From positions 124,001 through 188,000 of the forward strand of contig NZ_FYAU01000026.1 of NCBI RefSeq assembly GCF_900185725.1: a DNA stretch of 64,000 nucleotides. The letters are read 5' to 3'. How positions within the stretch are numbered: position 1 is the stretch's first letter; every line of letters starts with the position of its first letter. Both the position numbers and the translations under genes were made by a program. Positions 1 to 64,000 of the stretch are shown piece by piece. This DNA comes from Stappia sp. TSB10P1A (GTDB lineage: Bacteria > Pseudomonadota > Alphaproteobacteria > Rhizobiales > Stappiaceae). The notes beneath the pieces were generated by a model, which saw only the letters and a program-made list of their open reading frames with translations, was not told where the DNA came from and did no database searches.

Positions 1-270
1 GACAATATCGAGCGCCTGCGCGGCGACATTTCGGCCCTCGCCCAGTCGATCTCCCGCTACGGCTCCGAGAAGACCAGCGAATACAGCGAGCGTGCCAGCA
101 AGGCCGGCAAGGATCTTGCCGATGCCTCGCAGCAGACGCTCGACAGCCTGACCGAGGAGTTGAACCGGCTGGAGCACTCGCTGGCCACGCATGTCCGCCG
201 CAAGCCGCTGCAATCGCTGGGGATTGCCGCCGGCATCGGCTTTCTGGTCGCCCTGCTGTCGCGGCGCTGA
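1..270 (+). CDS. DUF883 (ElaB/YqjD-like) protein, 5' end outside window
   Basis: The reading frame is open from base 1 to a TGA at 268-270, so only the last 89 residues are present. The visible part is a charged helical stretch rich in S, E, K and A, followed by the family hallmark RRKPLQSLGIAAGIGFLVALL and a final arginine pair. This is the C-terminal membrane anchor of DUF883 proteins. E. coli relatives ElaB and YqjD sit in the inner membrane and bind ribosomes in stationary phase. The next gene starts 5 bases downstream, so the two are probably one operon. The promoter lies outside the window. Confidence 0.85.
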   Translation, partial: DNIERLRGDISALAQSISRYGSEKTSEYSERASKAGKDLADASQQTLDSLTEELNRLEHSLATHVRRKPLQSLGIAAGIGFLVALLSRR

Positions 271-275
271 GCGCG

Positions 276-707
276 ATGCTGCGCCTTGCCCCGCTCCTCG
301 CCTCGCTGCTGACGCGCGACCTCGGCGCGGCGCTGCGCCGGCTTCGCCGCTCGGCACTGGTCTGGGCGCTGGCCGGCCTCTTCGCCCTTGCCGCCTATGC
401 GGCGGGGCTGATCGCCGCCGGCCTGGCGCTTGCCACTGTGGTTGCTCCGGCGGCGGCGGCGCTTGCGGTCGGCCTGTCGCAACTGCTGCTCGCCGCGCTG
501 GCGCTCAGTTGGCTCGCCCTCGTCAATGCGCGGGAGCGGCGGCGGCTGAGACACGACGACGGCCACCGGACGCTGGCGACGACGGCGGCGCTCGCCGCCG
601 CCCTGCCCCTCCTCGGCTCGCGCAAGGGGCTGGCGCTGGCGGCGCTCGGCGGTCTGGCGCTGCTGCTCGCCGCAAGACGCGCGGCAGAGGGGCCCGGCCC
701 CGACTGA
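276..707 (+). CDS. Holin-like (phage holin superfamily) small membrane protein
   Basis: A 143-residue protein with an N-terminal amphipathic part containing several arginines and two strongly hydrophobic segments at about residues 25-50 and 52-78. A third, shorter hydrophobic stretch lies near 105-130. Proteins of this size downstream of DUF883 are usually annotated as phage-holin-family (Phage_holin_3_6) and are cellular envelope proteins, not phage remnants. The role is unknown, probably in envelope stress. The start ATG lies 5 bases after the stop of the DUF883 gene. Family assignment rests on size, topology and neighbourhood, not on a diagnostic motif. Confidence 0.65.
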   Translation: MLRLAPLLASLLTRDLGAALRRLRRSALVWALAGLFALAAYAAGLIAAGLALATVVAPAAAALAVGLSQLLLAALALSWLALVNARERRRLRHDDGHRTLATTAALAAALPLLGSRKGLALAALGGLALLLAARRAAEGPGPD

Positions 708-750
708 CGGGCACCTGCGACTGGGGGGGGGCCGGCCAAAGGGAGGGCGG

Positions 751-1347
751 CTAAAGGGCGGAGCCGAACGTCTCCGCTCCCTCGTCCTCGGTCAGTGCCA
801 TCACCTCGCGCAGCCGCGCCCTGGCGCGGTGGACGCGGCTCTTCAGCGTGCCGGTGGCGCAGCCGCAGATCTCCGCCGCCTCCTCGTAGGAGAAGCCGGA
901 GGCGCCGACGAGAATGATCGCCTCGCGCTGGTCGCCCGGCAGCGCGTCGAGCGCGCGGCGCATCTCATGCATGGCGAGCGAGGCGTGCTGCGGCGGCGCC
1001 ACCGCAAGCTGCGCGGCCAGCCGCTCGCCGCTGTCCGGAACCTCGCGCGAGGTCTTGCGCAGCCGGCTGTAGAAGCCGTTGCGCAGGATGCGGAACAGCC
1101 AGGCGCGCATGTTGGAGCCCGGCACGAAGCCGTCCCGGCCGGCCCAGGCCCCCAGCACCGCGTCCTGGACGAGATCGTCGGCAACATCGCTCCGCCCGCA
1201 GAGCGACACGGCGAAGGCGCGCAGGCCCGGCAGTTGCGCCAGCATCTCGCGCCGGAAGTCGGATCCGGATTCGGATCTGGAAGCAGGCGCGGCAGGAGAC
1301 GCCGGCGCGCCCGGCTTTGCTTCGGGCTTTCCGGCGCCGGGCTTCAT
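751..1347 (-). CDS. ecfG: EcfG-type ECF sigma factor of the general stress response
   Basis: A 198-residue ECF sigma factor. A low-complexity Pro/Ala N-terminus is followed by sigma region 2 (DDLVQDAVLGAW, then NMRAWLFRILRN) and region 4 (ALPGDQREAIILVGASGFSYEEAAEICGC split over about residues 140-168, then GTLKSRVHRARARL as the recognition helix). It is expected to direct RNA polymerase to GGAAC-type promoters. Its start overlaps the stop of nepR by one base (TGATG), so the pair is translationally coupled. The divergent neighbour phyR completes the partner-switch module. A second EcfG-like gene lies at 43942-44520. Confidence 0.93.
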   Translation of the reverse strand: MKPGAGKPEAKPGAPASPAAPASRSESGSDFRREMLAQLPGLRAFAVSLCGRSDVADDLVQDAVLGAWAGRDGFVPGSNMRAWLFRILRNGFYSRLRKTSREVPDSGERLAAQLAVAPPQHASLAMHEMRRALDALPGDQREAIILVGASGFSYEEAAEICGCATGTLKSRVHRARARLREVMALTEDEGAETFGSAL

Positions 1348-1556
1348 CACTCGGGGTTCTCCGAGGCCTTCGTCTCCGCCTCGTCGAGCCGGTCGAGCAG
1401 GTCGAGAAAGCGGTCGGGCGTGCCCTCGTCCTGGACGGAATCGTAGAAGTCCCGTAGCCGCTGCATGATCGGGTCGTGGCTCGCCGCCGCCTGTCCCGGC
1501 ATGCCCGCCGGGATGCGCCCCGCGCCCGTTTTCTTCGCTTCCGTCATCGCGCCCAT
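1347..1556 (-). CDS. nepR: NepR anti-sigma factor
   Basis: A 69-residue protein (66 if the ATG at 1547 is used). The core is LRDFYDSVQDEG then TPDRFLDLLDRLDEAE, the helix-loop-helix by which NepR holds EcfG. Phosphorylated PhyR mimics the sigma factor and takes NepR away. The extension before this core is basic and disordered. It is co-transcribed with ecfG, with overlapping stop and start. I found no properly spaced EcfG promoter upstream on this strand: a GGAAC on the minus strand at 1682-1686 has no GTT at the right distance. A second NepR-like segment occurs at 53924-54412. Confidence 0.9.
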   Translation of the reverse strand: MGAMTEAKKTGAGRIPAGMPGQAAASHDPIMQRLRDFYDSVQDEGTPDRFLDLLDRLDEAETKASENPE

Positions 1557-1619
1557 CCGGTTCAAAGCCCCGCCGCCAGTATAGGCCAAGCGGCGAAGCC
1601 AAAAAAAGGGACGCGGCAG

Positions 1620-1644
1620 GGAACTTTCTCCCGCCGATTGCGTT
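1620..1644 (+). promoter_or_regulatory. EcfG-type promoter of phyR
   Basis: GGAAC at 1620-1624 and GTT at 1642-1644 with a 17-base spacer match the alphaproteobacterial EcfG/RpoE2 consensus. The site lies 45 bases before the phyR start, so phyR is probably autoregulated by the sigma factor it releases. Confidence 0.8.
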
Positions 1645-1688
1645 AGCCTTGCTGTTGAATGTCCGGACGGGCAGACAGGGAGTTCCAC

Positions 1689-2483
1689 ATGCCACTTTCC
1701 ACCCGCATTGCGTCCCATCTCCCCTACTTGCGTCGATACGCAAGAGCGGTGACGGGATCGCAGCAATCGGGCGATGCCTATGTCGCCGCCACTCTGGAGA
1801 CGCTGATCGCGGATGTCTCCTCCTTCCCGCAGACCAGCAGCGATCGCGTGTCCCTGTACAAGGTCTTCGCCGCGGTCTTCGGCTCCGTCCGGATGGACCT
1901 GCCGCCGAGCGACTCGCCCTTCGCCTGGGAGCGGCGGGCCAGCGCCAACCTTGCCGCGCTCCCCTCGTCGGAGCGCCAGGCCTTCCTGCTCACCTCCGTC
2001 GAGGGCTTCACGCCCGAGGAGACGGCGCAGATCCTCGACGTCGCCGTCGAGGACGTCGACCTGCTGCTGGCGGAGGCGGCGCGCAACATCTCCCGCCAGA
2101 TCGCCACCGACATCCTGATCATCGAGGACGAACCGCTGATCGCCATGGATATCGAGCATATCGTGACGGAACTCGGCCACCGGGTCAGCGGCGTCGCCCG
2201 CACCCACAAGGAGGCGGTCGAGCTGTTCGCGCGGACAAGGCCGCGGATGATCCTCGCCGATATCCAGCTCGCCGACGGCAGCTCCGGCATCGATGCGGTC
2301 AACGACATCCTCAAGAGCGAGCCGATGCCGGCGATCTTCATCACCGCCTTCCCCGAGCGGCTGCTGACCGGCGAGCGGCCCGAGCCGGCCTTCCTGATCA
2401 CCAAGCCGTTCAACCCCGACATGGTCCGCGCCCTGATCAGCCAGGCGCTGTTCTTCGATCAGACGGTCGAGGCTGCCGCCTGA
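1689..2483 (+). CDS. phyR: PhyR anti-anti-sigma response regulator
   Basis: A 264-residue PhyR. The N-terminal half (about 1-125) is sigma-like, with the degenerate region-4 motif LPSSERQAFLLTSVEGFTPE. The C-terminal half (about 141-255) is a receiver: acidic pair in LIIEDEPL, phospho-acceptor Asp191 in ILADIQLAD, Thr219 in FITAF and Lys239 in ITKPF. This ITKPF-type receiver (FATGUY group) is typical of PhyR. Phosphorylation exposes the sigma mimic, which sequesters NepR. The start at 1689 has GGGAG 6 bases upstream; a longer in-frame start at 1659 has none. The HWE kinase at 36666 is a candidate phospho-donor. Confidence 0.95.
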   Translation: MPLSTRIASHLPYLRRYARAVTGSQQSGDAYVAATLETLIADVSSFPQTSSDRVSLYKVFAAVFGSVRMDLPPSDSPFAWERRASANLAALPSSERQAFLLTSVEGFTPEETAQILDVAVEDVDLLLAEAARNISRQIATDILIIEDEPLIAMDIEHIVTELGHRVSGVARTHKEAVELFARTRPRMILADIQLADGSSGIDAVNDILKSEPMPAIFITAFPERLLTGERPEPAFLITKPFNPDMVRALISQALFFDQTVEAAA

Positions 2484-2506
2484 TTGGGCCTGTCGCCCTC
2501 CCCCCG

Positions 2507-2538
2507 CCCCGCGCCGCCTGCCTGCGGCGCGGGGTTTT
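2507..2538 (+). terminator. Rho-independent terminator after phyR
   Basis: An 11-bp perfect GC stem (arms 2507-2517 and 2524-2534, 6-base loop) is followed by TTTT at 2535-2538. It lies 23 bases after the phyR stop and ends the plus-strand transcript before the convergent csbD gene. Confidence 0.8.
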
Positions 2539-2571
2539 CCGTGCGGGCGGCTGCCCGCGAGGCCGGAGGTG

Positions 2572-2769
2572 TTACGGCCGCTCCAGCCAGTCGTCGACCT
2601 CGCGCCGGGCGTGTTCCTCGGCCACCCCGTAGCGCTCCTGGATCTTGCCGACGAGCTGCTTCTGGTTGCCGGCGATGACGTCGAGGTCGTCGCCGGTGAG
2701 CTGTCCCCAGCGCGCCTGCACCTTGCCCTTGAATTGCTCCCAATTGCCTTCGATCTGGTTCCAGTTCAT
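2572..2769 (-). CDS. CsbD-family stress protein
   Basis: A 65-residue hydrophilic protein opening MNWNQIEGNWEQFKGK and containing WGQLTGDDLDVIAGN and LVGKIQERYG, the whole CsbD-like domain. CsbD proteins are abundant stress-induced proteins (sigma-B dependent in Bacillus) of unknown biochemical role. The start at 2769 has AGGAG 9 bases upstream; an upstream in-frame start at 2850 has no ribosome site and lies before the predicted transcription start. An EcfG-type promoter lies at 2820-2844. Confidence 0.93.
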   Translation of the reverse strand: MNWNQIEGNWEQFKGKVQARWGQLTGDDLDVIAGNQKQLVGKIQERYGVAEEHARREVDDWLERP

Positions 2770-2819
2770 GAAACTCTCCTGTGTTTGCGCAAGACCGCGA
2801 GCCGATCTCGCCTGAGGTG

Positions 2820-2844
2820 AACCCGCGTTTCGGAAAAAGGTTCC
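2820..2844 (-). promoter_or_regulatory. EcfG-type promoter of csbD
   Basis: Read on the minus strand, GGAAC (2844-2840) and GTT (2822-2820) are separated by 17 bases. The start codon of csbD is about 50 bases downstream. Confidence 0.8.
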
Positions 2845-2892
2845 GGGCAAGGCTCATGGGTGAGGCTCAGGGGCGAGGCTCAGGGCGCGGAC

Positions 2893-2917
2893 GGAACCCG
2901 ATCCCGCACCGCGCGTT
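2893..2917 (+). promoter_or_regulatory. EcfG-type promoter of the AI-2E-family permease gene
   Basis: GGAAC at 2893-2897 and GTT at 2915-2917, spacer 17. It diverges from the csbD promoter. It places the transcription start near 2927, which argues that translation of the permease begins after this point. Confidence 0.72.
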
Positions 2918-2963
2918 ACCTGCCCAGCGGTCCGTTGCCGGCGAGCGGCGCGGAGGCCGGGCC

Positions 2964-4094
2964 TTGCACGAGGACCGGCCCGGCGTGGCGCCGACGCCTG
3001 GCACGCGGGATGAACGCGCCTTGTCGGCACCGGACCTGGAAACGCTGCTTGCGAACGCCGCGCGCCTGGCGCTGGTCGTGATCGGCCTGCTCGCCCTGAT
3101 CGCCGCGCTGGAATACGCCCGGATGATCCTGGCGCCGGTCTTCCTCGCCGTGGTGATCGGGCTGATGTTCGGCCCGCTCTCCGACAGGATCGAGCGGTTC
3201 GGCATCCCCACCTGGATCTCGGCGCTCGGCGTCGTCGCCCTGTTCCTGTCGCTGATCGCCATGACCGGAACCGCCTTCGCCGTGCCGCTGTCCGACTGGA
3301 TGGACAAGCTGCCCGACATCTGGGCCAGGCTGCAGTCGCAGCTCACCACCTGGAAGGGGCTGGTCGCCTCCTTCGGCGGCATGCAGGAGGAGCTGCGCTC
3401 GGCGCTCGGCCAGAGCACCGGCATGAAGGTCGACGTCGACAGCACCTCGCCGGTGGAGAGCGCCGTCTATTTCGCCCCCGCCTTCATGGCCCAGGTGATC
3501 CTGTTCCTCGCCAGCATGTATTTCTTCATCGCCACCCGGAAGCAGTTTCGCGAAACCGTGCTGTGGCTCTGCCCGACGTCGGCGCTGCGCCAGAGCGCCC
3601 GCCGCATCTTCAACGATGTCGAGGCGCGGGTGTCGCGCTACCTCTTGTCGATCACGGCGGTGAACATCGGCCTCGGCATCAGCGTCTCGCTCGCCCTGTG
3701 GGCGATCGGCGTGCCCTCGCCGATGCTGTGGGGCCTGCTGGCCGGGGTGCTCAACTATGTCATCTATATCGGCCCGGCGGTGATGGCGCTGCTGCTGACC
3801 GGCGTCGGCCTTGCCACCTCCGACACCACCGCCGGCATCCTCGCCCCGCCGCTGGTCTTCCTGACGCTCAACCTGATCGAGGCGCAATTCGCCACGCCCG
3901 CCGTGCTCGGCCGCACGATGACGCTGAACCCTTTCGTGGTGCTGCTCGCCATCGCCCTGTGGATCTGGCTGTGGGGGCCGGTCGGCGGCTTCATCGCCGT
4001 GCCCTCGCTGCTCATTGTCGAGACGGTGCTGATCAACATCCTGCCGCTGCGCGAGCTGGAGGAGATGCCGCCGGGGACCTCCGCGCCTGGCTAG
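2964..4094 (+). CDS. AI-2E-family (DUF20) membrane transporter
   Basis: About 376 residues in the AI-2E/TqsA/PerM family: an N-terminal pair of membrane helices (ALVVIGLLALIAALEYARM, then VFLAVVIGLMFGPL), a central soluble stretch, and four to five C-terminal helices ending LWIWLWGPVGGFIAVPSLL. These proteins export autoinducer-2-like signals or act as ion antiporters; the substrate here is unknown. The start is uncertain. The open frame reaches back to 2781, but the promoter at 2893-2917 excludes that. TTG 2964 has GGAGG 7 bases upstream, and GTG 2985 or TTG 3021 remain possible. A second family member lies at 54409-55518. Confidence 0.85.
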   Translation: MHEDRPGVAPTPGTRDERALSAPDLETLLANAARLALVVIGLLALIAALEYARMILAPVFLAVVIGLMFGPLSDRIERFGIPTWISALGVVALFLSLIAMTGTAFAVPLSDWMDKLPDIWARLQSQLTTWKGLVASFGGMQEELRSALGQSTGMKVDVDSTSPVESAVYFAPAFMAQVILFLASMYFFIATRKQFRETVLWLCPTSALRQSARRIFNDVEARVSRYLLSITAVNIGLGISVSLALWAIGVPSPMLWGLLAGVLNYVIYIGPAVMALLLTGVGLATSDTTAGILAPPLVFLTLNLIEAQFATPAVLGRTMTLNPFVVLLAIALWIWLWGPVGGFIAVPSLLIVETVLINILPLRELEEMPPGTSAPG

Positions 4095-4108
4095 GGTCAG
4101 GACCCTAG
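4091..4108. terminator. Palindrome holding both stop codons of convergent genes
   Basis: CTAGGGTC-AG-GACCCTAG forms an 8-bp hairpin. The left arm contains the TAG stop of the permease (4092-4094) and the right arm the TAG stop of the minus-strand oxidase (4107-4105). It probably serves as a short bidirectional terminator. A diverged copy is at 21481-21498. Confidence 0.5.
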
Positions 4109-5409
4109 AGGCCCAGCCGGTCGCGGATCCGGTAGACCAGCACCGAGGGCGCCAGGAACCAGGGATCGCCGGAATAGAGCGGCCGGGTCTGGAAGGCGAG
4201 CCCGTCGAAGGCCGTCGCGCCTTGTGCCAGTCCCGCCGCCTGCTGGCCGATCCGCATGCCGAGATAGCCGGCCATGCCGACGCCCGAGCCGCAATAGCCC
4301 ATCGCGTAATGCAGCCCCTCGTCATTGCCCACATGCATCAGTTCGTCGAACGTATAGGCGACGAAGCCCATCCAGGAATGGGAGACGCGCACGGACGCCA
4401 GTTGCGGAAACAGGCGCACGAGTTCGGCATGCAGCTTCACCGCGCTGCGGCGCGGATCGGTCTCCGACAGCGACACCCGGCCGCCGAACAGGATGCGGCG
4501 GCGATCCGGCGAGGGGCGGTAGTAATAGACCAGCTTGCGGCTGTCGGAGAGGATGCGGTTCGTCGGCATCACCTCGTCGATCAGCCCGTCCGGCAGCTCT
4601 TCCGTCGCAATGACATAGGAGCCGATGGGAATGACCCGGCGCCGGTGAAAGGGGCTGAGCGGCCCGCTATAGCCGTTGGTCGCCAGCACCACGCGCTGCG
4701 CCCGCACCTCGCCGCGCGGCGTCATCAGGCGAAAGCCGCCGCTCGCCCGCTCCAGCCGCTCGACCGGACAGCGGGAGACGATGCGCGCGCCGGCCCGCCG
4801 GGCAACGCCGAGAAGCCCGGCGTGATAGCGGCCCGGATCGAGGCTGGCATGACGCGGCAGCACCATGCCGCCGTGATAGGCGCGGGTGCCGAGTTCGGCC
4901 GGCAGGTCTTCAGGCGAGACCGCATAGGCGCCGGTGTCGAGCACCGGATGCGGGCTCCGGCAGGCCTCCACCATCGCCTGATAGCGCCGCCGCGTATGGG
5001 CGCCGTGGAAGCGGCCGCAGACCGAGAAGGCGCAGTCGATGCCCTCGTCCGCGACAAAGCGGGCGACATGGTCGAGCGAGGCCTGGCCCTCCTTGAGGAT
5101 GGCGACGGCGCGCTCGCGGCCATGGCGCCGCGTCAGGGTGCCGAAGTCCGGCTTCACCGAGGTCGAGATCTGCCCGCCATTGCGGGTGCTGCAACCCCAG
5201 CCCGCCGCCTCCGCATCGAGCACCAGGGTCGAGGCGCCGGCGCGGGCGGTGGCAAGTGCCGCATGCAGCCCGGTATAGCCGGCGCCGATCACCGCGATAT
5301 CGACCTTTGCCGGCAAGGGCTCGGCCTCAGACGGGTCGGCCGGTGCAAGCGGCGCCCCATCCCACCAATAGGGCTGAGGGCGGAAATCGGGCGTGAAGAG
5401 ATCGCTCAT
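4105..5409 (-). CDS. FAD-dependent amine/amino-acid oxidase (DAO family, PuuB-like)
   Basis: A 434-residue flavoprotein. The FAD-binding motif VDIAVIGAGYTGLHAALATA is at about residues 36-55, followed by GWGCSTRNGGQ, the loop typical of gamma-glutamylputrescine oxidase-like enzymes, and a C-terminal HVGNDEGLHYAMGYCGSGVGM. Known members oxidise N-substituted amines or amino acids to an aldehyde or keto acid plus ammonia and hydrogen peroxide. It is the last gene of a minus-strand operon and overlaps the GMC gene by four bases (ATGA). Together with the Pot-type importer this points to catabolism of an amine. The exact substrate cannot be read from the sequence. Confidence 0.85.
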   Translation of the reverse strand: MSDLFTPDFRPQPYWWDGAPLAPADPSEAEPLPAKVDIAVIGAGYTGLHAALATARAGASTLVLDAEAAGWGCSTRNGGQISTSVKPDFGTLTRRHGRERAVAILKEGQASLDHVARFVADEGIDCAFSVCGRFHGAHTRRRYQAMVEACRSPHPVLDTGAYAVSPEDLPAELGTRAYHGGMVLPRHASLDPGRYHAGLLGVARRAGARIVSRCPVERLERASGGFRLMTPRGEVRAQRVVLATNGYSGPLSPFHRRRVIPIGSYVIATEELPDGLIDEVMPTNRILSDSRKLVYYYRPSPDRRRILFGGRVSLSETDPRRSAVKLHAELVRLFPQLASVRVSHSWMGFVAYTFDELMHVGNDEGLHYAMGYCGSGVGMAGYLGMRIGQQAAGLAQGATAFDGLAFQTRPLYSGDPWFLAPSVLVYRIRDRLGL

Positions 5410-7034
5410 GCGCTGCCCTCCGCGTGATCCTCAAGGATCATGTCTGCTCCCTTTTCGCCGACCATGATCGCCGGCGCATTGGTGTTGCCGGAGGTGACCG
5501 TCGGGAAGATCGAGGCGTCCACCACCCGCAACCCGGCAAGGCCGTGGACGCGCAGGCGCGCGTCGACCACGTCGACCGACGGGTCCGGCCCCATGCGGCA
5601 AGTGCTCACCGGATGGAACACGGTGCCCGAGCGGGCGCGGATATCGGCGATGAGATCCTCTTCCGATTGCACATGCGGACCGGGGCGGATCTCCGCCTCG
5701 ATCACCGAGGCGAAGGCGGGCGTTGCCGCCATCTCGCGCAGGAACCGCGCCCCCTCCAGCATTTCCTGCAAGTCGTGATTGGTCGAAAGGTAGTTGGGGT
5801 GGATCGCCGGCGGCGCGAACGGATCGGCCGAGCGCAGTTCCAGATGGCCGCGGCTGGTCGGGCGCGTCGGCTGGATGCCGAGCAGGAAGCCGGGGAACGG
5901 GTCCGGGCTCATCAAGGGCCGCTTGCCGGGCGGCGCCTTGGTGTAGCTGACCGGCGAGAAGAAGAGCTGCATGTTCGGCCGGGCAAGCTCCGGCCGGGTG
6001 CGGAAGAAGCCGCCGCCCTGGTTGACGCCGAGCGACAGCGGCCCGCGCCGCGCCAGCACGTAGCGCAAGCCGTGCCACAGCTTGCCGTGAAGCGGGCCGA
6101 GCTGCTGGTTCAGCGTCGGCACCTTCGAGCGGTAAAGATAGTCGAGGCCGAGATGGTCCTGCAGGTGGCGGCCGACACCGGGCAGGTCGTGCAGCACGGC
6201 AACGCCCCGTTCCGCCAGCAGCGCGCCCGGCCCGACGCCGGAGAGCTGCAGCAGATGCGGCGAGTTGACCGCCCCGGCGGCAAGGATCACCTCGCGCCCG
6301 GCCCGCGCCACATGAAGCCGGCCCTTGCGCCGATACTCGACGCCGACCGCCCGCCGCCCCTCGAACAGGATACGCGTTGCATGGGCACGGGTCTCGACGC
6401 GCAGGTTCGCCCGCCCGCGCGCCGGGTGCAGATAGGCGCGCGCCGCCGACATGCGAAAGCCGCCCTTCGCCGTGTTCTGGTAGAGCCCGACGCCCTCCTG
6501 GTCGGCGCCGTTGAAGTCGGGATTGCGCGCAAGGCCCGCCTGCTCGCCGGCCGCGAGATAGGTCTGGCAGAGCGGATGCAGGTCGCGCGCCATGGTCGCG
6601 ACATGCAGCGGCCCCTCGCCGCCGCGCCAGGCATCGGCACCGGCATCGTTGGTCTCCGCCTTGCGGAAATAGGGCAGCACGTCGTCCCAGCCCCAGCCGG
6701 GATTGCCCATCGCCTTCCAGTCCTCGAAGTCCTGGTGCTGGCCGCGGATATAGACCATGGCGTTGATCGAGGAGGAGCCGCCGAGCACCTTGCCGCGCGG
6801 CCAGTAGGACGGCCGCCCGCCAAGGCCCGGGTCCGGCTCGGTCATGTACATCCAGTTGATGCGCCTGTCGTAGAAGGCCTTGCCGTAGCCGATCGGCACC
6901 CAGATCCAGAAGTTGAGGTCGCTGCCGCCGGCCTCCAGCAGCAGGACGCTGTGGCGCCCTCCGGCGCTCAGACGGTCGGCCAGCACGCAGCCGGCCGAGC
7001 CGGCACCCACGATGATGAAATCGACGTCGGACAT
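5406..7034 (-). CDS. GMC-family alcohol/choline dehydrogenase
   Basis: A 542-residue GMC oxidoreductase. The ADP-binding fold DFIIVGAGSAGCVLADRLS is at residues 5-23, the GMC signature YWPRGKVLGGSSSINAMVYI at about 77-96, and the catalytic-end FHPVSTCRMG near 478 carries the active-site His. BetA- and AlkJ-type relatives oxidise primary alcohols such as choline at the membrane. It lies 17 bases downstream of a permease gene and overlaps the oxidase gene. An aldehyde product would suit the aldehyde dehydrogenase at 14102-15595. Family is certain, substrate is not. Confidence 0.9.
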   Translation of the reverse strand: MSDVDFIIVGAGSAGCVLADRLSAGGRHSVLLLEAGGSDLNFWIWVPIGYGKAFYDRRINWMYMTEPDPGLGGRPSYWPRGKVLGGSSSINAMVYIRGQHQDFEDWKAMGNPGWGWDDVLPYFRKAETNDAGADAWRGGEGPLHVATMARDLHPLCQTYLAAGEQAGLARNPDFNGADQEGVGLYQNTAKGGFRMSAARAYLHPARGRANLRVETRAHATRILFEGRRAVGVEYRRKGRLHVARAGREVILAAGAVNSPHLLQLSGVGPGALLAERGVAVLHDLPGVGRHLQDHLGLDYLYRSKVPTLNQQLGPLHGKLWHGLRYVLARRGPLSLGVNQGGGFFRTRPELARPNMQLFFSPVSYTKAPPGKRPLMSPDPFPGFLLGIQPTRPTSRGHLELRSADPFAPPAIHPNYLSTNHDLQEMLEGARFLREMAATPAFASVIEAEIRPGPHVQSEEDLIADIRARSGTVFHPVSTCRMGPDPSVDVVDARLRVHGLAGLRVVDASIFPTVTSGNTNAPAIMVGEKGADMILEDHAEGSA

Positions 7035-7051
7035 GACGGCAGGACCCGCCT

Positions 7052-7912
7052 TCAGGTGGTGGACTTGTCCCTTTGCACGGCGATGGAAACCAGCGCCAGC
7101 AGCCCGGACCCGAGCATCAGGACGAAGGAGACCGCGTTCAGCACCGGCGTCGAGCCGACCTTCACCATGCGGTCATACATGGTGACCGTCAGCGGCGCTT
7201 CGGAGCCGACGAGGAACAGGGTGGTGTTGAAATTCTCGAAGGAGACGAGGAAGGCGACGATGCCGGCGGCGATCATCGCCGGGCGCAGGAAGGGCAGCGT
7301 CACCGTGGCCAGCACCCGCGCCCGGCTGGCGCCGAGATTGAGCGCCGCTTCCTCCATGGCGATGTCGAATTTCCGCAGCCGCGCGATGATCACCAGCGAG
7401 GTGATCGTGGTGATGAAGGAGAACTGGCCGAGCACGACAAGGGCGATGCCCGGCCGCAGGATGGAGAGCTCGATGCCGGTCGCCCGCTCGATGGAATTGG
7501 CGACCGTGCTCGCCAGCACCAGGATCGAGATGCCGAGGATGACGCCGGGAATGACCAGCGGCAGCACCATGACGATATAGAGCGCGTTCTTGCCCCTGAA
7601 CGTGCCGCGCACGAACAGGAAGGCGTTGCAGGTGCCGACAAAGACCGAGAGCAGCGACACGAACGAGGCGATGACGAAGGAATAATACAGCCCGCGCAGC
7701 AGCCGGCGGTCGTGGAACATGCCGAGCTTCGGCTCGCTGTCGGAGAAGAACCAGTCCAGCGTGAAGCCCTGCCAGGGGAGCGCGGGAAACAGGGAATCGT
7801 TGAAGGCGAAGGTGCCGGCGGCGACCAGCGGCGCCGCCAGGAAGACGAAGAAGGCCGCGAGATACAGCCGGTAGCCGATCAGGAACAGGCCGGAGCGGGA
7901 GGTGTCGATCAT
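7052..7912 (-). CDS. Pot-type ABC transporter permease (PotC-like)
   Basis: A 286-residue inner-membrane protein with six hydrophobic segments and the cytoplasmic EAA loop EEAALNLGASRARVLATVTLP near residues 195-215, which docks with the ATPase. It pairs with the permease 4 bases upstream (7917-8789). The arrangement of binding protein, ATPase, permease, permease follows the spermidine/putrescine family, which in alphaproteobacteria also imports opines, betaines and amino-acid derivatives. It is followed in the operon by two catabolic flavoenzymes, so the imported compound is probably their substrate. Confidence 0.9.
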   Translation of the reverse strand: MIDTSRSGLFLIGYRLYLAAFFVFLAAPLVAAGTFAFNDSLFPALPWQGFTLDWFFSDSEPKLGMFHDRRLLRGLYYSFVIASFVSLLSVFVGTCNAFLFVRGTFRGKNALYIVMVLPLVIPGVILGISILVLASTVANSIERATGIELSILRPGIALVVLGQFSFITTITSLVIIARLRKFDIAMEEAALNLGASRARVLATVTLPFLRPAMIAAGIVAFLVSFENFNTTLFLVGSEAPLTVTMYDRMVKVGSTPVLNAVSFVLMLGSGLLALVSIAVQRDKSTT

Positions 7913-7916
7913 CGTC

Positions 7917-8789
7917 TCAGCTCCGCGCCACGGTGCTGGCCAGGGTCTGGCCGGAGAGCTTCAACCCGATCCACACGACAAGCGAGGTGAAGGCGAGCAG
8001 CAGGAAGCCGAAGGCGGCGCCCGACTCCCAATTGTAGCGGGTGATGAACTGGTCGTAGATCTGCTCGGTGAACCAGCTCGAATTCTTGCCGCCGAGCAGG
8101 ATCGGCGTCAGGTAGCTGCCGGCCGTCAACATGAAGGTGACGATGCAGCCCGAGACGATGCCCGGCATCGCGTAAGGAATGATGATCCGCCGCAGCACGG
8201 TGAAGCCGCTGCCGCCGAGATTGTAACCGGCCTCGATCATCGCATTGTCCATGCCGTCGAGGGTGGAGACCAGCGGCACGATCATGAACAGGATCACCGT
8301 ATAGACGAGGCCCATCACCACGGTGGCGTCGGTGTAGAGAAACTCCACCGGCCCGCCGGCCAGCCCGCTCCATTGCAGCAGCGTCGAGACGACGCCGGTC
8401 TCGCGCAGCAGCAGGATCCAGCCGAAGGCACGGATCAGATCGCTGACCCACAGCGGAATGAGGATGATCAGGAACAGCGCGCCGCGGGTGCGGTGGCCGG
8501 CGATCTTGGCGATGTAATAGGCGACCGGAAAGCCGATCAGCAGCGCCAGCACGGTGACCAGCAGCGACATCGAGCCGGTGCGCATCAACGTGTTCCAGTA
8601 GATCGGCTCCTGGGCGAAGGCGATGTAGTTGCCCAGCCCGTATTCGTAGACGCGCGGCGCCACCTTCTCGCGCAGCGACAGGACGATCATGCCCATGTGC
8701 GGCAGCGCGATCAGCAGCACGATCCACAGGGTGAAGGGCGCGAACAGCAGGATCAGCGACAGGCGCCGGATGTCGCGGCCGCTGCTCAT
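7917..8789 (-). CDS. Pot-type ABC transporter permease (PotB-like)
   Basis: A 290-residue permease opening with a short basic N-terminus and the hydrophobic LSLILLFAPFTLWIVLLIALP, six membrane spans in total, and the EAA loop EAGYNLGGSGFTVLRRIIIP at about residues 196-215. Its start overlaps the end of the ATPase gene by four bases (ATGA), which suggests coupled translation, and it ends 4 bases before its partner permease. The two would form the transmembrane heterodimer of the importer. Confidence 0.9.
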   Translation of the reverse strand: MSSGRDIRRLSLILLFAPFTLWIVLLIALPHMGMIVLSLREKVAPRVYEYGLGNYIAFAQEPIYWNTLMRTGSMSLLVTVLALLIGFPVAYYIAKIAGHRTRGALFLIILIPLWVSDLIRAFGWILLLRETGVVSTLLQWSGLAGGPVEFLYTDATVVMGLVYTVILFMIVPLVSTLDGMDNAMIEAGYNLGGSGFTVLRRIIIPYAMPGIVSGCIVTFMLTAGSYLTPILLGGKNSSWFTEQIYDQFITRYNWESGAAFGFLLLAFTSLVVWIGLKLSGQTLASTVARS

Positions 8790-9964
8790 GCCGAGGCCCC
8801 GGCCGCGACTTCCGCGGCAAAGCAGCGGGTCTGGGCGCGCGGCCAGGTCAGCCGCACCGCCTCGCCGGGGCGCAGGTCCCCGGCCCCGCCGGTCAAGGTC
8901 ACGTCCGCCTCGATCAGGCAGTCCCGCGGCCCGCGCACCAGCACCCGGCTGTTGGCGCCGTTGAACAGCAGGCTGTCGACCGCGCCCTCAAGCACATTGT
9001 CGCCCTCGGCCGGGACCGCCGATCCCGCCTGCGCCAGCCGCTCGGCATGGACGAATTCGGGCCGCACGAAGAGCTCCACCCGGCCATGGTCGGCGAGCGG
9101 CGCGCGGCCCGCCACCGTGCCGACCAGCACCAGCCCGTCGCCGGTCTCCACCTTGACCTCGTCGCCGGAGCGCGACAGCACGCGGGCGGACCAGCGGTTG
9201 CTGTCGCCGACGAAGCCGGCGACGAAGGCGGTGTCCGGGTTGTGGTAAAGCGCCTGCGGGGTGCCGATCTGGTCGAAGCGGCCATTGTTCATGATCGCCA
9301 CATAGTCCGACATCACCAGCGCCTCGGACTGGTCGTGGGTGATGTAGATGAAGGTGGTGTTGAACTGGTGCTGCAGCAGCTTCAGCTCGATCTTCATCGC
9401 CTCGCGCAGCTTGAGATCGAGCGCGCCGAGCGGCTCGTCGAGCAGCAGCACGTCCGGGTCGAGCACCATGCAGCGGGCGATGGCGATGCGCTGCTTCTGG
9501 CCGCCGGAAAGCTGGTGGATCTCGCGGTTCGCCACGTCCGGCAGGGCGATGCGCTGGAGCACGTCCTTGACCTTGCGGTCGATCTCGGCCTTGCCCACCC
9601 GCTGGCAGCGCAGGCCATAGGCGATGTTCTCGTAGACATTCATCATCGGGAACAGCGCCAGGTGCTGGAACACCATCTTGACGTTGCGCCGGTTCGGCGG
9701 CGTCTTCAGCACCGACTTGCCCTTGATGCGGATGTCGCCGGCGGACGGTTCCTCGAAGCCGGCGATCATGCGCATCAACGTCGTCTTGCCGCAGCCCGAC
9801 GGCCCGAGGATCGAGAAGAAGCAGCCCGAGGGGATCTCGAAGCTGACGTCGCGCACCGCGCGCACCGAGCCGTAGGACTTGGAGACGCCGAGACATTCCA
9901 GGTCGTTGATGGCGAGGTCATTGACGGCAGGGTCGTTGGTGGCGAGGTCGTGGATGGCTGTCAT
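8786..9964 (-). CDS. Pot-type ABC transporter ATP-binding protein (PotA-like)
   Basis: A 392-residue ATPase: Walker A GPSGCGKTT, Q-loop FQHLALFP, signature LSGGQKQRIA, Walker B VLLLDEPLGALD, switch His in ITHDQSEA, and a C-terminal TOBE-like regulatory domain (from about residue 260). The start at 9964 was chosen because the upstream in-frame extension is low-complexity. The N-terminus holds four five-residue repeats of the form (H/N)D-x-A-x, see the repeat at 9893-9952. It is separated from the binding-protein gene by 185 bases that contain a hairpin. Confidence 0.93.
   Translation of the reverse strand: MTAIHDLATNDPAVNDLAINDLECLGVSKSYGSVRAVRDVSFEIPSGCFFSILGPSGCGKTTLMRMIAGFEEPSAGDIRIKGKSVLKTPPNRRNVKMVFQHLALFPMMNVYENIAYGLRCQRVGKAEIDRKVKDVLQRIALPDVANREIHQLSGGQKQRIAIARCMVLDPDVLLLDEPLGALDLKLREAMKIELKLLQHQFNTTFIYITHDQSEALVMSDYVAIMNNGRFDQIGTPQALYHNPDTAFVAGFVGDSNRWSARVLSRSGDEVKVETGDGLVLVGTVAGRAPLADHGRVELFVRPEFVHAERLAQAGSAVPAEGDNVLEGAVDSLLFNGANSRVLVRGPRDCLIEADVTLTGGAGDLRPGEAVRLTWPRAQTRCFAAEVAAGASA
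9893..9952 (-). repeat. Four 15-bp repeats in the ATPase N-terminus
   Basis: The units encode HDLAT, NDPAV, NDLAI and NDLEC. The array precedes the ATPase core and adds a short acidic leader not usual in PotA proteins. Confidence 0.6.
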
Positions 9965-10083
9965 TGCGCGGGGCTCGCTCGCGGGGGCTCGGGCGGGCCA
10001 CCCGCGAGGGGGCGGCACCACGGATCATCGGCAGGGTGGATCGGCGGGACCGGCCCGGCAAGGCGTTTCGGCGCGGCCGGCAG

Positions 10084-10110
10084 GATCCGGCGCGGCGGGC
10101 GCGCCGGATC
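10084..10110 (-). promoter_or_regulatory. Intra-operon hairpin between binding-protein and ATPase genes
   Basis: A perfect 11-bp GC-rich inverted repeat (10084-10094 with 10100-10110) with a 5-base loop and no T-run, inside the 185-base gap. It probably stabilises the upstream message or attenuates read-through, so that binding protein is made in excess. Confidence 0.55.
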
Positions 10111-10149
10111 GCGGTCGTCGGCCGGGCCCTCACGTCGGAGGGCGCCCCG

Positions 10150-11220
10150 TCAGTTGGACGTCGCCGCCTGGATCTTCTCCAGGGTCTTGCCTTCCATGTC
10201 CTCGACGCCGGGAGGAATGTTGGCGAAGAACTTGAGGTTGTCGATGTCGGCCGGCGTGAACGCCGCCTTCACCGCCGCCTGCTTGTCCGCCGGCAGCAGC
10301 TCCTGCGCCCCCTTGATCGAGGCGAGCGCGCCGGTGCTGGCCGACATCATCGTCACGATCTCCGGCTGCAGCACGAAGTTGATCCACTTGTAGGCGGCCT
10401 CGTCCGCCGCGCCCTTGCGCGGGATCGCGAACGTGTCGATCCAGGCGAGCGCGCCGGTCTCCGGCGGCACGAAGACGATGTTCTGGTTCTCGCTGTAGAG
10501 CTTGAAGGCGGTCGAGTCCCAGGTCTCCGAGGCGACGATCTCGCCCGACAGCATCATCGCCGAGAGGTCGTCGCCGCCCTTCCAATAGGCCTTGATGTTG
10601 TCCTTGCAGGTGATCAGCTTGTCGGCGACCTTGTCGAGCAGTTCCTGGTACTTGCCGAGATCCGCATAGGTCGCGAACGGGTCCTCGCCCATGGCGAAGG
10701 CGGTGCCGAGCAGGATGGTGCGGCGCAGCCGCATCGAGGTCCGGCCCTTGTATTGCGGGTCGCACAGGTCGGCCCAGCTCTTCAGGTCCGGCGCCTTGGT
10801 CTTGTCGACCATCAGGCCCGAAGTGCCCCACTGATGCGGCACCGCATAGACATTGCCGTCGATGGTGGTGTTGGCCTTGACGCCGTCGAGCAGCTTCGGC
10901 TCCATGTTCGACGTGTCGATCTTCGACAGATCAAGCGGCTTGTAGATGTCGTATTCCATCTGCACCGCATAGATGCGGTCATGGCTCGGCTGGGCGAGAT
11001 CGAAGCCGGCGCCGCCCGTCGCCCGCAGCTTGGCGATCATTTCCTCATTGTTGGAGAAGGTCACCTCGACCTTGATGTCCGGATATTTCTCCTCGAACAG
11101 CCGGATCACCTCTTCCGGCGCGTAGGATCCCCAGGTCAGCAGGCGCAGCGTCTCGGCGCTGGCCACCCCCGAGACGAGGGTGGCGACCAGCGCCCCCGCC
11201 AGTGTTGCTTTCAAACGCAT
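10150..11220 (-). CDS. Pot-type ABC transporter periplasmic binding protein (PotD-like)
   Basis: A 356-residue secreted protein. The signal peptide MRLKATLAGALVATLVSGVASA is cleaved before ETLRLLTWGSY, the usual start of mature PotD-type proteins (TLRLLTWGxY). The later stretches LRATGGAGFDLAQPSHDRIY and AVPHQWGTSGLMVDKTK are also family-typical. It is the first gene of the importer/flavoenzyme operon. A MocR half-site lies at 11339-11349, about 120 bases upstream of the start, see that entry. Confidence 0.9.
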   Translation of the reverse strand: MRLKATLAGALVATLVSGVASAETLRLLTWGSYAPEEVIRLFEEKYPDIKVEVTFSNNEEMIAKLRATGGAGFDLAQPSHDRIYAVQMEYDIYKPLDLSKIDTSNMEPKLLDGVKANTTIDGNVYAVPHQWGTSGLMVDKTKAPDLKSWADLCDPQYKGRTSMRLRRTILLGTAFAMGEDPFATYADLGKYQELLDKVADKLITCKDNIKAYWKGGDDLSAMMLSGEIVASETWDSTAFKLYSENQNIVFVPPETGALAWIDTFAIPRKGAADEAAYKWINFVLQPEIVTMMSASTGALASIKGAQELLPADKQAAVKAAFTPADIDNLKFFANIPPGVEDMEGKTLEKIQAATSN

Positions 11221-11315
11221 GTCCAGGACCTCCCGTTGAAACCGCGTGGTGCGGAGGCCGCCTCTGTTTTTCGGCCACCGGCAAAAAGCTTAGAGAGGTA
11301 TTGGCCTGTGTCATA

Positions 11316-11349
11316 TATCCATTATCGAGTTTTGGAGAGGTCCAATTTG
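11316..11349 (-). promoter_or_regulatory. Candidate MocR operator upstream of the Pot-type operon
   Basis: On the minus strand, CAAATTGGACC (11349-11339) is identical over 11 bases to the site in front of the divergent operon at 12889-12899. A weaker partner, ATAATGGATA (11325-11316), follows 23 bases on. Shared half-sites suggest that one MocR regulator controls both operons. Confidence 0.5.
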
Positions 11350-11365
11350 CCGATCCGCCCCCGCC

Positions 11366-12844
11366 TCATCCGGCGCCCGGAAACCCCGACAGCGCCTCGG
11401 CCGCGCGGCGGATCTCCAGCGGCGTGGCGCTGCCGAAACCGAGCACCACCCCGCGCGCGGCGATCGGCGTCAGGCAGTAGCGGCCGATCGGCGCCATGAC
11501 GACGCCGCGCGCGCCCGCGAAGGCCACCGCCCGCTCCTCGCTGGCGCCCGGCGGCAGCAGGCCGATGGTGTGGAAGCCGCCGGAGGTCGGCTGCACGTCG
11601 AGCCGGCCGGCAAACGGCGCGAAGGCTGTGACCAGCGCCGCGTGCCGCTCCTCGTAGACCTGCCGCATCGCCCGGATATGCGTGGCGAACAGCCCCTCCT
11701 CCATGAAGTCCGCGATGATCGCCTGCGGCGCCGTCGGCACGCCGCTGAGCCAGGAGACGCTCATCTGCGAGAAGGTCTCGACCAGCCCCTTCGGCGACAG
11801 GATGAAGCCGACGCGCAGCGAGGGAAACAGCGACTTGGAGAAGGTGCCGACATAGATCACCCGTTCCTGGGTGTCGATGCTCTTGAGCGGCGGCTGCGGC
11901 GGGTTGGAATAAGTGAACTCGCCGTCGTAATCGTCCTCCACGATCAGCGCGTCGCTGTCCTCCGCCGCCTGCAACAGCTCCAGCCGGCGGGCAAGGCTCA
12001 TCACATGGCCGAGCGGCTGCTGATGCGAGGGCGTGACGAAGGCAAGGCGGAAATGCGGGGCGCGGTCGAGCCCGTCGGCGACCACCAGCCCCTGGTCGTC
12101 GATGGCGACCGGCACCAGATCCGCGCCATTGGCGACGAGGGCATTGCGCGCGCCGATGGCGCCGGGATTCTCGAACCACACCCGGTCGCCCGGATTGAGC
12201 AGCAGGCTGCTGATCAGCGAGAAGGCCTGCTGCGCGCCGCCAACCACGAAGATCTGCTCCGGATCGCATTTGATGCCGCGCAGCGCGTTGAGATGGGTGG
12301 CGATCGCCGCGCGCAGCCGCGGCAGGCCGAACGGGTCGCCATAGCCCATCACCTCCTGCCGCTCGGCGCGCCAGTGGCGGGCCGACAGCCGTGCCCAATG
12401 CGCCATCGGAAAGGCGTCGAGCGCCGGCAGCGCCGTGACGAAGGGCAGCATGCGATGCGGCAGGCGGCCGCGCGGGGCGAAATGCCGGGTGGCATGGCGG
12501 CTGGCATGGGACAGGCGCGGCTGGGCGACGACGCCGCGCTCGTCGCTGCCCGCCGGCCGGGCGACGCGCTGGCCCTGCAGCGCGGTCGCCACATAGGTGC
12601 CCGCCCCCACCCGCGCCTCCAGCAGGCCCTCGGCGATCAGCCGGTCGATGGCATTGCTCACCGTGGTGCGCGACAGGTCGAGTTCGGCGGCCAGCGTGCG
12701 GCTCGCCGGCAGCCGCTCCCCCGCCTTGACCCCGCCGGTGAGGATGATGTCGCGCAGCGCCATGTAGAGCTGGACGCTGATCCCGCGCCCGGCCGAGCGG
12801 TCGATGCGGATCGAGGAGAGCAGCGCTCCCGCCTGTGTCTTCAT
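11366..12844 (-). CDS. MocR/PdxR-type GntR-aminotransferase regulator
   Basis: A 492-residue fusion. An N-terminal GntR winged helix (about 20-85; AGERLPASRTLAAELDLSRT, then NAIDRLIAEGLLE) is joined by a long linker to a fold-type I aminotransferase-like domain. Key parts of the latter are the PLP Asp in IVEDDYDGEF and the PLP lysine in GTFSKSLFPSLRVGF. MocR proteins use a pyridoxal-phosphate ligand complex as effector and bind direct repeats. The start at 12844 gives a normal N-terminus; the open frame continues upstream but would run through the operator. It lies between two operons that share its likely half-sites. Confidence 0.93.
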   Translation of the reverse strand: MKTQAGALLSSIRIDRSAGRGISVQLYMALRDIILTGGVKAGERLPASRTLAAELDLSRTTVSNAIDRLIAEGLLEARVGAGTYVATALQGQRVARPAGSDERGVVAQPRLSHASRHATRHFAPRGRLPHRMLPFVTALPALDAFPMAHWARLSARHWRAERQEVMGYGDPFGLPRLRAAIATHLNALRGIKCDPEQIFVVGGAQQAFSLISSLLLNPGDRVWFENPGAIGARNALVANGADLVPVAIDDQGLVVADGLDRAPHFRLAFVTPSHQQPLGHVMSLARRLELLQAAEDSDALIVEDDYDGEFTYSNPPQPPLKSIDTQERVIYVGTFSKSLFPSLRVGFILSPKGLVETFSQMSVSWLSGVPTAPQAIIADFMEEGLFATHIRAMRQVYEERHAALVTAFAPFAGRLDVQPTSGGFHTIGLLPPGASEERAVAFAGARGVVMAPIGRYCLTPIAARGVVLGFGSATPLEIRRAAEALSGFPGAG

Positions 12845-12888
12845 GCCCGCGTCCTCTTCCGCGACCCGATCCGCGAGCGCGTGCTCGC

Positions 12889-12921
12889 CAAATTGGACCG
12901 GCCAAATCCTCAAAATGGACC
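12889..12921 (+). promoter_or_regulatory. Candidate MocR operator with direct repeats
   Basis: Direct repeats AAATTGGACC (12890-12899) and AAAATGGACC (12912-12921) start 22 bp apart, two helical turns, as expected for MocR dimers. They lie between the divergent starts of the regulator (12844) and the enolase-family gene (12999). The first repeat is also part of an imperfect palindrome, ATTGGACCGGCCAAAT. Confidence 0.6.
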
Positions 12922-12998
12922 TTATCTCCAAGCCAATCGACAATAAAGTGCGAGGCGCAACAGACCGCCTGCCGGCCGCCCGTTCCCCGAGGACTTCC

Positions 12999-14105
12999 AT
13001 GAAGATTGCCAGGATCGAGAGTTTCACCGACCGTTTCGTCTGCTTCGTGCGGGTGACGACGGACAGCGGCGCCAGCGGCTGGGGCCAGGTCGCCCCCTAC
13101 AATGCCGACATCACCGCGCAGGTGCTGCACCGGCAGGTCGCCCCGCATGCGCTGGGAGCGGATGCGCTCGACATTGCCGGCCTTGTCGACATCATCCCCG
13201 AGCGCGAGCACAAGTTTCCCGGCTCCTATGTCTCGCGCGCCATCGGCGGGCTCGACACCGCGCTGTGGGACCTGCGCGGCAAGCTGGAGGGCAAGCCGGT
13301 CTGCGCGCTGATCGGCGGCACGCCGGGCCGCATCCGCACCTATGCCTCGTCGATGAAGCGCGACATCACCCCCGCCGACGAGGCCGAGCGGTTCCTGCGG
13401 CTGCGCGACCGTTTCGGCTTCGATGCCTTCAAGTTCCGCGTCGGCGCCGAGTGCGGCCGCGACATCGACGAATGGCCGGGCCGCACCGAGGAGATCGTGC
13501 CGACGATCCGCAAGGCGCTCGGCGACGGGGCGACGCTGCTGGTCGATGCCAATTCCGGCTTCTCGCCGGCGCGTGCCATCGAGGTCGGCCACATGCTTCA
13601 GGACAATGGCGTCGTCCACTACGAGGAGCCCTGCCCCTATTGGAACTACGAGCAGACCCGCCAGGTGCGCGAGGCGCTGGATCTCGATGTCACGGGCGGC
13701 GAACAGGACTGCTCGCTGGTCGACTGGCGGCGGATGATCGAGGGCCATGTGGTCGACGTCATCCAGCCGGACATCTGCTATCTCGGCGGGCTGCTGCGCA
13801 CGCTGAAAGTGGCGGAGATCGCCGCCGTGAACGGCATCCCCTGCACGCCGCATGCGGCGAACCTTTCGCTCGTTACGCTGTTCACCATGCATATGCTGCG
13901 GGCGATCCCCAATGCCGGCCCCTATCTGGAATTCTCCATCGAGGGCGAGGACTATTATCCCTGGCAGGAGGGGCTGTTCGTCGCCTCGCCCTATACGATC
14001 ACCGAGGGCCATGCGGAAGTGACCGACGCGCCCGGCTGGGGCGCGGACATCTCTCCCGAATGGCTGGCGAAAAGCAGCTATCAGGACAGCCGGCTGGAGA
14101 CATGA
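12999..14105 (+). CDS. Mandelate racemase/muconate lactonizing-type enolase-superfamily enzyme
   Basis: A 368-residue enzyme with the capping domain (1-120) and a barrel that carries the expected residues: basic FKFRVG, metal ligands Asp in LLVDANSGF, Glu in HYEEPCP and Glu in GGEQDC, and a His/Asp dyad from QPDICYLGG and TPHAANLS. Such enzymes abstract a proton alpha to a carboxylate and act as sugar-acid dehydratases, racemases or betaine epimerases. The gene heads an operon with an aldehyde dehydrogenase (4-base overlap) and diverges from the MocR gene. Alternative starts further upstream would overlap the operator. Confidence 0.88.
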   Translation: MKIARIESFTDRFVCFVRVTTDSGASGWGQVAPYNADITAQVLHRQVAPHALGADALDIAGLVDIIPEREHKFPGSYVSRAIGGLDTALWDLRGKLEGKPVCALIGGTPGRIRTYASSMKRDITPADEAERFLRLRDRFGFDAFKFRVGAECGRDIDEWPGRTEEIVPTIRKALGDGATLLVDANSGFSPARAIEVGHMLQDNGVVHYEEPCPYWNYEQTRQVREALDLDVTGGEQDCSLVDWRRMIEGHVVDVIQPDICYLGGLLRTLKVAEIAAVNGIPCTPHAANLSLVTLFTMHMLRAIPNAGPYLEFSIEGEDYYPWQEGLFVASPYTITEGHAEVTDAPGWGADISPEWLAKSSYQDSRLET

Positions 14106-15595
14106 CGATGACCACAAGCGACCTTCTCGGCGAGGTGAAGCGTACCGGCACCCTGCCCGGCCTGCCGGACGGGCTCTATCTCGACGGCAGCTTTCAGGCC
14201 GCGCGCGCAGGCCGGCGGATGGAGAGCTTCGATCCGGGCACCGGCGAGGCCTTCGCCGAGTTCGCAAGGGGCGATGCGGCGGATGTCGAGGCGGCGGTGG
14301 CAAGCGCCGCCCACGCCTTCAAGAGCGTGTGGCGCGACACCGCCCCGGCCGCGCGCGGCCGCATCCTGGCGCGCGCCGCGCAGATGATCCTCGCCGAGGG
14401 CGAACGGCTCGCCATCGCCGAATGCCTCGACAGCGGCAAGCGGCTCAGCGAGGCCGAGGGCGATGTGCGCGGGGCCGCACGCGCCTTCGAATATTACGCC
14501 GGCGCCTGCGACAAGCTGGAGGGGCGCAGCTTCCCGCTCGGGCCCGACTATCTCGGCTATTCGCTGGCCGAGCCGGTCGGCGTCGCCGCCCATATCATCC
14601 CCTGGAACTATCCGCTGTCGACGGCCGCGCGCGGGTTCGCCCCCGCCCTTGCCGCCGGTTGCACGGTGGTCGCCAAGCCGGCGGAGCAGACGCCCTTCAC
14701 CGCGCTGATGCTGGCCGATATCCTGACCCGCGCCGGCCTGCCCGCCGGCGTCTGCAACGTCGTCACCGGCACCGGCGCGGAGGCCGGGGCACCGCTGGTC
14801 GCCCACCCGCTGGTCGATCACATCACCTTCACCGGCTCGGTCGCGACCGGAAAGAACGTGATGAAATCGGCCGCCGATCACGTCACCCGGGTGGTGCTTG
14901 AACTCGGCGGCAAGTCGCCGGTGATCGTGCTGGACGACTGCGACCGCGAGCAGGCGCTGGACGGGGTGATGGGCGCGATCTTCGAGAATGCCGGGCAGAT
15001 CTGTTCGGCCGGCTCGCGCCTCGTGATCCAGCGCGGCATCGCCGACGGCTTCCTTGCGGAACTCGTCGCGCGCACGCGCCGGCTGACGCTGGGCCACGGC
15101 TTACGCAACCCGGACATGGGGCCGGTCAACTCGGCCGAGCACCTTGCCAAGATCGCCGGTTTCCTCGACCGGGCACGGGCGCGCGGAGCCGAGATCCTGA
15201 CCGGCGGCGGCACCGCCACCGATCCGCAGACCGGCAAGGGCTGGTTCTTCGAGCCGACCATCGTCGCGGACCGCCCCGCCGCCGACGAACTGGTGCAGGA
15301 GGAGATCTTCGGCCCGGTGCTGACCGTGCAACTGGCGGACGATGCCGACCACGCGCTGGAGCTCGCCAACGGCACGCCCTTCGGCCTCGTCGCCGGCATC
15401 TACACCCGCGACCACGGCACGGCGCATCGCCTGGCCCGCCGGCTCGACGCGGGCCAGGTCTATATCAACGAGTATTTCGCCGGCGGCATCGAGGTGCCGT
15501 TCGGCGGCACCAAGCTCTCCGGCTTCGGCCGCGAGAAGGGGCTGGAGGGCCTCCTCGGCTATTGCCGGACCAAGAGCGTCGCCGCGAGGCTGTGA
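14102..15595 (+). CDS. NAD(P)-dependent aldehyde dehydrogenase
   Basis: A 497-residue ALDH. The motifs are PWNYPLSTAARGFAPALAAG (cofactor side), GSVATGKNVM, catalytic Glu in VLELGGKSP and catalytic Cys in ENAGQICSAGSR, and EEIFGPVL near the C-terminus. It would oxidise an aldehyde to the acid. The start ATG overlaps the stop of the enolase-family gene (ATGA); a second ATG lies two codons later. It most probably takes the aldehyde made by the GMC dehydrogenase or the amine oxidase of the neighbouring operon under the same MocR regulator. Confidence 0.93.
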   Translation: MTMTTSDLLGEVKRTGTLPGLPDGLYLDGSFQAARAGRRMESFDPGTGEAFAEFARGDAADVEAAVASAAHAFKSVWRDTAPAARGRILARAAQMILAEGERLAIAECLDSGKRLSEAEGDVRGAARAFEYYAGACDKLEGRSFPLGPDYLGYSLAEPVGVAAHIIPWNYPLSTAARGFAPALAAGCTVVAKPAEQTPFTALMLADILTRAGLPAGVCNVVTGTGAEAGAPLVAHPLVDHITFTGSVATGKNVMKSAADHVTRVVLELGGKSPVIVLDDCDREQALDGVMGAIFENAGQICSAGSRLVIQRGIADGFLAELVARTRRLTLGHGLRNPDMGPVNSAEHLAKIAGFLDRARARGAEILTGGGTATDPQTGKGWFFEPTIVADRPAADELVQEEIFGPVLTVQLADDADHALELANGTPFGLVAGIYTRDHGTAHRLARRLDAGQVYINEYFAGGIEVPFGGTKLSGFGREKGLEGLLGYCRTKSVAARL

Positions 15596-15605
15596 GCCTT
15601 GCAGC

Positions 15606-16415
15606 TCAGACGCCGAGGAACGGGTAGGGTCCGTCGAAGCGGCCGACCGGGATCCAGTGGCTGAGCAGAACGCCGCCGCGCAGCTCGTGCAGCATCATCG
15701 CGCCCGGCTCCACCGTCAGGCTGTTGCCGGCATCGGCGCGCTGGTCCAGCGTCACCGCATGCGAAGTGCCGGGGCAGACCTGGCAGATGCGCCCGTCGAC
15801 AAGACCGGCGATGGACCGGTGCAGGTGACCGCAGACGATGCGCACCTCACCGCGATAGCCGGCGATCGCGGCCCGCAACTCGCGCGCATTGTGCAGGTTG
15901 TTGGCGTCCATCGCGGCGATGCCCGAGGCGATCGGCGGATGGTGCAGGCCGAGCAGTACCGGCTTGTCGCCGAGGCTGGCGAGACGCGCCGACAGGCGGG
16001 CGAGGCTCTCCGCCGCCAGCGCCCCATGCGGCCGCCCCTCGACCAGCGTGTCGAGGCAGATCACCGCGAGATCGTCGAACTCGGCCTCCCAGTCGATGGG
16101 CCCGCCCGCCGGCATCCAGCCGCTGGCGGCAAGGCTCTCGCGCATCGGCTCGCGGGCATCGTGATTGCCCGGCACCGCGCGCCAGGGCAGGTGCAGCGGC
16201 GCCATGATCTCCTGGAAGCGGCGGTACTCCTCACCCGTGCCGTGCTCGGTCACGTCGCCGGTGACGATGACCATGTCGACCGGGCCGATGGCCGGCAGCC
16301 AGCGGTTGATGGTGGCGACCGTCTCGGCGAGCGCTGCGGCGGTGTCGACCTTCTCATAGGCGAGCTGGCCTTCCGGAACGATATGGATGTCTGAAATCTG
16401 GATGATCTTGGTCAT
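15606..16415 (-). CDS. Calcineurin-like phosphodiesterase (GpdQ/CpdA-like)
   Basis: A 269-residue metallophosphoesterase with all metal-binding blocks: ISDIHIV, VTGDVTEHG, VPGNHDAREP, LGLHHPP and VCGHLHRS. Members such as GpdQ hydrolyse glycerophosphodiesters and cyclic nucleotides. It is the last gene of the LacI-led importer operon, 27 bases after the ATPase gene. That position suggests the importer brings in a phosphodiester (for example a glycerophosphodiester) that this enzyme opens in the cytoplasm. The substrate link is inference from context. Confidence 0.88.
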   Translation of the reverse strand: MTKIIQISDIHIVPEGQLAYEKVDTAAALAETVATINRWLPAIGPVDMVIVTGDVTEHGTGEEYRRFQEIMAPLHLPWRAVPGNHDAREPMRESLAASGWMPAGGPIDWEAEFDDLAVICLDTLVEGRPHGALAAESLARLSARLASLGDKPVLLGLHHPPIASGIAAMDANNLHNARELRAAIAGYRGEVRIVCGHLHRSIAGLVDGRICQVCPGTSHAVTLDQRADAGNSLTVEPGAMMLHELRGGVLLSHWIPVGRFDGPYPFLGV

Positions 16416-16442
16416 GCGAAAAACAAGGCCCTGAGCTGGGAG

Positions 16443-17471
16443 TTACGAGCGGTCCTGGGGCAGGACGAGAAGGTCGCCGGCATCGATGCGCAGGCGCACG
16501 CTGTCGCCCGGACGCGGCGCCTGCCGGCCCGGATGGGTGGCGAACAGCGTCTCGCCCGTGACGCCGGCAAGGCCGATGCGGTAGTGGCCGCCGGAAAAGG
16601 CGACGGTCTCGACCGTGCCCGACAGCGGGCCCGCCTCGTCGAGATGCACGTCCTCGGCGCGCACGAAGACCTCGGCGTCGGAGGTGCCGGCCGCAAGCGG
16701 CAGGCGGCCGCCGGGCAGGATCAGGTGGCCGTCGGCGATGGTACCGGGGAGCGGCATCGCATTGCCGATGAAGCGGGCGACGAAGGACGAGACCGGCTCG
16801 CGGTAGAGCTCCTCCGGCCGGCCGACCTGCTGCATCACCCCCTGCGACATGACGGCGATGCGGTCGGCGATCGCCAGCGCCTCGGCCTGGTCATGGGTGA
16901 CGAAGACGGCGGTGATGCGGAACTGCCGCAGCATGGCGGCAAGCTCGTCGCGCAGGCTGTCGCGCAGCGCCGCGTCCAGCGCCGACAGCGGCTCGTCGAG
17001 CAGCAGGATGCGCGGGCGCGGCGCCATGGCGCGGGCGAGCGCCACGCGCTGACGCTGGCCGCCGGACAGCGCGGTGACCGCCCGCTCGGCATAGTCGCCG
17101 AGCCGGCACAGGGCCAGCACCTCGTCGACGCGCTGCTCGCGCTCGGCCCTCGGCACCTTCCGCACCTTGAGGCCGTAGCCGATATTGGCCCGGACCGACA
17201 TGTTGGGGAACAGGGCGTAGGACTGGAACACCATGCCGACATTGCGGCGCTCGACGGCAAGACGGGTCACGTCCTCGTCGTCGAAGCGCACTTGCGTGCC
17301 GGCGTCCGGCGTCTCCAGCCCGGCGATGATGCGCAGCAGCGTGGTCTTGCCGCAGCCCGAGGGGCCGAGCAGCGACAGGATCTCGCCCTCGCCGACGGTG
17401 AGGTCGGTCGGCAGCAGGGCGCGGGTGCCGTCGGGATAGGTCTTGCTGGCGTTGCGGATGGTCAGCGTCAT
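16443..17471 (-). CDS. ABC transporter ATP-binding protein of the LacI-led operon
   Basis: A 342-residue ATPase with Walker A GPSGCGKTT, Q-loop FQSYALFPNM, signature LSGGQRQRVA, Walker B ILLLDEPLSALD, switch VTHDQAEA and a C-terminal TOBE domain. The start at 17471 overlaps the upstream permease gene by four bases (ATGA). It belongs to the Fe3+/polyamine/phosphonate (Fbp/Pot/Phn) branch and would energise the two single-domain permeases upstream. Confidence 0.92.
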   Translation of the reverse strand: MTLTIRNASKTYPDGTRALLPTDLTVGEGEILSLLGPSGCGKTTLLRIIAGLETPDAGTQVRFDDEDVTRLAVERRNVGMVFQSYALFPNMSVRANIGYGLKVRKVPRAEREQRVDEVLALCRLGDYAERAVTALSGGQRQRVALARAMAPRPRILLLDEPLSALDAALRDSLRDELAAMLRQFRITAVFVTHDQAEALAIADRIAVMSQGVMQQVGRPEELYREPVSSFVARFIGNAMPLPGTIADGHLILPGGRLPLAAGTSDAEVFVRAEDVHLDEAGPLSGTVETVAFSGGHYRIGLAGVTGETLFATHPGRQAPRPGDSVRLRIDAGDLLVLPQDRS

Positions 17472-18259
17472 CGGGAAATCCTCTGTGCCCTGTCGGTGGC
17501 CCACTGCATCGCCATCAGCAGCGGCACGATCATCACGAAGAAGACCAGCGTGTAGGCCGAGGCGATCTCCAGGCGCATCGAGGCGTAGCTGTCGGCAAGG
17601 CCCACGGGCAGCGTCTTCAGATAGGGGGTGTGCAGCATCCAGGTCAGGTTGAACTCGCCGATCGACAGCGTGACCACGGTCAGCGCGCCGGCGAGAATGC
17701 CCGGCATGGCATTGGGCACGACGATGGTGCGGAAGCGCGTCACCGTCGAAGCGCCCAGCGTCGCGGCGCTCTCCTCCAGCGATTTCAGGTCCATCGCCAT
17801 CAGCACGGCCAGCACCGAGCGCACCATGAAGGGCAGCGTGTAGAGCACGTGGCCGACCAGGATGAAGGTCCAGGAGGTGCGGAAGCCGGTCATCGAGCCG
17901 TAGAGCTGCAAAAGCGCCAGCGCCAGGGCAAGGCCCGGCACCGCCAGCGGCAGCGAGATGAACTCCTCGAGGATGCGCGACAGGCGGCCGGGGTTCTTGG
18001 CCAGCGCATAGGCCGCCGGCACGCCGATCACCAGCGTCACGCCAAGGCAGGCGACCGCAAGGCCCATCGACAGCAGGATACTGTCGGCATAGAGCCGCCA
18101 GACCTCGCCGACCCAGCGCAGGGTGAAGCCCGAGGACAGGCCGCGGAAATAGTTGACGGTGAGACCGGCAAGGATCGACTGGATCGCCGGAACGATGAGG
18201 AAGGCCGCCGTCAGCAGGGTGACGGCAAGCTGCAGGAGGCGGGGAAGGGTCAGGCGCAT
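17468..18259 (-). CDS. ABC transporter permease (second) of the LacI-led operon
   Basis: A 263-residue permease with about six spans and the EAA loop EESAATLGASTVTRFRTIVVP near residues 165-185. It starts 4 bases after its partner permease ends and overlaps the ATPase gene. The earlier in-frame start at 18331 would lie inside the partner gene and encodes a cysteine-rich, unlikely leader, so 18259 was chosen. Confidence 0.9.
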   Translation of the reverse strand: MRLTLPRLLQLAVTLLTAAFLIVPAIQSILAGLTVNYFRGLSSGFTLRWVGEVWRLYADSILLSMGLAVACLGVTLVIGVPAAYALAKNPGRLSRILEEFISLPLAVPGLALALALLQLYGSMTGFRTSWTFILVGHVLYTLPFMVRSVLAVLMAMDLKSLEESAATLGASTVTRFRTIVVPNAMPGILAGALTVVTLSIGEFNLTWMLHTPYLKTLPVGLADSYASMRLEIASAYTLVFFVMIVPLLMAMQWATDRAQRISR

Positions 18260-18263
18260 CGCA

Positions 18264-19067
18264 TCAGCCCCCCGCCGCGACGGTGGCACCGGCGAAACTG
18301 CGCGCCAGCAGCAACAGCACCCAGGTGGCAAGGCCGAGCAGCACGGACAGGGCCGCCGCCATGGCGATGTTCGCCGACAGGGTGAACTCGGTGTAGATCA
18401 CCATCGGCAGCACGTCGATATCGGTCGCCAGCGTGAAGGCGGTGCCGAAGGCGCCCATGGCGGTGGCGAAGGCGATCGCCCCGGCGGCGACCAGCGAGGG
18501 CGCAAGACCCGGCAGGATCACGTCGAAGACGACACGGTAGGGCGAGGCGCCGAGCGTGCGCGCGGCTTCCTCCAGCGCCGGATCGAGCTTCTCCGTCGCC
18601 GCCATCACCGTCAGCAGCACGCGCGGGATCGAGAAGTAGAGATAGCCGAGGAACAGGCCGAGCAGCGAATAGGCGAAGACCACATGGCCCGGCAGCAGCG
18701 TGTTGAACAGGCCCTGGCGTCCGCCCAGCAGGATGATCAGGAAGCCGACCACCACACCGGGAAAGGCGAGCGGCAGCGTCAGCACCGACAGCAGCGCGCC
18801 GCGGCCGGGGAAGCGGTTGCGGGCGAGGAACAGCCCCGCCGTCGTCGAGATGGCGAGCGCCACGACGCTCACCGCCAGCGAGACGAGCACCGTCTGCAGC
18901 AGGGTCTGGAGATAGCGCGGCGTCTGCAGGATCTGCAGATAGATGCCCCAGCCCTCGGTCCCCTCGCTCGAGGCCATTACCAGCCGCACCAGGGGCAGGG
19001 CGAGAAAGGCGAGCGAGAAGACGGCGAGCGGCAGCAGGCACAGGCCGATGAAGGTCCGGTTGGCCAT
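18264..19067 (-). CDS. ABC transporter permease (first) of the LacI-led operon
   Basis: A 267-residue permease beginning MANRTFIGLCLLPLAVFSLA, six hydrophobic spans, EAA loop EEAARTLGASPYRVVFDVILP near 172-192. It follows the binding-protein gene after 104 bases that contain a strong hairpin. With 17468-18259 it forms the channel. Confidence 0.9.
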   Translation of the reverse strand: MANRTFIGLCLLPLAVFSLAFLALPLVRLVMASSEGTEGWGIYLQILQTPRYLQTLLQTVLVSLAVSVVALAISTTAGLFLARNRFPGRGALLSVLTLPLAFPGVVVGFLIILLGGRQGLFNTLLPGHVVFAYSLLGLFLGYLYFSIPRVLLTVMAATEKLDPALEEAARTLGASPYRVVFDVILPGLAPSLVAAGAIAFATAMGAFGTAFTLATDIDVLPMVIYTEFTLSANIAMAAALSVLLGLATWVLLLLARSFAGATVAAGG

Positions 19068-19126
19068 GGCGATCCTTCGTCATGTTCGTCGGGGGTGGTC
19101 CCGCGGGGCGTGGGCATTGTGGCGAA

Positions 19127-19154
19127 GGCGGGCGCGCGGCGAGGCGCGCCCGCC
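19127..19154 (-). promoter_or_regulatory. Intra-operon hairpin after the binding-protein gene
   Basis: A perfect 11-bp GC-only inverted repeat (19127-19137 with 19144-19154), 6-base loop, no T-run, in the gap between binding-protein and permease genes. Its likely role is differential expression within the operon. Confidence 0.55.
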
Positions 19155-19171
19155 CCCGGAGGACGGCGGCG

Positions 19172-20167
19172 TTACTTGACTTCGTTCAGGTAACGCTCGC
19201 CGAACATGGCCTGCGCCTTTTCCATCTCGGCATAGTCGACCGCGACGGCCCGCTCGTAATCGGAGGCGGGCAGGAACTTCGCCGCGACCTCGGCCGGCAG
19301 CTCGACCGGACGGGCCGGCTGCAGATAGGCGTTGGTCCAGATCGCCTGACCTTCGTCGGAGAGGACGAAGTCGAGCACCTTCTTGCCCGTCTCCTCATGC
19401 GGCGCGCCGGCGACCAGGCCCATCACGTAAGGAACGCGGACCGAGCCCTCGCAGGGCAGGACGAACTCGAAATTGCCGTCCTCCTCGTATTTGCCGCGAT
19501 AGGCGTTGAAGTCGTAGTCGAACAGGATCGGGATCTCGCCGGAGACGACGCGGGCGAAGGAGGTCTGCTTGGGGACCATCGGCGCGTTCTGCGCCAGCTC
19601 CTTGAAGAACTCGATCGCCGGATCGAAATTCGTCAGGTCGCCGCCGAAGGCAAGGTTCACGGCCACCGCGCCGGCATAGCCGACAAAGGCCGAGGACGGG
19701 TCGAGATAGCCGACCATACCGCGATATTCCGGCTTCTTCAGGTCGGCGAAGCACTGCGGCACCGGCGCGCCGGCCAGCGCGTCGACATTGACGAAAAGGC
19801 CGAGCGTGCCGTAGTGGACCGCGAACCAGCGCCCTTCCGGATCCTTCAGCCCGTCGGGGATCTCGTCGAAGCCGGCCGGCTTGTACGGCGTGACGACGCC
19901 CTCGTTGCCGGCCTTGATGCCGGTGGTGACGCCGAAATAGGCGACGTCGGCGACCGGGCTCGCCCGCTCCGCCAGCAACTGGCTGAGGGCCTGGCCCGAG
20001 TTCTTGTTGTCATGCGGCATCTTGACGCCGAGCTTCTCGTCGATCGCCTTCAGCATCGAGGCCCAGTCGGCCCATTGCGGCGGACAATTGTAGCAGACGG
20101 CGTCCTCGGCCTTTGCCGGCAAAATGGCGGCCATTGTCATTGCGGTTGCAACAAGCATATGTTTCAC
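19172..20167 (-). CDS. Periplasmic solute-binding protein of the LacI-led operon
   Basis: A 331-residue secreted protein. The chosen start is GTG at 20167, because AGGAG lies 8 bases upstream; ATG at 20158 is a weaker alternative. The signal peptide ends near ILPAKA, before the mature EDAVCYNCPPQWADW with two cysteines that could form a disulfide. Other parts, such as LGLFVNVDALAG and RVVSGEIPILFDYDFNAY, resemble Fe3+/phosphonate-type binding proteins. It is the second gene after lacI. The ligand is unknown; the phosphodiesterase at the operon end suggests an organophosphate. Confidence 0.85.
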   Translation of the reverse strand: MKHMLVATAMTMAAILPAKAEDAVCYNCPPQWADWASMLKAIDEKLGVKMPHDNKNSGQALSQLLAERASPVADVAYFGVTTGIKAGNEGVVTPYKPAGFDEIPDGLKDPEGRWFAVHYGTLGLFVNVDALAGAPVPQCFADLKKPEYRGMVGYLDPSSAFVGYAGAVAVNLAFGGDLTNFDPAIEFFKELAQNAPMVPKQTSFARVVSGEIPILFDYDFNAYRGKYEEDGNFEFVLPCEGSVRVPYVMGLVAGAPHEETGKKVLDFVLSDEGQAIWTNAYLQPARPVELPAEVAAKFLPASDYERAVAVDYAEMEKAQAMFGERYLNEVK

Positions 20168-20198
20168 GGTGGTGACTCCTGCGGTTACGTAGCTCGGG

Positions 20199-21263
20199 TT
20201 ACTGTCTCGGCGGCGGAGAAGTTGCCGCTTCTCCGCCGTCCATACTCTCCGGCGCCGGCGGCCCCAGACTGCCGCCCCGCCGGAAACTGAAAGTCCTGGC
20301 CGGATCCGGCCCCGCCGGCGGCGTCTCGCCGGCAAGCCGCGCCAGGACGGTTCGTGCCGCCCCCTCGCCCATCGCCCGCGGATCGGTCACCACGGTGGCA
20401 AGGTTAGGCTCCACCATCAGGCCGGTCGCGATGCCGTCGAAGCCGACGATCGACAGATCCTGCGGGATGCGCCTGCCAAGACCGCGGGCCGCCTGCATGG
20501 CCGCGAGCGCCAGATAGTCGTTCGAGGCGAAAATGCCGGTGATGTCGCGGTTGGCGGACAAGAGCGCGCGCAGCAGCTCCAGGAGCTGGCCCTCCTGCTC
20601 GGCGATCTCCAAGAGCACCGGCTGCGCCATGCCGAGCGCCGCGCAGGCCTCGGCGAAGCCCTCGAAGCGCTCGCGCGAGCGGTCCGAGCGGCCGAACTCC
20701 AGCGCCAGGAAACCGGTATGCCGGTGCCCGAGGGCGGCGAACTCGCCGGCGACCCTCGCCGCCGCCGCCCGGTTGTCGACCGACCAGGCGGGAAAGCCCC
20801 GGCAGGCCCGGTTGTAGACCAGCGCGCAGGGCACGCCCCGCGCCCGCACCTGCTCCAGCCCCTCGCTGTCCTCGACATTGCTGACCGTGACGATCAGCCC
20901 GTCGACCTGCTTGGCGAGCAGGGTGCGAATCGCCCGGCTCTCCAGCTCGGGATCGTAGTCGGAACAGGCGAGGATGAGCTGATAGCCGGCGCGGTTGGCC
21001 TCCGCCTGCGCCGCCTGCACCACATCGGCGAACACCGGATTGGCGAGCGAGGGCACGACGCAGCCGAGGGTGCGGGTGGTGCTGCTCTGCAGCGAGCGCC
21101 CGAGATCGCTGAATTCGAAGCCGAGTTCGGCGGCGGCGGCAAGCACCTTCCGGCGCGTCTTCTCGCTGGCCGGCCCCCGACCATTGAGGACGCGGCTGGC
21201 CGTCGCGACGCCGCAAGCGGCGCGCTCTGCCACATCCTTGATCGTCGGTGGTCGAATTTTCAC
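20199..21263 (-). CDS. LacI-family transcriptional regulator
   Basis: A 354-residue repressor: N-terminal helix-turn-helix (TIKDVAERAACGVATASRVLNG, residues 7-28, with an unusual Cys-Gly in the turn), hinge helix, and a periplasmic-binding-protein-like effector domain (LGCVVPSLANPVFADVVQAA; GIFASNDYLALAAMQAA; LSIVGFDG). The start is GTG with GGGAGG a few bases upstream. The gene leads the importer/phosphodiesterase operon, and a perfect 24-bp palindrome lies 48 bases upstream, so it probably represses its own operon until the transported ligand binds. Confidence 0.93.
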   Translation of the reverse strand: MKIRPPTIKDVAERAACGVATASRVLNGRGPASEKTRRKVLAAAAELGFEFSDLGRSLQSSTTRTLGCVVPSLANPVFADVVQAAQAEANRAGYQLILACSDYDPELESRAIRTLLAKQVDGLIVTVSNVEDSEGLEQVRARGVPCALVYNRACRGFPAWSVDNRAAAARVAGEFAALGHRHTGFLALEFGRSDRSRERFEGFAEACAALGMAQPVLLEIAEQEGQLLELLRALLSANRDITGIFASNDYLALAAMQAARGLGRRIPQDLSIVGFDGIATGLMVEPNLATVVTDPRAMGEGAARTVLARLAGETPPAGPDPARTFSFRRGGSLGPPAPESMDGGEAATSPPPRQ

Positions 21264-21310
21264 CAGTCCCTCCCAAGCCGGCTACGGACAGTAGAATACC
21301 GCCGAAATCC

Positions 21311-21334
21311 GAAAATGGAAACGTTTCCATTTTC
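21311..21334. promoter_or_regulatory. LacI-family operator, 24-bp perfect palindrome
   Basis: The sequence is exactly self-complementary, with centre TGGAAACGTTTCCA and flanking GAAAA/TTTTC. The central CG and AAACGTTT core are the LacI/GalR operator hallmark. It lies upstream of the lacI-type gene, consistent with autoregulation. Confidence 0.85.
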
Positions 21335-21480
21335 ATTTACACCGGGTCGATGTCAGTTTGATGAAGGCAGCCCCTGCCCAAGGGAGAGGCAGAGCGGCAC
21401 GCGGCAAGCGCCCGCGCGGCGATGGCGCCTGCCCGATCAAGGCCTTGGCGGATTTCCGGAGGGCGGATGCCGGAGCCCGC

Positions 21481-21498
21481 CTAGGATCAGGACCCTGG
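21481..21498. repeat. Diverged copy of the 4091-4108 palindrome
   Basis: CTAGGATCAGGACCCTGG differs from the perfect palindrome at 4091-4108 at two positions. It is in an intergenic spacer, which suggests a small dispersed palindromic element. Confidence 0.45.
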
Positions 21499-21508
21499 CC
21501 TGCGGCGC

Positions 21509-21542
21509 CAAAAAAATGGCGCCGTCCGGGGACGGCGCCATC
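21509..21542 (-). terminator. Rho-independent terminator of the Fbp-type importer operon
   Basis: A perfect 12-bp stem (21530-21541 with 21516-21527) with a 2-base loop is followed, on the minus strand, by a run of seven T (21516-21510). It lies 45 bases after the ATPase stop and is the clearest intrinsic terminator in the window. Confidence 0.93.
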
Positions 21543-21586
21543 ATCCGGGTCTGTCGTCAGTGTCGTCCGGCGAAAGACGCCGAGCC

Positions 21587-22684
21587 TCAGCGGGTCAGAA
21601 CCACCCCCTGGCCCGGCACCACGCGCAAGGCAACCTCGGTGCCGGCGGCGCGCCGATCGCCGCCGCGCCGGTGCACCTCGTCGACCAGCAGCGACCGCCC
21701 GCCCACCTCGACGAAGTAGCGGATCGTGTCGCCGAGGAACTCGCTGCCGGCAATCGTGCCGGCAAGCTCGCCGCCGCCGTCATCGGCGAATTCCAGTCCG
21801 CGCGGCCGCAGCACGAAGCTCGCCTCGCCCTCACCATGCGATCCCTGCAAGGGGATCGCCGAGCGCTCGTCGAGCACGAAGCGGCAGGCGCCGTCCCGCA
21901 CGATCACCCGGCCGTCGAGGATGTTGGCGGTGCCGAGGAACCGGGCGACGAAGCTGTTGGCCGGCTGGTCATAGACATGGTCCGGCTCGCCGACCTGCTG
22001 CACCACGCCGTCCGACAGAACCGCGATCCGGTCGCAGATCGTGTTGGCTTCCTCCTGGTCGTGGGTGACGAAGATCGTGGTGATGCCGAGCCGCCGCTGC
22101 AGCGCCAGCAGGTCCTGGCGCATCTGGACGCGCAGGTTGGCGTCGAGATTGGACAGCGGCTCGTCGAGCAGCAGCACCTTCGGCTCGATCACCACGGTGC
22201 GGGCCAGCGCCACGCGCTGCTGCTGGCCGCCCGAAAGCTGGGACGGGTAGCGGTCGGCATAGGCGTCGAGCCCGACCAGTTCCAGCGCCTCGCGCACCCG
22301 GCGGCGGATCTCCTCCGCCGGGCGCCGCCGCTCCTCCAGCCCATAGGCAACGTTCTGGCGAACGGTCATGTGCGGCCACAGCGCATAGCTCTGGAACACC
22401 ATGCCGACATCGCGCTTCCACGGCTGCAAGCCGATGACGTTGCGCTCGCCGAGCAGGATCTCGCCGCTGGGCCGTGGCCCGAAGCCGGCGATCGCCCGCA
22501 GCAGCGTCGACTTGCCGGAGCCGGAGGGGCCGAGGAAGGCGAAGAACTCGCCGGCGCCGATATCGAGGTCGATGCCCTTCAGCACCTTGGTGGTGCCGAA
22601 GGACAGGGTCAGGTTGCGGATGCGGATCGGCGTCGCCTCGCCCATCGCAAGGGGCTGACCGCTGGTTTCAATCGCTTGAAGCAT
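21587..22684 (-). CDS. Fbp-type ABC transporter ATP-binding protein
   Basis: A 365-residue ATPase: Walker A GPSGSGKST, Q-loop FQSYALWPHMTVRQNVAYGL, signature LSGGQQQRVA, Walker B VLLLDEPLSNLD, switch VTHDQEEA, C-terminal TOBE domain from about 270. The start at 22684 has AGGGAG 7 bases upstream; the ATG at 22702 overlaps the permease stop and lacks a ribosome site. It is the third gene of binding protein - double permease - ATPase and is followed by a strong terminator. Confidence 0.92.
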   Translation of the reverse strand: MLQAIETSGQPLAMGEATPIRIRNLTLSFGTTKVLKGIDLDIGAGEFFAFLGPSGSGKSTLLRAIAGFGPRPSGEILLGERNVIGLQPWKRDVGMVFQSYALWPHMTVRQNVAYGLEERRRPAEEIRRRVREALELVGLDAYADRYPSQLSGGQQQRVALARTVVIEPKVLLLDEPLSNLDANLRVQMRQDLLALQRRLGITTIFVTHDQEEANTICDRIAVLSDGVVQQVGEPDHVYDQPANSFVARFLGTANILDGRVIVRDGACRFVLDERSAIPLQGSHGEGEASFVLRPRGLEFADDGGGELAGTIAGSEFLGDTIRYFVEVGGRSLLVDEVHRRGGDRRAAGTEVALRVVPGQGVVLTR

Positions 22685-22698
22685 GGCTGTGCTCCCTG

Positions 22699-24429
22699 TC
22701 AATGCGAGCCGGCGGACGCGGATTGCTCCCGTCGCGCCTTCTCAACGAGGTGTTGGGCGAAGTAGGTGGCAAGGCCGACGATCACGACCGTGATCACGCC
22801 GAGGGCCGCACCGGGACCGCGTCCCGCCGCCGACTGCATGAACAGGTAGAGGCCGTAGGCGAGCGGCGCGTCGCTTTCCCGCGCCACCAGCATGATCGTC
22901 GCCGACAGTTCGACGGCGGCGGTGGCGAAGCTGGTGACGAAGCCGGCGACGAGACCGGCCGCCATCAGCGGCAGCACGATCCTGCGCACCGTGCGCACCT
23001 TCGGGGCGCCGAGGTTTTCCGAGGCCTCCTCCAGCGACGGGCTCACCTGTTGCAGCGCCGCCGAACAGGAGCGCAGCGCGTATGGCAGCCGCCGTGTCGC
23101 CAGCGCGATGACGATGATGCCCCACCAGGTGGCGAGCGGCGCGCCGGTGAACGGCATGTCGACGCTGTAGAACAGGCGCAGATAGCCGATGCCGAGCACG
23201 ACGCCGGGCACCGCCAGCGCCGCCATGGCGATATAGTCCAGCCACTTGCGCCCGATCAGCGTCGTGCGCGCGGCGAGATAGGCAATGGCGGTGCCGAGCA
23301 GCACGTCGATCAGCGCGGCGATGCCGGCATAGATCAGGGTGTTCTTGATGAAGGGCCAGGCCTTGTTGACCGCCACCACGTAATGCTCGGTGGTGAAGCC
23401 GTCCGGCAGCACCGAGAACGACCACACCGTGCCGAGCGACAGCAGCAGCAGGCCGATATGCGGCGCCAGCACGATGGCCAGCAGCGCCAGCACCACGAGA
23501 TAGCAGCCCGCCGTCTCCAGCGCCCCGAGATCCCGCTTGGACAGGCCGCCACCGCCCTTCTGCGTGGTGGAATAGTCCTTGCCGCGCATCGCGCTGATCG
23601 ACACCCACATGGCGAAGATCGAACAGACGATGAGGATCACCGAGATCACGTAGCCCATCGGATCGGAGATGCCGACCGAGGAGATGCGCAGATAAGCCTG
23701 CGGCGCCAGCATGGTGTTGACGTTGAGCAGCAGGGGCGTGCCGAGATCGTCGAACACCTTGACGAAGACCAGCGAGGCGCCGGCGATATAGCCGGGCATG
23801 GCCAGCGGCAGGACGATGCGGCGGAACAGCCGCATGCCGTGCGAGCCGAGCATCTGCGCGGATTCCTCCATCGACCGGTCGATGTTGCGCAGGCTCGCCG
23901 ACAGATTGATCAGGATGAAGGGAAAGTAGTGGATCGACTGGACGAGGATCACCCCGTTCAGCCCCTCCATGAAGGGGATGGTGATGCCGAACCAGTCGCG
24001 CAGCAGCAGGTTGACGCTGCCATTGGCGCCGAACAGCAACTGCATCGCCACCGCGCCGATGAAGGGCGGCATGATCAGCGGCACGAAGCCGAGCGTCTGG
24101 ATCAGCACCGCGCCGCGGAAGTTGAAGCGCGAGGTGATATAGGCGAGCGGCAGCGCGAAGACGGTGGCGAGCACCACCGACATCGCCGCCACGTAGAAGG
24201 AATTGTAGAAGGCTTCCCGGAACAGGGCGCTGCGGAAGAAGTCCATGAAATTGGCGAGCGTCAGCTCGCCGCTGCCCGGATCGGTGAAGGCGACATAGAT
24301 CACCATCGCCACCGGCAGGATCAGGAAGGCGACAAGGAAGAGCAGGATACCGAGCGCCGCCGTCAGCGGCCCCCAGGATATGCGCTGCCCGAAACTTGCA
24401 CGCGGAAGGGCGGTCGACAGCGCGGCCAT
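22699..24429 (-). CDS. Fbp-type ABC transporter double permease
   Basis: A 576-residue protein that fuses two permease domains, as in FbpB and phosphonate-type systems. Each half has about six spans and its own EAA loop: EESAQMLGSHGMRLFRRIVLP (about 195-215) and EEASENLGAPKVRTVRRIVLP (about 480-500). GAGGAGG lies upstream of the ATG. One polypeptide therefore forms the whole channel. The binding protein upstream is paralogous to the sensor protein of the three-component regulator at 26-31 kb, so both probably see the same ligand. Confidence 0.92.
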   Translation of the reverse strand: MAALSTALPRASFGQRISWGPLTAALGILLFLVAFLILPVAMVIYVAFTDPGSGELTLANFMDFFRSALFREAFYNSFYVAAMSVVLATVFALPLAYITSRFNFRGAVLIQTLGFVPLIMPPFIGAVAMQLLFGANGSVNLLLRDWFGITIPFMEGLNGVILVQSIHYFPFILINLSASLRNIDRSMEESAQMLGSHGMRLFRRIVLPLAMPGYIAGASLVFVKVFDDLGTPLLLNVNTMLAPQAYLRISSVGISDPMGYVISVILIVCSIFAMWVSISAMRGKDYSTTQKGGGGLSKRDLGALETAGCYLVVLALLAIVLAPHIGLLLLSLGTVWSFSVLPDGFTTEHYVVAVNKAWPFIKNTLIYAGIAALIDVLLGTAIAYLAARTTLIGRKWLDYIAMAALAVPGVVLGIGYLRLFYSVDMPFTGAPLATWWGIIVIALATRRLPYALRSCSAALQQVSPSLEEASENLGAPKVRTVRRIVLPLMAAGLVAGFVTSFATAAVELSATIMLVARESDAPLAYGLYLFMQSAAGRGPGAALGVITVVIVGLATYFAQHLVEKARREQSASAGSH

Positions 24430-24478
24430 GCGCGGTCCTCCTCATCAACGAGCGGATTTTGGGAACAAGTGACGTGAG

Positions 24479-24509
24479 GGCGGGCGCCCCGGAGCCCGGG
24501 CCGCCCGCC
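24479..24509 (-). promoter_or_regulatory. Intra-operon hairpin after the Fbp-type binding-protein gene
   Basis: An 8-bp perfect GC arm pair (24479-24486 with 24502-24509), adjoined by a second short stem at 24510-24525 that reaches the stop codon of the binding-protein gene. No T-run. It is in the same position as hairpins in the other importer operons. Confidence 0.45.
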
Positions 24510-24523
24510 GACGCCGTCCGGCG

Positions 24524-25867
24524 TCACTTCATGGATTTCGCCTTGCCGGCAAGCTCCACCGCCTTCGCGTAATTCGCGACGATGCGGGAGTCCCATTCCT
24601 GCTCGACCTCGGCCTGGCGGCCGGTCGCCTTGTCGTCGGCGGTCTGGCGCTTGGTCGTGAAGATCGCGGCGAAGGCCGAATCGTTCGCCGTCTCCAGGTC
24701 GACCGGGGTCCAGGCGACCAGGGCGCGGGCCTCTTTGATCAGGTCCTTCGCCTCCTGCGACCCACCCTCGCCGACGGCCGCCTCGGCCTCGTGGATGGCC
24801 TTCACCGCCGCGGTCAGCTCCTTGTGGCGATAGGTGATCATGCTGTCGAACAGCGCGTTGACCGCGTTGTAATGCGCCTTCGACGCTTCACTGTCGAAGC
24901 TGACGCTGGCCTTGATCGTGTCGCCGACGAACGGGTTCGGGAAGCCCTCGGGGGCGTGCGCATAGGCTTCCGGATTGACCGGCAGGCGCATGATCTTCGG
25001 GTCGAGCAGCAGTTCCTGGCCCTTGGTCGACAGCAGGAAGTCGACGAACTTCCTGGCGTTCTCCTCATTCGGCGCCTTGGTGACGATGCCGACATTGGCC
25101 GGCACCAAAGCGGTCACGTCCGGATAGACGAAGTCGACCGGAAAGCCCGAGGAGCGCGAGGAGAAGCCGAAGAAGTCGATGACGACGCCGAAGCCGAAGG
25201 AGCCGGTGTTGACGCCGTCCGGCACGCCGAACGAGCGCTCGGTGATGGTGTAGGAGTTGCCGCTGATCCACTTGATCTGCTCCCAGCCCTTCTCCCAGCC
25301 CTCGCCCTGCAGGATCGTCTCGATCGTCAGATGCGTGGTGCCGGAGCGCGAGGGCGAGGAAATGCCGACATGGCCGAAATACTCGGCCTTGGTCAGGTCC
25401 GACCACTGCCGGGCCGGCTCCAGGCCATAGGACTGGGCATAGCGGGTGTTCCACATGATGCCGTAGCCCGACAGCGCGAAGCCGGTGTAGAAGCCGTCCG
25501 GATCGTTGATCGGATAGGCGCCGATCTTCTCCGGCAGTCCCTCGACCGCCGGGCTGTACTTCTCCAGCAGACCGTCGGCCTTCAGCACCTCGAAGGCATC
25601 CGGCGCCGAGGCCCAGAAGATGTCGGACGAGTTGTTCGACGTGGTTTCCTTGAGGAACTTGACGCCCGCGCTGGTGGCCTTGTTGACGACCTCGACGGTG
25701 ACGCCCGGATGGGCCTGCTCGAAGGCGGTCTTGTAGACGTCGGTGACATCGGCCGGATAGGACGTGACGATGGTCAGCTTGTCGCTGGCGATCGCGAGCG
25801 TGGTCAGGGACACGGACGCGAACAGAGCGGCCGCCCCCGCGGCAGCTTTCAGGGCAAAAGAGCTCAC
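24524..25867 (-). CDS. Fbp/Pgt-type periplasmic solute-binding protein
   Basis: A 447-residue secreted protein. The start is GTG 25867, with GGAGG 7 bases upstream; an earlier TTG has no ribosome site. The signal peptide ends near LTTLAIA before SDKLTIVTSYPADV. The central SPSRSGTTHLTIETILQGEG and TERSFGVPDGVNTGSFGFGV match the sensor protein at 29539-30996 closely (PARSGTTLLFVELVLQSLG; TARSFGVPEGLG). The C-terminal 90 residues form a helical extension. Its own candidate sigma54 promoter with enhancer sites lies upstream. The ligand is unknown; Pgt-type relatives respond to phosphoglycerate, Fbp-type to ferric iron. Confidence 0.88.
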   Translation of the reverse strand: MSSFALKAAAGAAALFASVSLTTLAIASDKLTIVTSYPADVTDVYKTAFEQAHPGVTVEVVNKATSAGVKFLKETTSNNSSDIFWASAPDAFEVLKADGLLEKYSPAVEGLPEKIGAYPINDPDGFYTGFALSGYGIMWNTRYAQSYGLEPARQWSDLTKAEYFGHVGISSPSRSGTTHLTIETILQGEGWEKGWEQIKWISGNSYTITERSFGVPDGVNTGSFGFGVVIDFFGFSSRSSGFPVDFVYPDVTALVPANVGIVTKAPNEENARKFVDFLLSTKGQELLLDPKIMRLPVNPEAYAHAPEGFPNPFVGDTIKASVSFDSEASKAHYNAVNALFDSMITYRHKELTAAVKAIHEAEAAVGEGGSQEAKDLIKEARALVAWTPVDLETANDSAFAAIFTTKRQTADDKATGRQAEVEQEWDSRIVANYAKAVELAGKAKSMK

Positions 25868-25917
25868 TTGTATTCCTCCCAATGGTTCCGGCCTTGGCAG
25901 CCGGTGCCCTCTCCCCT

Positions 25918-25933
25918 GTCAAATGCCGTGCCA
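25918..25933 (-). promoter_or_regulatory. Candidate sigma54 promoter of the Fbp-type importer operon
   Basis: The minus strand reads TGGCACGGCATTTGAC (25933-25918). The -24 element TGGCACG is perfect. The -12 element reads TTGA where TTGC is expected, one mismatch, with correct 10-base spacing between the GG and the -12 dinucleotide. Transcription would start near 25906, 39 bases before the GTG start. It fits the sigma54 activator encoded immediately upstream. Confidence 0.6.
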
Positions 25934-25955
25934 GATCGGAAAATCCGGCCGAGAA

Positions 25956-25974
25956 AATCATTCAATGAGTGATT
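25956..25974. promoter_or_regulatory. Imperfect 19-bp palindrome upstream of the sigma54 promoter
   Basis: AATCATTCA-A-TGAGTGATT, with a single mismatched pair flanking the centre. It lies between the -24 element and the enhancer sites and could bind IHF-like or repressor proteins. No protein can be assigned. Confidence 0.35.
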
Positions 25975-26030
25975 TCAAAGGAATGCGGGATCGTCGCGCG
26001 AACGGCGACAGACGTGCCTGTGGCGGAACC

Positions 26031-26067
26031 GACTCACCCCGTCACGTCAAGGTGAGTCGAAATCGAC

Positions 26068-26071
<4 letters not shown>
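26031..26071. promoter_or_regulatory. Candidate enhancer (UAS) of the sigma54 activator
   Basis: There are three half-sites. GACTCACC at 26031-26038 and GGTGAGTCGA at 26051-26060 face each other, and the latter forms with TCGACTCAC (26063-26071) a 9-bp perfect inverted repeat with a 2-base centre. They lie about 125-165 bp upstream of the predicted transcription start, a normal enhancer distance, and overlap the last codon of the activator gene. Confidence 0.6.
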
Positions 26072-27421
<1,350 letters not shown>

Positions 27422-27435
<14 letters not shown>

Positions 27436-29542
27436 GCGCTGCGCCTCGTACCTCCCGCCCCTCGTCCACCCGTTCCTCATCCACCCGGTGCAACTCGAGG
27501 ATCGCCCGCGTGCCGCCGCCCTCGGCCGGAGCAAAGCGCAGGCTGCCGTCGAAATCGCGGACGATGTTGTAGGAGATCGACAGGCCGAGACCAAGCCCCC
27601 GGCCCGGCTCCTTGGTGGTGAAGAACGGATCGAACACCTTGCCGAGCACATCGTCCGGAATGCCGCAGCCATTGTCGGCGACCTCGATCACCACCCTCTC
27701 TCCGGCCGCGCGTACGCTGACCGCGACGCGCGGCGCCTTGCGCTCCTCGACCGCATCGACGGCATTGCCGATCAGGTTGATCAGCACCTGTTCCAGCCGG
27801 TTGGCGTCGGCGCGCACGGGTGCCCCGTCGCCCTCCCGCGGCAGATCGAGAGCGATGCGCGCGGCCTGCGGCTGCACACGGAACAGTTCCGCCGCGCGCA
27901 GGACGATCGGCACCGGATCGCAGCTTGCCGCCTCGCGGGTGTGGCGCCGAGCCAGCGTCTTCAGGTGGTTCGAGGTGTCGGCCAGCCGCAGCACCAGGCC
28001 GGACACCTGCTCCAGCTTCTCGCGCACCTTGCCGGTGTTGGACTGGTCGAGATAGCGCCGGGCGTTGTGCAGATAGGAGCGCATGGCGGCGAGCGGCTGG
28101 TTGAACTCATGGGCGATACCCGCCGACAACTGGCCGAGCGCGGCCATCTTGCCCGCCTGCACCAGCTCTTCCTGGGTCTGCAGCAGCTTGCCCTCCACCT
28201 GCCGGCGCTCGTCGATTTCGCGGGTCAGCCGCTCGTTGATCTCCCCGAGCTCCAGCCGCCGCCGCCGGGCGAGCTGGCTGCGCCCCTGCAAGGTGCGCAG
28301 CGCGTCGGCGAGCTGGCCCATCTCGTCCTGGCCGGTGACCTTGACCGGCGCGTCGAGTTCGCCGTCGGCGATGGCGCGCATGGATTTCAGCAGGCTGGAC
28401 AGGCGCGGAATGAACTGCCGGCCGACCGTCAGCCAGCCGACCACCAGCGCCACCACCGCCAGCAACCCGCCGAGGGCGAGCAGCAGCACCGTGCCGCGCC
28501 CCAGCGCGTCGCGTGCCGCCGCCGCCACTTCCACCGAGCGGCGCCCCGCCGAGGCGACCGCGCCGCTGACCAGCCGCGACAGCCGGTCGAGCTTGTCGCC
28601 CGCCTCCTCGACGATCACCGCGCTCTCTCCGGCCAGCGCCGTCTCGCTGAACTTCAGCTCGAACAAGGCGCCGCGCGGCGCGCCGAGCCGGGCGATGTCG
28701 GACAGCGCCTGGCGCAGGGTCACGGTGCTCGCCGCCTGCGCCAGCAGACTCACCATGTCGCCGGTGCCGGCGACCGCCTCGCCGACATCCTGGCGCAGCA
28801 GCTCAATCACGTCGCGGTCCTGCGCCTGCGCAACGCGCAGCAGCTTGCCGATCAACAGGTTGACATGGGCATTGGCGCTCCACAGCGTCTCGGCGAAGCG
28901 CAGCTCCCGCTGCAGCAGCCCGGTCTGCGGCGCCGCACCGGCCATTGCCGGCCCCGCCGCCTCCAGTGCCTCCAGCGCCACGCGGATGTTGAAATCAGTG
29001 TCGACGATCAGCGGCTCGATCTCGCGCAAGGCCTCGTCATGCAGCCGGTTGAGCCGCACCACCAGCGCATCCACCTGCTGACGGATCGCAAGGTGGCGGG
29101 CGACATTGCCGTCGATGCGGGCGATGTCGGCGGCCAGCGCCTGCGGCAGGTCGGCACTGTCGCCGAAGCTCTCCGGCAGGTCGTCGCGCAGCGTCCGGCC
29201 GATGCGCTCCAGCAGTCCGGCGAGACTTGCGACCGCCCCCTCCAGCCGCTCCCGGCTGGCCTGCCGGGCCTCGTTGGACCGGGCGAAGACGAGGCGCGGC
29301 ATGTCGGCGCGAATGCCGGTCGCCACCTCGGTGAAGCGGGAAATGTCCGCCTGCCGCCCGGTCTCGATGGCGACGAGGTCGCTCACCGTCTCGCCATAGC
29401 TGGAAAACACATAGACCGACAGGCCCGCCGTGCCGAGGCCGACCGTCGCGATGACCGCCAGCGCCGCGATCAGCCGGACGCCGATGAAGGAATGAAGCCG
29501 TTTCGACGCCCGGGGCGCATCGTCCTGCATGACCGCCTTCAC
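27422..29542 (-). CDS. Sensor histidine kinase (PgtB/DctB-like)
   Basis: A 706-residue membrane kinase. Membrane span 1 is about residues 20-45, a long helical periplasmic region 46-348, span 2 about 350-373, and HAMP about 372-425. A coiled coil leads to the H-box [21 protein letters not shown] with His478, the N-box [12 protein letters not shown], and the G-boxes DNGCGIPDD and [15 protein letters not shown]. The GTG start overlaps the stop of the upstream binding-protein gene (GTGA); ATG four codons later is an alternative. It probably reads ligand occupancy of that binding protein and phosphorylates the sigma54 regulator. Confidence 0.93.
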
Positions 29543-30996
29543 CGTGCTTGCGGCGAGACTGCAGCGGCGAGGCGCCGCTGCGCCTGCTCGACCAACGCCC
29601 CGGCCTCGGCCAGCCGCTCGCGCGTCTCCCGGTGCCAGCTCTCCAGCAGCCGCTCGCGGAAGGCGCGGTTTTCCAGCCGCTCCGGCGCGGTCGGCGAGAA
29701 CACCCGCACCAAGGCCGGGTCATGCGCCATGAAGGCGCGCACCGGCACGCCGGTCGCCCGGCGATAGGCCTGATCGAGCAGCGCCCGCGCCTCCCCCACC
29801 GCCTCCCCTGTCGTCTCTCCCGTCGCCTCTCCCGCATCCGCCAGCCCCGCCTCGACCTCGCGCCAGCGCCGCCAGAAGCGCCGGTGCTCGTCGAGCTGAT
29901 AGGTCACCAACTGGTCGAACAGCGCCACCACCACGTCGCGCCGGGTCGAGGCGAGCAGATAGTCGAACCGCTCCTCGAACGGCGCCGCCTCCCGCGCCTC
30001 GGCAAGCGGGATCCGCGCCACCTGCGGGTCGGCCAGCAGCGCCTGGCCCTCCTCTCCTTGCAGGAAGGCGACGAAGCGGCGCGCGCCCTGGCCGTTGCGC
30101 GCGTTGGTCAACGCCGCAACCCCGGCCGGCAGCAGCACGTCGCCCGGCGCGGCGACAAAGGCGAGCGGCTCGCCATTGGTCGGCTGGGTGCGGGCAAGGA
30201 AGCCGACGCCGATGCCGACCGGGAAGCGGCCGTGGCCGAGCCCCTCCGGCACGCCGAAGGAGCGGGCCGTCACCGTGGCGAGATTGCCGGCAAGCTGCTG
30301 CAGATAGGCCCAGCCCTCGTCCCAGCCGAGCGATTGCAGCACCAGTTCGACGAACAGCAGCGTGGTGCCCGAGCGCGCCGGCGCCGACATCGCGATCAGG
30401 CCGGCATAATCCGGCGCCAGCAGCGATCCAAGGTCGGCCGGCGGCGGCAGCCCCTTGGCGCGCATCAGGTCCGGCCGCCACATGATGCCGATCCGCGAAT
30501 AGGCGAAGGCATGCAGGCGCGGCGGCGACGGCCGCACCCCGGCCGCCGCTTCCGGGCCGGCCCGCGCCGGACGCTCCAGCAGCCCGGCATCGGCAAGCTC
30601 GGCGATGGCGATGGGCGAACTCGTCCACACCGCATCGGCCCGCGGCAGGCGCTCGCTCGTCACATGCTCGATCAGCGCATGGGTCGACTTGTGCAGGAAG
30701 CGCAGGTCCTCGCCGGGCCGGGTCCGGAGATAGGCGGCCGCGACCGCCTGGGCGAAGGGTTCGGGATAGGAGGTCAGAACGACGATGGGCGGGGCGGGGA
30801 GCATCGAGCCGGAGGAAGCGATGGTCTCCGCCGCGCCAGCGGGGGAGCCGGCCTGCTGCGCGGCAAGCGGCCGCGGCGCCAGCGCGAGCGCCAGCACCGC
30901 CAGCACTGCCAGCGCGCCCCGCAAGGGGATGACCATCCACGGGCGGCCGCCCCCTCCTCCCGGGGCGGACCGGACTGCACGACGCAAGGGTGTCAT
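29539..30996 (-). CDS. Periplasmic sensor protein of the three-component regulator (PgtC-like)
   Basis: A 485-residue solute-binding-like protein. The start at 30996 has AGGAAGG upstream. An N-terminal signal or anchor (VIPLRGALAVLAVLALALA) is followed by APPIVVLTSYPEPFAQ. It is a paralogue of the importer's binding protein (24524-25867): both share SRSGTT/ARSGTT, GWxxGW and ARSFGVP blocks. It is the first gene of a coupled operon with the kinase and response regulator, the same order as the enterobacterial pgtC-pgtB-pgtA system. A 12-bp repeat array encodes GEATGETTGEAVGEA near residue 390. Confidence 0.85.
   Translation of the reverse strand: MTPLRRAVRSAPGGGGGRPWMVIPLRGALAVLAVLALALAPRPLAAQQAGSPAGAAETIASSGSMLPAPPIVVLTSYPEPFAQAVAAAYLRTRPGEDLRFLHKSTHALIEHVTSERLPRADAVWTSSPIAIAELADAGLLERPARAGPEAAAGVRPSPPRLHAFAYSRIGIMWRPDLMRAKGLPPPADLGSLLAPDYAGLIAMSAPARSGTTLLFVELVLQSLGWDEGWAYLQQLAGNLATVTARSFGVPEGLGHGRFPVGIGVGFLARTQPTNGEPLAFVAAPGDVLLPAGVAALTNARNGQGARRFVAFLQGEEGQALLADPQVARIPLAEAREAAPFEERFDYLLASTRRDVVVALFDQLVTYQLDEHRRFWRRWREVEAGLADAGEATGETTGEAVGEARALLDQAYRRATGVPVRAFMAHDPALVRVFSPTAPERLENRAFRERLLESWHRETRERLAEAGALVEQAQRRLAAAVSPQAR
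29790..29837 (-). repeat. Four 12-bp tandem repeats in the sensor-protein gene
   Basis: Degenerate units (CCTCCCCCACCG, CCTCCCCTGTCG, TCTCTCCCGTCG, CCTCTCCCGCAT on the plus strand) encode a Gly-Glu-rich four-residue periodicity in the protein. Confidence 0.6.
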
Positions 30997-31316
30997 TGTC
31001 CTTCCTGTGTCCGGACCCGACCTGGATGCTCCTCCACACCCATGGGATCCGGTCACGGCGATCACGATCGCGGCCATTTGGTCACAAGCCGGCTAAGTCT
31101 TCAAGGCGCGCCGGCGGCCGGGAGATGGACCGCTTTCGGCGCCATGCCATTGCCCGCAACCTGGGGATTTCTGCCCAGGCTTGCCTTGGCGGCCCGTCCA
31201 TGGCCCTATTCGAAAGGAGAAATGTCGGTTTTCGAACAAAATGACGAGACCGGCTGCGATCGACAGGAACACCGCCGCCGGACGACGGCGGGCGGCAGGC
31301 AGGCGGGCGATCCCGG
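30997..31316. promoter_or_regulatory. Divergent intergenic region with TTCGAA inverted repeat
   Basis: This 320-base gap separates the minus-strand sensor operon from the plus-strand DeoR gene. It contains TTCGAAA (31209-31215) and TTTCGAA (31230-31236), an inverted pair with 21 bp between centres, enclosing AAATGTCGG (31220-31228). The same nine bases recur at 32178-32186 before the importer gene, so this may be the DeoR-family operator. No clear sigma70 or sigma54 promoter was recognised here. Confidence 0.4.
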
Positions 31317-32090
31317 ATGGACGAGACCACCAAGAAGAAGACCCTGCGCCAGCAGCAGGTCCTGAGCCTTCTGGAGAAATCCGGCTATGCCTCGGTCGAG
31401 GAGCTGACCGCCCGCTTCGCCGTGACCTCGCAGACGATCCGCCGCGACATCGGCGACCTGGCCGCCGGCGGCCGGGTGCGGCGCTATCACGGCGGCGTCG
31501 CGCTGGCGAGCCCGATCGACGCCCAGACCTACCGGCAGCGCCGGGTCGAGCAGGCCAGCGTCAAGCGCCGCATCGCCCGCCGCGTCGCCGAACTCGTGCC
31601 GGACGGCGCCTCGGTGTTCCTCGACGCCGGCTCGACCTGCGAGGCGGTGGCCGAGGCGCTGTGCGAGCGGCGCGGCCTCAAACTCGTCACCTACAGCCTG
31701 CGCGCCGCCGTCACCCTCACCGACCGCACCGACTTCACCATCGCCGTGCCCGGCGGCTTCGTGAAGAATGTCGCCGGCAGCGTCATGGCCGAGGACGTCG
31801 CCGACTTCATCCGCCGCTTCCGCTTCGACGTGGCGATCATCGCCGTCAGCGGCATCGACGAGGACGGCGGCATGGGCGACGACGACCAGACCGAAGTGTC
31901 GATCGTCCGCGCCGCCACCGGCCAGGCCCGCTCGACCCTGCTTGCCAGCGATTCCAGCAAGTTCTACCGCACCGCCCTGGTGCATCTCGGCTCCGTCACC
32001 GAGGTTTCCGACCTCGTCACCGACGCCGCTCCGCAAGGGGCGCTGCAGCAGATTCTCGCCGCCTCCCCGGTCAGGCTGCACATTGCCTGA
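31317..32090 (+). CDS. DeoR-family transcriptional regulator
   Basis: A 257-residue repressor with the DeoR helix-turn-helix (LEKSGYASVEELTARFAVTSQTIRRDIGDL split over residues 19-48; the SQTIRRDI recognition helix is diagnostic) and a sugar-phosphate-sensing C-terminal domain (VFLDAGSTCEAVAEAL; LLASDSSKFYRTALVHLG). It lies 136 bases upstream of, and in the same direction as, a three-gene ABC importer, so it probably controls that importer. DeoR proteins usually respond to phosphorylated sugars, which argues against calling the importer a phosphonate system outright. Confidence 0.93.
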   Translation: MDETTKKKTLRQQQVLSLLEKSGYASVEELTARFAVTSQTIRRDIGDLAAGGRVRRYHGGVALASPIDAQTYRQRRVEQASVKRRIARRVAELVPDGASVFLDAGSTCEAVAEALCERRGLKLVTYSLRAAVTLTDRTDFTIAVPGGFVKNVAGSVMAEDVADFIRRFRFDVAIIAVSGIDEDGGMGDDDQTEVSIVRAATGQARSTLLASDSSKFYRTALVHLGSVTEVSDLVTDAAPQGALQQILAASPVRLHIA

Positions 32091-32177
32091 GCCGGATTTG
32101 CCGGCCGGCCGGTTCGGCGGCTAAAAAAACCGGCGCGTTTCATTTACACTGTTGTGAAGCCGACCGGTTTGCGCATT

Positions 32178-32199
32178 AAATGTCGGAAAAAGAAAAATG
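32178..32199 (+). promoter_or_regulatory. Candidate DeoR-family operator before the third importer
   Basis: AAATGTCGG (32178-32186) followed by AAAATG (32194-32199) repeats the arrangement found at 31220-31243 upstream of the regulator gene, where the second element is two bases further away. Confidence 0.35.
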
Positions 32200-32226
32200 T
32201 TGCCTTTCAAACAGAGGAGAACCGAG

Positions 32227-33234
32227 ATGCACCTGACAAAGAGGTCCGCCCTGGCCGCGCTTGCCGCCGTGATGCTGTCCGGCACGGCGATGGCCAACAC
32301 GATCACGGTCTATACGGCCTATGAGGAGGACGAGGCCGCGGCGTTCCTTGAGGCGGCCAAGACGTCCCTGCCCGACATCAACGTCAACCTGCTGCGCCTG
32401 TCGACCGGCGACCTCGCCGCGCGCATCATCGCCGAGAAGGCCAATCCGCAGCATGACGTGCTGTGGGGCTTCGCCGTGACCTCGATGGTCAATCCGGAGA
32501 TCCTGGAGGGCCTGGAAGCCTATCAGCCGGTCGGGCTCGACCAGGTGCCCGAGCGCTTCCGCGATGCGGACGGCAAGTGGTTCGCGGTCACCGGCTACAT
32601 GGCGGCGCTCTGCGTCAACAACGAGCGGCTGCAGGCCAGGGGCATGACCATGCCGACCTCCTGGGCCGACCTCACCGACCCGTCCTTCAAGGGCGAGGTG
32701 GTGATGCCGAACCCGGCCAGTTCCGGCACCGGCTATATCCAGATCAACTCGCTGCTGCAGATGATGGGCGAGGAGAAGGGCTGGGAGTTCCTCGACAAGC
32801 TCGACCAGAACGTCGCCCAGTACATCAAGTCCGGTTCGCGGCCCTGCAACGCCGCCTCGGCCGGCGAATACACGGTCGGGGCCTCCTTCGCCCTGCGCGC
32901 CGTCAAGAACATCGAGGAAGGCTATCCGATCACGCTGGTGGTTCCCTCCGAAGGCGCCGGCAACGAGTTGGAGGCCAATGCCCTGGTCGCCGCCTCGAAG
33001 AACAAGGACGCGGCCAAGCGCTTCCTCGACTGGACCTTGAGCGCGGAGGCCGCCAACGTCTATTATGACTGGAAGGCCATCGTCACCGTGCCGGGCGGCA
33101 AGATGCCCGAGCGCTTCACCTCCGCCGGCCTGCCGGACGACGTGTCGCAGGTGCTGTTCCCGGTCGACTTCAAGGCCGCGGCCGACGACCGCAGCCGGAT
33201 CATCCAGAAGTGGCAGGAAAAATACGAGCGTTGA
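32227..33234 (+). CDS. Periplasmic solute-binding protein (2-aminoethylphosphonate/Fbp-like)
   Basis: A 335-residue secreted protein. AGGAG lies upstream of the ATG at 32227; the signal peptide ends with LSGTAMA before NTITVYTAYEEDEAAAF. Central blocks include VLWGFAVTSMVN, PNPASSGTGYIQINSLLQMMG and GSRPCNAASAGEYTVGASFAL. The SGT and Y-containing loops resemble ferric-ion and putative 2-aminoethylphosphonate binding proteins. It is the first gene of binding protein - ATPase - double permease, after the DeoR gene. The ligand is unproven; no phosphonate-degrading enzyme is in the window. Confidence 0.85.
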   Translation: MHLTKRSALAALAAVMLSGTAMANTITVYTAYEEDEAAAFLEAAKTSLPDINVNLLRLSTGDLAARIIAEKANPQHDVLWGFAVTSMVNPEILEGLEAYQPVGLDQVPERFRDADGKWFAVTGYMAALCVNNERLQARGMTMPTSWADLTDPSFKGEVVMPNPASSGTGYIQINSLLQMMGEEKGWEFLDKLDQNVAQYIKSGSRPCNAASAGEYTVGASFALRAVKNIEEGYPITLVVPSEGAGNELEANALVAASKNKDAAKRFLDWTLSAEAANVYYDWKAIVTVPGGKMPERFTSAGLPDDVSQVLFPVDFKAAADDRSRIIQKWQEKYER

Positions 33235-33263
33235 GAAGGGCTTGAGCTCAGTCTCGCGGACGT

Positions 33264-33295
33264 GCCGGCGCCCCCGTCGACGGGAGGGTGCCGGC
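33264..33295 (+). promoter_or_regulatory. Intra-operon hairpin after the third binding-protein gene
   Basis: A 32-bp imperfect palindrome with outer arms GCCGGC (33264-33269 and 33290-33295) and a perfect inner CCCGTCGACGGG. No T-run. Same position as in the other importer operons. Confidence 0.5.
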
Positions 33296-33353
33296 GCTCC
33301 CCGGTCTCGTGACGCGGTAGGGCGGGCCGTGCCGGCGTGCGGCCCGCCCCACC

Positions 33354-33401
33354 GCCAGACTGCTCGCCAGACTGTTCGCCAGTCTTCTCGCCAGTCCTGT
33401 T
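33354..33401. repeat. Four 12-bp tandem repeats between binding-protein and ATPase genes
   Basis: Units GCCAGACTGCTC, GCCAGACTGTTC, GCCAGTCTTCTC and GCCAGTCCTGTT lie just before the ATPase start at 33429, in non-coding sequence. Length changes here would alter the leader of the ATPase message. Confidence 0.65.
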
Positions 33402-33428
33402 GAAAAATCGCGCCCGCAGGGAAGCCCC

Positions 33429-34481
33429 ATGGACCTTTCGATCCACGATCTCGTCAAGCGCTTCGGCAAGCTCACCGCGCTCGACCATGTCTCGCTGGAG
33501 GTGGCCCAGGGCTCCTTCGTCTGCTTCCTCGGCCCCTCGGGCTGCGGCAAGACCACCTTGCTGCGCGTCATCGCCGGACTGGAGGAGGCCGACGGCGGCA
33601 GCATCCGGCTCGGCGGCTCGGATCTCTCGGCGATCCCGGCGCGCAACCGCAATTTCGGCGTCGTGTTCCAGTCCTATTCGCTGTTTCCCAACATGACCGC
33701 GGCCCGCAATGTCGGCTACGGGCTTGAGTGCCGGCGCTGGGACAAGGCGAGAATGCAGTCTCGAATCAAGGAGATGCTCGATCTGGTGCATCTCGCCGAC
33801 CAGGCCGAGAAGCTGCCCTCGCAGATGTCCGGCGGCCAGCAGCAGCGCATCGCGCTGGCCCGCGCGCTGGCGCCCGACCCCTCCGCCCTGCTGCTCGACG
33901 AGCCGCTGTCGGCGCTCGACGCCAAGGTCCGCGAGGAGCTGCGCATCGAGATCCGCGCGGTGCAGAAGCGGCTCGGCATCACCACCATCATGGTCACCCA
34001 CGACCAGGAAGAGGCCCTCGCCATGGCCGACCTGATCGTCGTCATGAGCAAGGGCCGCATCGAGCAAATCGGCACGCCGCAGCAGCTCTACCGCGAGCCG
34101 GCCACCGCCTTCGTCGCCGACTTCATCGGCCGGATGAACGTGCTGCCGCTCGATCCGGGCCCGCAGGACGGCTTCCGCTTCGCCGGCACACAGCTCGAGG
34201 TGCGCACCGCCGCCGGCGGAGCGGGCAAACCCGTGGCGGCGCTCGGCATCCGCCCGGAAGCGATCACGCTGAAAGGGCTGGACACAACCGGTCCGAACGT
34301 CCTGCCGGCAAGCGTGCGCACCGTCTCCTTCCTCGGCAACATCACCCGTGTCGAGGTCGAGCCCGACGCCCGGCCCGGCACCGGCATCCTGGTCGAACTG
34401 CATGGAATGGCGAGGGTTCCCGAGCCTGGCGAGCGGCTTAATATCGACATTTCTGCCGAGGATTTGAGGGTTCTGTCATGA
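33429..34481 (+). CDS. ABC transporter ATP-binding protein (PhnT/FbpC-like)
   Basis: A 350-residue ATPase: Walker A GPSGCGKTT, Q-loop FQSYSLFPNM, signature MSGGQQQRIA, Walker B ALLLDEPLSALD, switch VTHDQEEA, and a C-terminal TOBE domain. It is separated from the binding-protein gene by 194 bases containing a hairpin and four 12-bp repeats, and overlaps the permease gene by four bases (ATGA). Sequence style matches the putative 2-aminoethylphosphonate transporter ATPases, but the Fbp, Pot and Phn branches are hard to separate by eye. Confidence 0.92.
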   Translation: MDLSIHDLVKRFGKLTALDHVSLEVAQGSFVCFLGPSGCGKTTLLRVIAGLEEADGGSIRLGGSDLSAIPARNRNFGVVFQSYSLFPNMTAARNVGYGLECRRWDKARMQSRIKEMLDLVHLADQAEKLPSQMSGGQQQRIALARALAPDPSALLLDEPLSALDAKVREELRIEIRAVQKRLGITTIMVTHDQEEALAMADLIVVMSKGRIEQIGTPQQLYREPATAFVADFIGRMNVLPLDPGPQDGFRFAGTQLEVRTAAGGAGKPVAALGIRPEAITLKGLDTTGPNVLPASVRTVSFLGNITRVEVEPDARPGTGILVELHGMARVPEPGERLNIDISAEDLRVLS

Positions 34482-36166
34482 GCGTGACGACCGCGAGCGG
34501 ATCGCGGCCGGCCGCACACCTGCCCGGCCGGGCCAGCGACCGATCGATCACCCTGGCCCTGTCGATCCTCGCCGCGATCCCGATCCTGCTGTTCCTGCTG
34601 CTGCCGCTGACCGGCATCCTGCTGCGCGGATTCCAGACGCCGGCCGGCTTCGGCCTCGGCAATTTCATCCAGACCTTCGGCGCCGACCGCTTCTGGCGGC
34701 TGGTCGGCAACAGCATCTCGATGTCGCTGACGTCGACGCTGATCGCCGTCGGCCTTGCCTATTTCTACGCCTATGCCCTGCAGCGGGCGTCGATCCCGCT
34801 GAAACCCTTCCTGCGGATCGCGGTGCTGACGCCGCTGTTCGCCCCCTCGCTGGTGCAGGCGCAGGGACTTATCCTCCTGCTCGGCCGCAACGGCGCGCTC
34901 AACCGCTTCCTCGGCTTCGACATTGATATCTATGGCTTCTGGGGCACGACCATCGCCAATGCGCTCTACGCCTTTCCTTACGCCTATCTGATCCTGTCCG
35001 CGGCGCTGGCGGTGGCCGATGCCCGCATCTACGAGAGCGCCGAGACGCTGGGCGCGGGACCGGCGCGGATCTTCCGGGACGTGACGCTGCCGGCGACCCG
35101 CTTCGGCCTCGCCGCGGCGATCTTCGTGGTGTTCACCCTGGTGATGACCGACTTCGGCAACCCGATGGTGATCGGCGGGGATTTCAGCGTCCTTGCCACC
35201 GAGGTCTACAACCAGGTTATCGGCCAGGCGCAGTTCGGCCTCGGCGCGGTGATCGGCATCGTCCTGCTGGTGCCGGCGGTCCTCGCCAAGCTGATCGAGA
35301 AGCGGATTTCCGCCCGCCAGCACGCCCTTGTCACCGCCCAGTCGAAGCCGCTCGAGGTCAAGCCGTCGCGCGGCCGCGACATCGCCTTTTCCGTGTATGC
35401 CTATGTGATCGTTGCTCTCATCCTGAGCGTCCTGGCCATCGTCGTCCTCGCCAGCTTCGTCCGGCTGTGGCCCTACAACATGAGCTTTACCCTCAGGCAC
35501 TACCAGTTCGACGTCCAGAACGGCACCGCGCCGCTGTGGAACAGCGTCGGCGTCTCGCTCGCCACCGCCATCCTCGGCGTCGCGATCACCGGCCTCACCG
35601 CCATCGTGGTGCATAAGTTCAGGAACCCGCTGACCGGACCGCTGTCGATGCTGGCGATTCTGCCCGCGGCGGTGCCCGGAATGGTGCTGGGATTGGGATA
35701 TGTGCTGACCTTCAACGACCCGGCAAATCCGCTGAACATTCTCTATGGCAGCTTCGCGCTGATCGTCATTCTCAGCGTCTATTACAACCACGCCCATGCA
35801 TTCCTGATCTCCTCGACCAGCCTGAAGCAGATCGGCCCGGTCTTCGACGAAGCCTCGACAACACTCGGCGGAAGTACGCTGACAACCTTGCGCAAGGTGA
35901 CGCTTCCACTTCTGTGGCCGACCTTGCTCGGCGTCGGCGTCTTCTATTTCATGCGGACAATGGTCTCGCTGTCGGCGGTGATCTTCCTGGTGACGCCGTC
36001 GACGCAACTTGCCGCCGTCTCGGTTCTGCAACTCTCCGACCGCGGCGCGCTCAACCAGGCGGCGGCGTTTTCGGTCTGCATCATGGCGATCGTCGTCGCC
36101 TGCCTGTTGATCGTGCGCACCATCCTGTGGCTCGCCGGCGCCAAGAACGTGACGCTGATCCGCTAG
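34478..36166 (+). CDS. ABC transporter double permease (PhnU/FbpB-like)
   Basis: A 562-residue fused permease. Each half has about six spans and an EAA loop: ESAETLGAGPARIFRDVTLP (about 188-207) and DEASTTLGGSTLTTLRKVTLP (about 457-477). It starts inside the ATPase stop (ATGA). It is the last gene of the importer. No intrinsic terminator with a T-run was found after it, only the hairpin region at 36265-36320. Confidence 0.9.
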   Translation: MSVTTASGSRPAAHLPGRASDRSITLALSILAAIPILLFLLLPLTGILLRGFQTPAGFGLGNFIQTFGADRFWRLVGNSISMSLTSTLIAVGLAYFYAYALQRASIPLKPFLRIAVLTPLFAPSLVQAQGLILLLGRNGALNRFLGFDIDIYGFWGTTIANALYAFPYAYLILSAALAVADARIYESAETLGAGPARIFRDVTLPATRFGLAAAIFVVFTLVMTDFGNPMVIGGDFSVLATEVYNQVIGQAQFGLGAVIGIVLLVPAVLAKLIEKRISARQHALVTAQSKPLEVKPSRGRDIAFSVYAYVIVALILSVLAIVVLASFVRLWPYNMSFTLRHYQFDVQNGTAPLWNSVGVSLATAILGVAITGLTAIVVHKFRNPLTGPLSMLAILPAAVPGMVLGLGYVLTFNDPANPLNILYGSFALIVILSVYYNHAHAFLISSTSLKQIGPVFDEASTTLGGSTLTTLRKVTLPLLWPTLLGVGVFYFMRTMVSLSAVIFLVTPSTQLAAVSVLQLSDRGALNQAAAFSVCIMAIVVACLLIVRTILWLAGAKNVTLIR

Positions 36167-36264
36167 GAAAAGATCAGCAAAAGCAAAAGGTTAGTTCGAC
36201 TGCCCGGCGCCCTGGGAGGTACCCTTTCCGGCCTGCAGACAGCTCGCGGCGGCTTTTGGGCGGC

Positions 36265-36320
36265 TTGCAAAAATTGAGACGGATTTTGCAAAAACCCGTC
36301 TCAATTTCCGCCAATTTTGC
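36265..36320. promoter_or_regulatory. AT-rich hairpin with repeated TTGCAAAA motifs
   Basis: A perfect 12-bp stem (36271-36282 with 36296-36307, AAATTGAGACGG) with a 13-base loop. TTGCAAAA-type motifs occur left of it (36265-36275), in the loop as TTTTGCAAAA (36284-36293), and right of it as CAATTTTGC (36312-36320). It stands out by base composition. It could end the importer transcript, be an operator, or be a small RNA. Confidence 0.5.
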
Positions 36321-36370
36321 GACGGCGTCGCCAAACGCGCCGCGCCGCCCTCTTCCGGACGCGCGGCGAG

Positions 36371-36395
36371 GGAACATTCCGGCCGGACGCCGGTT
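36371..36395 (+). promoter_or_regulatory. EcfG-type promoter of the 62-residue membrane protein gene
   Basis: GGAAC 36371-36375, GTT 36393-36395, spacer 17; the start codon is 27 bases after the -10. It is the first of the run of EcfG-type promoters that extends to 63 kb. Confidence 0.78.
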
Positions 36396-36421
36396 GGATC
36401 GGCTCCACCGTGGAGATCGAT

Positions 36422-36610
36422 ATGGCCGAAACCCTCTGGCTTCTCGTGGTCCTGGGCGGACCCGTCATCATCGCAGCGCTTCTGATCCGTGTGCTGCTTC
36501 GCCGGCGCAGACTGTCGCGGGGCGAACGCCGGGAGAGGGACCAGGCGACGCAGGAGCTCTACGAGAAGTCCGCGACCGAGGGCGACCGGACCCGTCCGCC
36601 GGAGCATTAG
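36422..36610 (+). CDS. Small single-span membrane protein
   Basis: A 62-residue protein: one hydrophobic span (LWLLVVLGGPVIIAALLIRVLL, split at residue 20, about 5-26) followed by a basic, then acidic, cytoplasmic tail. GGAG lies 6 bases before the ATG at 36422; a longer open frame from 36317 would start before the promoter. It is expressed from an EcfG-type promoter by inference. Similar one-span stress proteins are common in this order; no function is known. Confidence 0.72.
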   Translation: MAETLWLLVVLGGPVIIAALLIRVLLRRRRLSRGERRERDQATQELYEKSATEGDRTRPPEH

Positions 36611-36665
36611 GTCGGAGACGCTCGCCGGGAGGCCCGACCCTGCCGGTTCAGCCCCCCCCCCGCCG

Positions 36666-38480
36666 CTACTCGGCCGCCTTGGAGGCAAGGTTCTCCGCCA
36701 CCGCGTCGAGCGGATTGGTCGTCCCCTCCTTGCGCAGCGCCGACCAGGGCGCATGCAGCGCCCAGTAAAGGCCCTCCGGCCGGTATTCCAGCGTCACCCC
36801 GGCGGAGAAGGCAGCCGCCGCATGGCGCTCGATGATGATCGAGCCGAAGCCGCTCCGCTGCGGCGGCGCGACGGGCGGGCCGCCCTCCTCCCGCCATTCC
36901 AGCAGCACCGCCGGCTCATCCCGGCGGCTGCCGGCACAGGACCAGGAAATGTGGATGCACCCTTGCGGGCTCTGCAGCGCCCCGTATTTGATGGAATTGG
37001 TGGCAAGCTCGTGCAGCACCAGGCCGAGATTCTGAACCGCGCTGACGCCAAGGACGAAATCCTCGCCCGCGATCGCCCGTTGCTCAAGCGAGACGCCGAC
37101 GGTCGACAGATGCTGGTCTATCAGTTCCCGCAGCGACACGCCATACCAGTTTTCCTGGGCCAGCAGCTCGACCGACTGGGCAAGTCCCTGCAGCCGGCTG
37201 TCGGCCGCCTCCTGGAACTCCTCCTTGGTGGCGGACTGGCGTGCGATCTGCCGCAGGATCGCCTGAACCAGGGTCAGCACGTTCTTGGTGCGGTGGACGA
37301 GTTCGCGCAGCAGCAGATGGACGCGGCTCTCGGCCTCGCTGCGGTCGAAGGAGGCGTTGCACAGCGCGATGGAGATCTGGTTGACCTCGATCACCCGGGT
37401 TTCCAGCGGCGCGACGACCTCGCCGCGCCCCATCCGCTCCGCCATCCGCGACAGGCCGGTGATCGACCGGCCGAGATGCCGGGCCACCAGATAGGCCATC
37501 AGCATGCTCAGCGCGATCAGGGCGATGCTGCCGAAGACCAGCAGCTTCCAGGTCACGACCGACGACTGCACGGCGGCAAGCGGCCCCGACAGGACGATCA
37601 CCCAGGGAAAGGCGGTGAGCCGGGCATAGCCGCTCACCATCACCTCGCCGTCCTGCCGGAACTCAACCGCGTCGCTGAAGCGCCGGAAGCCGTCATGCGG
37701 ATGGTGCGGGAAGGGCGTGGCGGAGGGCGGGCCATCCGTTCCGCTGGAGGCGATGACCAGTCCCTTCTGGTCGACCACGGTCACATTCCACCCGGCCGGG
37801 ATCAGCTCCCGGGACAGCACGGCCTCAATCTGCTGTGTGCCCTGGGTCAGGATCAGGGCAGCGCCGACATGCCGCAACGTCTCGGGCAGCGGCAGGGTGA
37901 CGTTGAACACCCATTCCTGGCCGGTCTTGCCGAAGAACATGTTGGAGACGGAGACCTGGCCGTTGGCGAGCGCTGCTTCCAGCGACAGCATGTCCGACAT
38001 CGGGCCAAGCGGCGCGCCATAGGGCACCCGGGTGTTGAGGAGCTGCTGGCCGCTCTCGTCGACCAGCAGCAGATACAGGAAGTGCGAGGACAGAATGTGC
38101 TGGGTGCGGCTCTGGAAGCCCTCAAGGTCGCCCTGCTCGAGCTCGGGGAAGACGGCCAGCAGCCGCAGTGTCGAGGTCATGTCGTGCAGGTGGCGCTCGA
38201 CGATGCGCCCGAGGGTGCGCGCGTCGGCCGCGGTCTTGGCGCGCAGCGCGTCGCGGTCGCTGGTCTCGATTTCGGTGAACAGGAACGCCGCGAATGCGAT
38301 CAAGGGCATGGCGATCGCCGCCGCCAGAAACGTCAGATAGGACGTGATCGACGCCGTCGGAATTCGAAACGGCCATCCGGAAGACAGCTTGCGCAAACGA
38401 TCCCAGTGCCTGCCGAGGCGCGCCTTGCAGCCCGCGCGATCGGCAGTCGGCACCCCTCTCTCTGGACGTTCACCCCCCAA
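36666..38480 (-). CDS. HWE-family sensor histidine kinase, candidate PhyR kinase
   Basis: Up to 604 residues. Membrane span 1 is about 46-69, an extracytoplasmic dCache-like sensor 70-305 (YLLLVDESGQQLLNTRVPYG), span 2 about 311-333, and a HAMP-like linker. The HWE core has LLLRELVHRTKNVLTLVQAI with His396 and the N-box LVLHELATNSIKYGAL. HWE/HisKA2 kinases are the usual phospho-donors of PhyR, and this gene has an EcfG-type promoter, so it probably feeds the stress response. The start is uncertain: TTG 38480 is the first possible, and GTG codons follow. No cognate response regulator is adjacent. Confidence 0.85.
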   Translation of the reverse strand: MGGERPERGVPTADRAGCKARLGRHWDRLRKLSSGWPFRIPTASITSYLTFLAAAIAMPLIAFAAFLFTEIETSDRDALRAKTAADARTLGRIVERHLHDMTSTLRLLAVFPELEQGDLEGFQSRTQHILSSHFLYLLLVDESGQQLLNTRVPYGAPLGPMSDMLSLEAALANGQVSVSNMFFGKTGQEWVFNVTLPLPETLRHVGAALILTQGTQQIEAVLSRELIPAGWNVTVVDQKGLVIASSGTDGPPSATPFPHHPHDGFRRFSDAVEFRQDGEVMVSGYARLTAFPWVIVLSGPLAAVQSSVVTWKLLVFGSIALIALSMLMAYLVARHLGRSITGLSRMAERMGRGEVVAPLETRVIEVNQISIALCNASFDRSEAESRVHLLLRELVHRTKNVLTLVQAILRQIARQSATKEEFQEAADSRLQGLAQSVELLAQENWYGVSLRELIDQHLSTVGVSLEQRAIAGEDFVLGVSAVQNLGLVLHELATNSIKYGALQSPQGCIHISWSCAGSRRDEPAVLLEWREEGGPPVAPPQRSGFGSIIIERHAAAAFSAGVTLEYRPEGLYWALHAPWSALRKEGTTNPLDAVAENLASKAAE

Positions 38481-38546
38481 CCCCGCTGAAATGTACTACA
38501 GAATCCTCTTCTTTCCATAGGCTCGTTTTCCAGTCTGGCGAGCAAG

Positions 38547-38572
38547 GGAACATCGGCCCACACCCTGCGGTT
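38547..38572 (+). promoter_or_regulatory. EcfG-type promoter of the SDR gene
   Basis: GGAAC 38547-38551, GTT 38570-38572, spacer 18. It is superimposed on the minus-strand promoter at 38549-38574, so polymerase can occupy only one direction at a time. Confidence 0.75.
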
Positions 38573-38574
38573 CC
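38549..38574 (-). promoter_or_regulatory. EcfG-type promoter of the HWE kinase gene
   Basis: On the minus strand, GGAAC (38574-38570) and GTT (38551-38549), spacer 18. Each promoter's -35 overlaps the other's -10, forming the inverted repeat GGAAC-N18-GTTCC. Confidence 0.72.
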
Positions 38575-38607
38575 AGGTCGTGAACACCCGACCCGCAGGA
38601 GCACGAC

Positions 38608-39573
38608 ATGGCGACACCGAACCGCAGGACCACCACCGAGGCAACCGCGCAGCGTCAGCGCGAAATCCAGGACGAGCCGGGCGGCGCAGCGCCTGAAGGG
38701 CGCGACGGGGCGATGCAGGCCGGCGCAAGGCGCTATCCCGAGCCGCCGCTGCCCGAACAGCACCAGCCCAAGCCCGGCGCCGAATGGGCGCTCGATCCGG
38801 TCCCCATGTGCGATGCCCCCTATTACGAGGGCTCGCGCAAGCTGCAGGACCGCGTGGCGATCATCACCGGCGGGGACTCCGGCATCGGCCGCTCCGTCGC
38901 CATTCTGTTCGCCCGGGAAGGCGCCGATGTGGTCATTTCGTATCTGACGGAGGACAGGGACGCGAAGGACACCGCCGCGATGGTGGAGAAGGAAGGCCGC
39001 CGCTGCCTGATGAGCCGGGGCGACATCCGCGACCCCGATTATTGCGCGCAACTGGTCGCAAAGACCGTCGACACGTTCGGCCGTCTCGACATCCTCGTCA
39101 ACAACGCGGCGTTCCAGGTCCATGCCGAGGCGATCGAGGACCTGTCGACCCGGCATTTCGACGAGACGATCCAGACCAACCTGCACGGCATGTTCCACAT
39201 GTGCCGCGAGGCGGTGCCGCACATGAAGACCGGCGCGGCGATCATCAACACCGGCTCGGTGGTCGGGCTGGAAGGCAAGGCGCAACTGCTCGACTACGCC
39301 ATCACCAAGGGCGGCATCCACGCCTTCACCAAGTCGCTGGCCGCCCAGCTCCTGCCGCGCGGCATCCGGGTGAACGCGGTCGCCCCCGGCCCGGTGTGGA
39401 CGCCGCTCAACCCGTCGGACCAGCCGGCGGACAGGATCGCCGAGTTCGGCGCCTCGGTGCCGATGAAGCGGCCGGCGCAGCCGGAGGAACTGGCCCCCGC
39501 CTATGTGTTCCTCGCCTCGCCGCACTGTTCCAGCTACATCACCGGGGAAGTGCTTCCGGTCGTCGGCGGCTGA
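38608..39573 (+). CDS. SDR-family oxidoreductase (YghA/general stress protein 39-like)
   Basis: A 321-residue short-chain dehydrogenase. A disordered N-terminal extension of about 75 residues (KPGAEWALDPVP, then YEGSRKLQDR) precedes the Rossmann fold with TGGDSGIG at about 88-95, NNAA near 165, catalytic Ser in NTGSVVG and Tyr/Lys in YAITK. This extended SDR group is found in stress regulons of many bacteria. It should reduce or oxidise a small carbonyl or alcohol with NAD(P). It is transcribed from an EcfG-type promoter overlapping that of the kinase. Confidence 0.93.
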   Translation: MATPNRRTTTEATAQRQREIQDEPGGAAPEGRDGAMQAGARRYPEPPLPEQHQPKPGAEWALDPVPMCDAPYYEGSRKLQDRVAIITGGDSGIGRSVAILFAREGADVVISYLTEDRDAKDTAAMVEKEGRRCLMSRGDIRDPDYCAQLVAKTVDTFGRLDILVNNAAFQVHAEAIEDLSTRHFDETIQTNLHGMFHMCREAVPHMKTGAAIINTGSVVGLEGKAQLLDYAITKGGIHAFTKSLAAQLLPRGIRVNAVAPGPVWTPLNPSDQPADRIAEFGASVPMKRPAQPEELAPAYVFLASPHCSSYITGEVLPVVGG

Positions 39574-39580
39574 CGCAAGA

Positions 39581-39666
39581 GGGGGGGAGACCGGATATCG
39601 GGACTGGGGGGGCCTAAGGGGACCTGGGGGGAGACTGGGGGGGAGACTGGGGGGAGACCTGGGGGG
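39581..39666 (+). repeat. Cluster of seven G-tracts (G-quadruplex-prone)
   Basis: G runs of 7, 7, 4, 6, 7, 6 and 6 occur within 86 bases, partly as a repeat of GACT/GACCT plus G-run. The cluster is between the convergent SDR and CBS-domain genes. The pattern suits G-quadruplex formation on the plus strand and slipped-strand length change. Confidence 0.75.
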
Positions 39667-39729
39667 AAGCCGGCGCCGAAGACGGATCCGTTCCCGCCCG
39701 GTTCCCACCCCGCTTCAGGTTCAGGCCGG

Positions 39730-40164
39730 TCAGTTGGCCGCCTGGTTGTGCGAGCCGCCGGGGCGGACGACGCCGCTGAGACCGATGCCGGTGATCGCCT
39801 GATCCTGGCGCACCGCATCGGCGAGCGAGACCACGCCGGTCAGCCGCTTGTCGGCGTTCAGCACGACGAGGCGGCGGACCTGGATGTCGCCCATATTCAT
39901 GATGACGTCCTCGATCTCGTCGTCCTCGAAACAGTATTTCACGTCGCGGGACATGACGTCGCGCACGCGCCCGCCCCCGTCGAGACCGCGGGCGACGCCG
40001 CGCACGGCGATGTCGCGATCCGTCACCATTCCCACGAGCTGATCGTTTTCGCCGACCGGCAGGAAGCCGATGTCCTGGCTCGCCATCCGCCGGGCAACCT
40101 GTTCCAGCGTGTCCTCCGGGCTGGCGATTTCCACGTCGCTGGTCATGATCTCTGAAATCTTCAT
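39730..40164 (-). CDS. CBS-domain-pair protein
   Basis: A 144-residue protein made of two CBS motifs: MTSDVEIASPEDTLEQVARRM with GFLPVGENDQLVGMVTDRDI, then DVMSRDVKYCFEDDEIEDVIMNM with RRLVVLNADKRLTGVVSLADA. CBS pairs bind adenosine nucleotides and act as energy-state sensors. The start at 40164 opens directly with MKISEIMT, the normal beginning of such proteins; the open frame upstream to 40443 would include the promoter. An EcfG-type promoter lies at 40238-40263. Confidence 0.93.
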   Translation of the reverse strand: MKISEIMTSDVEIASPEDTLEQVARRMASQDIGFLPVGENDQLVGMVTDRDIAVRGVARGLDGGGRVRDVMSRDVKYCFEDDEIEDVIMNMGDIQVRRLVVLNADKRLTGVVSLADAVRQDQAITGIGLSGVVRPGGSHNQAAN

Positions 40165-40237
40165 CTCGTTCTCCGGGGTTGTCGGTCCGTGACAGGGAGG
40201 GCCGCAGCCAGGCGGAGCACGGCTGCGCCAACCCATG

Positions 40238-40263
40238 AACCGCCGGCGCGTGCCGATTGTTCC
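40238..40263 (-). promoter_or_regulatory. EcfG-type promoter of the CBS-domain gene
   Basis: On the minus strand, GGAAC (40263-40259) and GTT (40240-40238), spacer 18, 74 bases before the start codon. Confidence 0.75.
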
Positions 40264-40382
40264 GCAAGGCCGCTCCGCGGCCGCCGCGCGGCCATCGGTC
40301 CCGGGAGGACGGGAGAGAGGGGGGGCGAGCCGAGGGCGTGTGTGGCGGCGCTTCGGACGCCCTGTTCTGCGTGCGCCGCGCA

Positions 40383-40408
40383 GGAACAATCCGCCGCCCT
40401 GGCGGGTT
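40383..40408 (+). promoter_or_regulatory. EcfG-type promoter of the BON-domain gene
   Basis: GGAAC 40383-40387, GTT 40406-40408, spacer 18, 46 bases before the ATG at 40454. Confidence 0.75.
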
Positions 40409-40453
40409 TCTCCACTATCCGCGAACCAACGCGCAGCAACCAAGGAGGCAAGG

Positions 40454-41128
40454 ATGCCGTATTATCCCAATGGCGACATGCGACGGGACGTCAGGTGGCG
40501 TGGGCCCTCCCGCCGCGACGACTGGGCCAGGGACAACTGGGCCAGGGAAGTCTGGGGAACCGACGAGCGGGATGACCGGGTGCCGTATCCGAGCATCGGC
40601 GCGCTCTATGGCCCCTCGCCGCTGATCGGCGAGGCGCTCTATCCGCATCCGCGCTATCGCGACTATGACGCCCGCGACTATGACGACTACCGGCGCGACG
40701 ATCCCTGGCGCGGGGCCGGATACGGACACGGGCGCGGCCGGGACGACGACCCGCGCGAGCGGGGCGACCGGCGCGCCTTCCTGGAGCGGGCGACCGACGA
40801 GGTCGCCTCGTGGTTCGGCGACGAGGACGCCGAGCGGCGGCGCGAGATGGACAAGCATCGCGGCAAGGGCCCGCGCGGCTACAAGCGCTCGGATGCCCGG
40901 ATCAGCGAGGACGTCCACGACCGGCTGAGCGATGATCCCTATCTCGACGCCACCAACATCGCCGTCGAGGTCAACGACCGCGAGGTGACGCTGAGCGGCC
41001 TCGTCGATCACCGCCACGACAAGCGCCGCGCCGAGGACTGCGCGGAATCGGTCTCCGGCGTGACCCATGTCCAGAACAACCTGCGCGTGCGCCCGCATCC
41101 GGTGCCGGCGCAGAGCGACGTGGCCTGA
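40454..41128 (+). CDS. BON-domain protein with charged repeat-like N-terminus
   Basis: A 224-residue protein. The first 140 residues are dominated by R, D, Y, G and W (for example RRDDWARDNWAREVWG and RYRDYDARDYDDYRRDD), probably disordered. A BON domain follows: ISEDVHDRLSDDPYLDATNI, then VEVNDREVTLSGLVDHRHDK and VSGVTHVQNNLRVR. BON domains bind phospholipid and occur in OsmY-like osmotic stress proteins. AAGGAGG lies just before the ATG. It lacks a signal peptide. Its last ~160 bases overlap the open frame of the endonuclease-like gene on the other strand. Confidence 0.9.
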   Translation: MPYYPNGDMRRDVRWRGPSRRDDWARDNWAREVWGTDERDDRVPYPSIGALYGPSPLIGEALYPHPRYRDYDARDYDDYRRDDPWRGAGYGHGRGRDDDPRERGDRRAFLERATDEVASWFGDEDAERRREMDKHRGKGPRGYKRSDARISEDVHDRLSDDPYLDATNIAVEVNDREVTLSGLVDHRHDKRRAEDCAESVSGVTHVQNNLRVRPHPVPAQSDVA

Positions 41129-42005
41129 CGGCACATGGCCTGACGGCAAGTGACATGACGGCAACGGCTGGCGGTCTCGGGCCGCCGGCCGCTCTCAGAC
41201 GTCTCCTCCCCCAGCCTCTCCCCCCCCCTCCCCCCCCCCCCGCCTCTCCCCCAGCCTCTCCCCCAGCCTCTCCGACAATCTCCAGCCTCGCCAGCAGCGG
41301 CAGGTGATCGGAGGCGATCCGCGCCAGCGGCGTGCGCAGCACCTCCACGTCGAGACAGCGCAGCCGCCCGGACAGGAAGATATGGTCGAGCCGCAGCAGC
41401 GGCAGACGGGCGGGAAAGGTCGGCCCCGCCAGGCGGCCGTCCGGCCGGCGCGCGAGCTGCAGACGCGAGGCCAGCCGCGCGAAGGCCGGCGAGGAGGGGA
41501 TCGAATTGAAATCCCCCATCACGATGAGGTCCCGCCCGGCGCAGGCGGCATTGCCCAGCCAGTCTTCGCCGAGAAGGGTCGCCACCTGCTGCCGCCGCTG
41601 GCGGCGCAGGACCCCGAGATGAGTGTTGAAGACGAACAGCGACCGCCCGCCGGCCTCGATCTCGCACCAGATCGCGCCGCGCGGCTCGCCGACCGACGGC
41701 AGCCCGCCGGTGCGGACGGTGCGCATCGGCAGCGCCGTCAGGATGGCGTCGCCGTATTTTTCCTCGGCGACATGCATCGCCGGATGGAACACCGAGGTCA
41801 TCTCCAGCGCGGCGGCGATATGGTGGGCCTGATCGATGCCGCCGCTGCGGGAGCGGCCGACATCGAGCTCCTGCAGGGCGACAATGTCCGGGCGGGCCTC
41901 GGCGATCACCTCCGCCACCCGCCCCGGATCGAGGCGGCGGTCGCCGCCGACGCAGCCATGCACATTGTAGGAGAGGACGCGCAAGGGACGGGTCATGTCG
42001 ATCAC
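40971..42005 (-). CDS. Endonuclease/exonuclease/phosphatase-family protein, frame disturbed at 3' end
   Basis: The domain is clear: VLSYNVHGCVGGDRRLD, IVALQELD, VFNTHLGVL, VMGDFNSIP, LLRLDHIFLSG, and ASDHLPLLARLEI, covering residues 1-240. Relatives are Mg-dependent nucleases or phosphodiesterases. It starts at GTG 42005, overlapping the phospholipase stop (GTGA). After residue 240 the frame enters GAGGCTGGGGGA repeats and poly-C tracts of 9 and 12 (41220-41241). The frame shown then runs antisense into the BON gene. A one-base change in the tract would continue the Glu-Ala-Gly-Gly repeat to a TGA at 41195-41197, so the true end is probably there. Confidence 0.8.
   Translation of the reverse strand: MIDMTRPLRVLSYNVHGCVGGDRRLDPGRVAEVIAEARPDIVALQELDVGRSRSGGIDQAHHIAAALEMTSVFHPAMHVAEEKYGDAILTALPMRTVRTGGLPSVGEPRGAIWCEIEAGGRSLFVFNTHLGVLRRQRRQQVATLLGEDWLGNAACAGRDLIVMGDFNSIPSSPAFARLASRLQLARRPDGRLAGPTFPARLPLLRLDHIFLSGRLRCLDVEVLRTPLARIASDHLPLLARLEIVGEAGGEAGGEAGGGGGGGRGWGRRRLRAAGGPRPPAVAVMSLAVRPCAVRPRRSAPAPDAGARAGCSGHGSRRRPIPRSPRRGACRGGDRRGRSASPRGR
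41198..41283 (-). repeat. 12-bp Glu-Ala-Gly-Gly repeat with C9 and C12 homopolymers
   Basis: On the minus strand, the unit GAGGCTGGGGGA recurs about four times, interrupted by G-runs of 12 (41230-41241) and 9 (41220-41228). The array lies at the 3' end of the endonuclease-like gene and shifts its frame. It may be phase-variable or reflect an assembly error. Confidence 0.75.
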
Positions 42006-43549
42006 GATATCCCGAACCAGGTCTTCAGCACCCCGGCGACCCGCAGGGCGGCCGAGCGCCCGACCTCGCCGACCCGCTGCAACGGCCAGTAGCGCCGCTT
42101 CGGATCAAGGATGCCCGATCCCAGATGCAGCAGGCCCGCCCGCTTGCGCGGATCGGCGTAATAGGGCCGCAGGCCGCGCGGCTTGACGTTGAGTTCGTCG
42201 ATCACGGCAACGACCGATCCGGTTCGCGCAACGATGCCCTCGACCACGTCCGGATCGGCATCCAGATGCTCCGCCAGCAGAGAGTTGCGAAGCCGTGCGA
42301 TGGCGCGCCGGGCCTCCTCGCCGTGCGCCTCGACACCCACATCGCATTCGGTGTCGAACCCTCCCGACCGGTTGTTGAGATTGGACGAGCCCACCCGGGC
42401 GAAGCGATCGTCGACGATGATCAGCTTGGCGTGGATGAGGACTTCGCTATCCTTCCCCTCCCCGTCCGGCACCACGGCATAGCCGATGCGAAGCCGCTCG
42501 GTGCCGCCCGCCCTGAGCAACCGGCGGATCGCCAGAGTGCGCCCGTAGCCCATCGTCCATTGCTCGAGAATGCCGCGCGTGTCGCGCGTCACCAGAATGA
42601 CCACTTCCGGACCATCGGGCTGGCGCAGGCGCGCGCACAGGTGACGGACGACGCGCGAGGAGGCGAGATATTGCGTCTCGATATAGATGCAGTCCCGCGC
42701 CGCATCGATGGCATCGCAGGTCAGTTGCACGGTATCGGTCCGCCGCGCCCGCTCGCCGTCGCCGGGCTCCGCCAGGGCGATGCCGACCTCGCAGTCCAGC
42801 AGATCCGGATCAAGATCCGCCGGCCAGACCGGCGCGCCGGCCGTGCCGGGCGCAACCTCAGTGCCGGTGGCGGAGCGCCACCTGCGGCAGGCCACCTCCG
42901 CGACCAGGCGGGCCGCCTCCCCCGCGACCGCGACCTGCATGTCGTGCAGCGGCCCATACGGCGTGCCGTCGGGCCGGCGGCGGGACGGGTGGGTCGCCAG
43001 ATGCGCGCGCGTGTCCCAGCGCCCTCCCGTCAGGTCGATGCCGCCAACGAAGGCGATCTCGTCGTCGATGACCACCAGCTTCTGGTGATGGGAGGCGCGA
43101 AGGGGATGGGAGAAGTCGTAGACGAGGCCGATGCGGGGATGCTCGTGCCAGTCGGTTTCCTGCAACAGCGGGATCCGGCCGCTCGAATAGACCGGCCCCT
43201 CGCCCCAGACCAGGATACGGATCTCGATCCCGGGAACCGACTCCGCCAACGACCGCAGCAGGCTGCCGAGCGAGCCCGCCTCCTCGTCGCAGGGGCGCAG
43301 GCGGATCTCGGGATCGAAGTCCCAGCCGACGATCCAGATACAGCGACGAGCGGCCCGCAAGGCGGCGTCGAGCCGCCGGAAATAGGCCTCGCCATCGATC
43401 AGGAAGGCCAGCCGGCGCGCCTGCGCCCGGCGCCAGACATTGCGCCCCTCGGCAAGGATCGGCGCCGGCGCAGCGCGAAAGGCTTCCGTCCGCGCCAGGG
43501 GCTCCGGTTCGTCGTGCCGGCGGCCGGGGCCGCCTTCTCCTGCTCTCAA
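42002..43549 (-). CDS. Phospholipase D-family protein
   Basis: A 515-residue protein with both HKD motifs: SHHQKLVVIDDEIAFVGGID and LIHAKLIIVDDRFARVGSSN. The N-terminal WRRAQARRLAFLIDGEAYF and IWIVGWDFDPEIRL are typical of bacterial PLD and cardiolipin-synthase-like enzymes. No signal peptide or membrane span is evident. The start is probably TTG 43549, which overlaps the stop of the preceding small gene (TTGA) and has GAGGAG just upstream. It probably transfers or hydrolyses phosphatidyl groups for membrane remodelling under stress. It is the middle gene of a three-gene coupled operon. Confidence 0.9.
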   Translation of the reverse strand: MRAGEGGPGRRHDEPEPLARTEAFRAAPAPILAEGRNVWRRAQARRLAFLIDGEAYFRRLDAALRAARRCIWIVGWDFDPEIRLRPCDEEAGSLGSLLRSLAESVPGIEIRILVWGEGPVYSSGRIPLLQETDWHEHPRIGLVYDFSHPLRASHHQKLVVIDDEIAFVGGIDLTGGRWDTRAHLATHPSRRRPDGTPYGPLHDMQVAVAGEAARLVAEVACRRWRSATGTEVAPGTAGAPVWPADLDPDLLDCEVGIALAEPGDGERARRTDTVQLTCDAIDAARDCIYIETQYLASSRVVRHLCARLRQPDGPEVVILVTRDTRGILEQWTMGYGRTLAIRRLLRAGGTERLRIGYAVVPDGEGKDSEVLIHAKLIIVDDRFARVGSSNLNNRSGGFDTECDVGVEAHGEEARRAIARLRNSLLAEHLDADPDVVEGIVARTGSVVAVIDELNVKPRGLRPYYADPRKRAGLLHLGSGILDPKRRYWPLQRVGEVGRSAALRVAGVLKTWFGIS

Positions 43550-43767
43550 GGCTCCTCGCCGATCCTGTTGGCCTTGTGATCATGCCGCTGGTCGTTCTGC
43601 ACCTGCTTGCTGTCCAGACCACGGGTCCTGGCGTGGCGCGACTTGTCGCGGTTCGACAGGACCATGTTGTCGCCGAGGCGATCCTTGTCGGTGAGCGTGC
43701 GGGCGCCGCTGCCGCTGCCTTTGCCCTGGGCACCGACGCCCATGTGCTTCCTGCTCGCGTTTGCCAT
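43546..43767 (-). CDS. Small basic hydrophilic stress protein, conserved in the order
   Basis: A 73-residue protein (MANASRKHMGVGAQGKGSG, then DKDRLGDNMVLSNRDKSRHA and VQNDQRHDHKANRI), with no membrane span and probably disordered. Proteins with the NMVLSNRDKS block are common in Hyphomicrobiales; no function is known. It is the first gene of an operon with phospholipase D and the endonuclease-like gene. An EcfG-type promoter lies 74 bases upstream. The start at 43767 was chosen since an upstream extension to 43842 would overlap that promoter. Confidence 0.8.
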   Translation of the reverse strand: MANASRKHMGVGAQGKGSGSGARTLTDKDRLGDNMVLSNRDKSRHARTRGLDSKQVQNDQRHDHKANRIGEEP

Positions 43768-43840
43768 CGGGTCTCTCCCCTTCTCTCCTGCGAACCGGTC
43801 GCGGCCGGTTCGCGCCACGCCGCCGCCAGCCCTTGTGATC

Positions 43841-43865
43841 AACCATCGGGAGGAAAAATGGTTCC
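43841..43865 (-). promoter_or_regulatory. EcfG-type promoter of the small protein/PLD/endonuclease operon
   Basis: On the minus strand, GGAAC (43865-43861) and GTT (43843-43841), spacer 17. Confidence 0.78.
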
Positions 43866-43941
43866 GGCGCAGCCTCAGCGGACCTGTGCCGCGGCGCCCA
43901 TTGCCGGCTGTTGCCGCCGGAGGCTGTCCCCTTCCGCCGCC

Positions 43942-44520
43942 TCAGCCGTGGCGCGAGAGGCCGTCCAGCGAGGCGACCGGATGGCTGGCGTCGTGTTCGA
44001 ACGAGGAATTGGGAGAGCGCTCGCCCAGCTCTTCCAGAAGCCGGTGGCGGGCGCGGTTGAGCCGGCTCTTGACCGTTCCCATGGCGCAGCCGCAGATCGC
44101 CGTCGCCTCTTCATACGAGACGCCGCGCAGGCCGATGAGCACCAGCACCTGCCGCTGCTGCTCCGGCAGGCGCTCGATCGCCTGAGCGATCTCGCGCCCC
44201 CGGCAGGACCATTCCTGCGTCGGATCGGCGGCCGGACGCAGCGACACGCAGTCGGCCGCGCCCGGCGCCTCCCGCGTCTCGATCTTGATCTTGGTGTAGA
44301 ACGTGTTCCGCATGATCGTGAAGAGCCACGACTTCATGCTCGTCCCTGGCCTGAACTGATGAATGCTGGCAAGCGCCCGCGTCAGCGTCTCCTGGACGAG
44401 ATCATCGGCGGGACTGGGTTCGCGGTAGAAGGTCCTGGCGAAGGCCCGCAAGGCGGGAATGAGGTGAACGATCTCGGTTTGCGGACCACTCAGGCCGGCA
44501 CGCTTGGGCATCCCCGGCAT
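43942..44520 (-). CDS. Second EcfG-like ECF sigma factor
   Basis: A 192-residue sigma factor close to the EcfG type: SPADDLVQETLTRALASIHQF, MKSWLFTIMRNTFYTK, LPEQQRQVLVLIGLRGVSYEEA and AMGTVKSRLNRARHRLLEELG. GGAGGG lies 6 bases before the ATG. Unlike ecfG at 751-1347 it has no adjacent nepR or phyR. Multiple EcfG paralogues are known in this group and either broaden or modulate the stress response. I found no EcfG-type promoter upstream. The upstream region begins with one end of a 14-bp inverted repeat pair (44543-44810). Confidence 0.92.
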   Translation of the reverse strand: MPGMPKRAGLSGPQTEIVHLIPALRAFARTFYREPSPADDLVQETLTRALASIHQFRPGTSMKSWLFTIMRNTFYTKIKIETREAPGAADCVSLRPAADPTQEWSCRGREIAQAIERLPEQQRQVLVLIGLRGVSYEEATAICGCAMGTVKSRLNRARHRLLEELGERSPNSSFEHDASHPVASLDGLSRHG

Positions 44521-44542
44521 CGGGTTCCCTCCTCGTCTGCAC

Positions 44543-44810
44543 GAGGTCGTGAACTCATAATTCCGGCGAGAAACGGTCTGCGCGAACCTGTCTGGATACA
44601 AGCAGCAAGACCTCAGGAAACCATCAGATTTTCAAGGGCTTCCGACGTCGTTGCCGACGGGTTCGCACAGGTCCGAAGGGCGCCTGCCCGGCTTTGATCT
44701 GCGGCGTCGGACCGCTCGGCCGGGGAACCTGCCCCGGCCATCGCGCTCCTCCTGGCATATCCTTGCCGGGCCAGACGCCGTTTCCGGCACAATCATGAGT
44801 TCACGACCTA
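44543..44810. mobile_element. Possible MITE or IS remnant with 14-bp terminal inverted repeats
   Basis: GGTCGTGAACTCAT at 44545-44558 and its exact complement ATGAGTTCACGACC at 44795-44808, with partial matches beyond (AGGTCGTGAACTCATRATT), bound about 240 bases that hold no convincing gene. A miniature inverted-repeat element is the simplest reading. No clear target duplication was found, and no transposase is present. Confidence 0.5.
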
Positions 44811-44929
44811 GCTGGCTGGCCCCCTTACGCCCTCCCCAACCCAACGTGGCACCGCGGTCATGGTTCCCCGCGCCCCCGATTTCCGTTCGGCCTCCGCACT
44901 CCCGACAGGCCCCGTCCCGCCCCGGCCGG

Positions 44930-45451
44930 CTAGTCGATGACGGCGCAGGCCTGACGGTCGCCGGCATCGCCGGTCGGCTGGCTGATATAGTCGTCCTCGC
45001 CGCCGTGGATCATCAGCGCCCTGCCGCGGATGGCGTTGTCGCCGTCGAGGCTCACCATGGCGTTGAAGACCTGGGCGCGCAGCGTGCCGCCCGCATCCAC
45101 CCACTGATTGGGCATGTCCCCGGCATGGGGTCCGCCTTCGGCGAGATAGCCGTGACTGGCGTCGGTGGGGTTGAAGTGGCCGCCGGCGGACTCGTGCCCG
45201 GTCTGCGCGTCGCAGGTGCCGGTCTCGTGCACATGGAACGCCACCCATTGCTCGGCCGGCAGGCCGGTGACCTCGAGTTCGATGAGCACGCCGCCGGGCG
45301 TTTGGGTCAGCGTCGCCTTGCCGTTTTCCTCGCCCGCCTGGTTGACGAAGGTCGCGCTCGCCTGCGCCCGGTTCTGGTCCTGGTTCTGATCCTGGGCGAA
45401 GGCCGGCAGTGCCGTCGCGGCAAGCAGGCTTGCTATCATGAGGGTCTTCAT
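44930..45451 (-). CDS. sodC: Cu/Zn superoxide dismutase-family periplasmic protein
   Basis: A 173-residue secreted protein. The signal peptide MKTLMIASLLAATALPAFA is followed by a short Gln/Asn-rich linker and the SodC fold. Metal ligands are present: HVHETGTCD (two Cu His), SAGGHFNP (bridging and Zn His), HAGDMPN, and ALMIHGGEDDY (Cu His plus Zn Asp region). The C-terminal QACAVI supplies the second disulfide Cys. It should dismute superoxide in the periplasm. AGGAG precedes the ATG at 45451, and an EcfG-type promoter lies at 45483-45507, divergent from another. Confidence 0.92.
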   Translation of the reverse strand: MKTLMIASLLAATALPAFAQDQNQDQNRAQASATFVNQAGEENGKATLTQTPGGVLIELEVTGLPAEQWVAFHVHETGTCDAQTGHESAGGHFNPTDASHGYLAEGGPHAGDMPNQWVDAGGTLRAQVFNAMVSLDGDNAIRGRALMIHGGEDDYISQPTGDAGDRQACAVID

Positions 45452-45482
45452 CTGGATCTCCTGCGGTGGTGGGATGCCGCCC

Positions 45483-45507
45483 AACCGCCGGCGGCCGGAC
45501 TTGTTCC
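45483..45507 (-). promoter_or_regulatory. EcfG-type promoter of the sodC-like gene
   Basis: On the minus strand, GGAAC (45507-45503) and GTT (45485-45483), spacer 17, 32 bases before the ATG. Confidence 0.78.
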
Positions 45508-45515
45508 GGGTCGGC

Positions 45516-45541
45516 GGAACACCGCGCGGCGGCGGGACGTT
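45516..45541 (+). promoter_or_regulatory. EcfG-type promoter of the 99-residue secreted protein gene
   Basis: GGAAC 45516-45520, GTT 45539-45541, spacer 18. It diverges from the sodC promoter with the -35 elements 9 bases apart. Confidence 0.75.
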
Positions 45542-45599
45542 GGGAGGGGGACGTTGGGAGGATGGAAGGGCAAAAGCCGTGACACGAAGGAGACCGGCC

Positions 45600-45899
45600 A
45601 TGACCTGCAGGACAGCCGCGACAGCCCTCGGCCTGGCGCTGCTTCTGGCCTTCGCCATGCCGGCGAGCGGCCAGCCGAAACCGAAGCCGGAGACGCAGGC
45701 GCAGGCTCAGGACGAGGAGCACTGCCGGCTGGTGCCCGGCGAGGGCGAGAAGACCCTGTCGGACCGTCTCGGCGCCTGCGACGGCGTGCTCGAGCCGCCG
45801 CCCGCCGGCGATGCCGAGATCATCCAGCCGCCGCCCGACATCGGAGAAACGCCGGTGATCCCGCCCGAGCGCCTGCCGGACCAGCAGGACGCCGACTGA
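45600..45899 (+). CDS. Small secreted proline-rich protein, function unknown
   Basis: A 99-residue protein. A signal peptide (TAATALGLALLLAFAMPASG) is followed by a K/P/Q-rich stretch, two cysteines in HCRLVPGEGEKTLSDRLGAC that could pair, and a Pro-rich acidic tail (PPPAGDAEIIQPPPDIG). It is exported, possibly envelope-associated. AAGGAG precedes the ATG at 45600. It is expressed from an EcfG-type promoter by inference and diverges from sodC. Nothing in the sequence reveals a catalytic role. Confidence 0.75.
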   Translation: MTCRTAATALGLALLLAFAMPASGQPKPKPETQAQAQDEEHCRLVPGEGEKTLSDRLGACDGVLEPPPAGDAEIIQPPPDIGETPVIPPERLPDQQDAD

Positions 45900-45929
45900 C
45901 GCGCCGCGGGGCGGCCTTGCCGAGGCCGG

Positions 45930-46658
45930 TCAGCGCGCGCTCAAGACCATTTCCCGAATCCAGCGGATCAGGAGTTCGTCATAGGAGCGCCGGCTTTCGG
46001 CGTCGGACAGGGCGTGGTCGGCCCCCTTGATGATCCGGTGGGTGATCGAGCAGGCATTGCCGAAGGCCGCCAGATAGCTGGCGATGGTCGGATGCGGCAC
46101 CAGGTGATCGTTCTCCGATTCCACGATCAAGACGTCGCCGGCGAAGTCCTGGCAGTGGCGCAAGGCCCGGTTGGCGTGACGCGGCACCTGCCGGCTGCGA
46201 TAATCCTGCAAGTCGCGCCGGTCCAGCGACCGCTTGGGCGTGTCCCAGTCCTCGTCGCGATAGAGCGCGGGAACGCGCAGGGCCAGCCAGCGCACCGGAC
46301 GCGAGGAGATCAGGAACGTGCTGAGATAGGCACCGTAGCTGCTGGCGATGACGGCGATCGATGACGCATCGACGGAGGGATGCGCGGCGAGGACATCATA
46401 GGCGGCGCAGATATCGGCGAGATTGTCGGCGCGGCTGACCCGCGCCTGGTCGAGATCCGTCGCGCCATGGCCGCGCATGTCGAAGGTCAGGCAGATGCAG
46501 CCGAGCCGGGAGATCGCCCGCGAGCGTTTCTCGTCGCGCGTCTGGCTGCCGGCCCAGCCATGCACGAAGAGCACGCCCGGCCAGCCGGTGCGCGGTTCGA
46601 AGATGTGGCCGGCTAGCCGGACACCGGCCACCTCGATCCGGGTATCGGTCTTTCTCAA
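45930..46658 (-). CDS. Alpha/beta-hydrolase
   Basis: A 242-residue hydrolase: oxyanion-loop motif VLFVHGWAGS, nucleophile elbow IASSYGAYLS (a variant with Ser before Ser-x-Gly), acid in IVESENDHLVP and His in KGADHALSDAE, a complete triad. It probably acts on an ester or amide. The start is taken as TTG 46658, which overlaps the stop of the DUF3182 gene (TTGA); GTG 46631 is an alternative. The tight coupling suggests that the two proteins work on one substrate. Confidence 0.85.
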   Translation of the reverse strand: MRKTDTRIEVAGVRLAGHIFEPRTGWPGVLFVHGWAGSQTRDEKRSRAISRLGCICLTFDMRGHGATDLDQARVSRADNLADICAAYDVLAAHPSVDASSIAVIASSYGAYLSTFLISSRPVRWLALRVPALYRDEDWDTPKRSLDRRDLQDYRSRQVPRHANRALRHCQDFAGDVLIVESENDHLVPHPTIASYLAAFGNACSITHRIIKGADHALSDAESRRSYDELLIRWIREMVLSAR

Positions 46659-47776
46659 CGCTCTTCGCCCTGCACCACGGCATATTTCAACATCGGCCCG
46701 ACAGCGGCATCGGTGCCGTGGAAATAGAGTCTCGCCCCTTCCGGGGGAACCGCCGTCGCGCCGTATCGTTCCACCGAGGCGGCGACGGCATGCCGGCGGG
46801 CCGGATCCTTCGCGAAGGCCTCCAGCGCCACCAGTTCCGCCGGGCTGGCCCCGCCGACCCGCCAGGACTGTTCGAGCACGGCGCAGCGCCGCCGCCCGCC
46901 GTGGTCCGTGCCGACGATCACGTCGTAGTTGCGCCGCGAGGCGACCAGCCCGAACTCGCGCTCGGCAAGCTGGTCGAACCTCAGCCCGGTCAGGCACAGG
47001 GTCGCCACCTCCGGCGAAACCAGTTTCAGCAATTGCGGAGACCTGCCCCTGACGAGAAACAGCCGCGAACCGCCATAGACCCGCTCGCCGTGGTTGTTGT
47101 CGGTCGTTTCCTGCAGGCCGACATAGGCGGCGCTGAGATCGCCGAGCACGATCTCGCCGACGCTGTAGGTCTTCGCGTCCTCCAGGTGCTCCTCCAGGAC
47201 GAGGCCGCCCGCGATGAGCCCGTCGTCCTGCGCCCGCGCCAGAACCTGGTCCAGCTCGCCGGCCGAGCGGGCGACGAACTGCCCGCTGCCGCCGCTCGCC
47301 CCGACCGCCTTGACCCGCACCGGCCCCTTGGCGAGCAGGCCCTCTCCCGCCCGGGCCGCCCCCTCGGCCGTGAACGCGGTCGCCCCGTCGAGGACGATGT
47401 CGCGCACCGCCTCGGCAAAGCCCGTGGGCCAGCCGTCCGGCGGCTCTTCCCCCGGCGCCAGCGGATGGACGATGGCCTTGGTCGCGAGCAGGCGCGCGGG
47501 CACCCATCCGCCGAGGAACCGGCGCGGGTCGGGGCGCGCGCTTGCGAACACCTGACGGCACTCCGCGCCGCACAGGGTGCCGCGCGGAATGCAGTAGGGC
47601 AGCTCTTCGCCGCAAAAGTCCTCCAGCCGCCCGTCATAGCGGCACTGGAGCAGGTCGGCCGCATGCCGGGCCAGCGCCACATGGGTGTGCAGCGCATGGC
47701 CCGGCATGTCCTCGCAGCCCCAGGTGACGAGCGGGCCACGGCTCGAGGCGCCGTCAACATCGCAACCGGATCCCAT
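46655..47776 (-). CDS. DUF3182-family protein, probable ATP-grasp fold
   Basis: A 373-residue protein I assign to DUF3182. The N-terminal third has four cysteines (FCGEELPYCIPRGTLCGAEC). The central part shows ATP-grasp-like features: Lys plus Gly-rich loop in RVKAVGASGGSGQFV, hinge-like GLVLEEHLEDAKTYSVGE, and TTDNNHGERVYGGSRL. If correct, it would ligate a carboxylate to an amine or thiol using ATP. It lies 52 bases downstream of a secreted-protein gene and is coupled to the hydrolase. ATP-grasp membership is my inference from motif spacing. Confidence 0.75.
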   Translation of the reverse strand: MGSGCDVDGASSRGPLVTWGCEDMPGHALHTHVALARHAADLLQCRYDGRLEDFCGEELPYCIPRGTLCGAECRQVFASARPDPRRFLGGWVPARLLATKAIVHPLAPGEEPPDGWPTGFAEAVRDIVLDGATAFTAEGAARAGEGLLAKGPVRVKAVGASGGSGQFVARSAGELDQVLARAQDDGLIAGGLVLEEHLEDAKTYSVGEIVLGDLSAAYVGLQETTDNNHGERVYGGSRLFLVRGRSPQLLKLVSPEVATLCLTGLRFDQLAEREFGLVASRRNYDVIVGTDHGGRRRCAVLEQSWRVGGASPAELVALEAFAKDPARRHAVAASVERYGATAVPPEGARLYFHGTDAAVGPMLKYAVVQGEER

Positions 47777-47828
47777 GGACCATCACTCCCGGCGCCGGAG
47801 ACAGGCCGACCGATCCGGCCGGCAGCGG

Positions 47829-48254
47829 TTACTGCTCGATCCAGCTACAGACCTGCTGGATCGACGCCGTGTAGTCGGCACCCGCGCCGGCGCCCGCACC
47901 CGGCAGGTCCGTCCCGGCCGGCGGCTGGTCGCCGGTGGCGCCGGTCGACCCGGTCACGTCGCTGCCGGTGTCCGGCAGGGTGGTGGCGCCCGCCGTGTCG
48001 ACGCTGACGCAATGGGAGCGGACCTGAGCCTGCTGCTCGCTGGACAGGGTATCCCAGTTGGCCCGGGCTTCGTCTTCCGAGCGCAGCGTGCCGGTCTGCG
48101 TGTCGCTGAAGAAGGCATCGCCGATGGCGCCGTCCCAGCCCATCGGCAGATTGCCGGCGCCGCCGATGGCGGGATCGGTGCTGGTCTGGGCGACTGCCGC
48201 CGTGGCGAGGCCGAGGGACAGCGAGGCGGCGAGAAGCAATTTGTGGCAGGTCAT
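47829..48254 (-). CDS. Small secreted protein, function unknown
   Basis: A 141-residue protein with a signal peptide (MTCHKLLLAASLSLGLATAAVAQ), a folded-looking part (MGWDGAIGDAFFSDTQTG, then WDTLSSEQQAQVRSHC), a low-complexity Thr/Gly/Ala linker, and a final YTASIQQVCSWI. The two late cysteines may form a disulfide. Related exported proteins of this order have the AxWxxLSxEQQAxV block. It is the first gene of an operon with DUF3182 and the hydrolase, driven by an EcfG-type promoter. Confidence 0.8.
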   Translation of the reverse strand: MTCHKLLLAASLSLGLATAAVAQTSTDPAIGGAGNLPMGWDGAIGDAFFSDTQTGTLRSEDEARANWDTLSSEQQAQVRSHCVSVDTAGATTLPDTGSDVTGSTGATGDQPPAGTDLPGAGAGAGADYTASIQQVCSWIEQ

Positions 48255-48285
48255 GAACAGTCCTCCTGGTTTGTTGACGCCTGCC

Positions 48286-48310
48286 AACCCGCGGGAGGCG
48301 GTTATGTTCC
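48286..48310 (-). promoter_or_regulatory. EcfG-type promoter of the secreted protein/DUF3182/hydrolase operon
   Basis: On the minus strand, GGAAC (48310-48306) and GTT (48288-48286), spacer 17, 32 bases before the ATG at 48254. Confidence 0.78.
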
Positions 48311-48335
48311 CCGGCGGGCCGCGCTGCCGCGCAAA

Positions 48336-48512
48336 TCACCCGCCGCTCTCGTGCCGGTCCGTCTGGCGGCTCTTCGGATCGGCAGGCGGCGCAAGGTCCA
48401 CCGGCTCGTCGATCTCCGCGCCACCCAGGGCGCGGGCGCAGGCAAGGCCGGCGAAGCCGCCGCCGACGATGACGACATGCGGTCTGGCCGGGTTGGCGGA
48501 TCTCGGTGGCAT
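48336..48512 (-). pseudogene. Remnant of an FAD-dependent NADH dehydrogenase (NDH-2-like)
   Basis: A 58-codon frame that opens with an intact FAD-binding motif (HVVIVGGGFAGLACARALGGAE) and then jumps straight to a short charged tail ending at a TGA. The 350 or more residues that normally follow in type II NADH dehydrogenases are absent. This looks like an internal in-frame deletion rather than a real small gene. It lies 18 bases after the last cytochrome oxidase gene and would once have fed or accompanied that respiratory cluster. Confidence 0.7.
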
Positions 48513-48530
48513 CTCTCGTCACCTCTCGGT

Positions 48531-48860
48531 TCAGGCGCAGGTGGACAGGAAGAAGACGGCGCCGAAGGAAAAGACGCTGGCACTGAGCGCCGCGATCGCC
48601 GCGACATAGGCGAGCGGGTAGAGGAAGCCCCGGTCCTTCCACCGCCGCAGCAGCGCGACCAGCGCAACGCCCGCCGCCAGATGCACCAGGAAGATCGCGA
48701 CGAGCTGCAAGCGTTGCAGCGACAGGCCGCCGGCCCCTTCGAGCGCCACCTCGTGCCAGCCGAAGCGGCAGCCGACCGACAGCATGGCGTAGAGCGCGAC
48801 GAAGGCCGAGGCCCAGATGGTGAAGCCGGCGCCGAGAAGGAGGATACTGCGCGGTCTCAT
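48531..48860 (-). CDS. Small membrane subunit of the cytochrome oxidase cluster
   Basis: A 109-residue protein with three membrane spans (about residues 5-30, 50-72 and 80-107). It overlaps the fused oxidase gene by four bases (ATGA). Its place after subunit I-III suggests a small accessory subunit, as in the coxMNOP-type clusters of rhizobia. There is no metal-binding motif. I do not recognise a specific family. Confidence 0.65.
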   Translation of the reverse strand: MRPRSILLLGAGFTIWASAFVALYAMLSVGCRFGWHEVALEGAGGLSLQRLQLVAIFLVHLAAGVALVALLRRWKDRGFLYPLAYVAAIAALSASVFSFGAVFFLSTCA

Positions 48861-51379
48861 GGCGCCGCCCCCGCAGATGAGGCCAGCCAGGCGAAGACGA
48901 AGGCGGCACCGATCCCGACGATGCCGGTGGCGGCGGCATAGTCGTGCCAGATCCGGCCGATGCGCAGGTCGAGGCTGCGGACCGGCGACAGGTAGCCGGC
49001 CCGCTCCCGCCACAGACCGTAACCGGCGAGCAGCGCACCGAAACCGGCCCGCAGGCCGCACAGGGCAAAGAGCACAAGGGCTGTCGCGTTGTGGGCATGG
49101 GTGGTCGGCACCGGCACGCTGGCGGCCATCAGCGCGAAGAGCAGCGCCGCCCCGCCATGGGCACCCGCGCAAAGGGCAAGACGCAGGGCGGGCGGGCCGC
49201 CGCGCGTCAGCGCCCGCACCGCATCCCGCCCAAGCAGTGCCGCCAGCAGCATGAGGACAAGACAGGCCGCGGCGAGCAGCGGATCGGGCATCGCCGGCTG
49301 CGGCGGCGGCCAGGCCGGCGCCACCAGCCACAGGAACAGCCCGCCGAACAGCAGCGAGGAGAACAGCGTCGCCTCGGCGGCGCAGGCAAGCACCATCGCC
49401 CACCACGAGGGCGGGGTGGCGGTCTCCCAATGCGGACGGGCGGAGGCGCCTTTGCCGATGGGAAGCGCGCCCGTGTCCTGCCGCGCGCCGGTGCCGCCGG
49501 TCCAGGCCAGCAGCGAGACGACGATGGCGGCGAAGGCGAAAAGCGACAGCCAGTAGAGCTTGGCGAGCAGGCACAGCACGAAGGCGGCGGTGAGGAGCCC
49601 GCTCCACAGCGGCAGGAAGGACTGGCGCGGCAGGACGATGAGCTGGTCCGGCCGGCCGCTGGTCATGTCGACGCCGAGCGTCTCCATCCAGCCGTTGCGG
49701 GTGAAGCCGAGATAGCCGTGCCCGCCGGCAAGCCGTGCCCCTTCCGCGTCGGGCGCAAGCCGGTCGCCGCGCTCGGTGATATGCGGCAGCGAGGCGAAGG
49801 CATAGGAGGTCGGCGGCGTCGGCATCGCCCATTCCAGGGTGCGCGCGGCCCAGGGATTGCGCCGGAACCTTTGGCCGAAGCGCATCTGCACGACGAGGTC
49901 GATGACGAACAGCGCAAAGCCGATGATCATCACGAAGGAGCCGACCGAGGACAGGAGATTGAGCCAGTCGAGCCGCGCCTCCACCGGATAGGTGTCGACC
50001 CGGCGCGGCATGCCGCGAAGGCCCGTCAGATGCATGTGGAAGAAGGTCAGGTTGAAGCCGAGGAAGATCGCCCAGAAGGCGGGCTTCGACAGCCGGTGCT
50101 CGGCACGGCGGCCGGTGAAATGCGGCAGCCAGTAATAGGCCGCCGCCATCATCGGGAAGACGAAGCCGCCGACCAGCACGTAGTGCAGATGCGCGACGAC
50201 GAAATGCGTGTCATGCGCCTGCCAGTTGAACGGCACCATCGCCAGCATGACGCCGGTCAGCCCGCCGATCACGAAAATGAAGAAGAAGCCGCCGAGATAA
50301 AGCATCGGCACGTCGAAGCGCGGCCGCCCGGCCGCAAGCGTCGCGATCCAGGCGAAGATCTGCACCGCCGTGGGGATCGCCACCAGCCCGCTGGCGGCGG
50401 AGAAGAACGCCAGCGCCAAGTGCGGGATGCCGACGGTGAACATGTGATGGACCCACAGGCCGAAGGACAGGAAGGCCATGGCGATCAGCGCGACGATGAT
50501 GGCGCGGTAGCCGATCAGCTCGTGCCGGGCGAAGGTCGGGATCATCATCGAGATCGCCCCGGCCGCCGGCAGGAAGATGATGTAGACCTCCGGATGGCCG
50601 AACAGCCAGAAGAGGTGCTGCCACAGCAGCGAGTCGCCGCCGCGCAGCGGATCGAAGAACGGCAGGTCGGCGGCGCGCTCCAGCTCCAGCAGGATCGAAC
50701 CGAGGATCAGCGGCGGGAAGCCGAACAGCATCATCAGGGCGGTGACGAGCAGGTACCAGGCCATGATCGGCATGCGGGCAAGGCTCATGCCGGGCGCGCG
50801 CACCTTCAGCACCGAGACGGTGATCTCGATCGCCGCCGACAGCGCCGAGATTTCCACGAAGGTGATGCCGAGCAGCCAGACATCGGCATTGATGCCGGGC
50901 GAATAGGTCGAGGAGGACAGCGGCGTGTACATGAACCAGCCGCTGTCGGGGGCAACGCCGGCGACCATCGCGAGAAGCAGGATCGAGGCGCCGAAGATGT
51001 AGCACCAGAAACCATAAGCGGTGAGGCGCGGGAAGGCGAGATCGCGCGCGCCCAGCAGCTTCGGCAGCAGGTAGATCGCAAAGCCCTCGAACATCGGGAT
51101 CGCGAACAGGAACATCATCACCGTGCCGTGCATGGTGAAGATCTGGCCGTAGGCCTCCGGCCCGACAAAGGCCGTGCTCGAGGTCGCGAGCTGCACGCGG
51201 ATCAGCATGGCGAGCAGCCCGCCGACGGCGAAGAAGAAGAAGGCGGCGAGAATGAAGCGCTTGCCGAGCACCGTGTGATTGACCGCCGACAGCCGGCGCC
51301 AGCCGGCCGGCGTGTCCCACAGCGCCGCTAGCTCCCGGTGCAGGCGGAGCGGGGTCTGCCGAGTGGGGCGCGCGCTCAT
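48857..51379 (-). CDS. Cytochrome c oxidase subunit I-III fusion
   Basis: An 840-residue protein. Residues 1-560 are subunit I: heme and copper ligands in TMHGTVMMF, GHPEVYIIFLPAAG (with the crosslinked His-Tyr), WVHHMFTVG and VVAHLHYVL. Residues ~640-840 resemble subunit III (PSWWAMVLACAAEATLFSS, LLFGGLFLWL). Such fusions occur in caa3/coxMNOP-type oxidases. After FEGFAIYLLPKLLGARD the position that is Asn in many A-type enzymes (D-channel side) is Ile, which may affect proton pumping. The start at 51379 overlaps the subunit II stop by four bases. The frame upstream to 51487 is not needed. Confidence 0.93.
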   Translation of the reverse strand: MSARPTRQTPLRLHRELAALWDTPAGWRRLSAVNHTVLGKRFILAAFFFFAVGGLLAMLIRVQLATSSTAFVGPEAYGQIFTMHGTVMMFLFAIPMFEGFAIYLLPKLLGARDLAFPRLTAYGFWCYIFGASILLLAMVAGVAPDSGWFMYTPLSSSTYSPGINADVWLLGITFVEISALSAAIEITVSVLKVRAPGMSLARMPIMAWYLLVTALMMLFGFPPLILGSILLELERAADLPFFDPLRGGDSLLWQHLFWLFGHPEVYIIFLPAAGAISMMIPTFARHELIGYRAIIVALIAMAFLSFGLWVHHMFTVGIPHLALAFFSAASGLVAIPTAVQIFAWIATLAAGRPRFDVPMLYLGGFFFIFVIGGLTGVMLAMVPFNWQAHDTHFVVAHLHYVLVGGFVFPMMAAAYYWLPHFTGRRAEHRLSKPAFWAIFLGFNLTFFHMHLTGLRGMPRRVDTYPVEARLDWLNLLSSVGSFVMIIGFALFVIDLVVQMRFGQRFRRNPWAARTLEWAMPTPPTSYAFASLPHITERGDRLAPDAEGARLAGGHGYLGFTRNGWMETLGVDMTSGRPDQLIVLPRQSFLPLWSGLLTAAFVLCLLAKLYWLSLFAFAAIVVSLLAWTGGTGARQDTGALPIGKGASARPHWETATPPSWWAMVLACAAEATLFSSLLFGGLFLWLVAPAWPPPQPAMPDPLLAAACLVLMLLAALLGRDAVRALTRGGPPALRLALCAGAHGGAALLFALMAASVPVPTTHAHNATALVLFALCGLRAGFGALLAGYGLWRERAGYLSPVRSLDLRIGRIWHDYAAATGIVGIGAAFVFAWLASSAGAAP

Positions 51380-52044
51380 TCTCCGCCCTCCCCGGCCGTC
51401 GCCGCTTCGGAGGCGAGGATCCGGCGGAAGGCCTCCTCCTCGTGCACCTCCACGTCGAAGCGCATCGGCGCGTGGCCGATGCCGCAATACTCAGTGCAGA
51501 CGCCGCCGTATTTCCCGGCCCTGTCGGCATGCAGCCGCAGGATGTTGGTGTGCCCGGGAATGGCGTCGAGCTTGCCGGCGAGGCGCGGCACCCAGAACGA
51601 ATGGATGACATCCTCGCTGGTCAGCACGATGTCGACATCGCGCCCGGCGGGCAGATGCAGCAGATTGGTCGTGACATGGCCGCCGGGATAGCGGAACTGC
51701 CAGATCCACTGGCGCGCCACCGCCTCAATGCGCAGCGCCGCCGGCTCCCGCGCCGCGGCGATGCCCCGCTCCCCCAGCGCGAAGGCGGCCGCCACCAGAC
51801 CCGCCAGCAGGACGAGGGGGATGACGAGCCCGCCCCACAGGATCAGCCGCGCCTCGCCGAAGGCGCGCAGCCAGGAGGGGCGGACGACGGCCAGCACCAG
51901 CACCGAGGCGGTGGCCATGAAGATCCCCGTGCCGGCATAGGCCATGACCCACCACAGCGTCGTGGCATTGCGCGCCGACGCACTCTCCGGCTCCAGCACC
52001 GACAGCGGCCCCGAACAGGCGGACAGGACCAGGCAGCCGGCCAA
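51376..52044 (-). CDS. Cytochrome c oxidase subunit II, lipoprotein-like, start unclear
   Basis: The CuA site is intact (IHSFWVPRLAGK, then VCTEYCGIGHAPMRF), preceded by two membrane spans (WWVMAYAGTGIFMATASVLV and LILWGGLVIPLVLLAGLVAA). A lipobox LSAC lies at the N-terminus. No ATG or GTG is available in a sensible place: GGAAAGG near 52084 would serve a start at about 52070, but the codon there is GTT. TTG 52044 is the first usable start and gives a very short signal. A non-standard start or sequence error is likely. The gene diverges from the DUF2231 gene. Confidence 0.85.
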   Translation of the reverse strand: MAGCLVLSACSGPLSVLEPESASARNATTLWWVMAYAGTGIFMATASVLVLAVVRPSWLRAFGEARLILWGGLVIPLVLLAGLVAAAFALGERGIAAAREPAALRIEAVARQWIWQFRYPGGHVTTNLLHLPAGRDVDIVLTSEDVIHSFWVPRLAGKLDAIPGHTNILRLHADRAGKYGGVCTEYCGIGHAPMRFDVEVHEEEAFRRILASEAATAGEGGE

Positions 52045-52058
52045 AACGCCGGCCGGAC

Positions 52059-52084
52059 GGAACCAAACGCCGGGGCCGGGCCTT
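52059..52084 (+). promoter_or_regulatory. Weak EcfG-type promoter of the DUF2231 gene
   Basis: GGAAC 52059-52063 and TT at 52083-52084 fit GGAAC-N19-TT, but the -10 triplet is CTT rather than GTT. It is 24 bases before the ATG. Confidence 0.5.
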
Positions 52085-52107
52085 TCCTGCCAGAAGGGAG
52101 CCGCACG

Positions 52108-52608
52108 ATGAACGAAATGAAACCCAGCGACAGTCCAGTCATCGAGAAGGTCGCGGAAGAATCCGTCGCCTCCGCCGTCGCCGTTGCCGGGCACCCGCTG
52201 CATGCGATGAGCGTGCATTTTCCGATTGCCCTGGTCGTCGCCACGCTCGGCTGCGACCTGCTGCTGTGGTGGACGGGGGACCCGTTCTGGCTGCGCGCCG
52301 GCCTGTGGTCGGCCGGCATCGCCTTTCTGGCCGGCGTCGGCGCGGGACTGGTCGGCACGGCCGAACTCCTCCTGGTCGCCGGCATCCGCATCCGGGTGGC
52401 GAGCTGGACCCATGCGGTTGCCGCGATGATGCTGATCGCGATCGCGGGAACCAACTGGGGCCTGCGCCTGACGGATCCGGCTGCCGTGCTGCCCTACGGC
52501 CTGATGCTGTCGCTGCTGGCGAGCATCTTCACCGGGCTGGCAGGCTGGCATGGCGGCAAACTGGTGTTCGATCACGGCATCGGCCTCATCATCTCGGAAG
52601 AAGATTGA
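52108..52608 (+). CDS. DUF2231 four-span membrane protein
   Basis: A 166-residue membrane protein. After about 28 polar residues comes GHPLHAMSVHFPIALVV, the His-rich DUF2231 signature, then four membrane spans. The family is often found beside cytochrome oxidase or c-type cytochrome genes and may bind heme or copper through its conserved histidines. GAAGGGAG lies upstream of the ATG. It diverges from subunit II and converges with the CopD-like gene, overlapping its end by 20 bases. Confidence 0.85.
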   Translation: MNEMKPSDSPVIEKVAEESVASAVAVAGHPLHAMSVHFPIALVVATLGCDLLLWWTGDPFWLRAGLWSAGIAFLAGVGAGLVGTAELLLVAGIRIRVASWTHAVAAMMLIAIAGTNWGLRLTDPAAVLPYGLMLSLLASIFTGLAGWHGGKLVFDHGIGLIISEED

Positions 52609-53083
52609 GAGCGCCGGCAAGGCGTCGCAGCCCGCCAGGCTCGTAAAGGATGGCGGGGAGCAGGCCCGCGAGATCGGGCTTGGCCAGCACCAGCAGCAGG
52701 ATCGCGGCGGACGCCAGCAGGACCGCCGTCACGGCGACTATCCTGCGCCACAGCGGATAGGTGCGCCCCCGTCTGAACAGGCTGACGATGACCGTGCCAG
52801 CGAGCACATGCAGCACCACCAGCACGGCGACGAAAGCCAGCTTGAGAAAGAACCAGACGTCGAATGTCTGCCGCAGGAACACCAGCGCCGTACCGCTGGC
52901 GACGGCGAGGAAGGCGGCCGGCGAGACGATCCCGACATAGAGAAAGCGCACGAGGGCATGCAGCCGGTGGAAGCTGTCGCGGTCGCGGACCCGCGTGCGG
53001 CGGAGATAGAGCCCCGGCAGGCAGACGAGCCCGGCGACCCAGAAGGCAATGGCGGCAAGATGCAGGCCTTTCACCCAGAGCAT
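52589..53083 (-). CDS. CopD/HemJ-like four-span membrane protein
   Basis: A 164-residue protein with four spans. The N-terminal MLWVKGLHLAAIAFWVAGL with its conserved His, the basic cluster LYLRRTRVR, and FLKLAFVAVLVVLHVLAG (conserved Lys and His) match the CopD/HemJ superfamily. HemJ oxidises protoporphyrinogen, and CopD-like proteins transport copper. Next to a CtaG gene and an oxidase cluster, a role in copper or heme supply to the oxidase is likely. The start overlaps the CtaG stop by one base. Confidence 0.8.
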   Translation of the reverse strand: MLWVKGLHLAAIAFWVAGLVCLPGLYLRRTRVRDRDSFHRLHALVRFLYVGIVSPAAFLAVASGTALVFLRQTFDVWFFLKLAFVAVLVVLHVLAGTVIVSLFRRGRTYPLWRRIVAVTAVLLASAAILLLVLAKPDLAGLLPAILYEPGGLRRLAGALNLLPR

Positions 53084-53811
53084 CAGGGGACCGGCCGCGA
53101 CGCAGGCGCCCCCCATGCCGCCAGCAGCAGCACCGCCGCGGCGAGATAGGGCAGCGAGGCCGGCACCCACATGATCAGCCCGGCAAGCTGCTGGTCGGCA
53201 AGCGGCGACAGCCCGTAAGGCTCGCTCGAGGCGAAGTGCGGCGTGTAGAGCGGCCGGCGGGCAAAGGTCAGCAGCGCCCCGAGCATGCCCATCTGCACCA
53301 TGGTGGCGAGCAGGGCGAACAGGGCGAGCCCCGGATGCGTTTCGCGCGCCAGGACGCCGCGCCACAGGAAAAAGGCGGCCGCCAGCAGGCTGGCCTGCAT
53401 CGCCCAGTAAGGCAGCGCCCCGACAATCGCGACCTCATAGACCTGCGGGACATGCCAGAACCACAGGATCGCCGCGTTGACGGCGACAAGGACACTCAGC
53501 GGCAGCGCGGGGCCGGGTATCCGCACCTCGCGAAAGGCCAGGGCCAGCAACGGCGCCGCGACGCCGATCAACAGGGTGTGATGGGCAACCCGCGCGGAGA
53601 ACAGCGCGACCGTCAGCGCGCAGAGCGGCGAGACGAACAGCAGAAGAAGAAGGCCGGTGCCCGCCAGCAGCGCCGGCCGGTCACGCCGGCGGCCGACCCT
53701 TGCATGGATGGCGACGAGGGCGACGCACAGGGCGATCGCCACCGGATCGACATTCCAGGCAAGGGCCAAGTTCTGCGGCTCCGGCGCCGCCCCACAGTAG
53801 AATTCGGGCAT
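53083..53811 (-). CDS. CtaG-type (caa3) cytochrome oxidase assembly protein
   Basis: A 242-residue membrane protein with about seven spans. The motifs MPEFYCGAAPEPQNLALAWN, ARVAHHTLLIGVAAPLLALA and LWFWHVPQVYEVAI are typical of the Bacillus-type CtaG family, which helps assemble caa3 oxidases, probably in copper insertion. GAGGGGG precedes the ATG. It is translationally linked to the CopD-like gene. It is unrelated to the Cox11-type CtaG. Confidence 0.88.
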   Translation of the reverse strand: MPEFYCGAAPEPQNLALAWNVDPVAIALCVALVAIHARVGRRRDRPALLAGTGLLLLLFVSPLCALTVALFSARVAHHTLLIGVAAPLLALAFREVRIPGPALPLSVLVAVNAAILWFWHVPQVYEVAIVGALPYWAMQASLLAAAFFLWRGVLARETHPGLALFALLATMVQMGMLGALLTFARRPLYTPHFASSEPYGLSPLADQQLAGLIMWVPASLPYLAAAVLLLAAWGAPASRPVP

Positions 53812-53923
53812 GACGGTTCCCCCTCGCGATCGGGACCGTAACGCCCCGCCCCGGCAAAAGTTCCCCTCCCGCCGCCCTTCGCCGCGCTCGCGCCCCCTGC
53901 CCCGGCAGGCGGCGGCAAGGCCC

Positions 53924-54412
53924 CTACCTGTCGGCCGGACCGCCGTCGCCGTACTGCCGCCGGCGCTGCTCGGCGAGCGCGCTCTCCAGCTTGCGGGCAA
54001 GGTCGAGAAGACGCTCCGGCACCGGCTCGCTCTCGACCTGCCGCAGCAGGCTGCGATAGTCGCCCCTGCGAGCGCGCCGGCGCTCCTTGCGGGGATCATC
54101 CGTGTCCTGCATTCCTGTCACCGTGGCTTTCTCGTTACGTGTCGCTGTCCGTGCCTCGATCCCGATGCCGGGCCGAGGCGGATCCGCATCGCCGGATCCG
54201 ACGGTGTCCCACCCGCCCGGACAGAGCGACCAGGGCGAGGCGGGGCGGACCGCCCTCCTCGCCTGCTGCGGCGGGTTGTCCTGCTCGTCCGGGTTGGGCA
54301 GCGGCTCCTCGTCGGGGAGCCGTTCGGGATCGGGCTCGCGCACCGGCTGCGGGGGAAACGGCAACGGCAGCGGCGGCGTGCCCGGGTCGGGAAGAGGACG
54401 GGGCGTGGTCAT
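53924..54412 (-). CDS. Proline-rich protein fused to a NepR-like segment
   Basis: A 162-residue frame. Residues 1-55 are Pro/Asp/Glu-rich (PRPLPDPGTPPLPLPFPP, PDEEPLPNPDEQD), like small stand-alone proteins of this order. Residues 56-100 look like translated spacer. The last 62 residues (from an internal ATG at 54112) contain YRSLLRQVESEP then VPERLLDLARKLESA, which aligns without gaps to the NepR core at 1347-1556 (10 of 27 identical, including V, E, P, R, L, D, L). Two genes may have fused by loss of a stop codon. AAGGAG precedes ATG 54412; the inner ATG has only a poor site. Confidence 0.6.
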   Translation of the reverse strand: MTTPRPLPDPGTPPLPLPFPPQPVREPDPERLPDEEPLPNPDEQDNPPQQARRAVRPASPWSLCPGGWDTVGSGDADPPRPGIGIEARTATRNEKATVTGMQDTDDPRKERRRARRGDYRSLLRQVESEPVPERLLDLARKLESALAEQRRRQYGDGGPADR

Positions 54413-55518
54413 GGCAAGGTCTCCTTTTGCCGCAAACCCCGTCCGGTGCCGCCGTGTTCCGCAAGATCGGAGCCGGTCCCCTTTCCCGGCAGCGGAACGG
54501 CTTCGCCCAGCGTCCCGCGCAGCCAGACCTGCTTGATCGCAACGAGACAGACGACCGCCAGCGGCGTTGCCAGCAGGATCCCCAGCGGGCCGAAGAGAAT
54601 GCCGAAAGCCAGCAGCGCGAACAGCGTCACCGCCGGCGGCAGGGCGACGGTCTGCTGCTGGATCAGCGGGTTGAGCAGGTTTCCCTCCATCTGCTGGATC
54701 GCCAGATACAGCAGCAGGACCCAGACCGTCGTGGCGGTATCGACGGACAGCGCGATGGCGAGCGCGGGAACGGTTGCCAGCACCGGCCCGACAAAGGGGA
54801 CGAATTCGAGGATGCCGGCGATGAAGCCGAGCGCCAGCGCCGCCTCGATGCCCAGCGCCCACAGGCCCAGGAAAGTGAGCGTGCCGACCACCAGCATCGA
54901 GGCGATCTGGCCCATCAGCCAGCGCTGCAGCGCAGTGCCCAGCGCATCGAGGGTGCTGGCGGCACCGGCCCGCAACCGGCGCGGAAACATGAGCAGAAAG
55001 CCATGGAGATAGAGGCCCGGCTGGGAGCCCATATAGAGCCCCGCGACAATGACCAGAACCCCGTTCGCCAGCAGCGTCAGGGCCCATCCCGACAGGCCGG
55101 CGATCCGGCTCATCACGTCCACTTCGGACATCATGGCTTCCGCCCGCTCGACCAGCCAGTCGCCGATATTGCCGCCGCCGAGCCAGTGTTCGAGCGGCGC
55201 CAGCAGCTCCGGCAGTTGGTCGCGCAACTGCAGGAGCTGTGCCTGAAGCTGGGATCCGAGAATGGCGAAGAACAGGACGATCGCCAGGGCCGCGGCGAGG
55301 CTCGCCACCGCGAACGACCAGCCGTTGCCGGTGCCGGTGACCCGGGAGACGAGGGAGGCGAGGCCGCGCAGGGCCACGGCGAGCAGGATCGCCGCGAAGA
55401 CCAGCAGCAGCAGGTGCCGCAGGTACCACAGCGCCAGCGCCGCAATCACGACGAAGGCAACGGCCAGCAGCCGCTGCGCGAAGGGGCCGAGAGCGGGCGG
55501 AGAGATCGAGCCGTTCAT
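54409..55518 (-). CDS. AI-2E-family membrane transporter, second copy
   Basis: A 369-residue AI-2E/PerM-type protein: two N-terminal spans (LAVAFVVIAALALWYL, LLLLVFAAILLAVAL), a soluble middle part, and C-terminal spans with EFVPFVGPVLATVPALAIAL and YLAIQQMEGNLLNPLIQQQ, the best conserved family block. The start at 55518 has no strong ribosome site. Its last codons overlap the next gene and contain that gene's promoter. No EcfG-type site was found upstream of this gene. The substrate is unknown. Confidence 0.88.
   Translation of the reverse strand: MNGSISPPALGPFAQRLLAVAFVVIAALALWYLRHLLLLVFAAILLAVALRGLASLVSRVTGTGNGWSFAVASLAAALAIVLFFAILGSQLQAQLLQLRDQLPELLAPLEHWLGGGNIGDWLVERAEAMMSEVDVMSRIAGLSGWALTLLANGVLVIVAGLYMGSQPGLYLHGFLLMFPRRLRAGAASTLDALGTALQRWLMGQIASMLVVGTLTFLGLWALGIEAALALGFIAGILEFVPFVGPVLATVPALAIALSVDTATTVWVLLLYLAIQQMEGNLLNPLIQQQTVALPPAVTLFALLAFGILFGPLGILLATPLAVVCLVAIKQVWLRGTLGEAVPLPGKGTGSDLAEHGGTGRGLRQKETLP
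54435..54460 (-). promoter_or_regulatory. EcfG-type promoter of the NepR-like fusion gene
   Basis: On the minus strand, GGAAC (54460-54456) and GTT (54437-54435), spacer 18, inside the 3' end of the AI-2E-family gene and 23 bases before the ATG at 54412. Confidence 0.7.
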
Positions 55519-55680
55519 CCGCGGCGCCGGATCAGGCGACCGCGCGTCGCGGCGGGATCGCAAAACGGGATGTCGGTGGCGCGCATGCAAGCGTCTCCGG
55601 TCTGCTTCTCGTCGCAGCCCAACTGCCGAACGCGCCGTTTGTTCGCCGCCTCTTCCCGAGAACCCCTGCGATCCCGGCAG

Positions 55681-55705
55681 GGAACATCCGCCCGCGCGCG
55701 CAGTT
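55681..55705 (+). promoter_or_regulatory. EcfG-type promoter of the DUF3008-BON operon
   Basis: GGAAC 55681-55685, GTT 55703-55705, spacer 17, 35 bases before the ATG at 55740. Confidence 0.78.
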
Positions 55706-55739
55706 GAACGCGAAGTACCACCAGAATCGGAGACGCGCG

Positions 55740-55934
55740 ATGCCCGCGAAATCCAAGTCCCAGCAGAAGGCCGCCGGCGCGGCCCTGTCGGCGAAACGGG
55801 GCGAGACGAAGAAGAGCGATCTGAAAGGCGCATCGAGGCAGATGCTGGACTCGATGAGCGAGGAGCAGCTCGAGGAGATGGCCTCCACCTCCCGCAAGGG
55901 CAAACCGGACCACGTTTCCAAGTCGAAATCCTAG
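55740..55934 (+). CDS. DUF3008-family small stress protein
   Basis: A 64-residue basic, hydrophilic protein: MPAKSKSQQKAAGAALSAKR, then SDLKGASRQMLDSMSEEQLEEMA and RKGKPDHV, the complete DUF3008 pattern. These proteins are abundant in alphaproteobacterial stress regulons and resemble KGG-type or DNA-protecting small proteins; the function is unknown. GGAG lies before the ATG. It is followed after 12 bases by a BON-domain gene in one operon. Confidence 0.9.
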   Translation: MPAKSKSQQKAAGAALSAKRGETKKSDLKGASRQMLDSMSEEQLEEMASTSRKGKPDHVSKSKS

Positions 55935-55946
55935 GAGGGCATCCCG

Positions 55947-56225
55947 ATGGTTCTGAAAGACCGGCGCTTCTTCGGCGCCCCCGCCGAGCACCGGGCGCCC
56001 CGCTCCCCCGCCGCCGAACTCGAGGCACAGGTAGCCTGCGCCCTTGCCGATGACGGCGAGGTCGATGCCTCCGACGTTGCCGTCACCGCCAGCGGGGATG
56101 AGATCACCCTGTCCGGCACGGTCACGCGGACCGAGGAAATCGGGCGATGCTCGCGGATCGCGCTGCGGGTGGACGGCGTTGGCAGCGTTCGCAACGTCAT
56201 CGGCGTCTGGGGCTCGAAGATGTAG
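55947..56225 (+). CDS. Single BON-domain protein
   Basis: A 92-residue protein: about 20 residues of leader and one BON domain (LEAQVACALADDGEVDASDV, VTASGDEITLSGTVTRTEEI, VDGVGSVRNVIGVW). The domain order alpha-beta-beta-alpha-beta and the conserved Gly in LSGTV fit OsmY-like folds. No signal peptide. AGGAGGG lies 7 bases before the ATG. It probably shares the EcfG-type promoter at 55681-55705. Confidence 0.9.
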   Translation: MVLKDRRFFGAPAEHRAPRSPAAELEAQVACALADDGEVDASDVAVTASGDEITLSGTVTRTEEIGRCSRIALRVDGVGSVRNVIGVWGSKM

Positions 56226-56297
56226 CCCCCGCGGAGGACCCGCTGGGGCGTTTCCCTTTTTCGTCAGTCGCGGAAAAGCTTCATCGGTTTTTTTCAC

Positions 56298-56341
56298 GCA
56301 ATTCCGGGCGGAAAACCGGTGCCCACTTTTCCCGGAATTGC
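56298..56341. repeat. RIME-like intergenic palindrome
   Basis: Arms GCAATTCCGGG (56298-56308) and CCCGGAATTGC (56331-56341) form an 11-bp perfect stem. The 22-base loop contains GGAAAACCGG and CTTTTCC, an inner partial stem. This is the usual pattern of short interspersed palindromes in Hyphomicrobiales genomes. It also acts as a boundary between the convergent BON gene and the next gene. Confidence 0.65.
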
Positions 56342-56608
56342 TTAGTCGGGGCTCCTCTGCAAGGACTCGTCCGGCAGGACCGGCGAAGACGGCGGATAGT
56401 CCGGCTGCTGGGTCGTGGCGGGTTCCTGCGCCGGTTCGTCCGGCGCCAGCGCGATCTCGCGATAGAGGTCGACGCCCCACCAGTAGACCAGCGCCAGCAG
56501 CAGCGAGACCACGAGCAGGATCAGGATGCGGGGCGACCCCGTCCCCTGTCTTGCCTTGCCGGGCGGCAGTTCGACCGGCTCGTCCCTGGTGTCCCGTTTG
56601 TCGTTCAT
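56342..56608 (-). CDS. Small single-span membrane protein
   Basis: An 88-residue protein: polar N-terminus, one span (ILILLVVSLLLALVYWWGVDLY, about residues 28-49), and an acidic, Pro/Gln-rich tail (APDEPAQEPATTQQPDYPP). GGAAGG lies 7 bases before the ATG at 56608. The frame is open upstream to an ATG at 56794, which would add 62 residues with another hydrophobic segment; the promoter at 56821-56845 is compatible with either. The function is unknown. Confidence 0.75.
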   Translation of the reverse strand: MNDKRDTRDEPVELPPGKARQGTGSPRILILLVVSLLLALVYWWGVDLYREIALAPDEPAQEPATTQQPDYPPSSPVLPDESLQRSPD

Positions 56609-56820
56609 CCTGCGTCCTTCCCATGAAAATTGGCGGCAAGATCGTCGCGGCGACCCCTGCGGGCCGCGCGGCCCCAAGGCCAATCCGGATCCCAGCAAGG
56701 ACAGGATGGCCGGGACGACGACGATCAGCCCGACGAGCGATGCTGGTCGGGCTCCGTCGTGAAAGGGCCGTGCTCCGTCAGGATGTCTCGCCATCCGGGT
56801 TTCGCCCTCCACGTCCCTCC

Positions 56821-56845
56821 AACCCGCACGCGCCGCGATGGTTCC
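56821..56845 (-). promoter_or_regulatory. EcfG-type promoter of the 88-residue membrane protein gene
   Basis: On the minus strand, GGAAC (56845-56841) and GTT (56823-56821), spacer 17. Transcription would start near 56812, about 200 bases before the preferred ATG or 18 before the alternative one. Confidence 0.72.
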
Positions 56846-56875
56846 CGGTGCCGGCGATTTTTCCGGACGCCGGTC

Positions 56876-56900
56876 GGAACCTCGGCGCGCGCCGCGGGTT
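56876..56900 (+). promoter_or_regulatory. EcfG-type promoter of the Cys-rich protein/otsA operon
   Basis: GGAAC 56876-56880, GTT 56898-56900, spacer 17, 28 bases before the ATG at 56928. It diverges from the promoter at 56821-56845. Confidence 0.78.
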
Positions 56901-56927
56901 CGGGGAGAAACGCGAAAGGAGAGACCC

Positions 56928-57164
56928 ATGGGCACGTGCCACCAATGCGGCAACGACTACGACAAGGCCTTCGAGGTGACGATGGCGGGCTCGACCTATG
57001 TCTTCGACAGCTTCGAATGCGCCATCCAGGCGCTGGCGCCGTCCTGCCCCCATTGCGGCTGCAGGGTGATCGGCCACGGCGTCGAGGCGGGCGGCACCAT
57101 CTATTGCTGCGCCCATTGCGCCGCCCGGGAAGGCGCGACGCAGCTCGCCGACCGGGCGCCCTGA
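56928..57164 (+). CDS. Small cysteine-rich zinc-ribbon or metallothionein-like protein
   Basis: A 78-residue protein with nine cysteines: MGTCHQCGNDYDKAF, FDSFECAIQAL, SCPHCGCRVIGHGVE and YCCAHCAAR. The CxxC pairs suggest binding of one or more zinc ions, like prokaryotic metallothioneins or zinc ribbons. AAAGGAG precedes the ATG. The trehalose-6-phosphate synthase gene follows 127 bases downstream with no terminator between, so the two are probably co-transcribed. Confidence 0.82.
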   Translation: MGTCHQCGNDYDKAFEVTMAGSTYVFDSFECAIQALAPSCPHCGCRVIGHGVEAGGTIYCCAHCAAREGATQLADRAP

Positions 57165-57291
57165 CATGGCGCCCGGCATGGCGCCCGACATGGCCGACCC
57201 ACGGGGCCCGCAGCCCATTGCGGCACGGCCTGCTCCGCCGATGACGGGGCCTGCGCCGCCACGATTTGCGAGCGCCCGCGAGGACGAGGCC

Positions 57292-58662
57292 ATGAGCAGA
57301 CTGGTGGTCGTCTCCAACCGCGTCGCCAACCTGCGCAGCACCAACCAGGCCGGCGGCCTCGCCGTCGGGCTGGCGGACACGCTGAAGCAGCGGGAAGGCA
57401 TCTGGTTCGGCTGGAACGGCGCCGCCGACGGGGTGACCGGCGGCGAAGCGCAGGTGGAAAGGGTCGGCCGCGCCGAGCAGGTGACGGTCCCCCTGTCGCC
57501 CGAGGACATCGCCAACTACTATCTCGGCTATGCCAACAGCGTGCTGTGGCCGCTGTTCCACTACCGGCTCGACCTCGTCGACTACCGGCCGGCGTTTTTC
57601 GAGAGCTACCAGCGGGTCAACGAGACCTTCGCGCGGCAGCTCGCGCCGCTGCTCAAGGCCGACGACCTCGTCTGGGTGCACGACTATCACCTGATCCCGC
57701 TCGCCCGGTGCCTGCGCAAGCTCGGCTGCCGCCAGCGGATCGGCTTCTTCCTCCACATTCCCTTTCCTCCGCCCGACATTCTCGTCGCCTCGCCCAATCA
57801 TGCGGAACTGGTCGACGCCTTGCTGGACTATGACGTCATCGGCTTCCAGACCCACACCGACGCGGGCAATCTCAAGGCCTATCTCGGCGAGCGCCTGTCG
57901 GCGGTGCAGCTCGGCGACACCCGCTTCCAGGTCGGCGGCCGCAGCGTCACGATCGACCGCTTCCCGATCGGCATCGACGCGCGCGGCTTCGCGGCCATGA
58001 CCCGGCAGGCCGACGACGAGGTGCAGATCGACCTGATGCGCCGGCGGGTGCTGGGCAGGCGCCAGATCATCGGCGTCGACCGGCTCGACTATTCCAAGGG
58101 CCTGCCCGAGCGGCTGAAGGCCTTCGACCGGCTGATGGCGCAGCACCCGGAGCTGGAGAAATCGGTGACCTATCTGCAGGTCGCCCCGCCGACCCGCGAG
58201 GAGGTCGGCGCCTATGGCGACATCCGCGCCGAGCTGGAGGCGCTGGTCGGGGCGATCAACGGCCGGCTCGCCGACTTCAACTGGACGCCGATCCGCTACA
58301 TCCACCGCAGCGTCGACCGGAGCAAGCTGGCACCCCTGATGCGCGGCAGCCAGGTCGGCTTCGTCACCCCCTTGCGCGACGGCATGAACCTCGTCGCCAA
58401 GGAATATGTCGCGGCTCAAGATCCGGAAGACCCCGGCGTCCTCGTCCTGTCGCGCTTCGCCGGCGCCGCCGAGGAGATGGACGAGGCGCTGCTGGTCAAC
58501 CCCTATGACATCGACGAGATGGCCCGAAGTCTCCACCGCGCCCTGACCATGCCGCTGGCCGAACGGCGGCAGCGCCATGCGGCCCTGCTGGAGCAGGTTT
58601 TGCGGCACGATTCGAAAGCCTGGCTCGACGCCTTCCTGAGCGCGCTCGCGCACCGGCGCTAA
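57292..58662 (+). CDS. otsA: Trehalose-6-phosphate synthase
   Basis: A 456-residue GT20 enzyme that makes trehalose-6-phosphate from UDP-glucose and glucose-6-phosphate. Visible blocks are VVVSNRVA at the N-terminus, GGLAVGL, the substrate motifs VWVHDYHLIPLA and FFLHIPFPPPDIL, VDRLDYSKGLPERLKAF, and GMNLVAKEYVA near the C-terminus. The length is normal for OtsA. An in-frame ATG at 57166 would add 42 low-complexity residues (MAPGMAPDMA repeats) and was not used. No trehalose-phosphate phosphatase (OtsB) is in the window. Confidence 0.95.
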   Translation: MSRLVVVSNRVANLRSTNQAGGLAVGLADTLKQREGIWFGWNGAADGVTGGEAQVERVGRAEQVTVPLSPEDIANYYLGYANSVLWPLFHYRLDLVDYRPAFFESYQRVNETFARQLAPLLKADDLVWVHDYHLIPLARCLRKLGCRQRIGFFLHIPFPPPDILVASPNHAELVDALLDYDVIGFQTHTDAGNLKAYLGERLSAVQLGDTRFQVGGRSVTIDRFPIGIDARGFAAMTRQADDEVQIDLMRRRVLGRRQIIGVDRLDYSKGLPERLKAFDRLMAQHPELEKSVTYLQVAPPTREEVGAYGDIRAELEALVGAINGRLADFNWTPIRYIHRSVDRSKLAPLMRGSQVGFVTPLRDGMNLVAKEYVAAQDPEDPGVLVLSRFAGAAEEMDEALLVNPYDIDEMARSLHRALTMPLAERRQRHAALLEQVLRHDSKAWLDAFLSALAHRR

Positions 58663-58677
58663 ACCGCCGGGCCCCAG

Positions 58678-58702
58678 GGAACAGACGCACCGCCCGCGTG
58701 TT
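58678..58702 (+). promoter_or_regulatory. EcfG-type promoter of two small genes after otsA
   Basis: GGAAC 58678-58682, GTT 58700-58702, spacer 17, 25 bases before the ATG at 58727. Confidence 0.75.
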
Positions 58703-58726
58703 GGGCCTTCAAGGAGGCGACGCGCC

Positions 58727-58906
58727 ATGTGGAACAGGCTTCAGGGTCTCATGAGCGAACTGCTGCCCGGCTGGGCACGGAACCGGGCGCTGCGGCGCCG
58801 GCGTGCCTCTCCACGCCCTCCGATAAAGGGCGAGGTCGTTCCGCCTCCGGCCGACCGGCCCCCGGTCGATCGCAACGCCCCACCCACAGGAGGAGGCAAT
58901 GCCTGA
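58727..58906 (+). CDS. 59-residue Arg/Pro-rich small protein
   Basis: AAGGAGG lies 9 bases before the ATG. The protein begins MWNRLQGLMSELLPGW, has an Arg cluster (RNRALRRRRAS) and a Pro-rich tail. It overlaps the next gene by 8 bases, with that gene's ribosome site inside its last codons. Its promoter, ribosome site and coupling support a real gene, although it is short and of unknown function. Confidence 0.6.
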   Translation: MWNRLQGLMSELLPGWARNRALRRRRASPRPPIKGEVVPPPADRPPVDRNAPPTGGGNA

Positions 58907-59156
58907 CCCGCGAAAACCAGACCGCCGATCTCGCCCTTCGAAAGGGATGAACCGCATCTCGCGCTTTGTTCTCGTCAACCTGGCGACAGGCATGCTGGTC
59001 GGGGTGCTGGTCGGCGCCGCGTATCTGCACTGGATCGGCGAGGTCGGCCTGCTGTTTCGCGAGCCGCTCGCGGCGGCGATGCTGCTGTGGAGCTTTGCCG
59101 CCAGCACCGGCATGGGAGCGGTGGGAACGGGACTGGCCCTGCTCGGCGACGACTGA
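58899..59156 (+). CDS. Small two-span membrane protein
   Basis: An 85-residue protein: basic N-terminus (DPRKPDRRSRPSKG), then spans at about 25-46 (LVNLATGMLVGVLVGAAYLHW) and 57-80 (AAAMLLWSFAASTGMGAVGTGLAL). AGGAGG is 2 bases from the ATG at 58899, and a second start, Met17, is possible. It is coupled to the 59-residue gene. The function is unknown; the layout matches small envelope stress proteins. Confidence 0.7.
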   Translation: MPDPRKPDRRSRPSKGMNRISRFVLVNLATGMLVGVLVGAAYLHWIGEVGLLFREPLAAAMLLWSFAASTGMGAVGTGLALLGDD

Positions 59157-59254
59157 TCCGGGACCTGTCGCCGGCTCCGTCAGGGGACCAGCCCCGCCTC
59201 CTTGCAGTGTTGCAGCGTCAGTTCCGCAAGACGGCCAAGACGTCATGGGGTCCC

Positions 59255-60496
59255 TCACTTCTCTTCCAGATAGCGGCGCATGTCCTCCACCTGCGAGGCC
59301 GAGACCGGCCCCGCCTTCCGCTCGCCGGCATGGCGCAGATAGGTGAGAAGATCGGCGACCTGCCGGTCGCTCAGCTTCCAGGCGAAGGGAGGCATGGCGA
59401 GCTGGCTCGGGGCGGCCCTGGTCGCCTCCGCGCGGGCGCCGCCAAGGATGATGCGGATGGCGGTGGAGGGGTCCTCGGCCGCGACCTTGTTGGAGCTGCC
59501 GAGCGGCGCAAAGATATAGGGCACCCCCGCCCGATCGGCCGCGTGACAGGCGGCGCAATTGTCGAAATAGATCGCCGCGCCGATCTCCAGCCGCGCCTGG
59601 TCCGGTGCCTCCGGCGCCTCTCGCGGCCGGTCGTCGAGGCTCTTCAGATAGACCGCCATCGCCCGCAGGTCCTCCTCCGCCAGGTGCTGGGTGGACAGGC
59701 CGACGACCTCGCCCATGCGCTGCATCGGCGCGGTGTGGCGGGCGCGTCCGTCGCGCAGGAAGCGCACGATGTCCTCCACCTCCCAGTCGGCGATGCCGCC
59801 GTTGACGCCGCCGCGGATGTTGGGCGCGAACCAGTTCTCCAGCGTGCCGCCCCTCAGATACTCGTCGTCCTTGTCCGCTCCCAGCACGTTCTTGCCGGTG
59901 TGGCAGGCGCCGCAATGGGCAAGGGCATCGACGAGATAGCGGCCGCGGTTCCACTCCTGCGGGCGGTCCGGATCGACCGCGAATTCGCGCTGCTCGAAGA
60001 ACAGCATCTTCCAGCCGGCAAGCGTCTGGCGAAGGGTCAGCGGGAACGGCAACTCATTCTCCGGCCGCTCGTTCCTCACCGGCTCGAGGGTGAAGAGATA
60101 ATCGTAGATCGCATCGGCATCCGCGCGCGAGATCAAGGTGAAATGGGTATAGGGCATCGCCGGGTAGAGATGCTCGCCGTCGCGGCCGACGCCCTCGTTG
60201 AGGGCGCGGTAGAACTCGTCGCGCGACCAGCGGCCGATGCCCGTGGTCTCGTCCGGCGTCAGGTTCGCCGAATAGATGACGCCGAACGGCGTCTCCAGGC
60301 CGCGGCCACCGGCATAGGCTTCGCCATCCTCCTCGATATTGGTGTGGCAGGCCATGCAATCGGCGGCGGTCGCCAGATAGCGGCCGCGCTCCACCTGCGA
60401 GAAGGCGAGTTCCTGCGCCGGCGCGGACGGGACGGCACCAAGGCCGAGCCCGCCGGCGAGCGTGCTCGCCAGCAGCATGTCGCGCAGCCGTCTCAT
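59255..60496 (-). CDS. Periplasmic triheme cytochrome c subunit of a dehydrogenase
   Basis: A 413-residue secreted protein with signal peptide (MRRLRDMLLASTLAGGLGLG, cleaved near APAQE) and three heme motifs: CMACH, CGACH and CAACH. It matches the cytochrome subunit of gluconate, alcohol or FAD-glucose dehydrogenases, which passes electrons to ubiquinone or a terminal oxidase. The C-terminal part after the third heme lacks a clear membrane anchor. The start at 60496 overlaps the GMC gene stop by four bases (ATGA). Confidence 0.93.
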   Translation of the reverse strand: MRRLRDMLLASTLAGGLGLGAVPSAPAQELAFSQVERGRYLATAADCMACHTNIEEDGEAYAGGRGLETPFGVIYSANLTPDETTGIGRWSRDEFYRALNEGVGRDGEHLYPAMPYTHFTLISRADADAIYDYLFTLEPVRNERPENELPFPLTLRQTLAGWKMLFFEQREFAVDPDRPQEWNRGRYLVDALAHCGACHTGKNVLGADKDDEYLRGGTLENWFAPNIRGGVNGGIADWEVEDIVRFLRDGRARHTAPMQRMGEVVGLSTQHLAEEDLRAMAVYLKSLDDRPREAPEAPDQARLEIGAAIYFDNCAACHAADRAGVPYIFAPLGSSNKVAAEDPSTAIRIILGGARAEATRAAPSQLAMPPFAWKLSDRQVADLLTYLRHAGERKAGPVSASQVEDMRRYLEEK

Positions 60497-62253
60497 GTCC
60501 GCACCAAGGGTCCCGGATCGGGGAGATAGCGGCTGACGATGGCCTCGGCCGACCAGTAGGCCAGCGCCGCCACGGTTGCGGTCGGGTTGTATCCGGCGTT
60601 CTGCGGGAAGAGCCCGGCGCCGCTGACGAACAGGTTCGGCAGGTCCCAGCTCTGGCAATAGCGGTTGACGACGCTCGTCGCCGGATCGGTCCCCATGATG
60701 GTGCCTCCCGTGTTATGCGTGGTCTGATAGGGCATCGTGTCGTAGGAGCCGCGGCGGGCGTTGACCTTGATCTCGCGCCCGCCCATGCCGCGGGCGATCT
60801 CCTCGGCAACCGGCGTCAGATGCGCGGTCAGCCGCCGGTCGTTGAGCGTGAAATCGTAGGTCATGCGCAGCAGCGGCCGCCCGCGCGCATCCGTATAGGT
60901 CGGATCGAGATCGAGATGGTTGCCGCGATGCGCCATGGAAGCGCCATGCACCCCGACATCGGCCGTCTTCAGGAAGTTCTCGCGCACCGCCCGCTTCCAG
61001 CGCGAGCCCCAGTTCGGCACGCCCTCGGGCACCGGATGGCTCTCGATCGGGCGGGCATTGGTGGTGTTGCAGGCGATGTAGCCGCCGCCGATGAAGCCGA
61101 GGCCGGAATGGTCGAAATTGTCGCCGTTGTAATCGTCGACCGCCATGCCCAGCGCGCCGGCCCCGACGAAGCCGTTGGTATGCTCCTCCTCGAAGAAGAC
61201 GGTGACCGACGACATCACCTGATAGCAGTAGTTCTTGCCGACGACCCCTTCGCCGCTGCGCGGATCGTACGGCGTGCCGATATTCGACAGCAGCAGCAGC
61301 CGCGTGTTCTGCAGGGGATAGGCACACAGGACGACAATCTCGGCCGGCTGGAAGACCACTTCGCCGCTGGTGTCGACATAGGTGACGCCGGAGGCGCGCG
61401 AGCCGTCGGCCGTCTTCTCCACCGACAGCACTTCCGAGTTGGTGCGCAGGGAGAAGTTCCTGCGCTGCATCAGGGCGGGAAGGATGGTGGTCTGGGGCGA
61501 GGCCTTGGAGTAGTTGCCGCAGCCGTATTTCTCGCAGTAGCCGCAATAGGTGCAAGGGGCGAGCTGCATGCCGAGCGGATTGACATAGGCGCGCGACATG
61601 TTCGCCGACGGCACCGGAAACGGGCTCAGGCCGAGCTGCCGCGCCGCCTCGCCGAACCGGTCCTGCGAGAAGGTCATCTGCATCGGCGGGGTCGGATAGT
61701 GATCGCTGCGCGGACCCTCGAAGGGATTGCCGCCGGGGAGGATCTCGCCGCGCAGGTTTCCCGCCTGGCCGCCGATGCCGCAGATCTTGTCGAAATGGTC
61801 GAAATGCGGCTCGAGCTCGTCATAGGTGACGCCGTAGTCCTGCACCGTCATGTCCGGCGGCAGGGGGCCGTAGCGCTCCTCGTTGTGGCTGCGGGCGACG
61901 AAGTCGGACGGCAGGAAGCGGTAGGTCTGGCCGTTCCAGTGGACGCCGGCGCCGCCCACCCCGTTGCCGGGCAGGAACGAGCCCCAGCGCCGCATCGGCA
62001 GCGCCGTCTGGGCGCTGTTGTTGCGGAACGTCAGCGTCTCCTGCGAAGCCTCCTGGAACATGGCGTGACGCCAGTAGTAGCGCAGCTCGTCCTGGGCGAA
62101 GGTGGTGGCGAAATCGCTGTGGGTGTCGCGCCAGGGTCCGCGTTCGAGCGCCAGCACCTCAAGCCCCGCGGCCGTCAGCTTTTCGGCATACATCGCGCCG
62201 GTCCAGCCGAAGCCGATCAGCACCACATCGACGCGTGGACGTTGCTTGGTCAT
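60493..62253 (-). CDS. GMC-family FAD dehydrogenase, large subunit (gluconate/glucose dehydrogenase type)
   Basis: A 586-residue flavoprotein: FAD motif VVLIGFGWTGAMYAEKL, substrate-side GNGVGGAGVHWNGQTYR, cysteine cluster CTYCGYCEKYGC that in FAD-glucose dehydrogenases holds a 3Fe-4S centre, active-site TTHNTGGTIMG, and C-terminal SGAGLFPQNAGYNPTATV. No signal peptide of its own; related proteins are exported by hitch-hiking on the Tat-targeted small subunit. It lies 25 bases after that small-subunit gene and overlaps the cytochrome gene. Substrate: a sugar, sugar acid or alcohol. Confidence 0.93.
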   Translation of the reverse strand: MTKQRPRVDVVLIGFGWTGAMYAEKLTAAGLEVLALERGPWRDTHSDFATTFAQDELRYYWRHAMFQEASQETLTFRNNSAQTALPMRRWGSFLPGNGVGGAGVHWNGQTYRFLPSDFVARSHNEERYGPLPPDMTVQDYGVTYDELEPHFDHFDKICGIGGQAGNLRGEILPGGNPFEGPRSDHYPTPPMQMTFSQDRFGEAARQLGLSPFPVPSANMSRAYVNPLGMQLAPCTYCGYCEKYGCGNYSKASPQTTILPALMQRRNFSLRTNSEVLSVEKTADGSRASGVTYVDTSGEVVFQPAEIVVLCAYPLQNTRLLLLSNIGTPYDPRSGEGVVGKNYCYQVMSSVTVFFEEEHTNGFVGAGALGMAVDDYNGDNFDHSGLGFIGGGYIACNTTNARPIESHPVPEGVPNWGSRWKRAVRENFLKTADVGVHGASMAHRGNHLDLDPTYTDARGRPLLRMTYDFTLNDRRLTAHLTPVAEEIARGMGGREIKVNARRGSYDTMPYQTTHNTGGTIMGTDPATSVVNRYCQSWDLPNLFVSGAGLFPQNAGYNPTATVAALAYWSAEAIVSRYLPDPGPLVRT

Positions 62254-62278
62254 GGGTCTCCCTCTGCCGGGCGCGCAT

Positions 62279-63013
62279 CTACGGACCGGACCAGCCGGGC
62301 CGCCCCGAAAGGCCGACCGGTTCCAGCACGATGGCCGCCCCGTTGTGGTTGATGAAATCGCGATAGTCGTAGCGGGTGCCCGGGAAGCCGACATAGCGCC
62401 AGCCAACCATGTCGCGGTTGCCGCCATAGATCGGATCGGCAAAGAAGCCCTCGATCGCGTTTTCAAGGACGAGGTCGAAGAACGTCTTCGCCGAGACGCG
62501 ATCGAACTCGATCTCCTCGCCCTCCAGGCCGGCGAGGATGGCGTCCTGGTCGTCGGCGCCGAGATCCGCGAAGGGCGCGCCATGCTCCGCCCGGCAGTAG
62601 GCATCGAGCTCCGCCAGCGCCAGCCGGTAGAGCATCGCCGGCGGATGCTCGCTCTGATAGCCTTGCGTCGAGGTCCCCTCGCCGAAGGGGCCCTTCATGT
62701 ACCAGTTCTGGCCGCGGCCGTAGAAGCCGGCCAACTGCCGGTCGATGAAGGTGACGACATCGGCTTCCGCCGCCCCGGCCCCGTCCTCGTCGCTGGGAAT
62801 GAGGCGGGCACAGATGGCCGCCACGGCCGCGTGCTCGGCAGGACCGAGGAAACGCTCCTCGCCGGTGCCGTGATGGGGAACGTCTCCCGACATCGGCGCC
62901 CAAGGGGTGCCTTCGCCCTGGCCGTATTCCCGCGCCATAAGGCGCGGCGCGGCAAGGGCGGTGCCGGCCAGCAGCAAAAGCCTCACCGCCTGGCGTCGTG
63001 TGAAGGACGTCAC
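62279..63013 (-). CDS. Gluconate 2-dehydrogenase subunit 3-family (small) subunit with Tat signal
   Basis: A 244-residue protein. The GTG start at 63013 has GGGAG 7 bases upstream. The N-terminus FTRRQAVRLLLLAGTALAAP is a twin-arginine signal, so the complex is folded before export. The body (ICARLIPSDEDGAGAAEADV, YDYRDFINHNG) is typical of subunit 3, which binds and chaperones the large subunit. First gene of a three-gene operon behind an EcfG-type promoter. Confidence 0.9.
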   Translation of the reverse strand: MTSFTRRQAVRLLLLAGTALAAPRLMAREYGQGEGTPWAPMSGDVPHHGTGEERFLGPAEHAAVAAICARLIPSDEDGAGAAEADVVTFIDRQLAGFYGRGQNWYMKGPFGEGTSTQGYQSEHPPAMLYRLALAELDAYCRAEHGAPFADLGADDQDAILAGLEGEEIEFDRVSAKTFFDLVLENAIEGFFADPIYGGNRDMVGWRYVGFPGTRYDYRDFINHNGAAIVLEPVGLSGRPGWSGP

Positions 63014-63040
63014 GTCTCGTCTCCCGGTTTCCCCCCGCCC

Positions 63041-63065
63041 AACCCGCGAAAGCGCGGCGTGTTCC
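63041..63065 (-). promoter_or_regulatory. EcfG-type promoter of the periplasmic dehydrogenase operon
   Basis: On the minus strand, GGAAC (63065-63061) and GTT (63043-63041), spacer 17, 28 bases before the GTG start at 63013. Confidence 0.75.
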
Positions 63066-63164
63066 ATTCCGGCCCGGCTGCGGCCGCGATCCGGAGGCCG
63101 CGGCGAACAGGGGGCGCTGTCCGCCGCGGCCCAATATGGCTGCGCGATGATCTGAAGCGCGCTG

Positions 63165-64000
63165 TCAGCGCCGGCCGACGCCCGACCAGAACTCATCGAC
63201 CGGCCCGCGATCGGCCTGCATGTTGTCAGGGCTTCGGAACCGGTCCGGATCGATGGTCGGCGCCCGCTCGAGCTCTTCCTGGCTGACATTCAGCACGATG
63301 GTCTCCAGGCCCGGCGTCGCGTTCAACTGCTCCCAGGGGACCGCGACATATTCCTCGCCGAGACCGAGGAAGCCGCCGCGCGCCACCAGCACATAGGAGA
63401 CGGCGCCCGATGCGGGATCGAGGATCACGTCATGCACGCTGCCGAGGTTCTCGTCCTGGATGTTGCGCACGTCGGTGCCGGTGATGTCGTCGATGCGGTA
63501 GGACCGCATGCCTTCCGCCTGATCGATCGGCTGCGCCAGAGCCAGTTGCTCCTGGCGCCAGTCGGTGACCTGCGCCGGGTCGACGCCGGCCGAGGTCAAC
63601 TGCTGCGTATAGTCCTGATAGACGGCATCCAACTGCCCGGCGACATAGTCGCAGCCTTCCTGCTCGCCGCGCTGGGCCAGGATGTGGGCGGCGAAATAGA
63701 GCGTGCGGATCTGCTCGCGCGGCGAATAGGCGCCCTCGACCGCCCCGCGCGGATCGCCCGCCAACGGTACGCCCTCGCCGGTCGGGGCGACCGAGGTTTC
63801 GGCTCCCGGCCGTGCCGCGCCGTCGGGCGCCGTGGTCGGGGTTCCCATCGGCCGCGTACCGTAGCCGGCGCCCCAGCCGGTCAGCCAGAACTGGTCCTGC
63901 CGCATCCGATCGGTCGCCTGTTGCAGACGCGCCTGGCACTGGGCGGAGGCCTGCTGGTTGGTTTGCGGATTGGTCTGCTGATTGGTTTGCTGGGCGGCCG
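63165..64000 (-). CDS. PRC-barrel-domain protein, 5' end outside window
   Basis: The frame is open through base 64000, so the N-terminus is missing; an internal ATG at 63905 is not the start. The visible part has Gln/Thr/Asn repeats (QQTNQQTNPQTNQQ), CQARLQQATDRMRQDQFWLTGW split around residue 40, a Gly/Pro-rich linker, a helical region (YFAAHILAQRGEQEGCDYVAGQL), and a PRC barrel (YRIDDITGTDVRNIQDENLG, VILDPASGAVSYVLVARGGF, YVAVPWEQL). PRC-barrel proteins with this layout are secreted stress proteins in the order. Regulation cannot be seen. Confidence 0.85.
   Translation of the reverse strand, partial: AAQQTNQQTNPQTNQQASAQCQARLQQATDRMRQDQFWLTGWGAGYGTRPMGTPTTAPDGAARPGAETSVAPTGEGVPLAGDPRGAVEGAYSPREQIRTLYFAAHILAQRGEQEGCDYVAGQLDAVYQDYTQQLTSAGVDPAQVTDWRQEQLALAQPIDQAEGMRSYRIDDITGTDVRNIQDENLGSVHDVILDPASGAVSYVLVARGGFLGLGEEYVAVPWEQLNATPGLETIVLNVSQEELERAPTIDPDRFRSPDNMQADRGPVDEFWSGVGRR

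What the first reader, a model, noticed from the sequence alone, without database searches (positions are those of the whole stretch)
1620..63065. A stress-regulon island marked by nineteen EcfG-type promoters
GGAAC-N17/18-GTT sites (one with CTT) lie 20-210 bases before the start of phyR, csbD, the first AI-2E gene, and genes at 36422, 36666/38608, 40164, 40454, 43767, 45451, 45600, 48254, 52108, 54412, 55740, 56608, 56928, 58727 and 63013. I saw none at the transporter gene starts I examined between 4 and 36 kb. The genes concerned include many unknown small proteins, so the set predicts a stress role for them.
Basis: partly seen in the sequence, partly recalled or inferred. Interest (0 to 1): 0.85.

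Follow-up and report, generated by a model that had tools for sequence, protein, structure and literature searches.

The report
Stress-response genes gathered in one block
In this bacterium many genes of the general stress response, together with the switch proteins that control them, appear to be packed into one stretch of the chromosome, and the two halves of that stretch use slightly different start signals, which may explain why the bacterium keeps several versions of the same switch.

Summary
GGAAC-N16-18-GTT occurs 29 times in the window against 2.0 in shuffles. Promoter-like copies: 21 in two clusters (36 kb), 3 in 400 kb of control, 0 in the 33 kb between and 75 kb of flanks. Aligned with up to four relatives, the boxes are 79-81% identical, the spacer 49%, upstream DNA 42%.

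The block (C28:119.4-188.3 kb) exceeds the window. It holds all four PhyR/EcfG matches of the genome, both clear NepR and a divergent third. Outside it the strict motif (14.6 per Mb) is no denser than in two congeners where no EcfG was found; against the reversed-pattern control, however, three of four relatives show more hits than their blocks explain.

New: two promoter dialects. Base 6 is A in 0 of 33 sites of segment A but 67 of 86 of segment B, which carries a divergent EcfG2. That EcfG2 alone reads segment B is a bold hypothesis; G008, without ecfG2, keeps 7 of 9 A.

The parts
751..1245 (-). ecfG1, ECF sigma factor of the EcfG type (start may lie further upstream)
   Evidence: Pfam Sigma70_r2, r4_2 and PhyR_sigma2; clade with G012, G005, G002, G008, G001, G003
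1347..1556 (-). nepR1, anti-sigma factor
   Evidence: Pfam NepR 1.2e-12
1620..1644 (+). EcfG-type promoter of phyR (GGAACT class)
   Evidence: site in 4 of 4 orthologues
1659..2483 (+). phyR, anti-anti-sigma response regulator
   Evidence: PhyR_sigma2 1e-26, PhyR_sigma-like, Response_reg; the other three PhyR_sigma2 matches of the genome are the EcfG genes
2572..2769 (-). csbD-like stress protein
   Evidence: Pfam CsbD 7.6e-19
2820..2844 (-). promoter of csbD (GGAACC class)
   Evidence: 4 of 4 orthologues
2893..2917 (+). promoter of the first AI-2E family gene (GGAACC class)
   Evidence: 4 of 4 orthologues
2985..4094 (+). AI-2E family transporter
   Evidence: Pfam 5.5e-40
36371..36395 (+). promoter of 36422..36610 (62-aa protein of unknown family)
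   Evidence: 3 of 3 orthologues
36666..38480 (-). HWE histidine kinase with dCache sensor; likely input to PhyR (inferred)
   Evidence: Pfam HWE_HK 6.6e-19, dCache_1 1.4e-12; its putative site 38549(-) is not conserved (0 of 4)
38547..38572 (+). promoter of the short-chain dehydrogenase 38608..39573 (GGAACA)
   Evidence: 3 of 3 orthologues; Pfam adh_short_C2
40238..40263 (-). promoter of the CBS-domain protein 39730..40164 (GGAACA)
   Evidence: 3 of 3 orthologues; Pfam CBS
40383..40408 (+). promoter of the BON-domain protein 40454..41128 (GGAACA)
   Evidence: 4 of 4 orthologues; Pfam BON
43841..43865 (-). promoter of the small-protein / phospholipase-D / endonuclease run downstream (43767 to 40971)
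   Evidence: relatives have GGAAC-N17-CTT, 3 of 3; none has GTT
43942..44601 (-). ecfG2, divergent EcfG paralogue without adjacent nepR
   Evidence: Pfam; separate branch
   Evidence: 3 of 3 orthologues have a site, base 6 A or C
45483..45507 (-). promoter of Cu/Zn superoxide dismutase 44930..45451 (GGAACA)
   Evidence: 4 of 4 orthologues; Pfam Sod_Cu
45516..45541 (+). promoter of the 99-aa protein 45600..45899 (GGAACA)
   Evidence: 3 of 3 orthologues
48286..48310 (-). promoter of the 141-aa protein 47829..48254 (GGAACA)
   Evidence: 3 of 3 orthologues, all 31 b upstream
48531..51999 (-). cytochrome c oxidase genes: 109-aa protein, subunit I (840 aa), subunit II with CuA motif CTEYCGIGHAPM; no site of their own found
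   Evidence: Pfam COX1, COX2; translation; no site upstream
52059..52084 (+). CTT-variant promoter of DUF2231 protein 52108..52608
   Evidence: GGAAC-N18-CTT 23 b upstream in 4 of 4 orthologues
   Evidence: 4 of 4 orthologues; Pfam Caa3_CtaG, UPF0093
53924..54112 (-). nepRL, divergent NepR-like protein
   Evidence: Pfam NepR 6.1e-4, below cut-off; profile-profile 96% over 32 columns; found in G012, G005, G002, G008
54435..54460 (-). promoter of the proline-rich small gene starting at 54412, then nepRL (GGAACA)
   Evidence: 3 of 4 orthologues of nepRL; reading frame seen
55681..55705 (+). promoter of DUF3008 protein 55740..55934 and probably the BON protein 55947..56225 (GGAACA)
   Evidence: 4 of 4 orthologues; Pfam
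56821..56845 (-). promoter of the 88-aa protein 56342..56608
   Evidence: 4 of 4 orthologues, about 180-210 b upstream
56876..56900 (+). promoter of the 78-aa protein 56928..57164 (GGAACC)
   Evidence: 3 of 3 orthologues
57292..58662 (+). trehalose-6-phosphate synthase family (GT20); relatives have their own site, this genome has none
   Evidence: Pfam Glyco_transf_20; 4 of 4 relatives with site, none here
58678..58702 (+). putative promoter of 58729..58950 (73 aa); untested for lack of orthologues
59255..63013 (-). cytochrome c with three CxxCH motifs, GMC oxidoreductase, gluconate 2-dehydrogenase subunit 3
   Evidence: Pfam; CMACH, CGACH, CAACH
63041..63065 (-). promoter of the gluconate-dehydrogenase-like operon (GGAACA)
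   Evidence: 1 of 1 orthologue
63165..64000 (-). PRC-barrel protein, promoter just past the window end (C28:188157)
   Evidence: Pfam PRC; site, 1 of 1 orthologue

Best explanation
A consolidated general stress response (GSR) locus. The GGAAC-N17/18-GTT (rarely CTT) sites are EcfG promoters. HWE kinases in the block phosphorylate PhyR; PhyR-P takes NepR off the EcfG sigma factors; these transcribe about 24 short units inside the same 69-kb block, among them phyR itself, nepR3-ecfG3-kinase and ecfG2, which gives positive feedback. Two clusters (A, C28:119.4-126.9 kb; B, 160.4-188.3 kb) flank a stretch of mostly transporter genes with no intergenic site. Shown: the sites, their local excess, their conservation, the regulator genes, the synteny. 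Inferred: that EcfG reads the sites, that the kinases feed PhyR, and that the small unknown proteins are induced by stress.
For: 29 sites against 2.0 in shuffles. Promoter-like intergenic sites: 21 in 36.0 kb of clusters, 3 in 400 kb control, 0 in 33 kb between, 0 in 75 kb of flanks (Poisson p 1.7e-32). Strict pattern: 23 of 97 genome hits fall in 69.4 kb of 5130 kb (p 4.5e-22). Alignment made without asking for the motif, 22 groups and 70 orthologue rows: GGAAC 81%, GTT 79%, spacer 49%, upstream 42%, downstream 60% identity; 45 of 70 rows have all 8 box bases aligned and identical. Sites present in 69 of 73 orthologues of genes with a site here (kinase, 0 of 4, left out; 69 of 77 with it) against 5 of 352 control genes. 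All four PhyR_sigma2 matches of the genome (E <= 0.001) and three of its four NepR matches (E <= 1; the fourth has E 0.5) lie in the block. Outside the block 74 strict hits, 14.6 per Mb, against 17.7 and 18.9 per Mb in two congeners where no PhyR, EcfG or NepR was found.
Against: No expression data. Genome-wide the loose pattern shows no excess over its reversed control. Confinement to the block is less sure than the promoters: 18 of 74 outside hits are intergenic and 8 lie within 300 b of a gene, a few scoring as high as true sites, one of them before a 51-aa membrane protein. In relatives the strict pattern exceeds its reversed control by more than their blocks explain (100 against 45, 106 against 48, 114 against 50, 106 against 68 in G002, G005, G012, G008; with 27, 26, 26 and 16 intergenic sites in the fetched blocks), so dispersed targets there are possible. 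Promoters that depart from GGAAC would not be counted outside. No site was found before nepR1-ecfG1 or before the oxidase subunits. G008 lacks orthologues of 11 of 26 cluster-B genes between 36422 and 58662.
Confidence: 0.9

Rival explanations
1. Two-dialect model (an extension of the best explanation): EcfG1/EcfG3 serve segment A through GGAAC[C/T] promoters and the divergent EcfG2 serves segment B through GGAACA promoters, so the block is two adjoining sub-regulons, the second a module that can also sit elsewhere.
For: Base 6 is A in 0 of 33 sites of segment A and 67 of 86 of segment B in five genomes; in this genome alone 0 of 7 and 12 of 18, p 0.005; by orthologue group 0 of 6 and 15 of 19, p 0.0012 (one tie counted as C). 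Outside these five: 9 of 13 A near ecfG2-type genes (G011 contig C1, Aquamicrobium L006) against 10 of 97 near phyR loci. G011 has a diverged copy of cluster B (DUF3008, CBS, SDR, cox, ctaG, GMC, gluconate dehydrogenase subunit, ecfG2-like) on another contig than its phyR. EcfG2 differs in region 4 (GLRGVSYEEAT for GASGFSYEEAA). In Rhizobium etli two EcfG paralogues prefer their own promoters (PMC3892343, passages).
Against: G008 has no ecfG2 match yet keeps A at 7 of 9 segment-B sites. The 56928 group is C in 4 of 4 genomes, the 36422 group C in 3 of 4, and ecfG2's own site is mixed. Species rows are not independent and n outside is 13. The G011 gene is a very long branch whose place in the tree is unsure. 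In Methylobacterium the paralogues appear to recognise similar promoters (PMC4814048, section 19).
Confidence: 0.4
2. Most sites are chance matches or are kept because the DNA is GC-rich or coding.
For: Ten of 29 window matches lie inside genes; the loose pattern is no commoner than its reversed control genome-wide. The minus-strand match at 38549 is a mirror artefact.
Against: No shuffle of 100 exceeded 6; 3 promoter-like sites in 400 kb control; boxes conserved above spacer and flanks.
Confidence: 0.02
3. A recently acquired genomic island that happens to carry stress genes.
For: Clear clustering; the segment 4105-15595 differs from the DNA that relatives have in that place.
Against: Same order and same left-flank genes in four relatives, orthologues 52-98% identical; GC 0.65-0.72 throughout the window; no tRNA; no integrase or transposase among the proteins scanned.
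Confidence: 0.04
4. Another ECF sigma factor with a GGAAC -35 box (RpoE type) reads the sites.
For: GGAAC alone is shared by several ECF groups (recalled, from no call).
Against: The -10 GTT is part of the published EcfG element (GGAAC-N16-CGTT in R. etli, GGAAC-N17-20-GTT in Sphingomonas), and the EcfG genes found in this genome all lie in this block.
Confidence: 0.04

Closest known systems
General stress response of Alphaproteobacteria (PhyR-NepR-EcfG partner switch)
   Same: PhyR, NepR, EcfG and HWE kinases, EcfG promoter before phyR and before a nepR-ecfG operon; targets of the known kinds csbD, trehalose synthesis and PRC-barrel proteins (named in PMC7083833 and PMC6599016, passages)
   Different: Candidate targets lie in one block with the regulators. 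The Sphingomonas table I saw lists targets numbered from 0072 to above 3500 (PMC6599016), which looks dispersed; Sphingopyxis is credited with 79 units (PMC7083833) and Methylobacterium with 136 of 223 EcfG1 targets bearing the motif (PMC4814048), positions not seen. My searches listed no description of such a block
Rhizobium etli canonical EcfG1 and non-canonical EcfG2 (PMC3892343)
   Same: A second EcfG without adjacent nepR or phyR; preference of each factor for its own promoter
   Different: No EcfG2 motif could be found there; here a candidate one, GGAACA-N17/18-GTT, is proposed, and ecfG2 sits among its presumed targets
Methylobacterium extorquens multiple EcfG and NepR paralogues (PMC4814048)
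   Same: Several EcfG and NepR copies; NepR homologues that bind PhyR and may not act on EcfG (passages)
   Different: There the paralogues seem to recognise similar promoters; here three ecfG genes and a promoter difference between gene clusters

Membership tests
Alphaproteobacterial general stress response | PhyR with sigma-like domain and receiver | tested here: met
   PhyR_sigma2 1e-26, PhyR_sigma-like 4.1e-18, Response_reg 4.6e-11
Alphaproteobacterial general stress response | NepR anti-sigma factor near ecfG and phyR | tested here: met
   nepR1 1.2e-12, nepR3 8.3e-11
Alphaproteobacterial general stress response | EcfG sigma factor next to nepR | tested here: met
   ecfG1 beside nepR1; nepR3 and ecfG3 overlap by 4 b. 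Not so for ecfG2
Alphaproteobacterial general stress response | HWE/HisKA2 kinase in the locus | tested here: met
   36666..38480; C28:120606-122270
Alphaproteobacterial general stress response | EcfG-type promoter before phyR and before nepR-ecfG | tested here: inconclusive
   Met for phyR and nepR3-ecfG3; none found before nepR1-ecfG1
Alphaproteobacterial general stress response | Stress-dependent transcription of the targets through EcfG | not testable with these tools
   No expression data
NepR (nepRL, 53924..54112) | Pfam NepR score over the curated cut-off | tested here: not met
   19.8 bits, cut-off 25.7; profile-profile 96% over 32 columns, profiles of 5 and 25 rows. NepR-like, not filed as NepR
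Mobile genomic island | Integrase, tRNA or composition shift, patchy presence | tested here: not met
   and the Pfam scans; a dedicated integrase search was not done and not every protein was scanned

The most novel reading that the evidence does not exclude
The block is two general stress sub-regulons side by side, each with its own sigma factor and its own promoter dialect. Segment B is a self-contained, transplantable module: a divergent EcfG2 reading GGAACA-N17/18-GTT/CTT, a divergent NepR-like protein to restrain it, and targets that include superoxide dismutase, trehalose synthesis (site in the relatives) and a respiratory bypass (gluconate/sugar dehydrogenase with three-haem cytochrome c, and the assembly factor of a CuA oxidase whose own subunit genes lie beside it without a site). 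G011 carries a diverged version of the module apart from its phyR locus. (Lowered from 0.33 on re-checking, because the oxidase subunit genes have no site of their own.)
Probability: 0.3. Interest if true: 0.78.

Novelty: new variant of a known kind. Interest (0 to 1): 0.62.

Why it matters
Half of the completed alphaproteobacterial genomes had two or more EcfG-like genes, with the role of the extra copies not satisfactorily explained (PMC3892343, abstract as shown). Here a motif difference maps onto two gene clusters, one of which carries the divergent EcfG, so paralogue specificity becomes testable with a handful of reporters. A regulon largely gathered in one block also hands over a short list of unknown small proteins (DUF3008, DUF2231, BON/SWFGD, the 99- and 141-aa proteins) as likely stress proteins, and offers relatives in which the module is partly lost (G008), placed elsewhere (G011) or its regulators not found at all (G009, G013).

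Tried and rejected
Rejected: chance matches; mobile island; the minus-strand site before the kinase. The match at 46748 is conserved but lies inside a coding region (DUF3182), so it says nothing. Left out of counts: four entries (the 45930 gene for that reason, and the second genes at 55947, 42002 and C28:120041); these plus 46655 and the kinase 36666 (0 of 4). The position weight matrix was trained on exact matches in relatives, so its scores for exact sites are biased upward and serve only for ranking. The gene finder is my own simple script trained on this window; on lower-GC genomes it under-calls genes (coding 0.23 in G019, 0.33 in L006, 0.55 in G001, 0.61 in G014), so 'intergenic' counts there are too high; 11 sites of G019 and 11 of G014 remain in the 97. 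In the 3-kb stretches it may also under-call, which would inflate the 18. The reversed-pattern control is imperfect; I take the EcfG-free congeners as the better one, but it is only two genomes with rounded sizes, and the reversed control favours dispersed extra sites in relatives. I expected G008 (no ecfG2) to have lost the GGAACA class; it has not. DUF3008 is missing in 8 of 14 congeners, not only in the EcfG-free ones. Orthologues of the right end of cluster B (59255-64799) were seen only in G002, because the stretches taken from G005 and G012 end at the trehalose gene. Rfam at gathering thresholds gave nothing in the window. The naming of the organism as Stappia or near kin rests on one inference: the contig length of G005 equals that of a Stappia sp. 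WLB 29 record. Papers: no hit for Stappia with EcfG; one irrelevant hit for Stappia with general stress response; searches around clustering, synteny, paralogues and oxidase listed no paper that describes such a block in its title or abstract start. Seen: passages and section 19 of PMC3892343 and of PMC4814048, passages of PMC7083833 and PMC6599016; all other papers only as search listings.

Full report
WHAT WAS CLAIMED AND WHETHER IT IS THERE. The pattern GGAAC-N16-18-GTT occurs 29 times in the 64-kb window; 100 dinucleotide shuffles give 1.99 on average and never more than 6. Three lie in 1-4 kb, three in 4-36 kb (all inside genes) and 23 in 36-64 kb.

CONTROLS. The window is C28:124001-188000 of a 5.13-Mb genome in 64 contigs. 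I took 400 kb from four other contigs and 75 kb flanking the clusters. Promoter-like sites (intergenic, at most 300 b before a gene on the same strand) number 5 in cluster A (7.5 kb), 16 in cluster B (28.5 kb), 0 in the 33 kb between, 0 in both flanks, and 3 in the 400-kb control (Poisson p 1.7e-32). A strict pattern, GGAACHN15-16SGTT, has 97 hits in the genome, 23 of them in the 69-kb block. Of the 74 outside, 18 are intergenic and 8 lie within 300 b of a gene.

HOW FAR THE REGULON IS CONFINED. The loose pattern is no commoner genome-wide than its reverse (284 against 415; 196 against 186 for N17-18). Two congeners, G009 and G013, in which no NepR (E <= 0.01) and no PhyR/EcfG match (E <= 0.001) was found, each have 83 strict hits, 17.7 and 18.9 per Mb, while this genome has 14.6 per Mb outside the block. 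By that measure nothing is left to explain outside the block, apart from a few high-scoring candidates such as the one before a 51-aa membrane protein on C27. The reversed pattern gives another picture: 97 against 68 here, but 100 against 45, 106 against 48 and 114 against 50 in G002, G005 and G012, more than the 26-27 intergenic sites of their fetched blocks. So 'essentially all in one block' is well supported for this genome and open for its relatives.

THE BLOCK IS BIGGER THAN THE WINDOW. Intergenic sites run from C28:119424 to 188251. To the left lie PLDc_N, then nepR3, ecfG3 and a HisKA_2/HWE kinase in one run, DUF1328 and a PRC-barrel protein; to the right DUF892. All four PhyR_sigma2 matches of the genome (PhyR and three EcfG) and both clear NepR matches are here, with a third, sub-threshold NepR at window 53924-54112; the only other NepR match has E 0.5. 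The third protein aligns to NepR over 32 columns at 96% probability but fails the Pfam cut-off, so I call it NepR-like.

CONSERVATION. Four congeners (G002, G005, G008, G012) have the block in the same order, with the same genes on the left flank and a site-free stretch of about 30-33 kb in the middle that is mostly transporter genes. The segment 4105-15595 of this genome has no orthologues in their blocks, which have other DNA there. Orthologues of 59255-64799 were seen only in G002, since two of the stretches end before it. Aligning upstream regions without asking for the motif, 22 gene groups and 70 orthologue rows give identity 81% in GGAAC, 79% in GTT, 49% in the spacer, 42% in the 40 b upstream, 60% downstream; all 8 box bases agree in 45 of 70 rows. 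A site is present in 69 of 73 orthologues of genes that have one here, leaving out the kinase (0 of 4), against 5 of 352 control genes. Trehalose-phosphate synthase has a site in 4 of 4 relatives but none here. The minus-strand site before the kinase at 36666 mirrors the plus-strand site and is not conserved.

TWO DIALECTS. The base after GGAAC differs between the clusters. In the five genomes it is A in 0 of 33 sites of segment A and in 67 of 86 of segment B; in this genome alone 0 of 7 and 12 of 18 (p 0.005); by orthologue group 0 of 6 and 15 of 19 (p 0.0012). Segment B contains ecfG2, which branches apart from ecfG1 and ecfG3 and has a changed region 4. Elsewhere, sites near ecfG2-type genes (G011 contig C1, and Aquamicrobium zhengzhouense L006) have A in 9 of 13, sites near phyR loci in 10 of 97 (intergenic calls in lower-GC genomes are loose). 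G011 C1 also carries diverged copies of DUF3008, CBS, SDR, oxidase, CtaG and GMC/gluconate dehydrogenase genes beside its ecfG2-like gene, apart from its phyR contig. Against EcfG2 as sole reader: G008 has no ecfG2 match and keeps A in 7 of 9 segment-B sites; the 56928 group is C in 4 of 4, the 36422 group C in 3 of 4.

MECHANISM. Most likely: kinases in the block phosphorylate PhyR, which takes NepR off the EcfG factors; these read the block, including phyR, nepR3-ecfG3-kinase and ecfG2, as a self-amplifying switch. Cluster B adds SOD, CBS, BON and DUF3008/DUF2231 proteins, in relatives trehalose synthesis, and a candidate respiratory chain: gluconate-dehydrogenase-like proteins with a cytochrome of three CxxCH motifs behind one site, the oxidase assembly factor CtaG behind another, and between them an oxidase whose subunit II has the CuA ligands but no site of its own. 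Regulator identity, sites, synteny and conservation are shown; promoter activity, stress induction and paralogue specificity are inferred.

WHAT IS KNOWN. The partner switch, the promoter motif and multiple EcfG/NepR copies are known (PMC3892343, PMC4814048, PMC7083833, PMC6599016; passages and single sections seen). In R. etli EcfG1 and EcfG2 prefer their own promoters, but no EcfG2 motif was found; in Methylobacterium the paralogues seem to recognise similar promoters. In nine paper searches I saw no listing that describes a GSR regulon gathered into one block, nor a base-6 dialect; subscription papers are mostly not held. Verdict: a real and conserved feature, new as an arrangement and as a hypothesis on paralogue specificity, not a new kind of system.

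Noticed in passing
window 4105-15595: Segment (DAO and GMC oxidoreductases, ABC transporter, GntR-aminotransferase regulator, MR_MLE enzyme, aldehyde dehydrogenase) without orthologues in the corresponding place of G002, G005, G008, G012, which have other DNA of about 9 kb there: a variable segment inside the block.
   Followed up: partly
window 26068-30936: Sigma-54 activator response regulator, HAMP/HATPase kinase and a solute-binding protein in a row, 79-92% identical in four relatives: looks like a three-component uptake sensor in the middle stretch.
   Followed up: no
genomes G009 and G013 (same genus): No NepR and no PhyR/EcfG match although 99% complete: apparent loss of the general stress response in two congeners.
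   Followed up: partly
G011:C1:1-22400 (L147, L148): A diverged copy of cluster B with an ecfG2-like gene, on another contig than the phyR locus, with A at base 6 in 6 of 9 sites.
   Followed up: partly
L006 (Aquamicrobium zhengzhouense), 4701-5246 and 9923-10534: Two EcfG2-like genes 5 kb apart, one 78% identical to ecfG2 here, one very divergent.
   Followed up: no
window 54124-54412 (-): Small proline-rich protein (MTTPRPLPDPGTPPLPLPFPPQ...) without Pfam or NCBIfam match, first gene before nepRL and in the same open frame as nepRL in this genome.
   Followed up: partly
G000:C27:235427-235451: High-scoring GGAACA site 50 b before a 51-aa glycine-rich membrane protein: the best candidate for a target outside the block.
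   Followed up: no
window 46746-46772: Motif on both strands inside the DUF3182 gene, kept in 3 of 3 orthologues, 86-116 b before an alpha/beta hydrolase; coding conservation explains it equally well.
   Followed up: no
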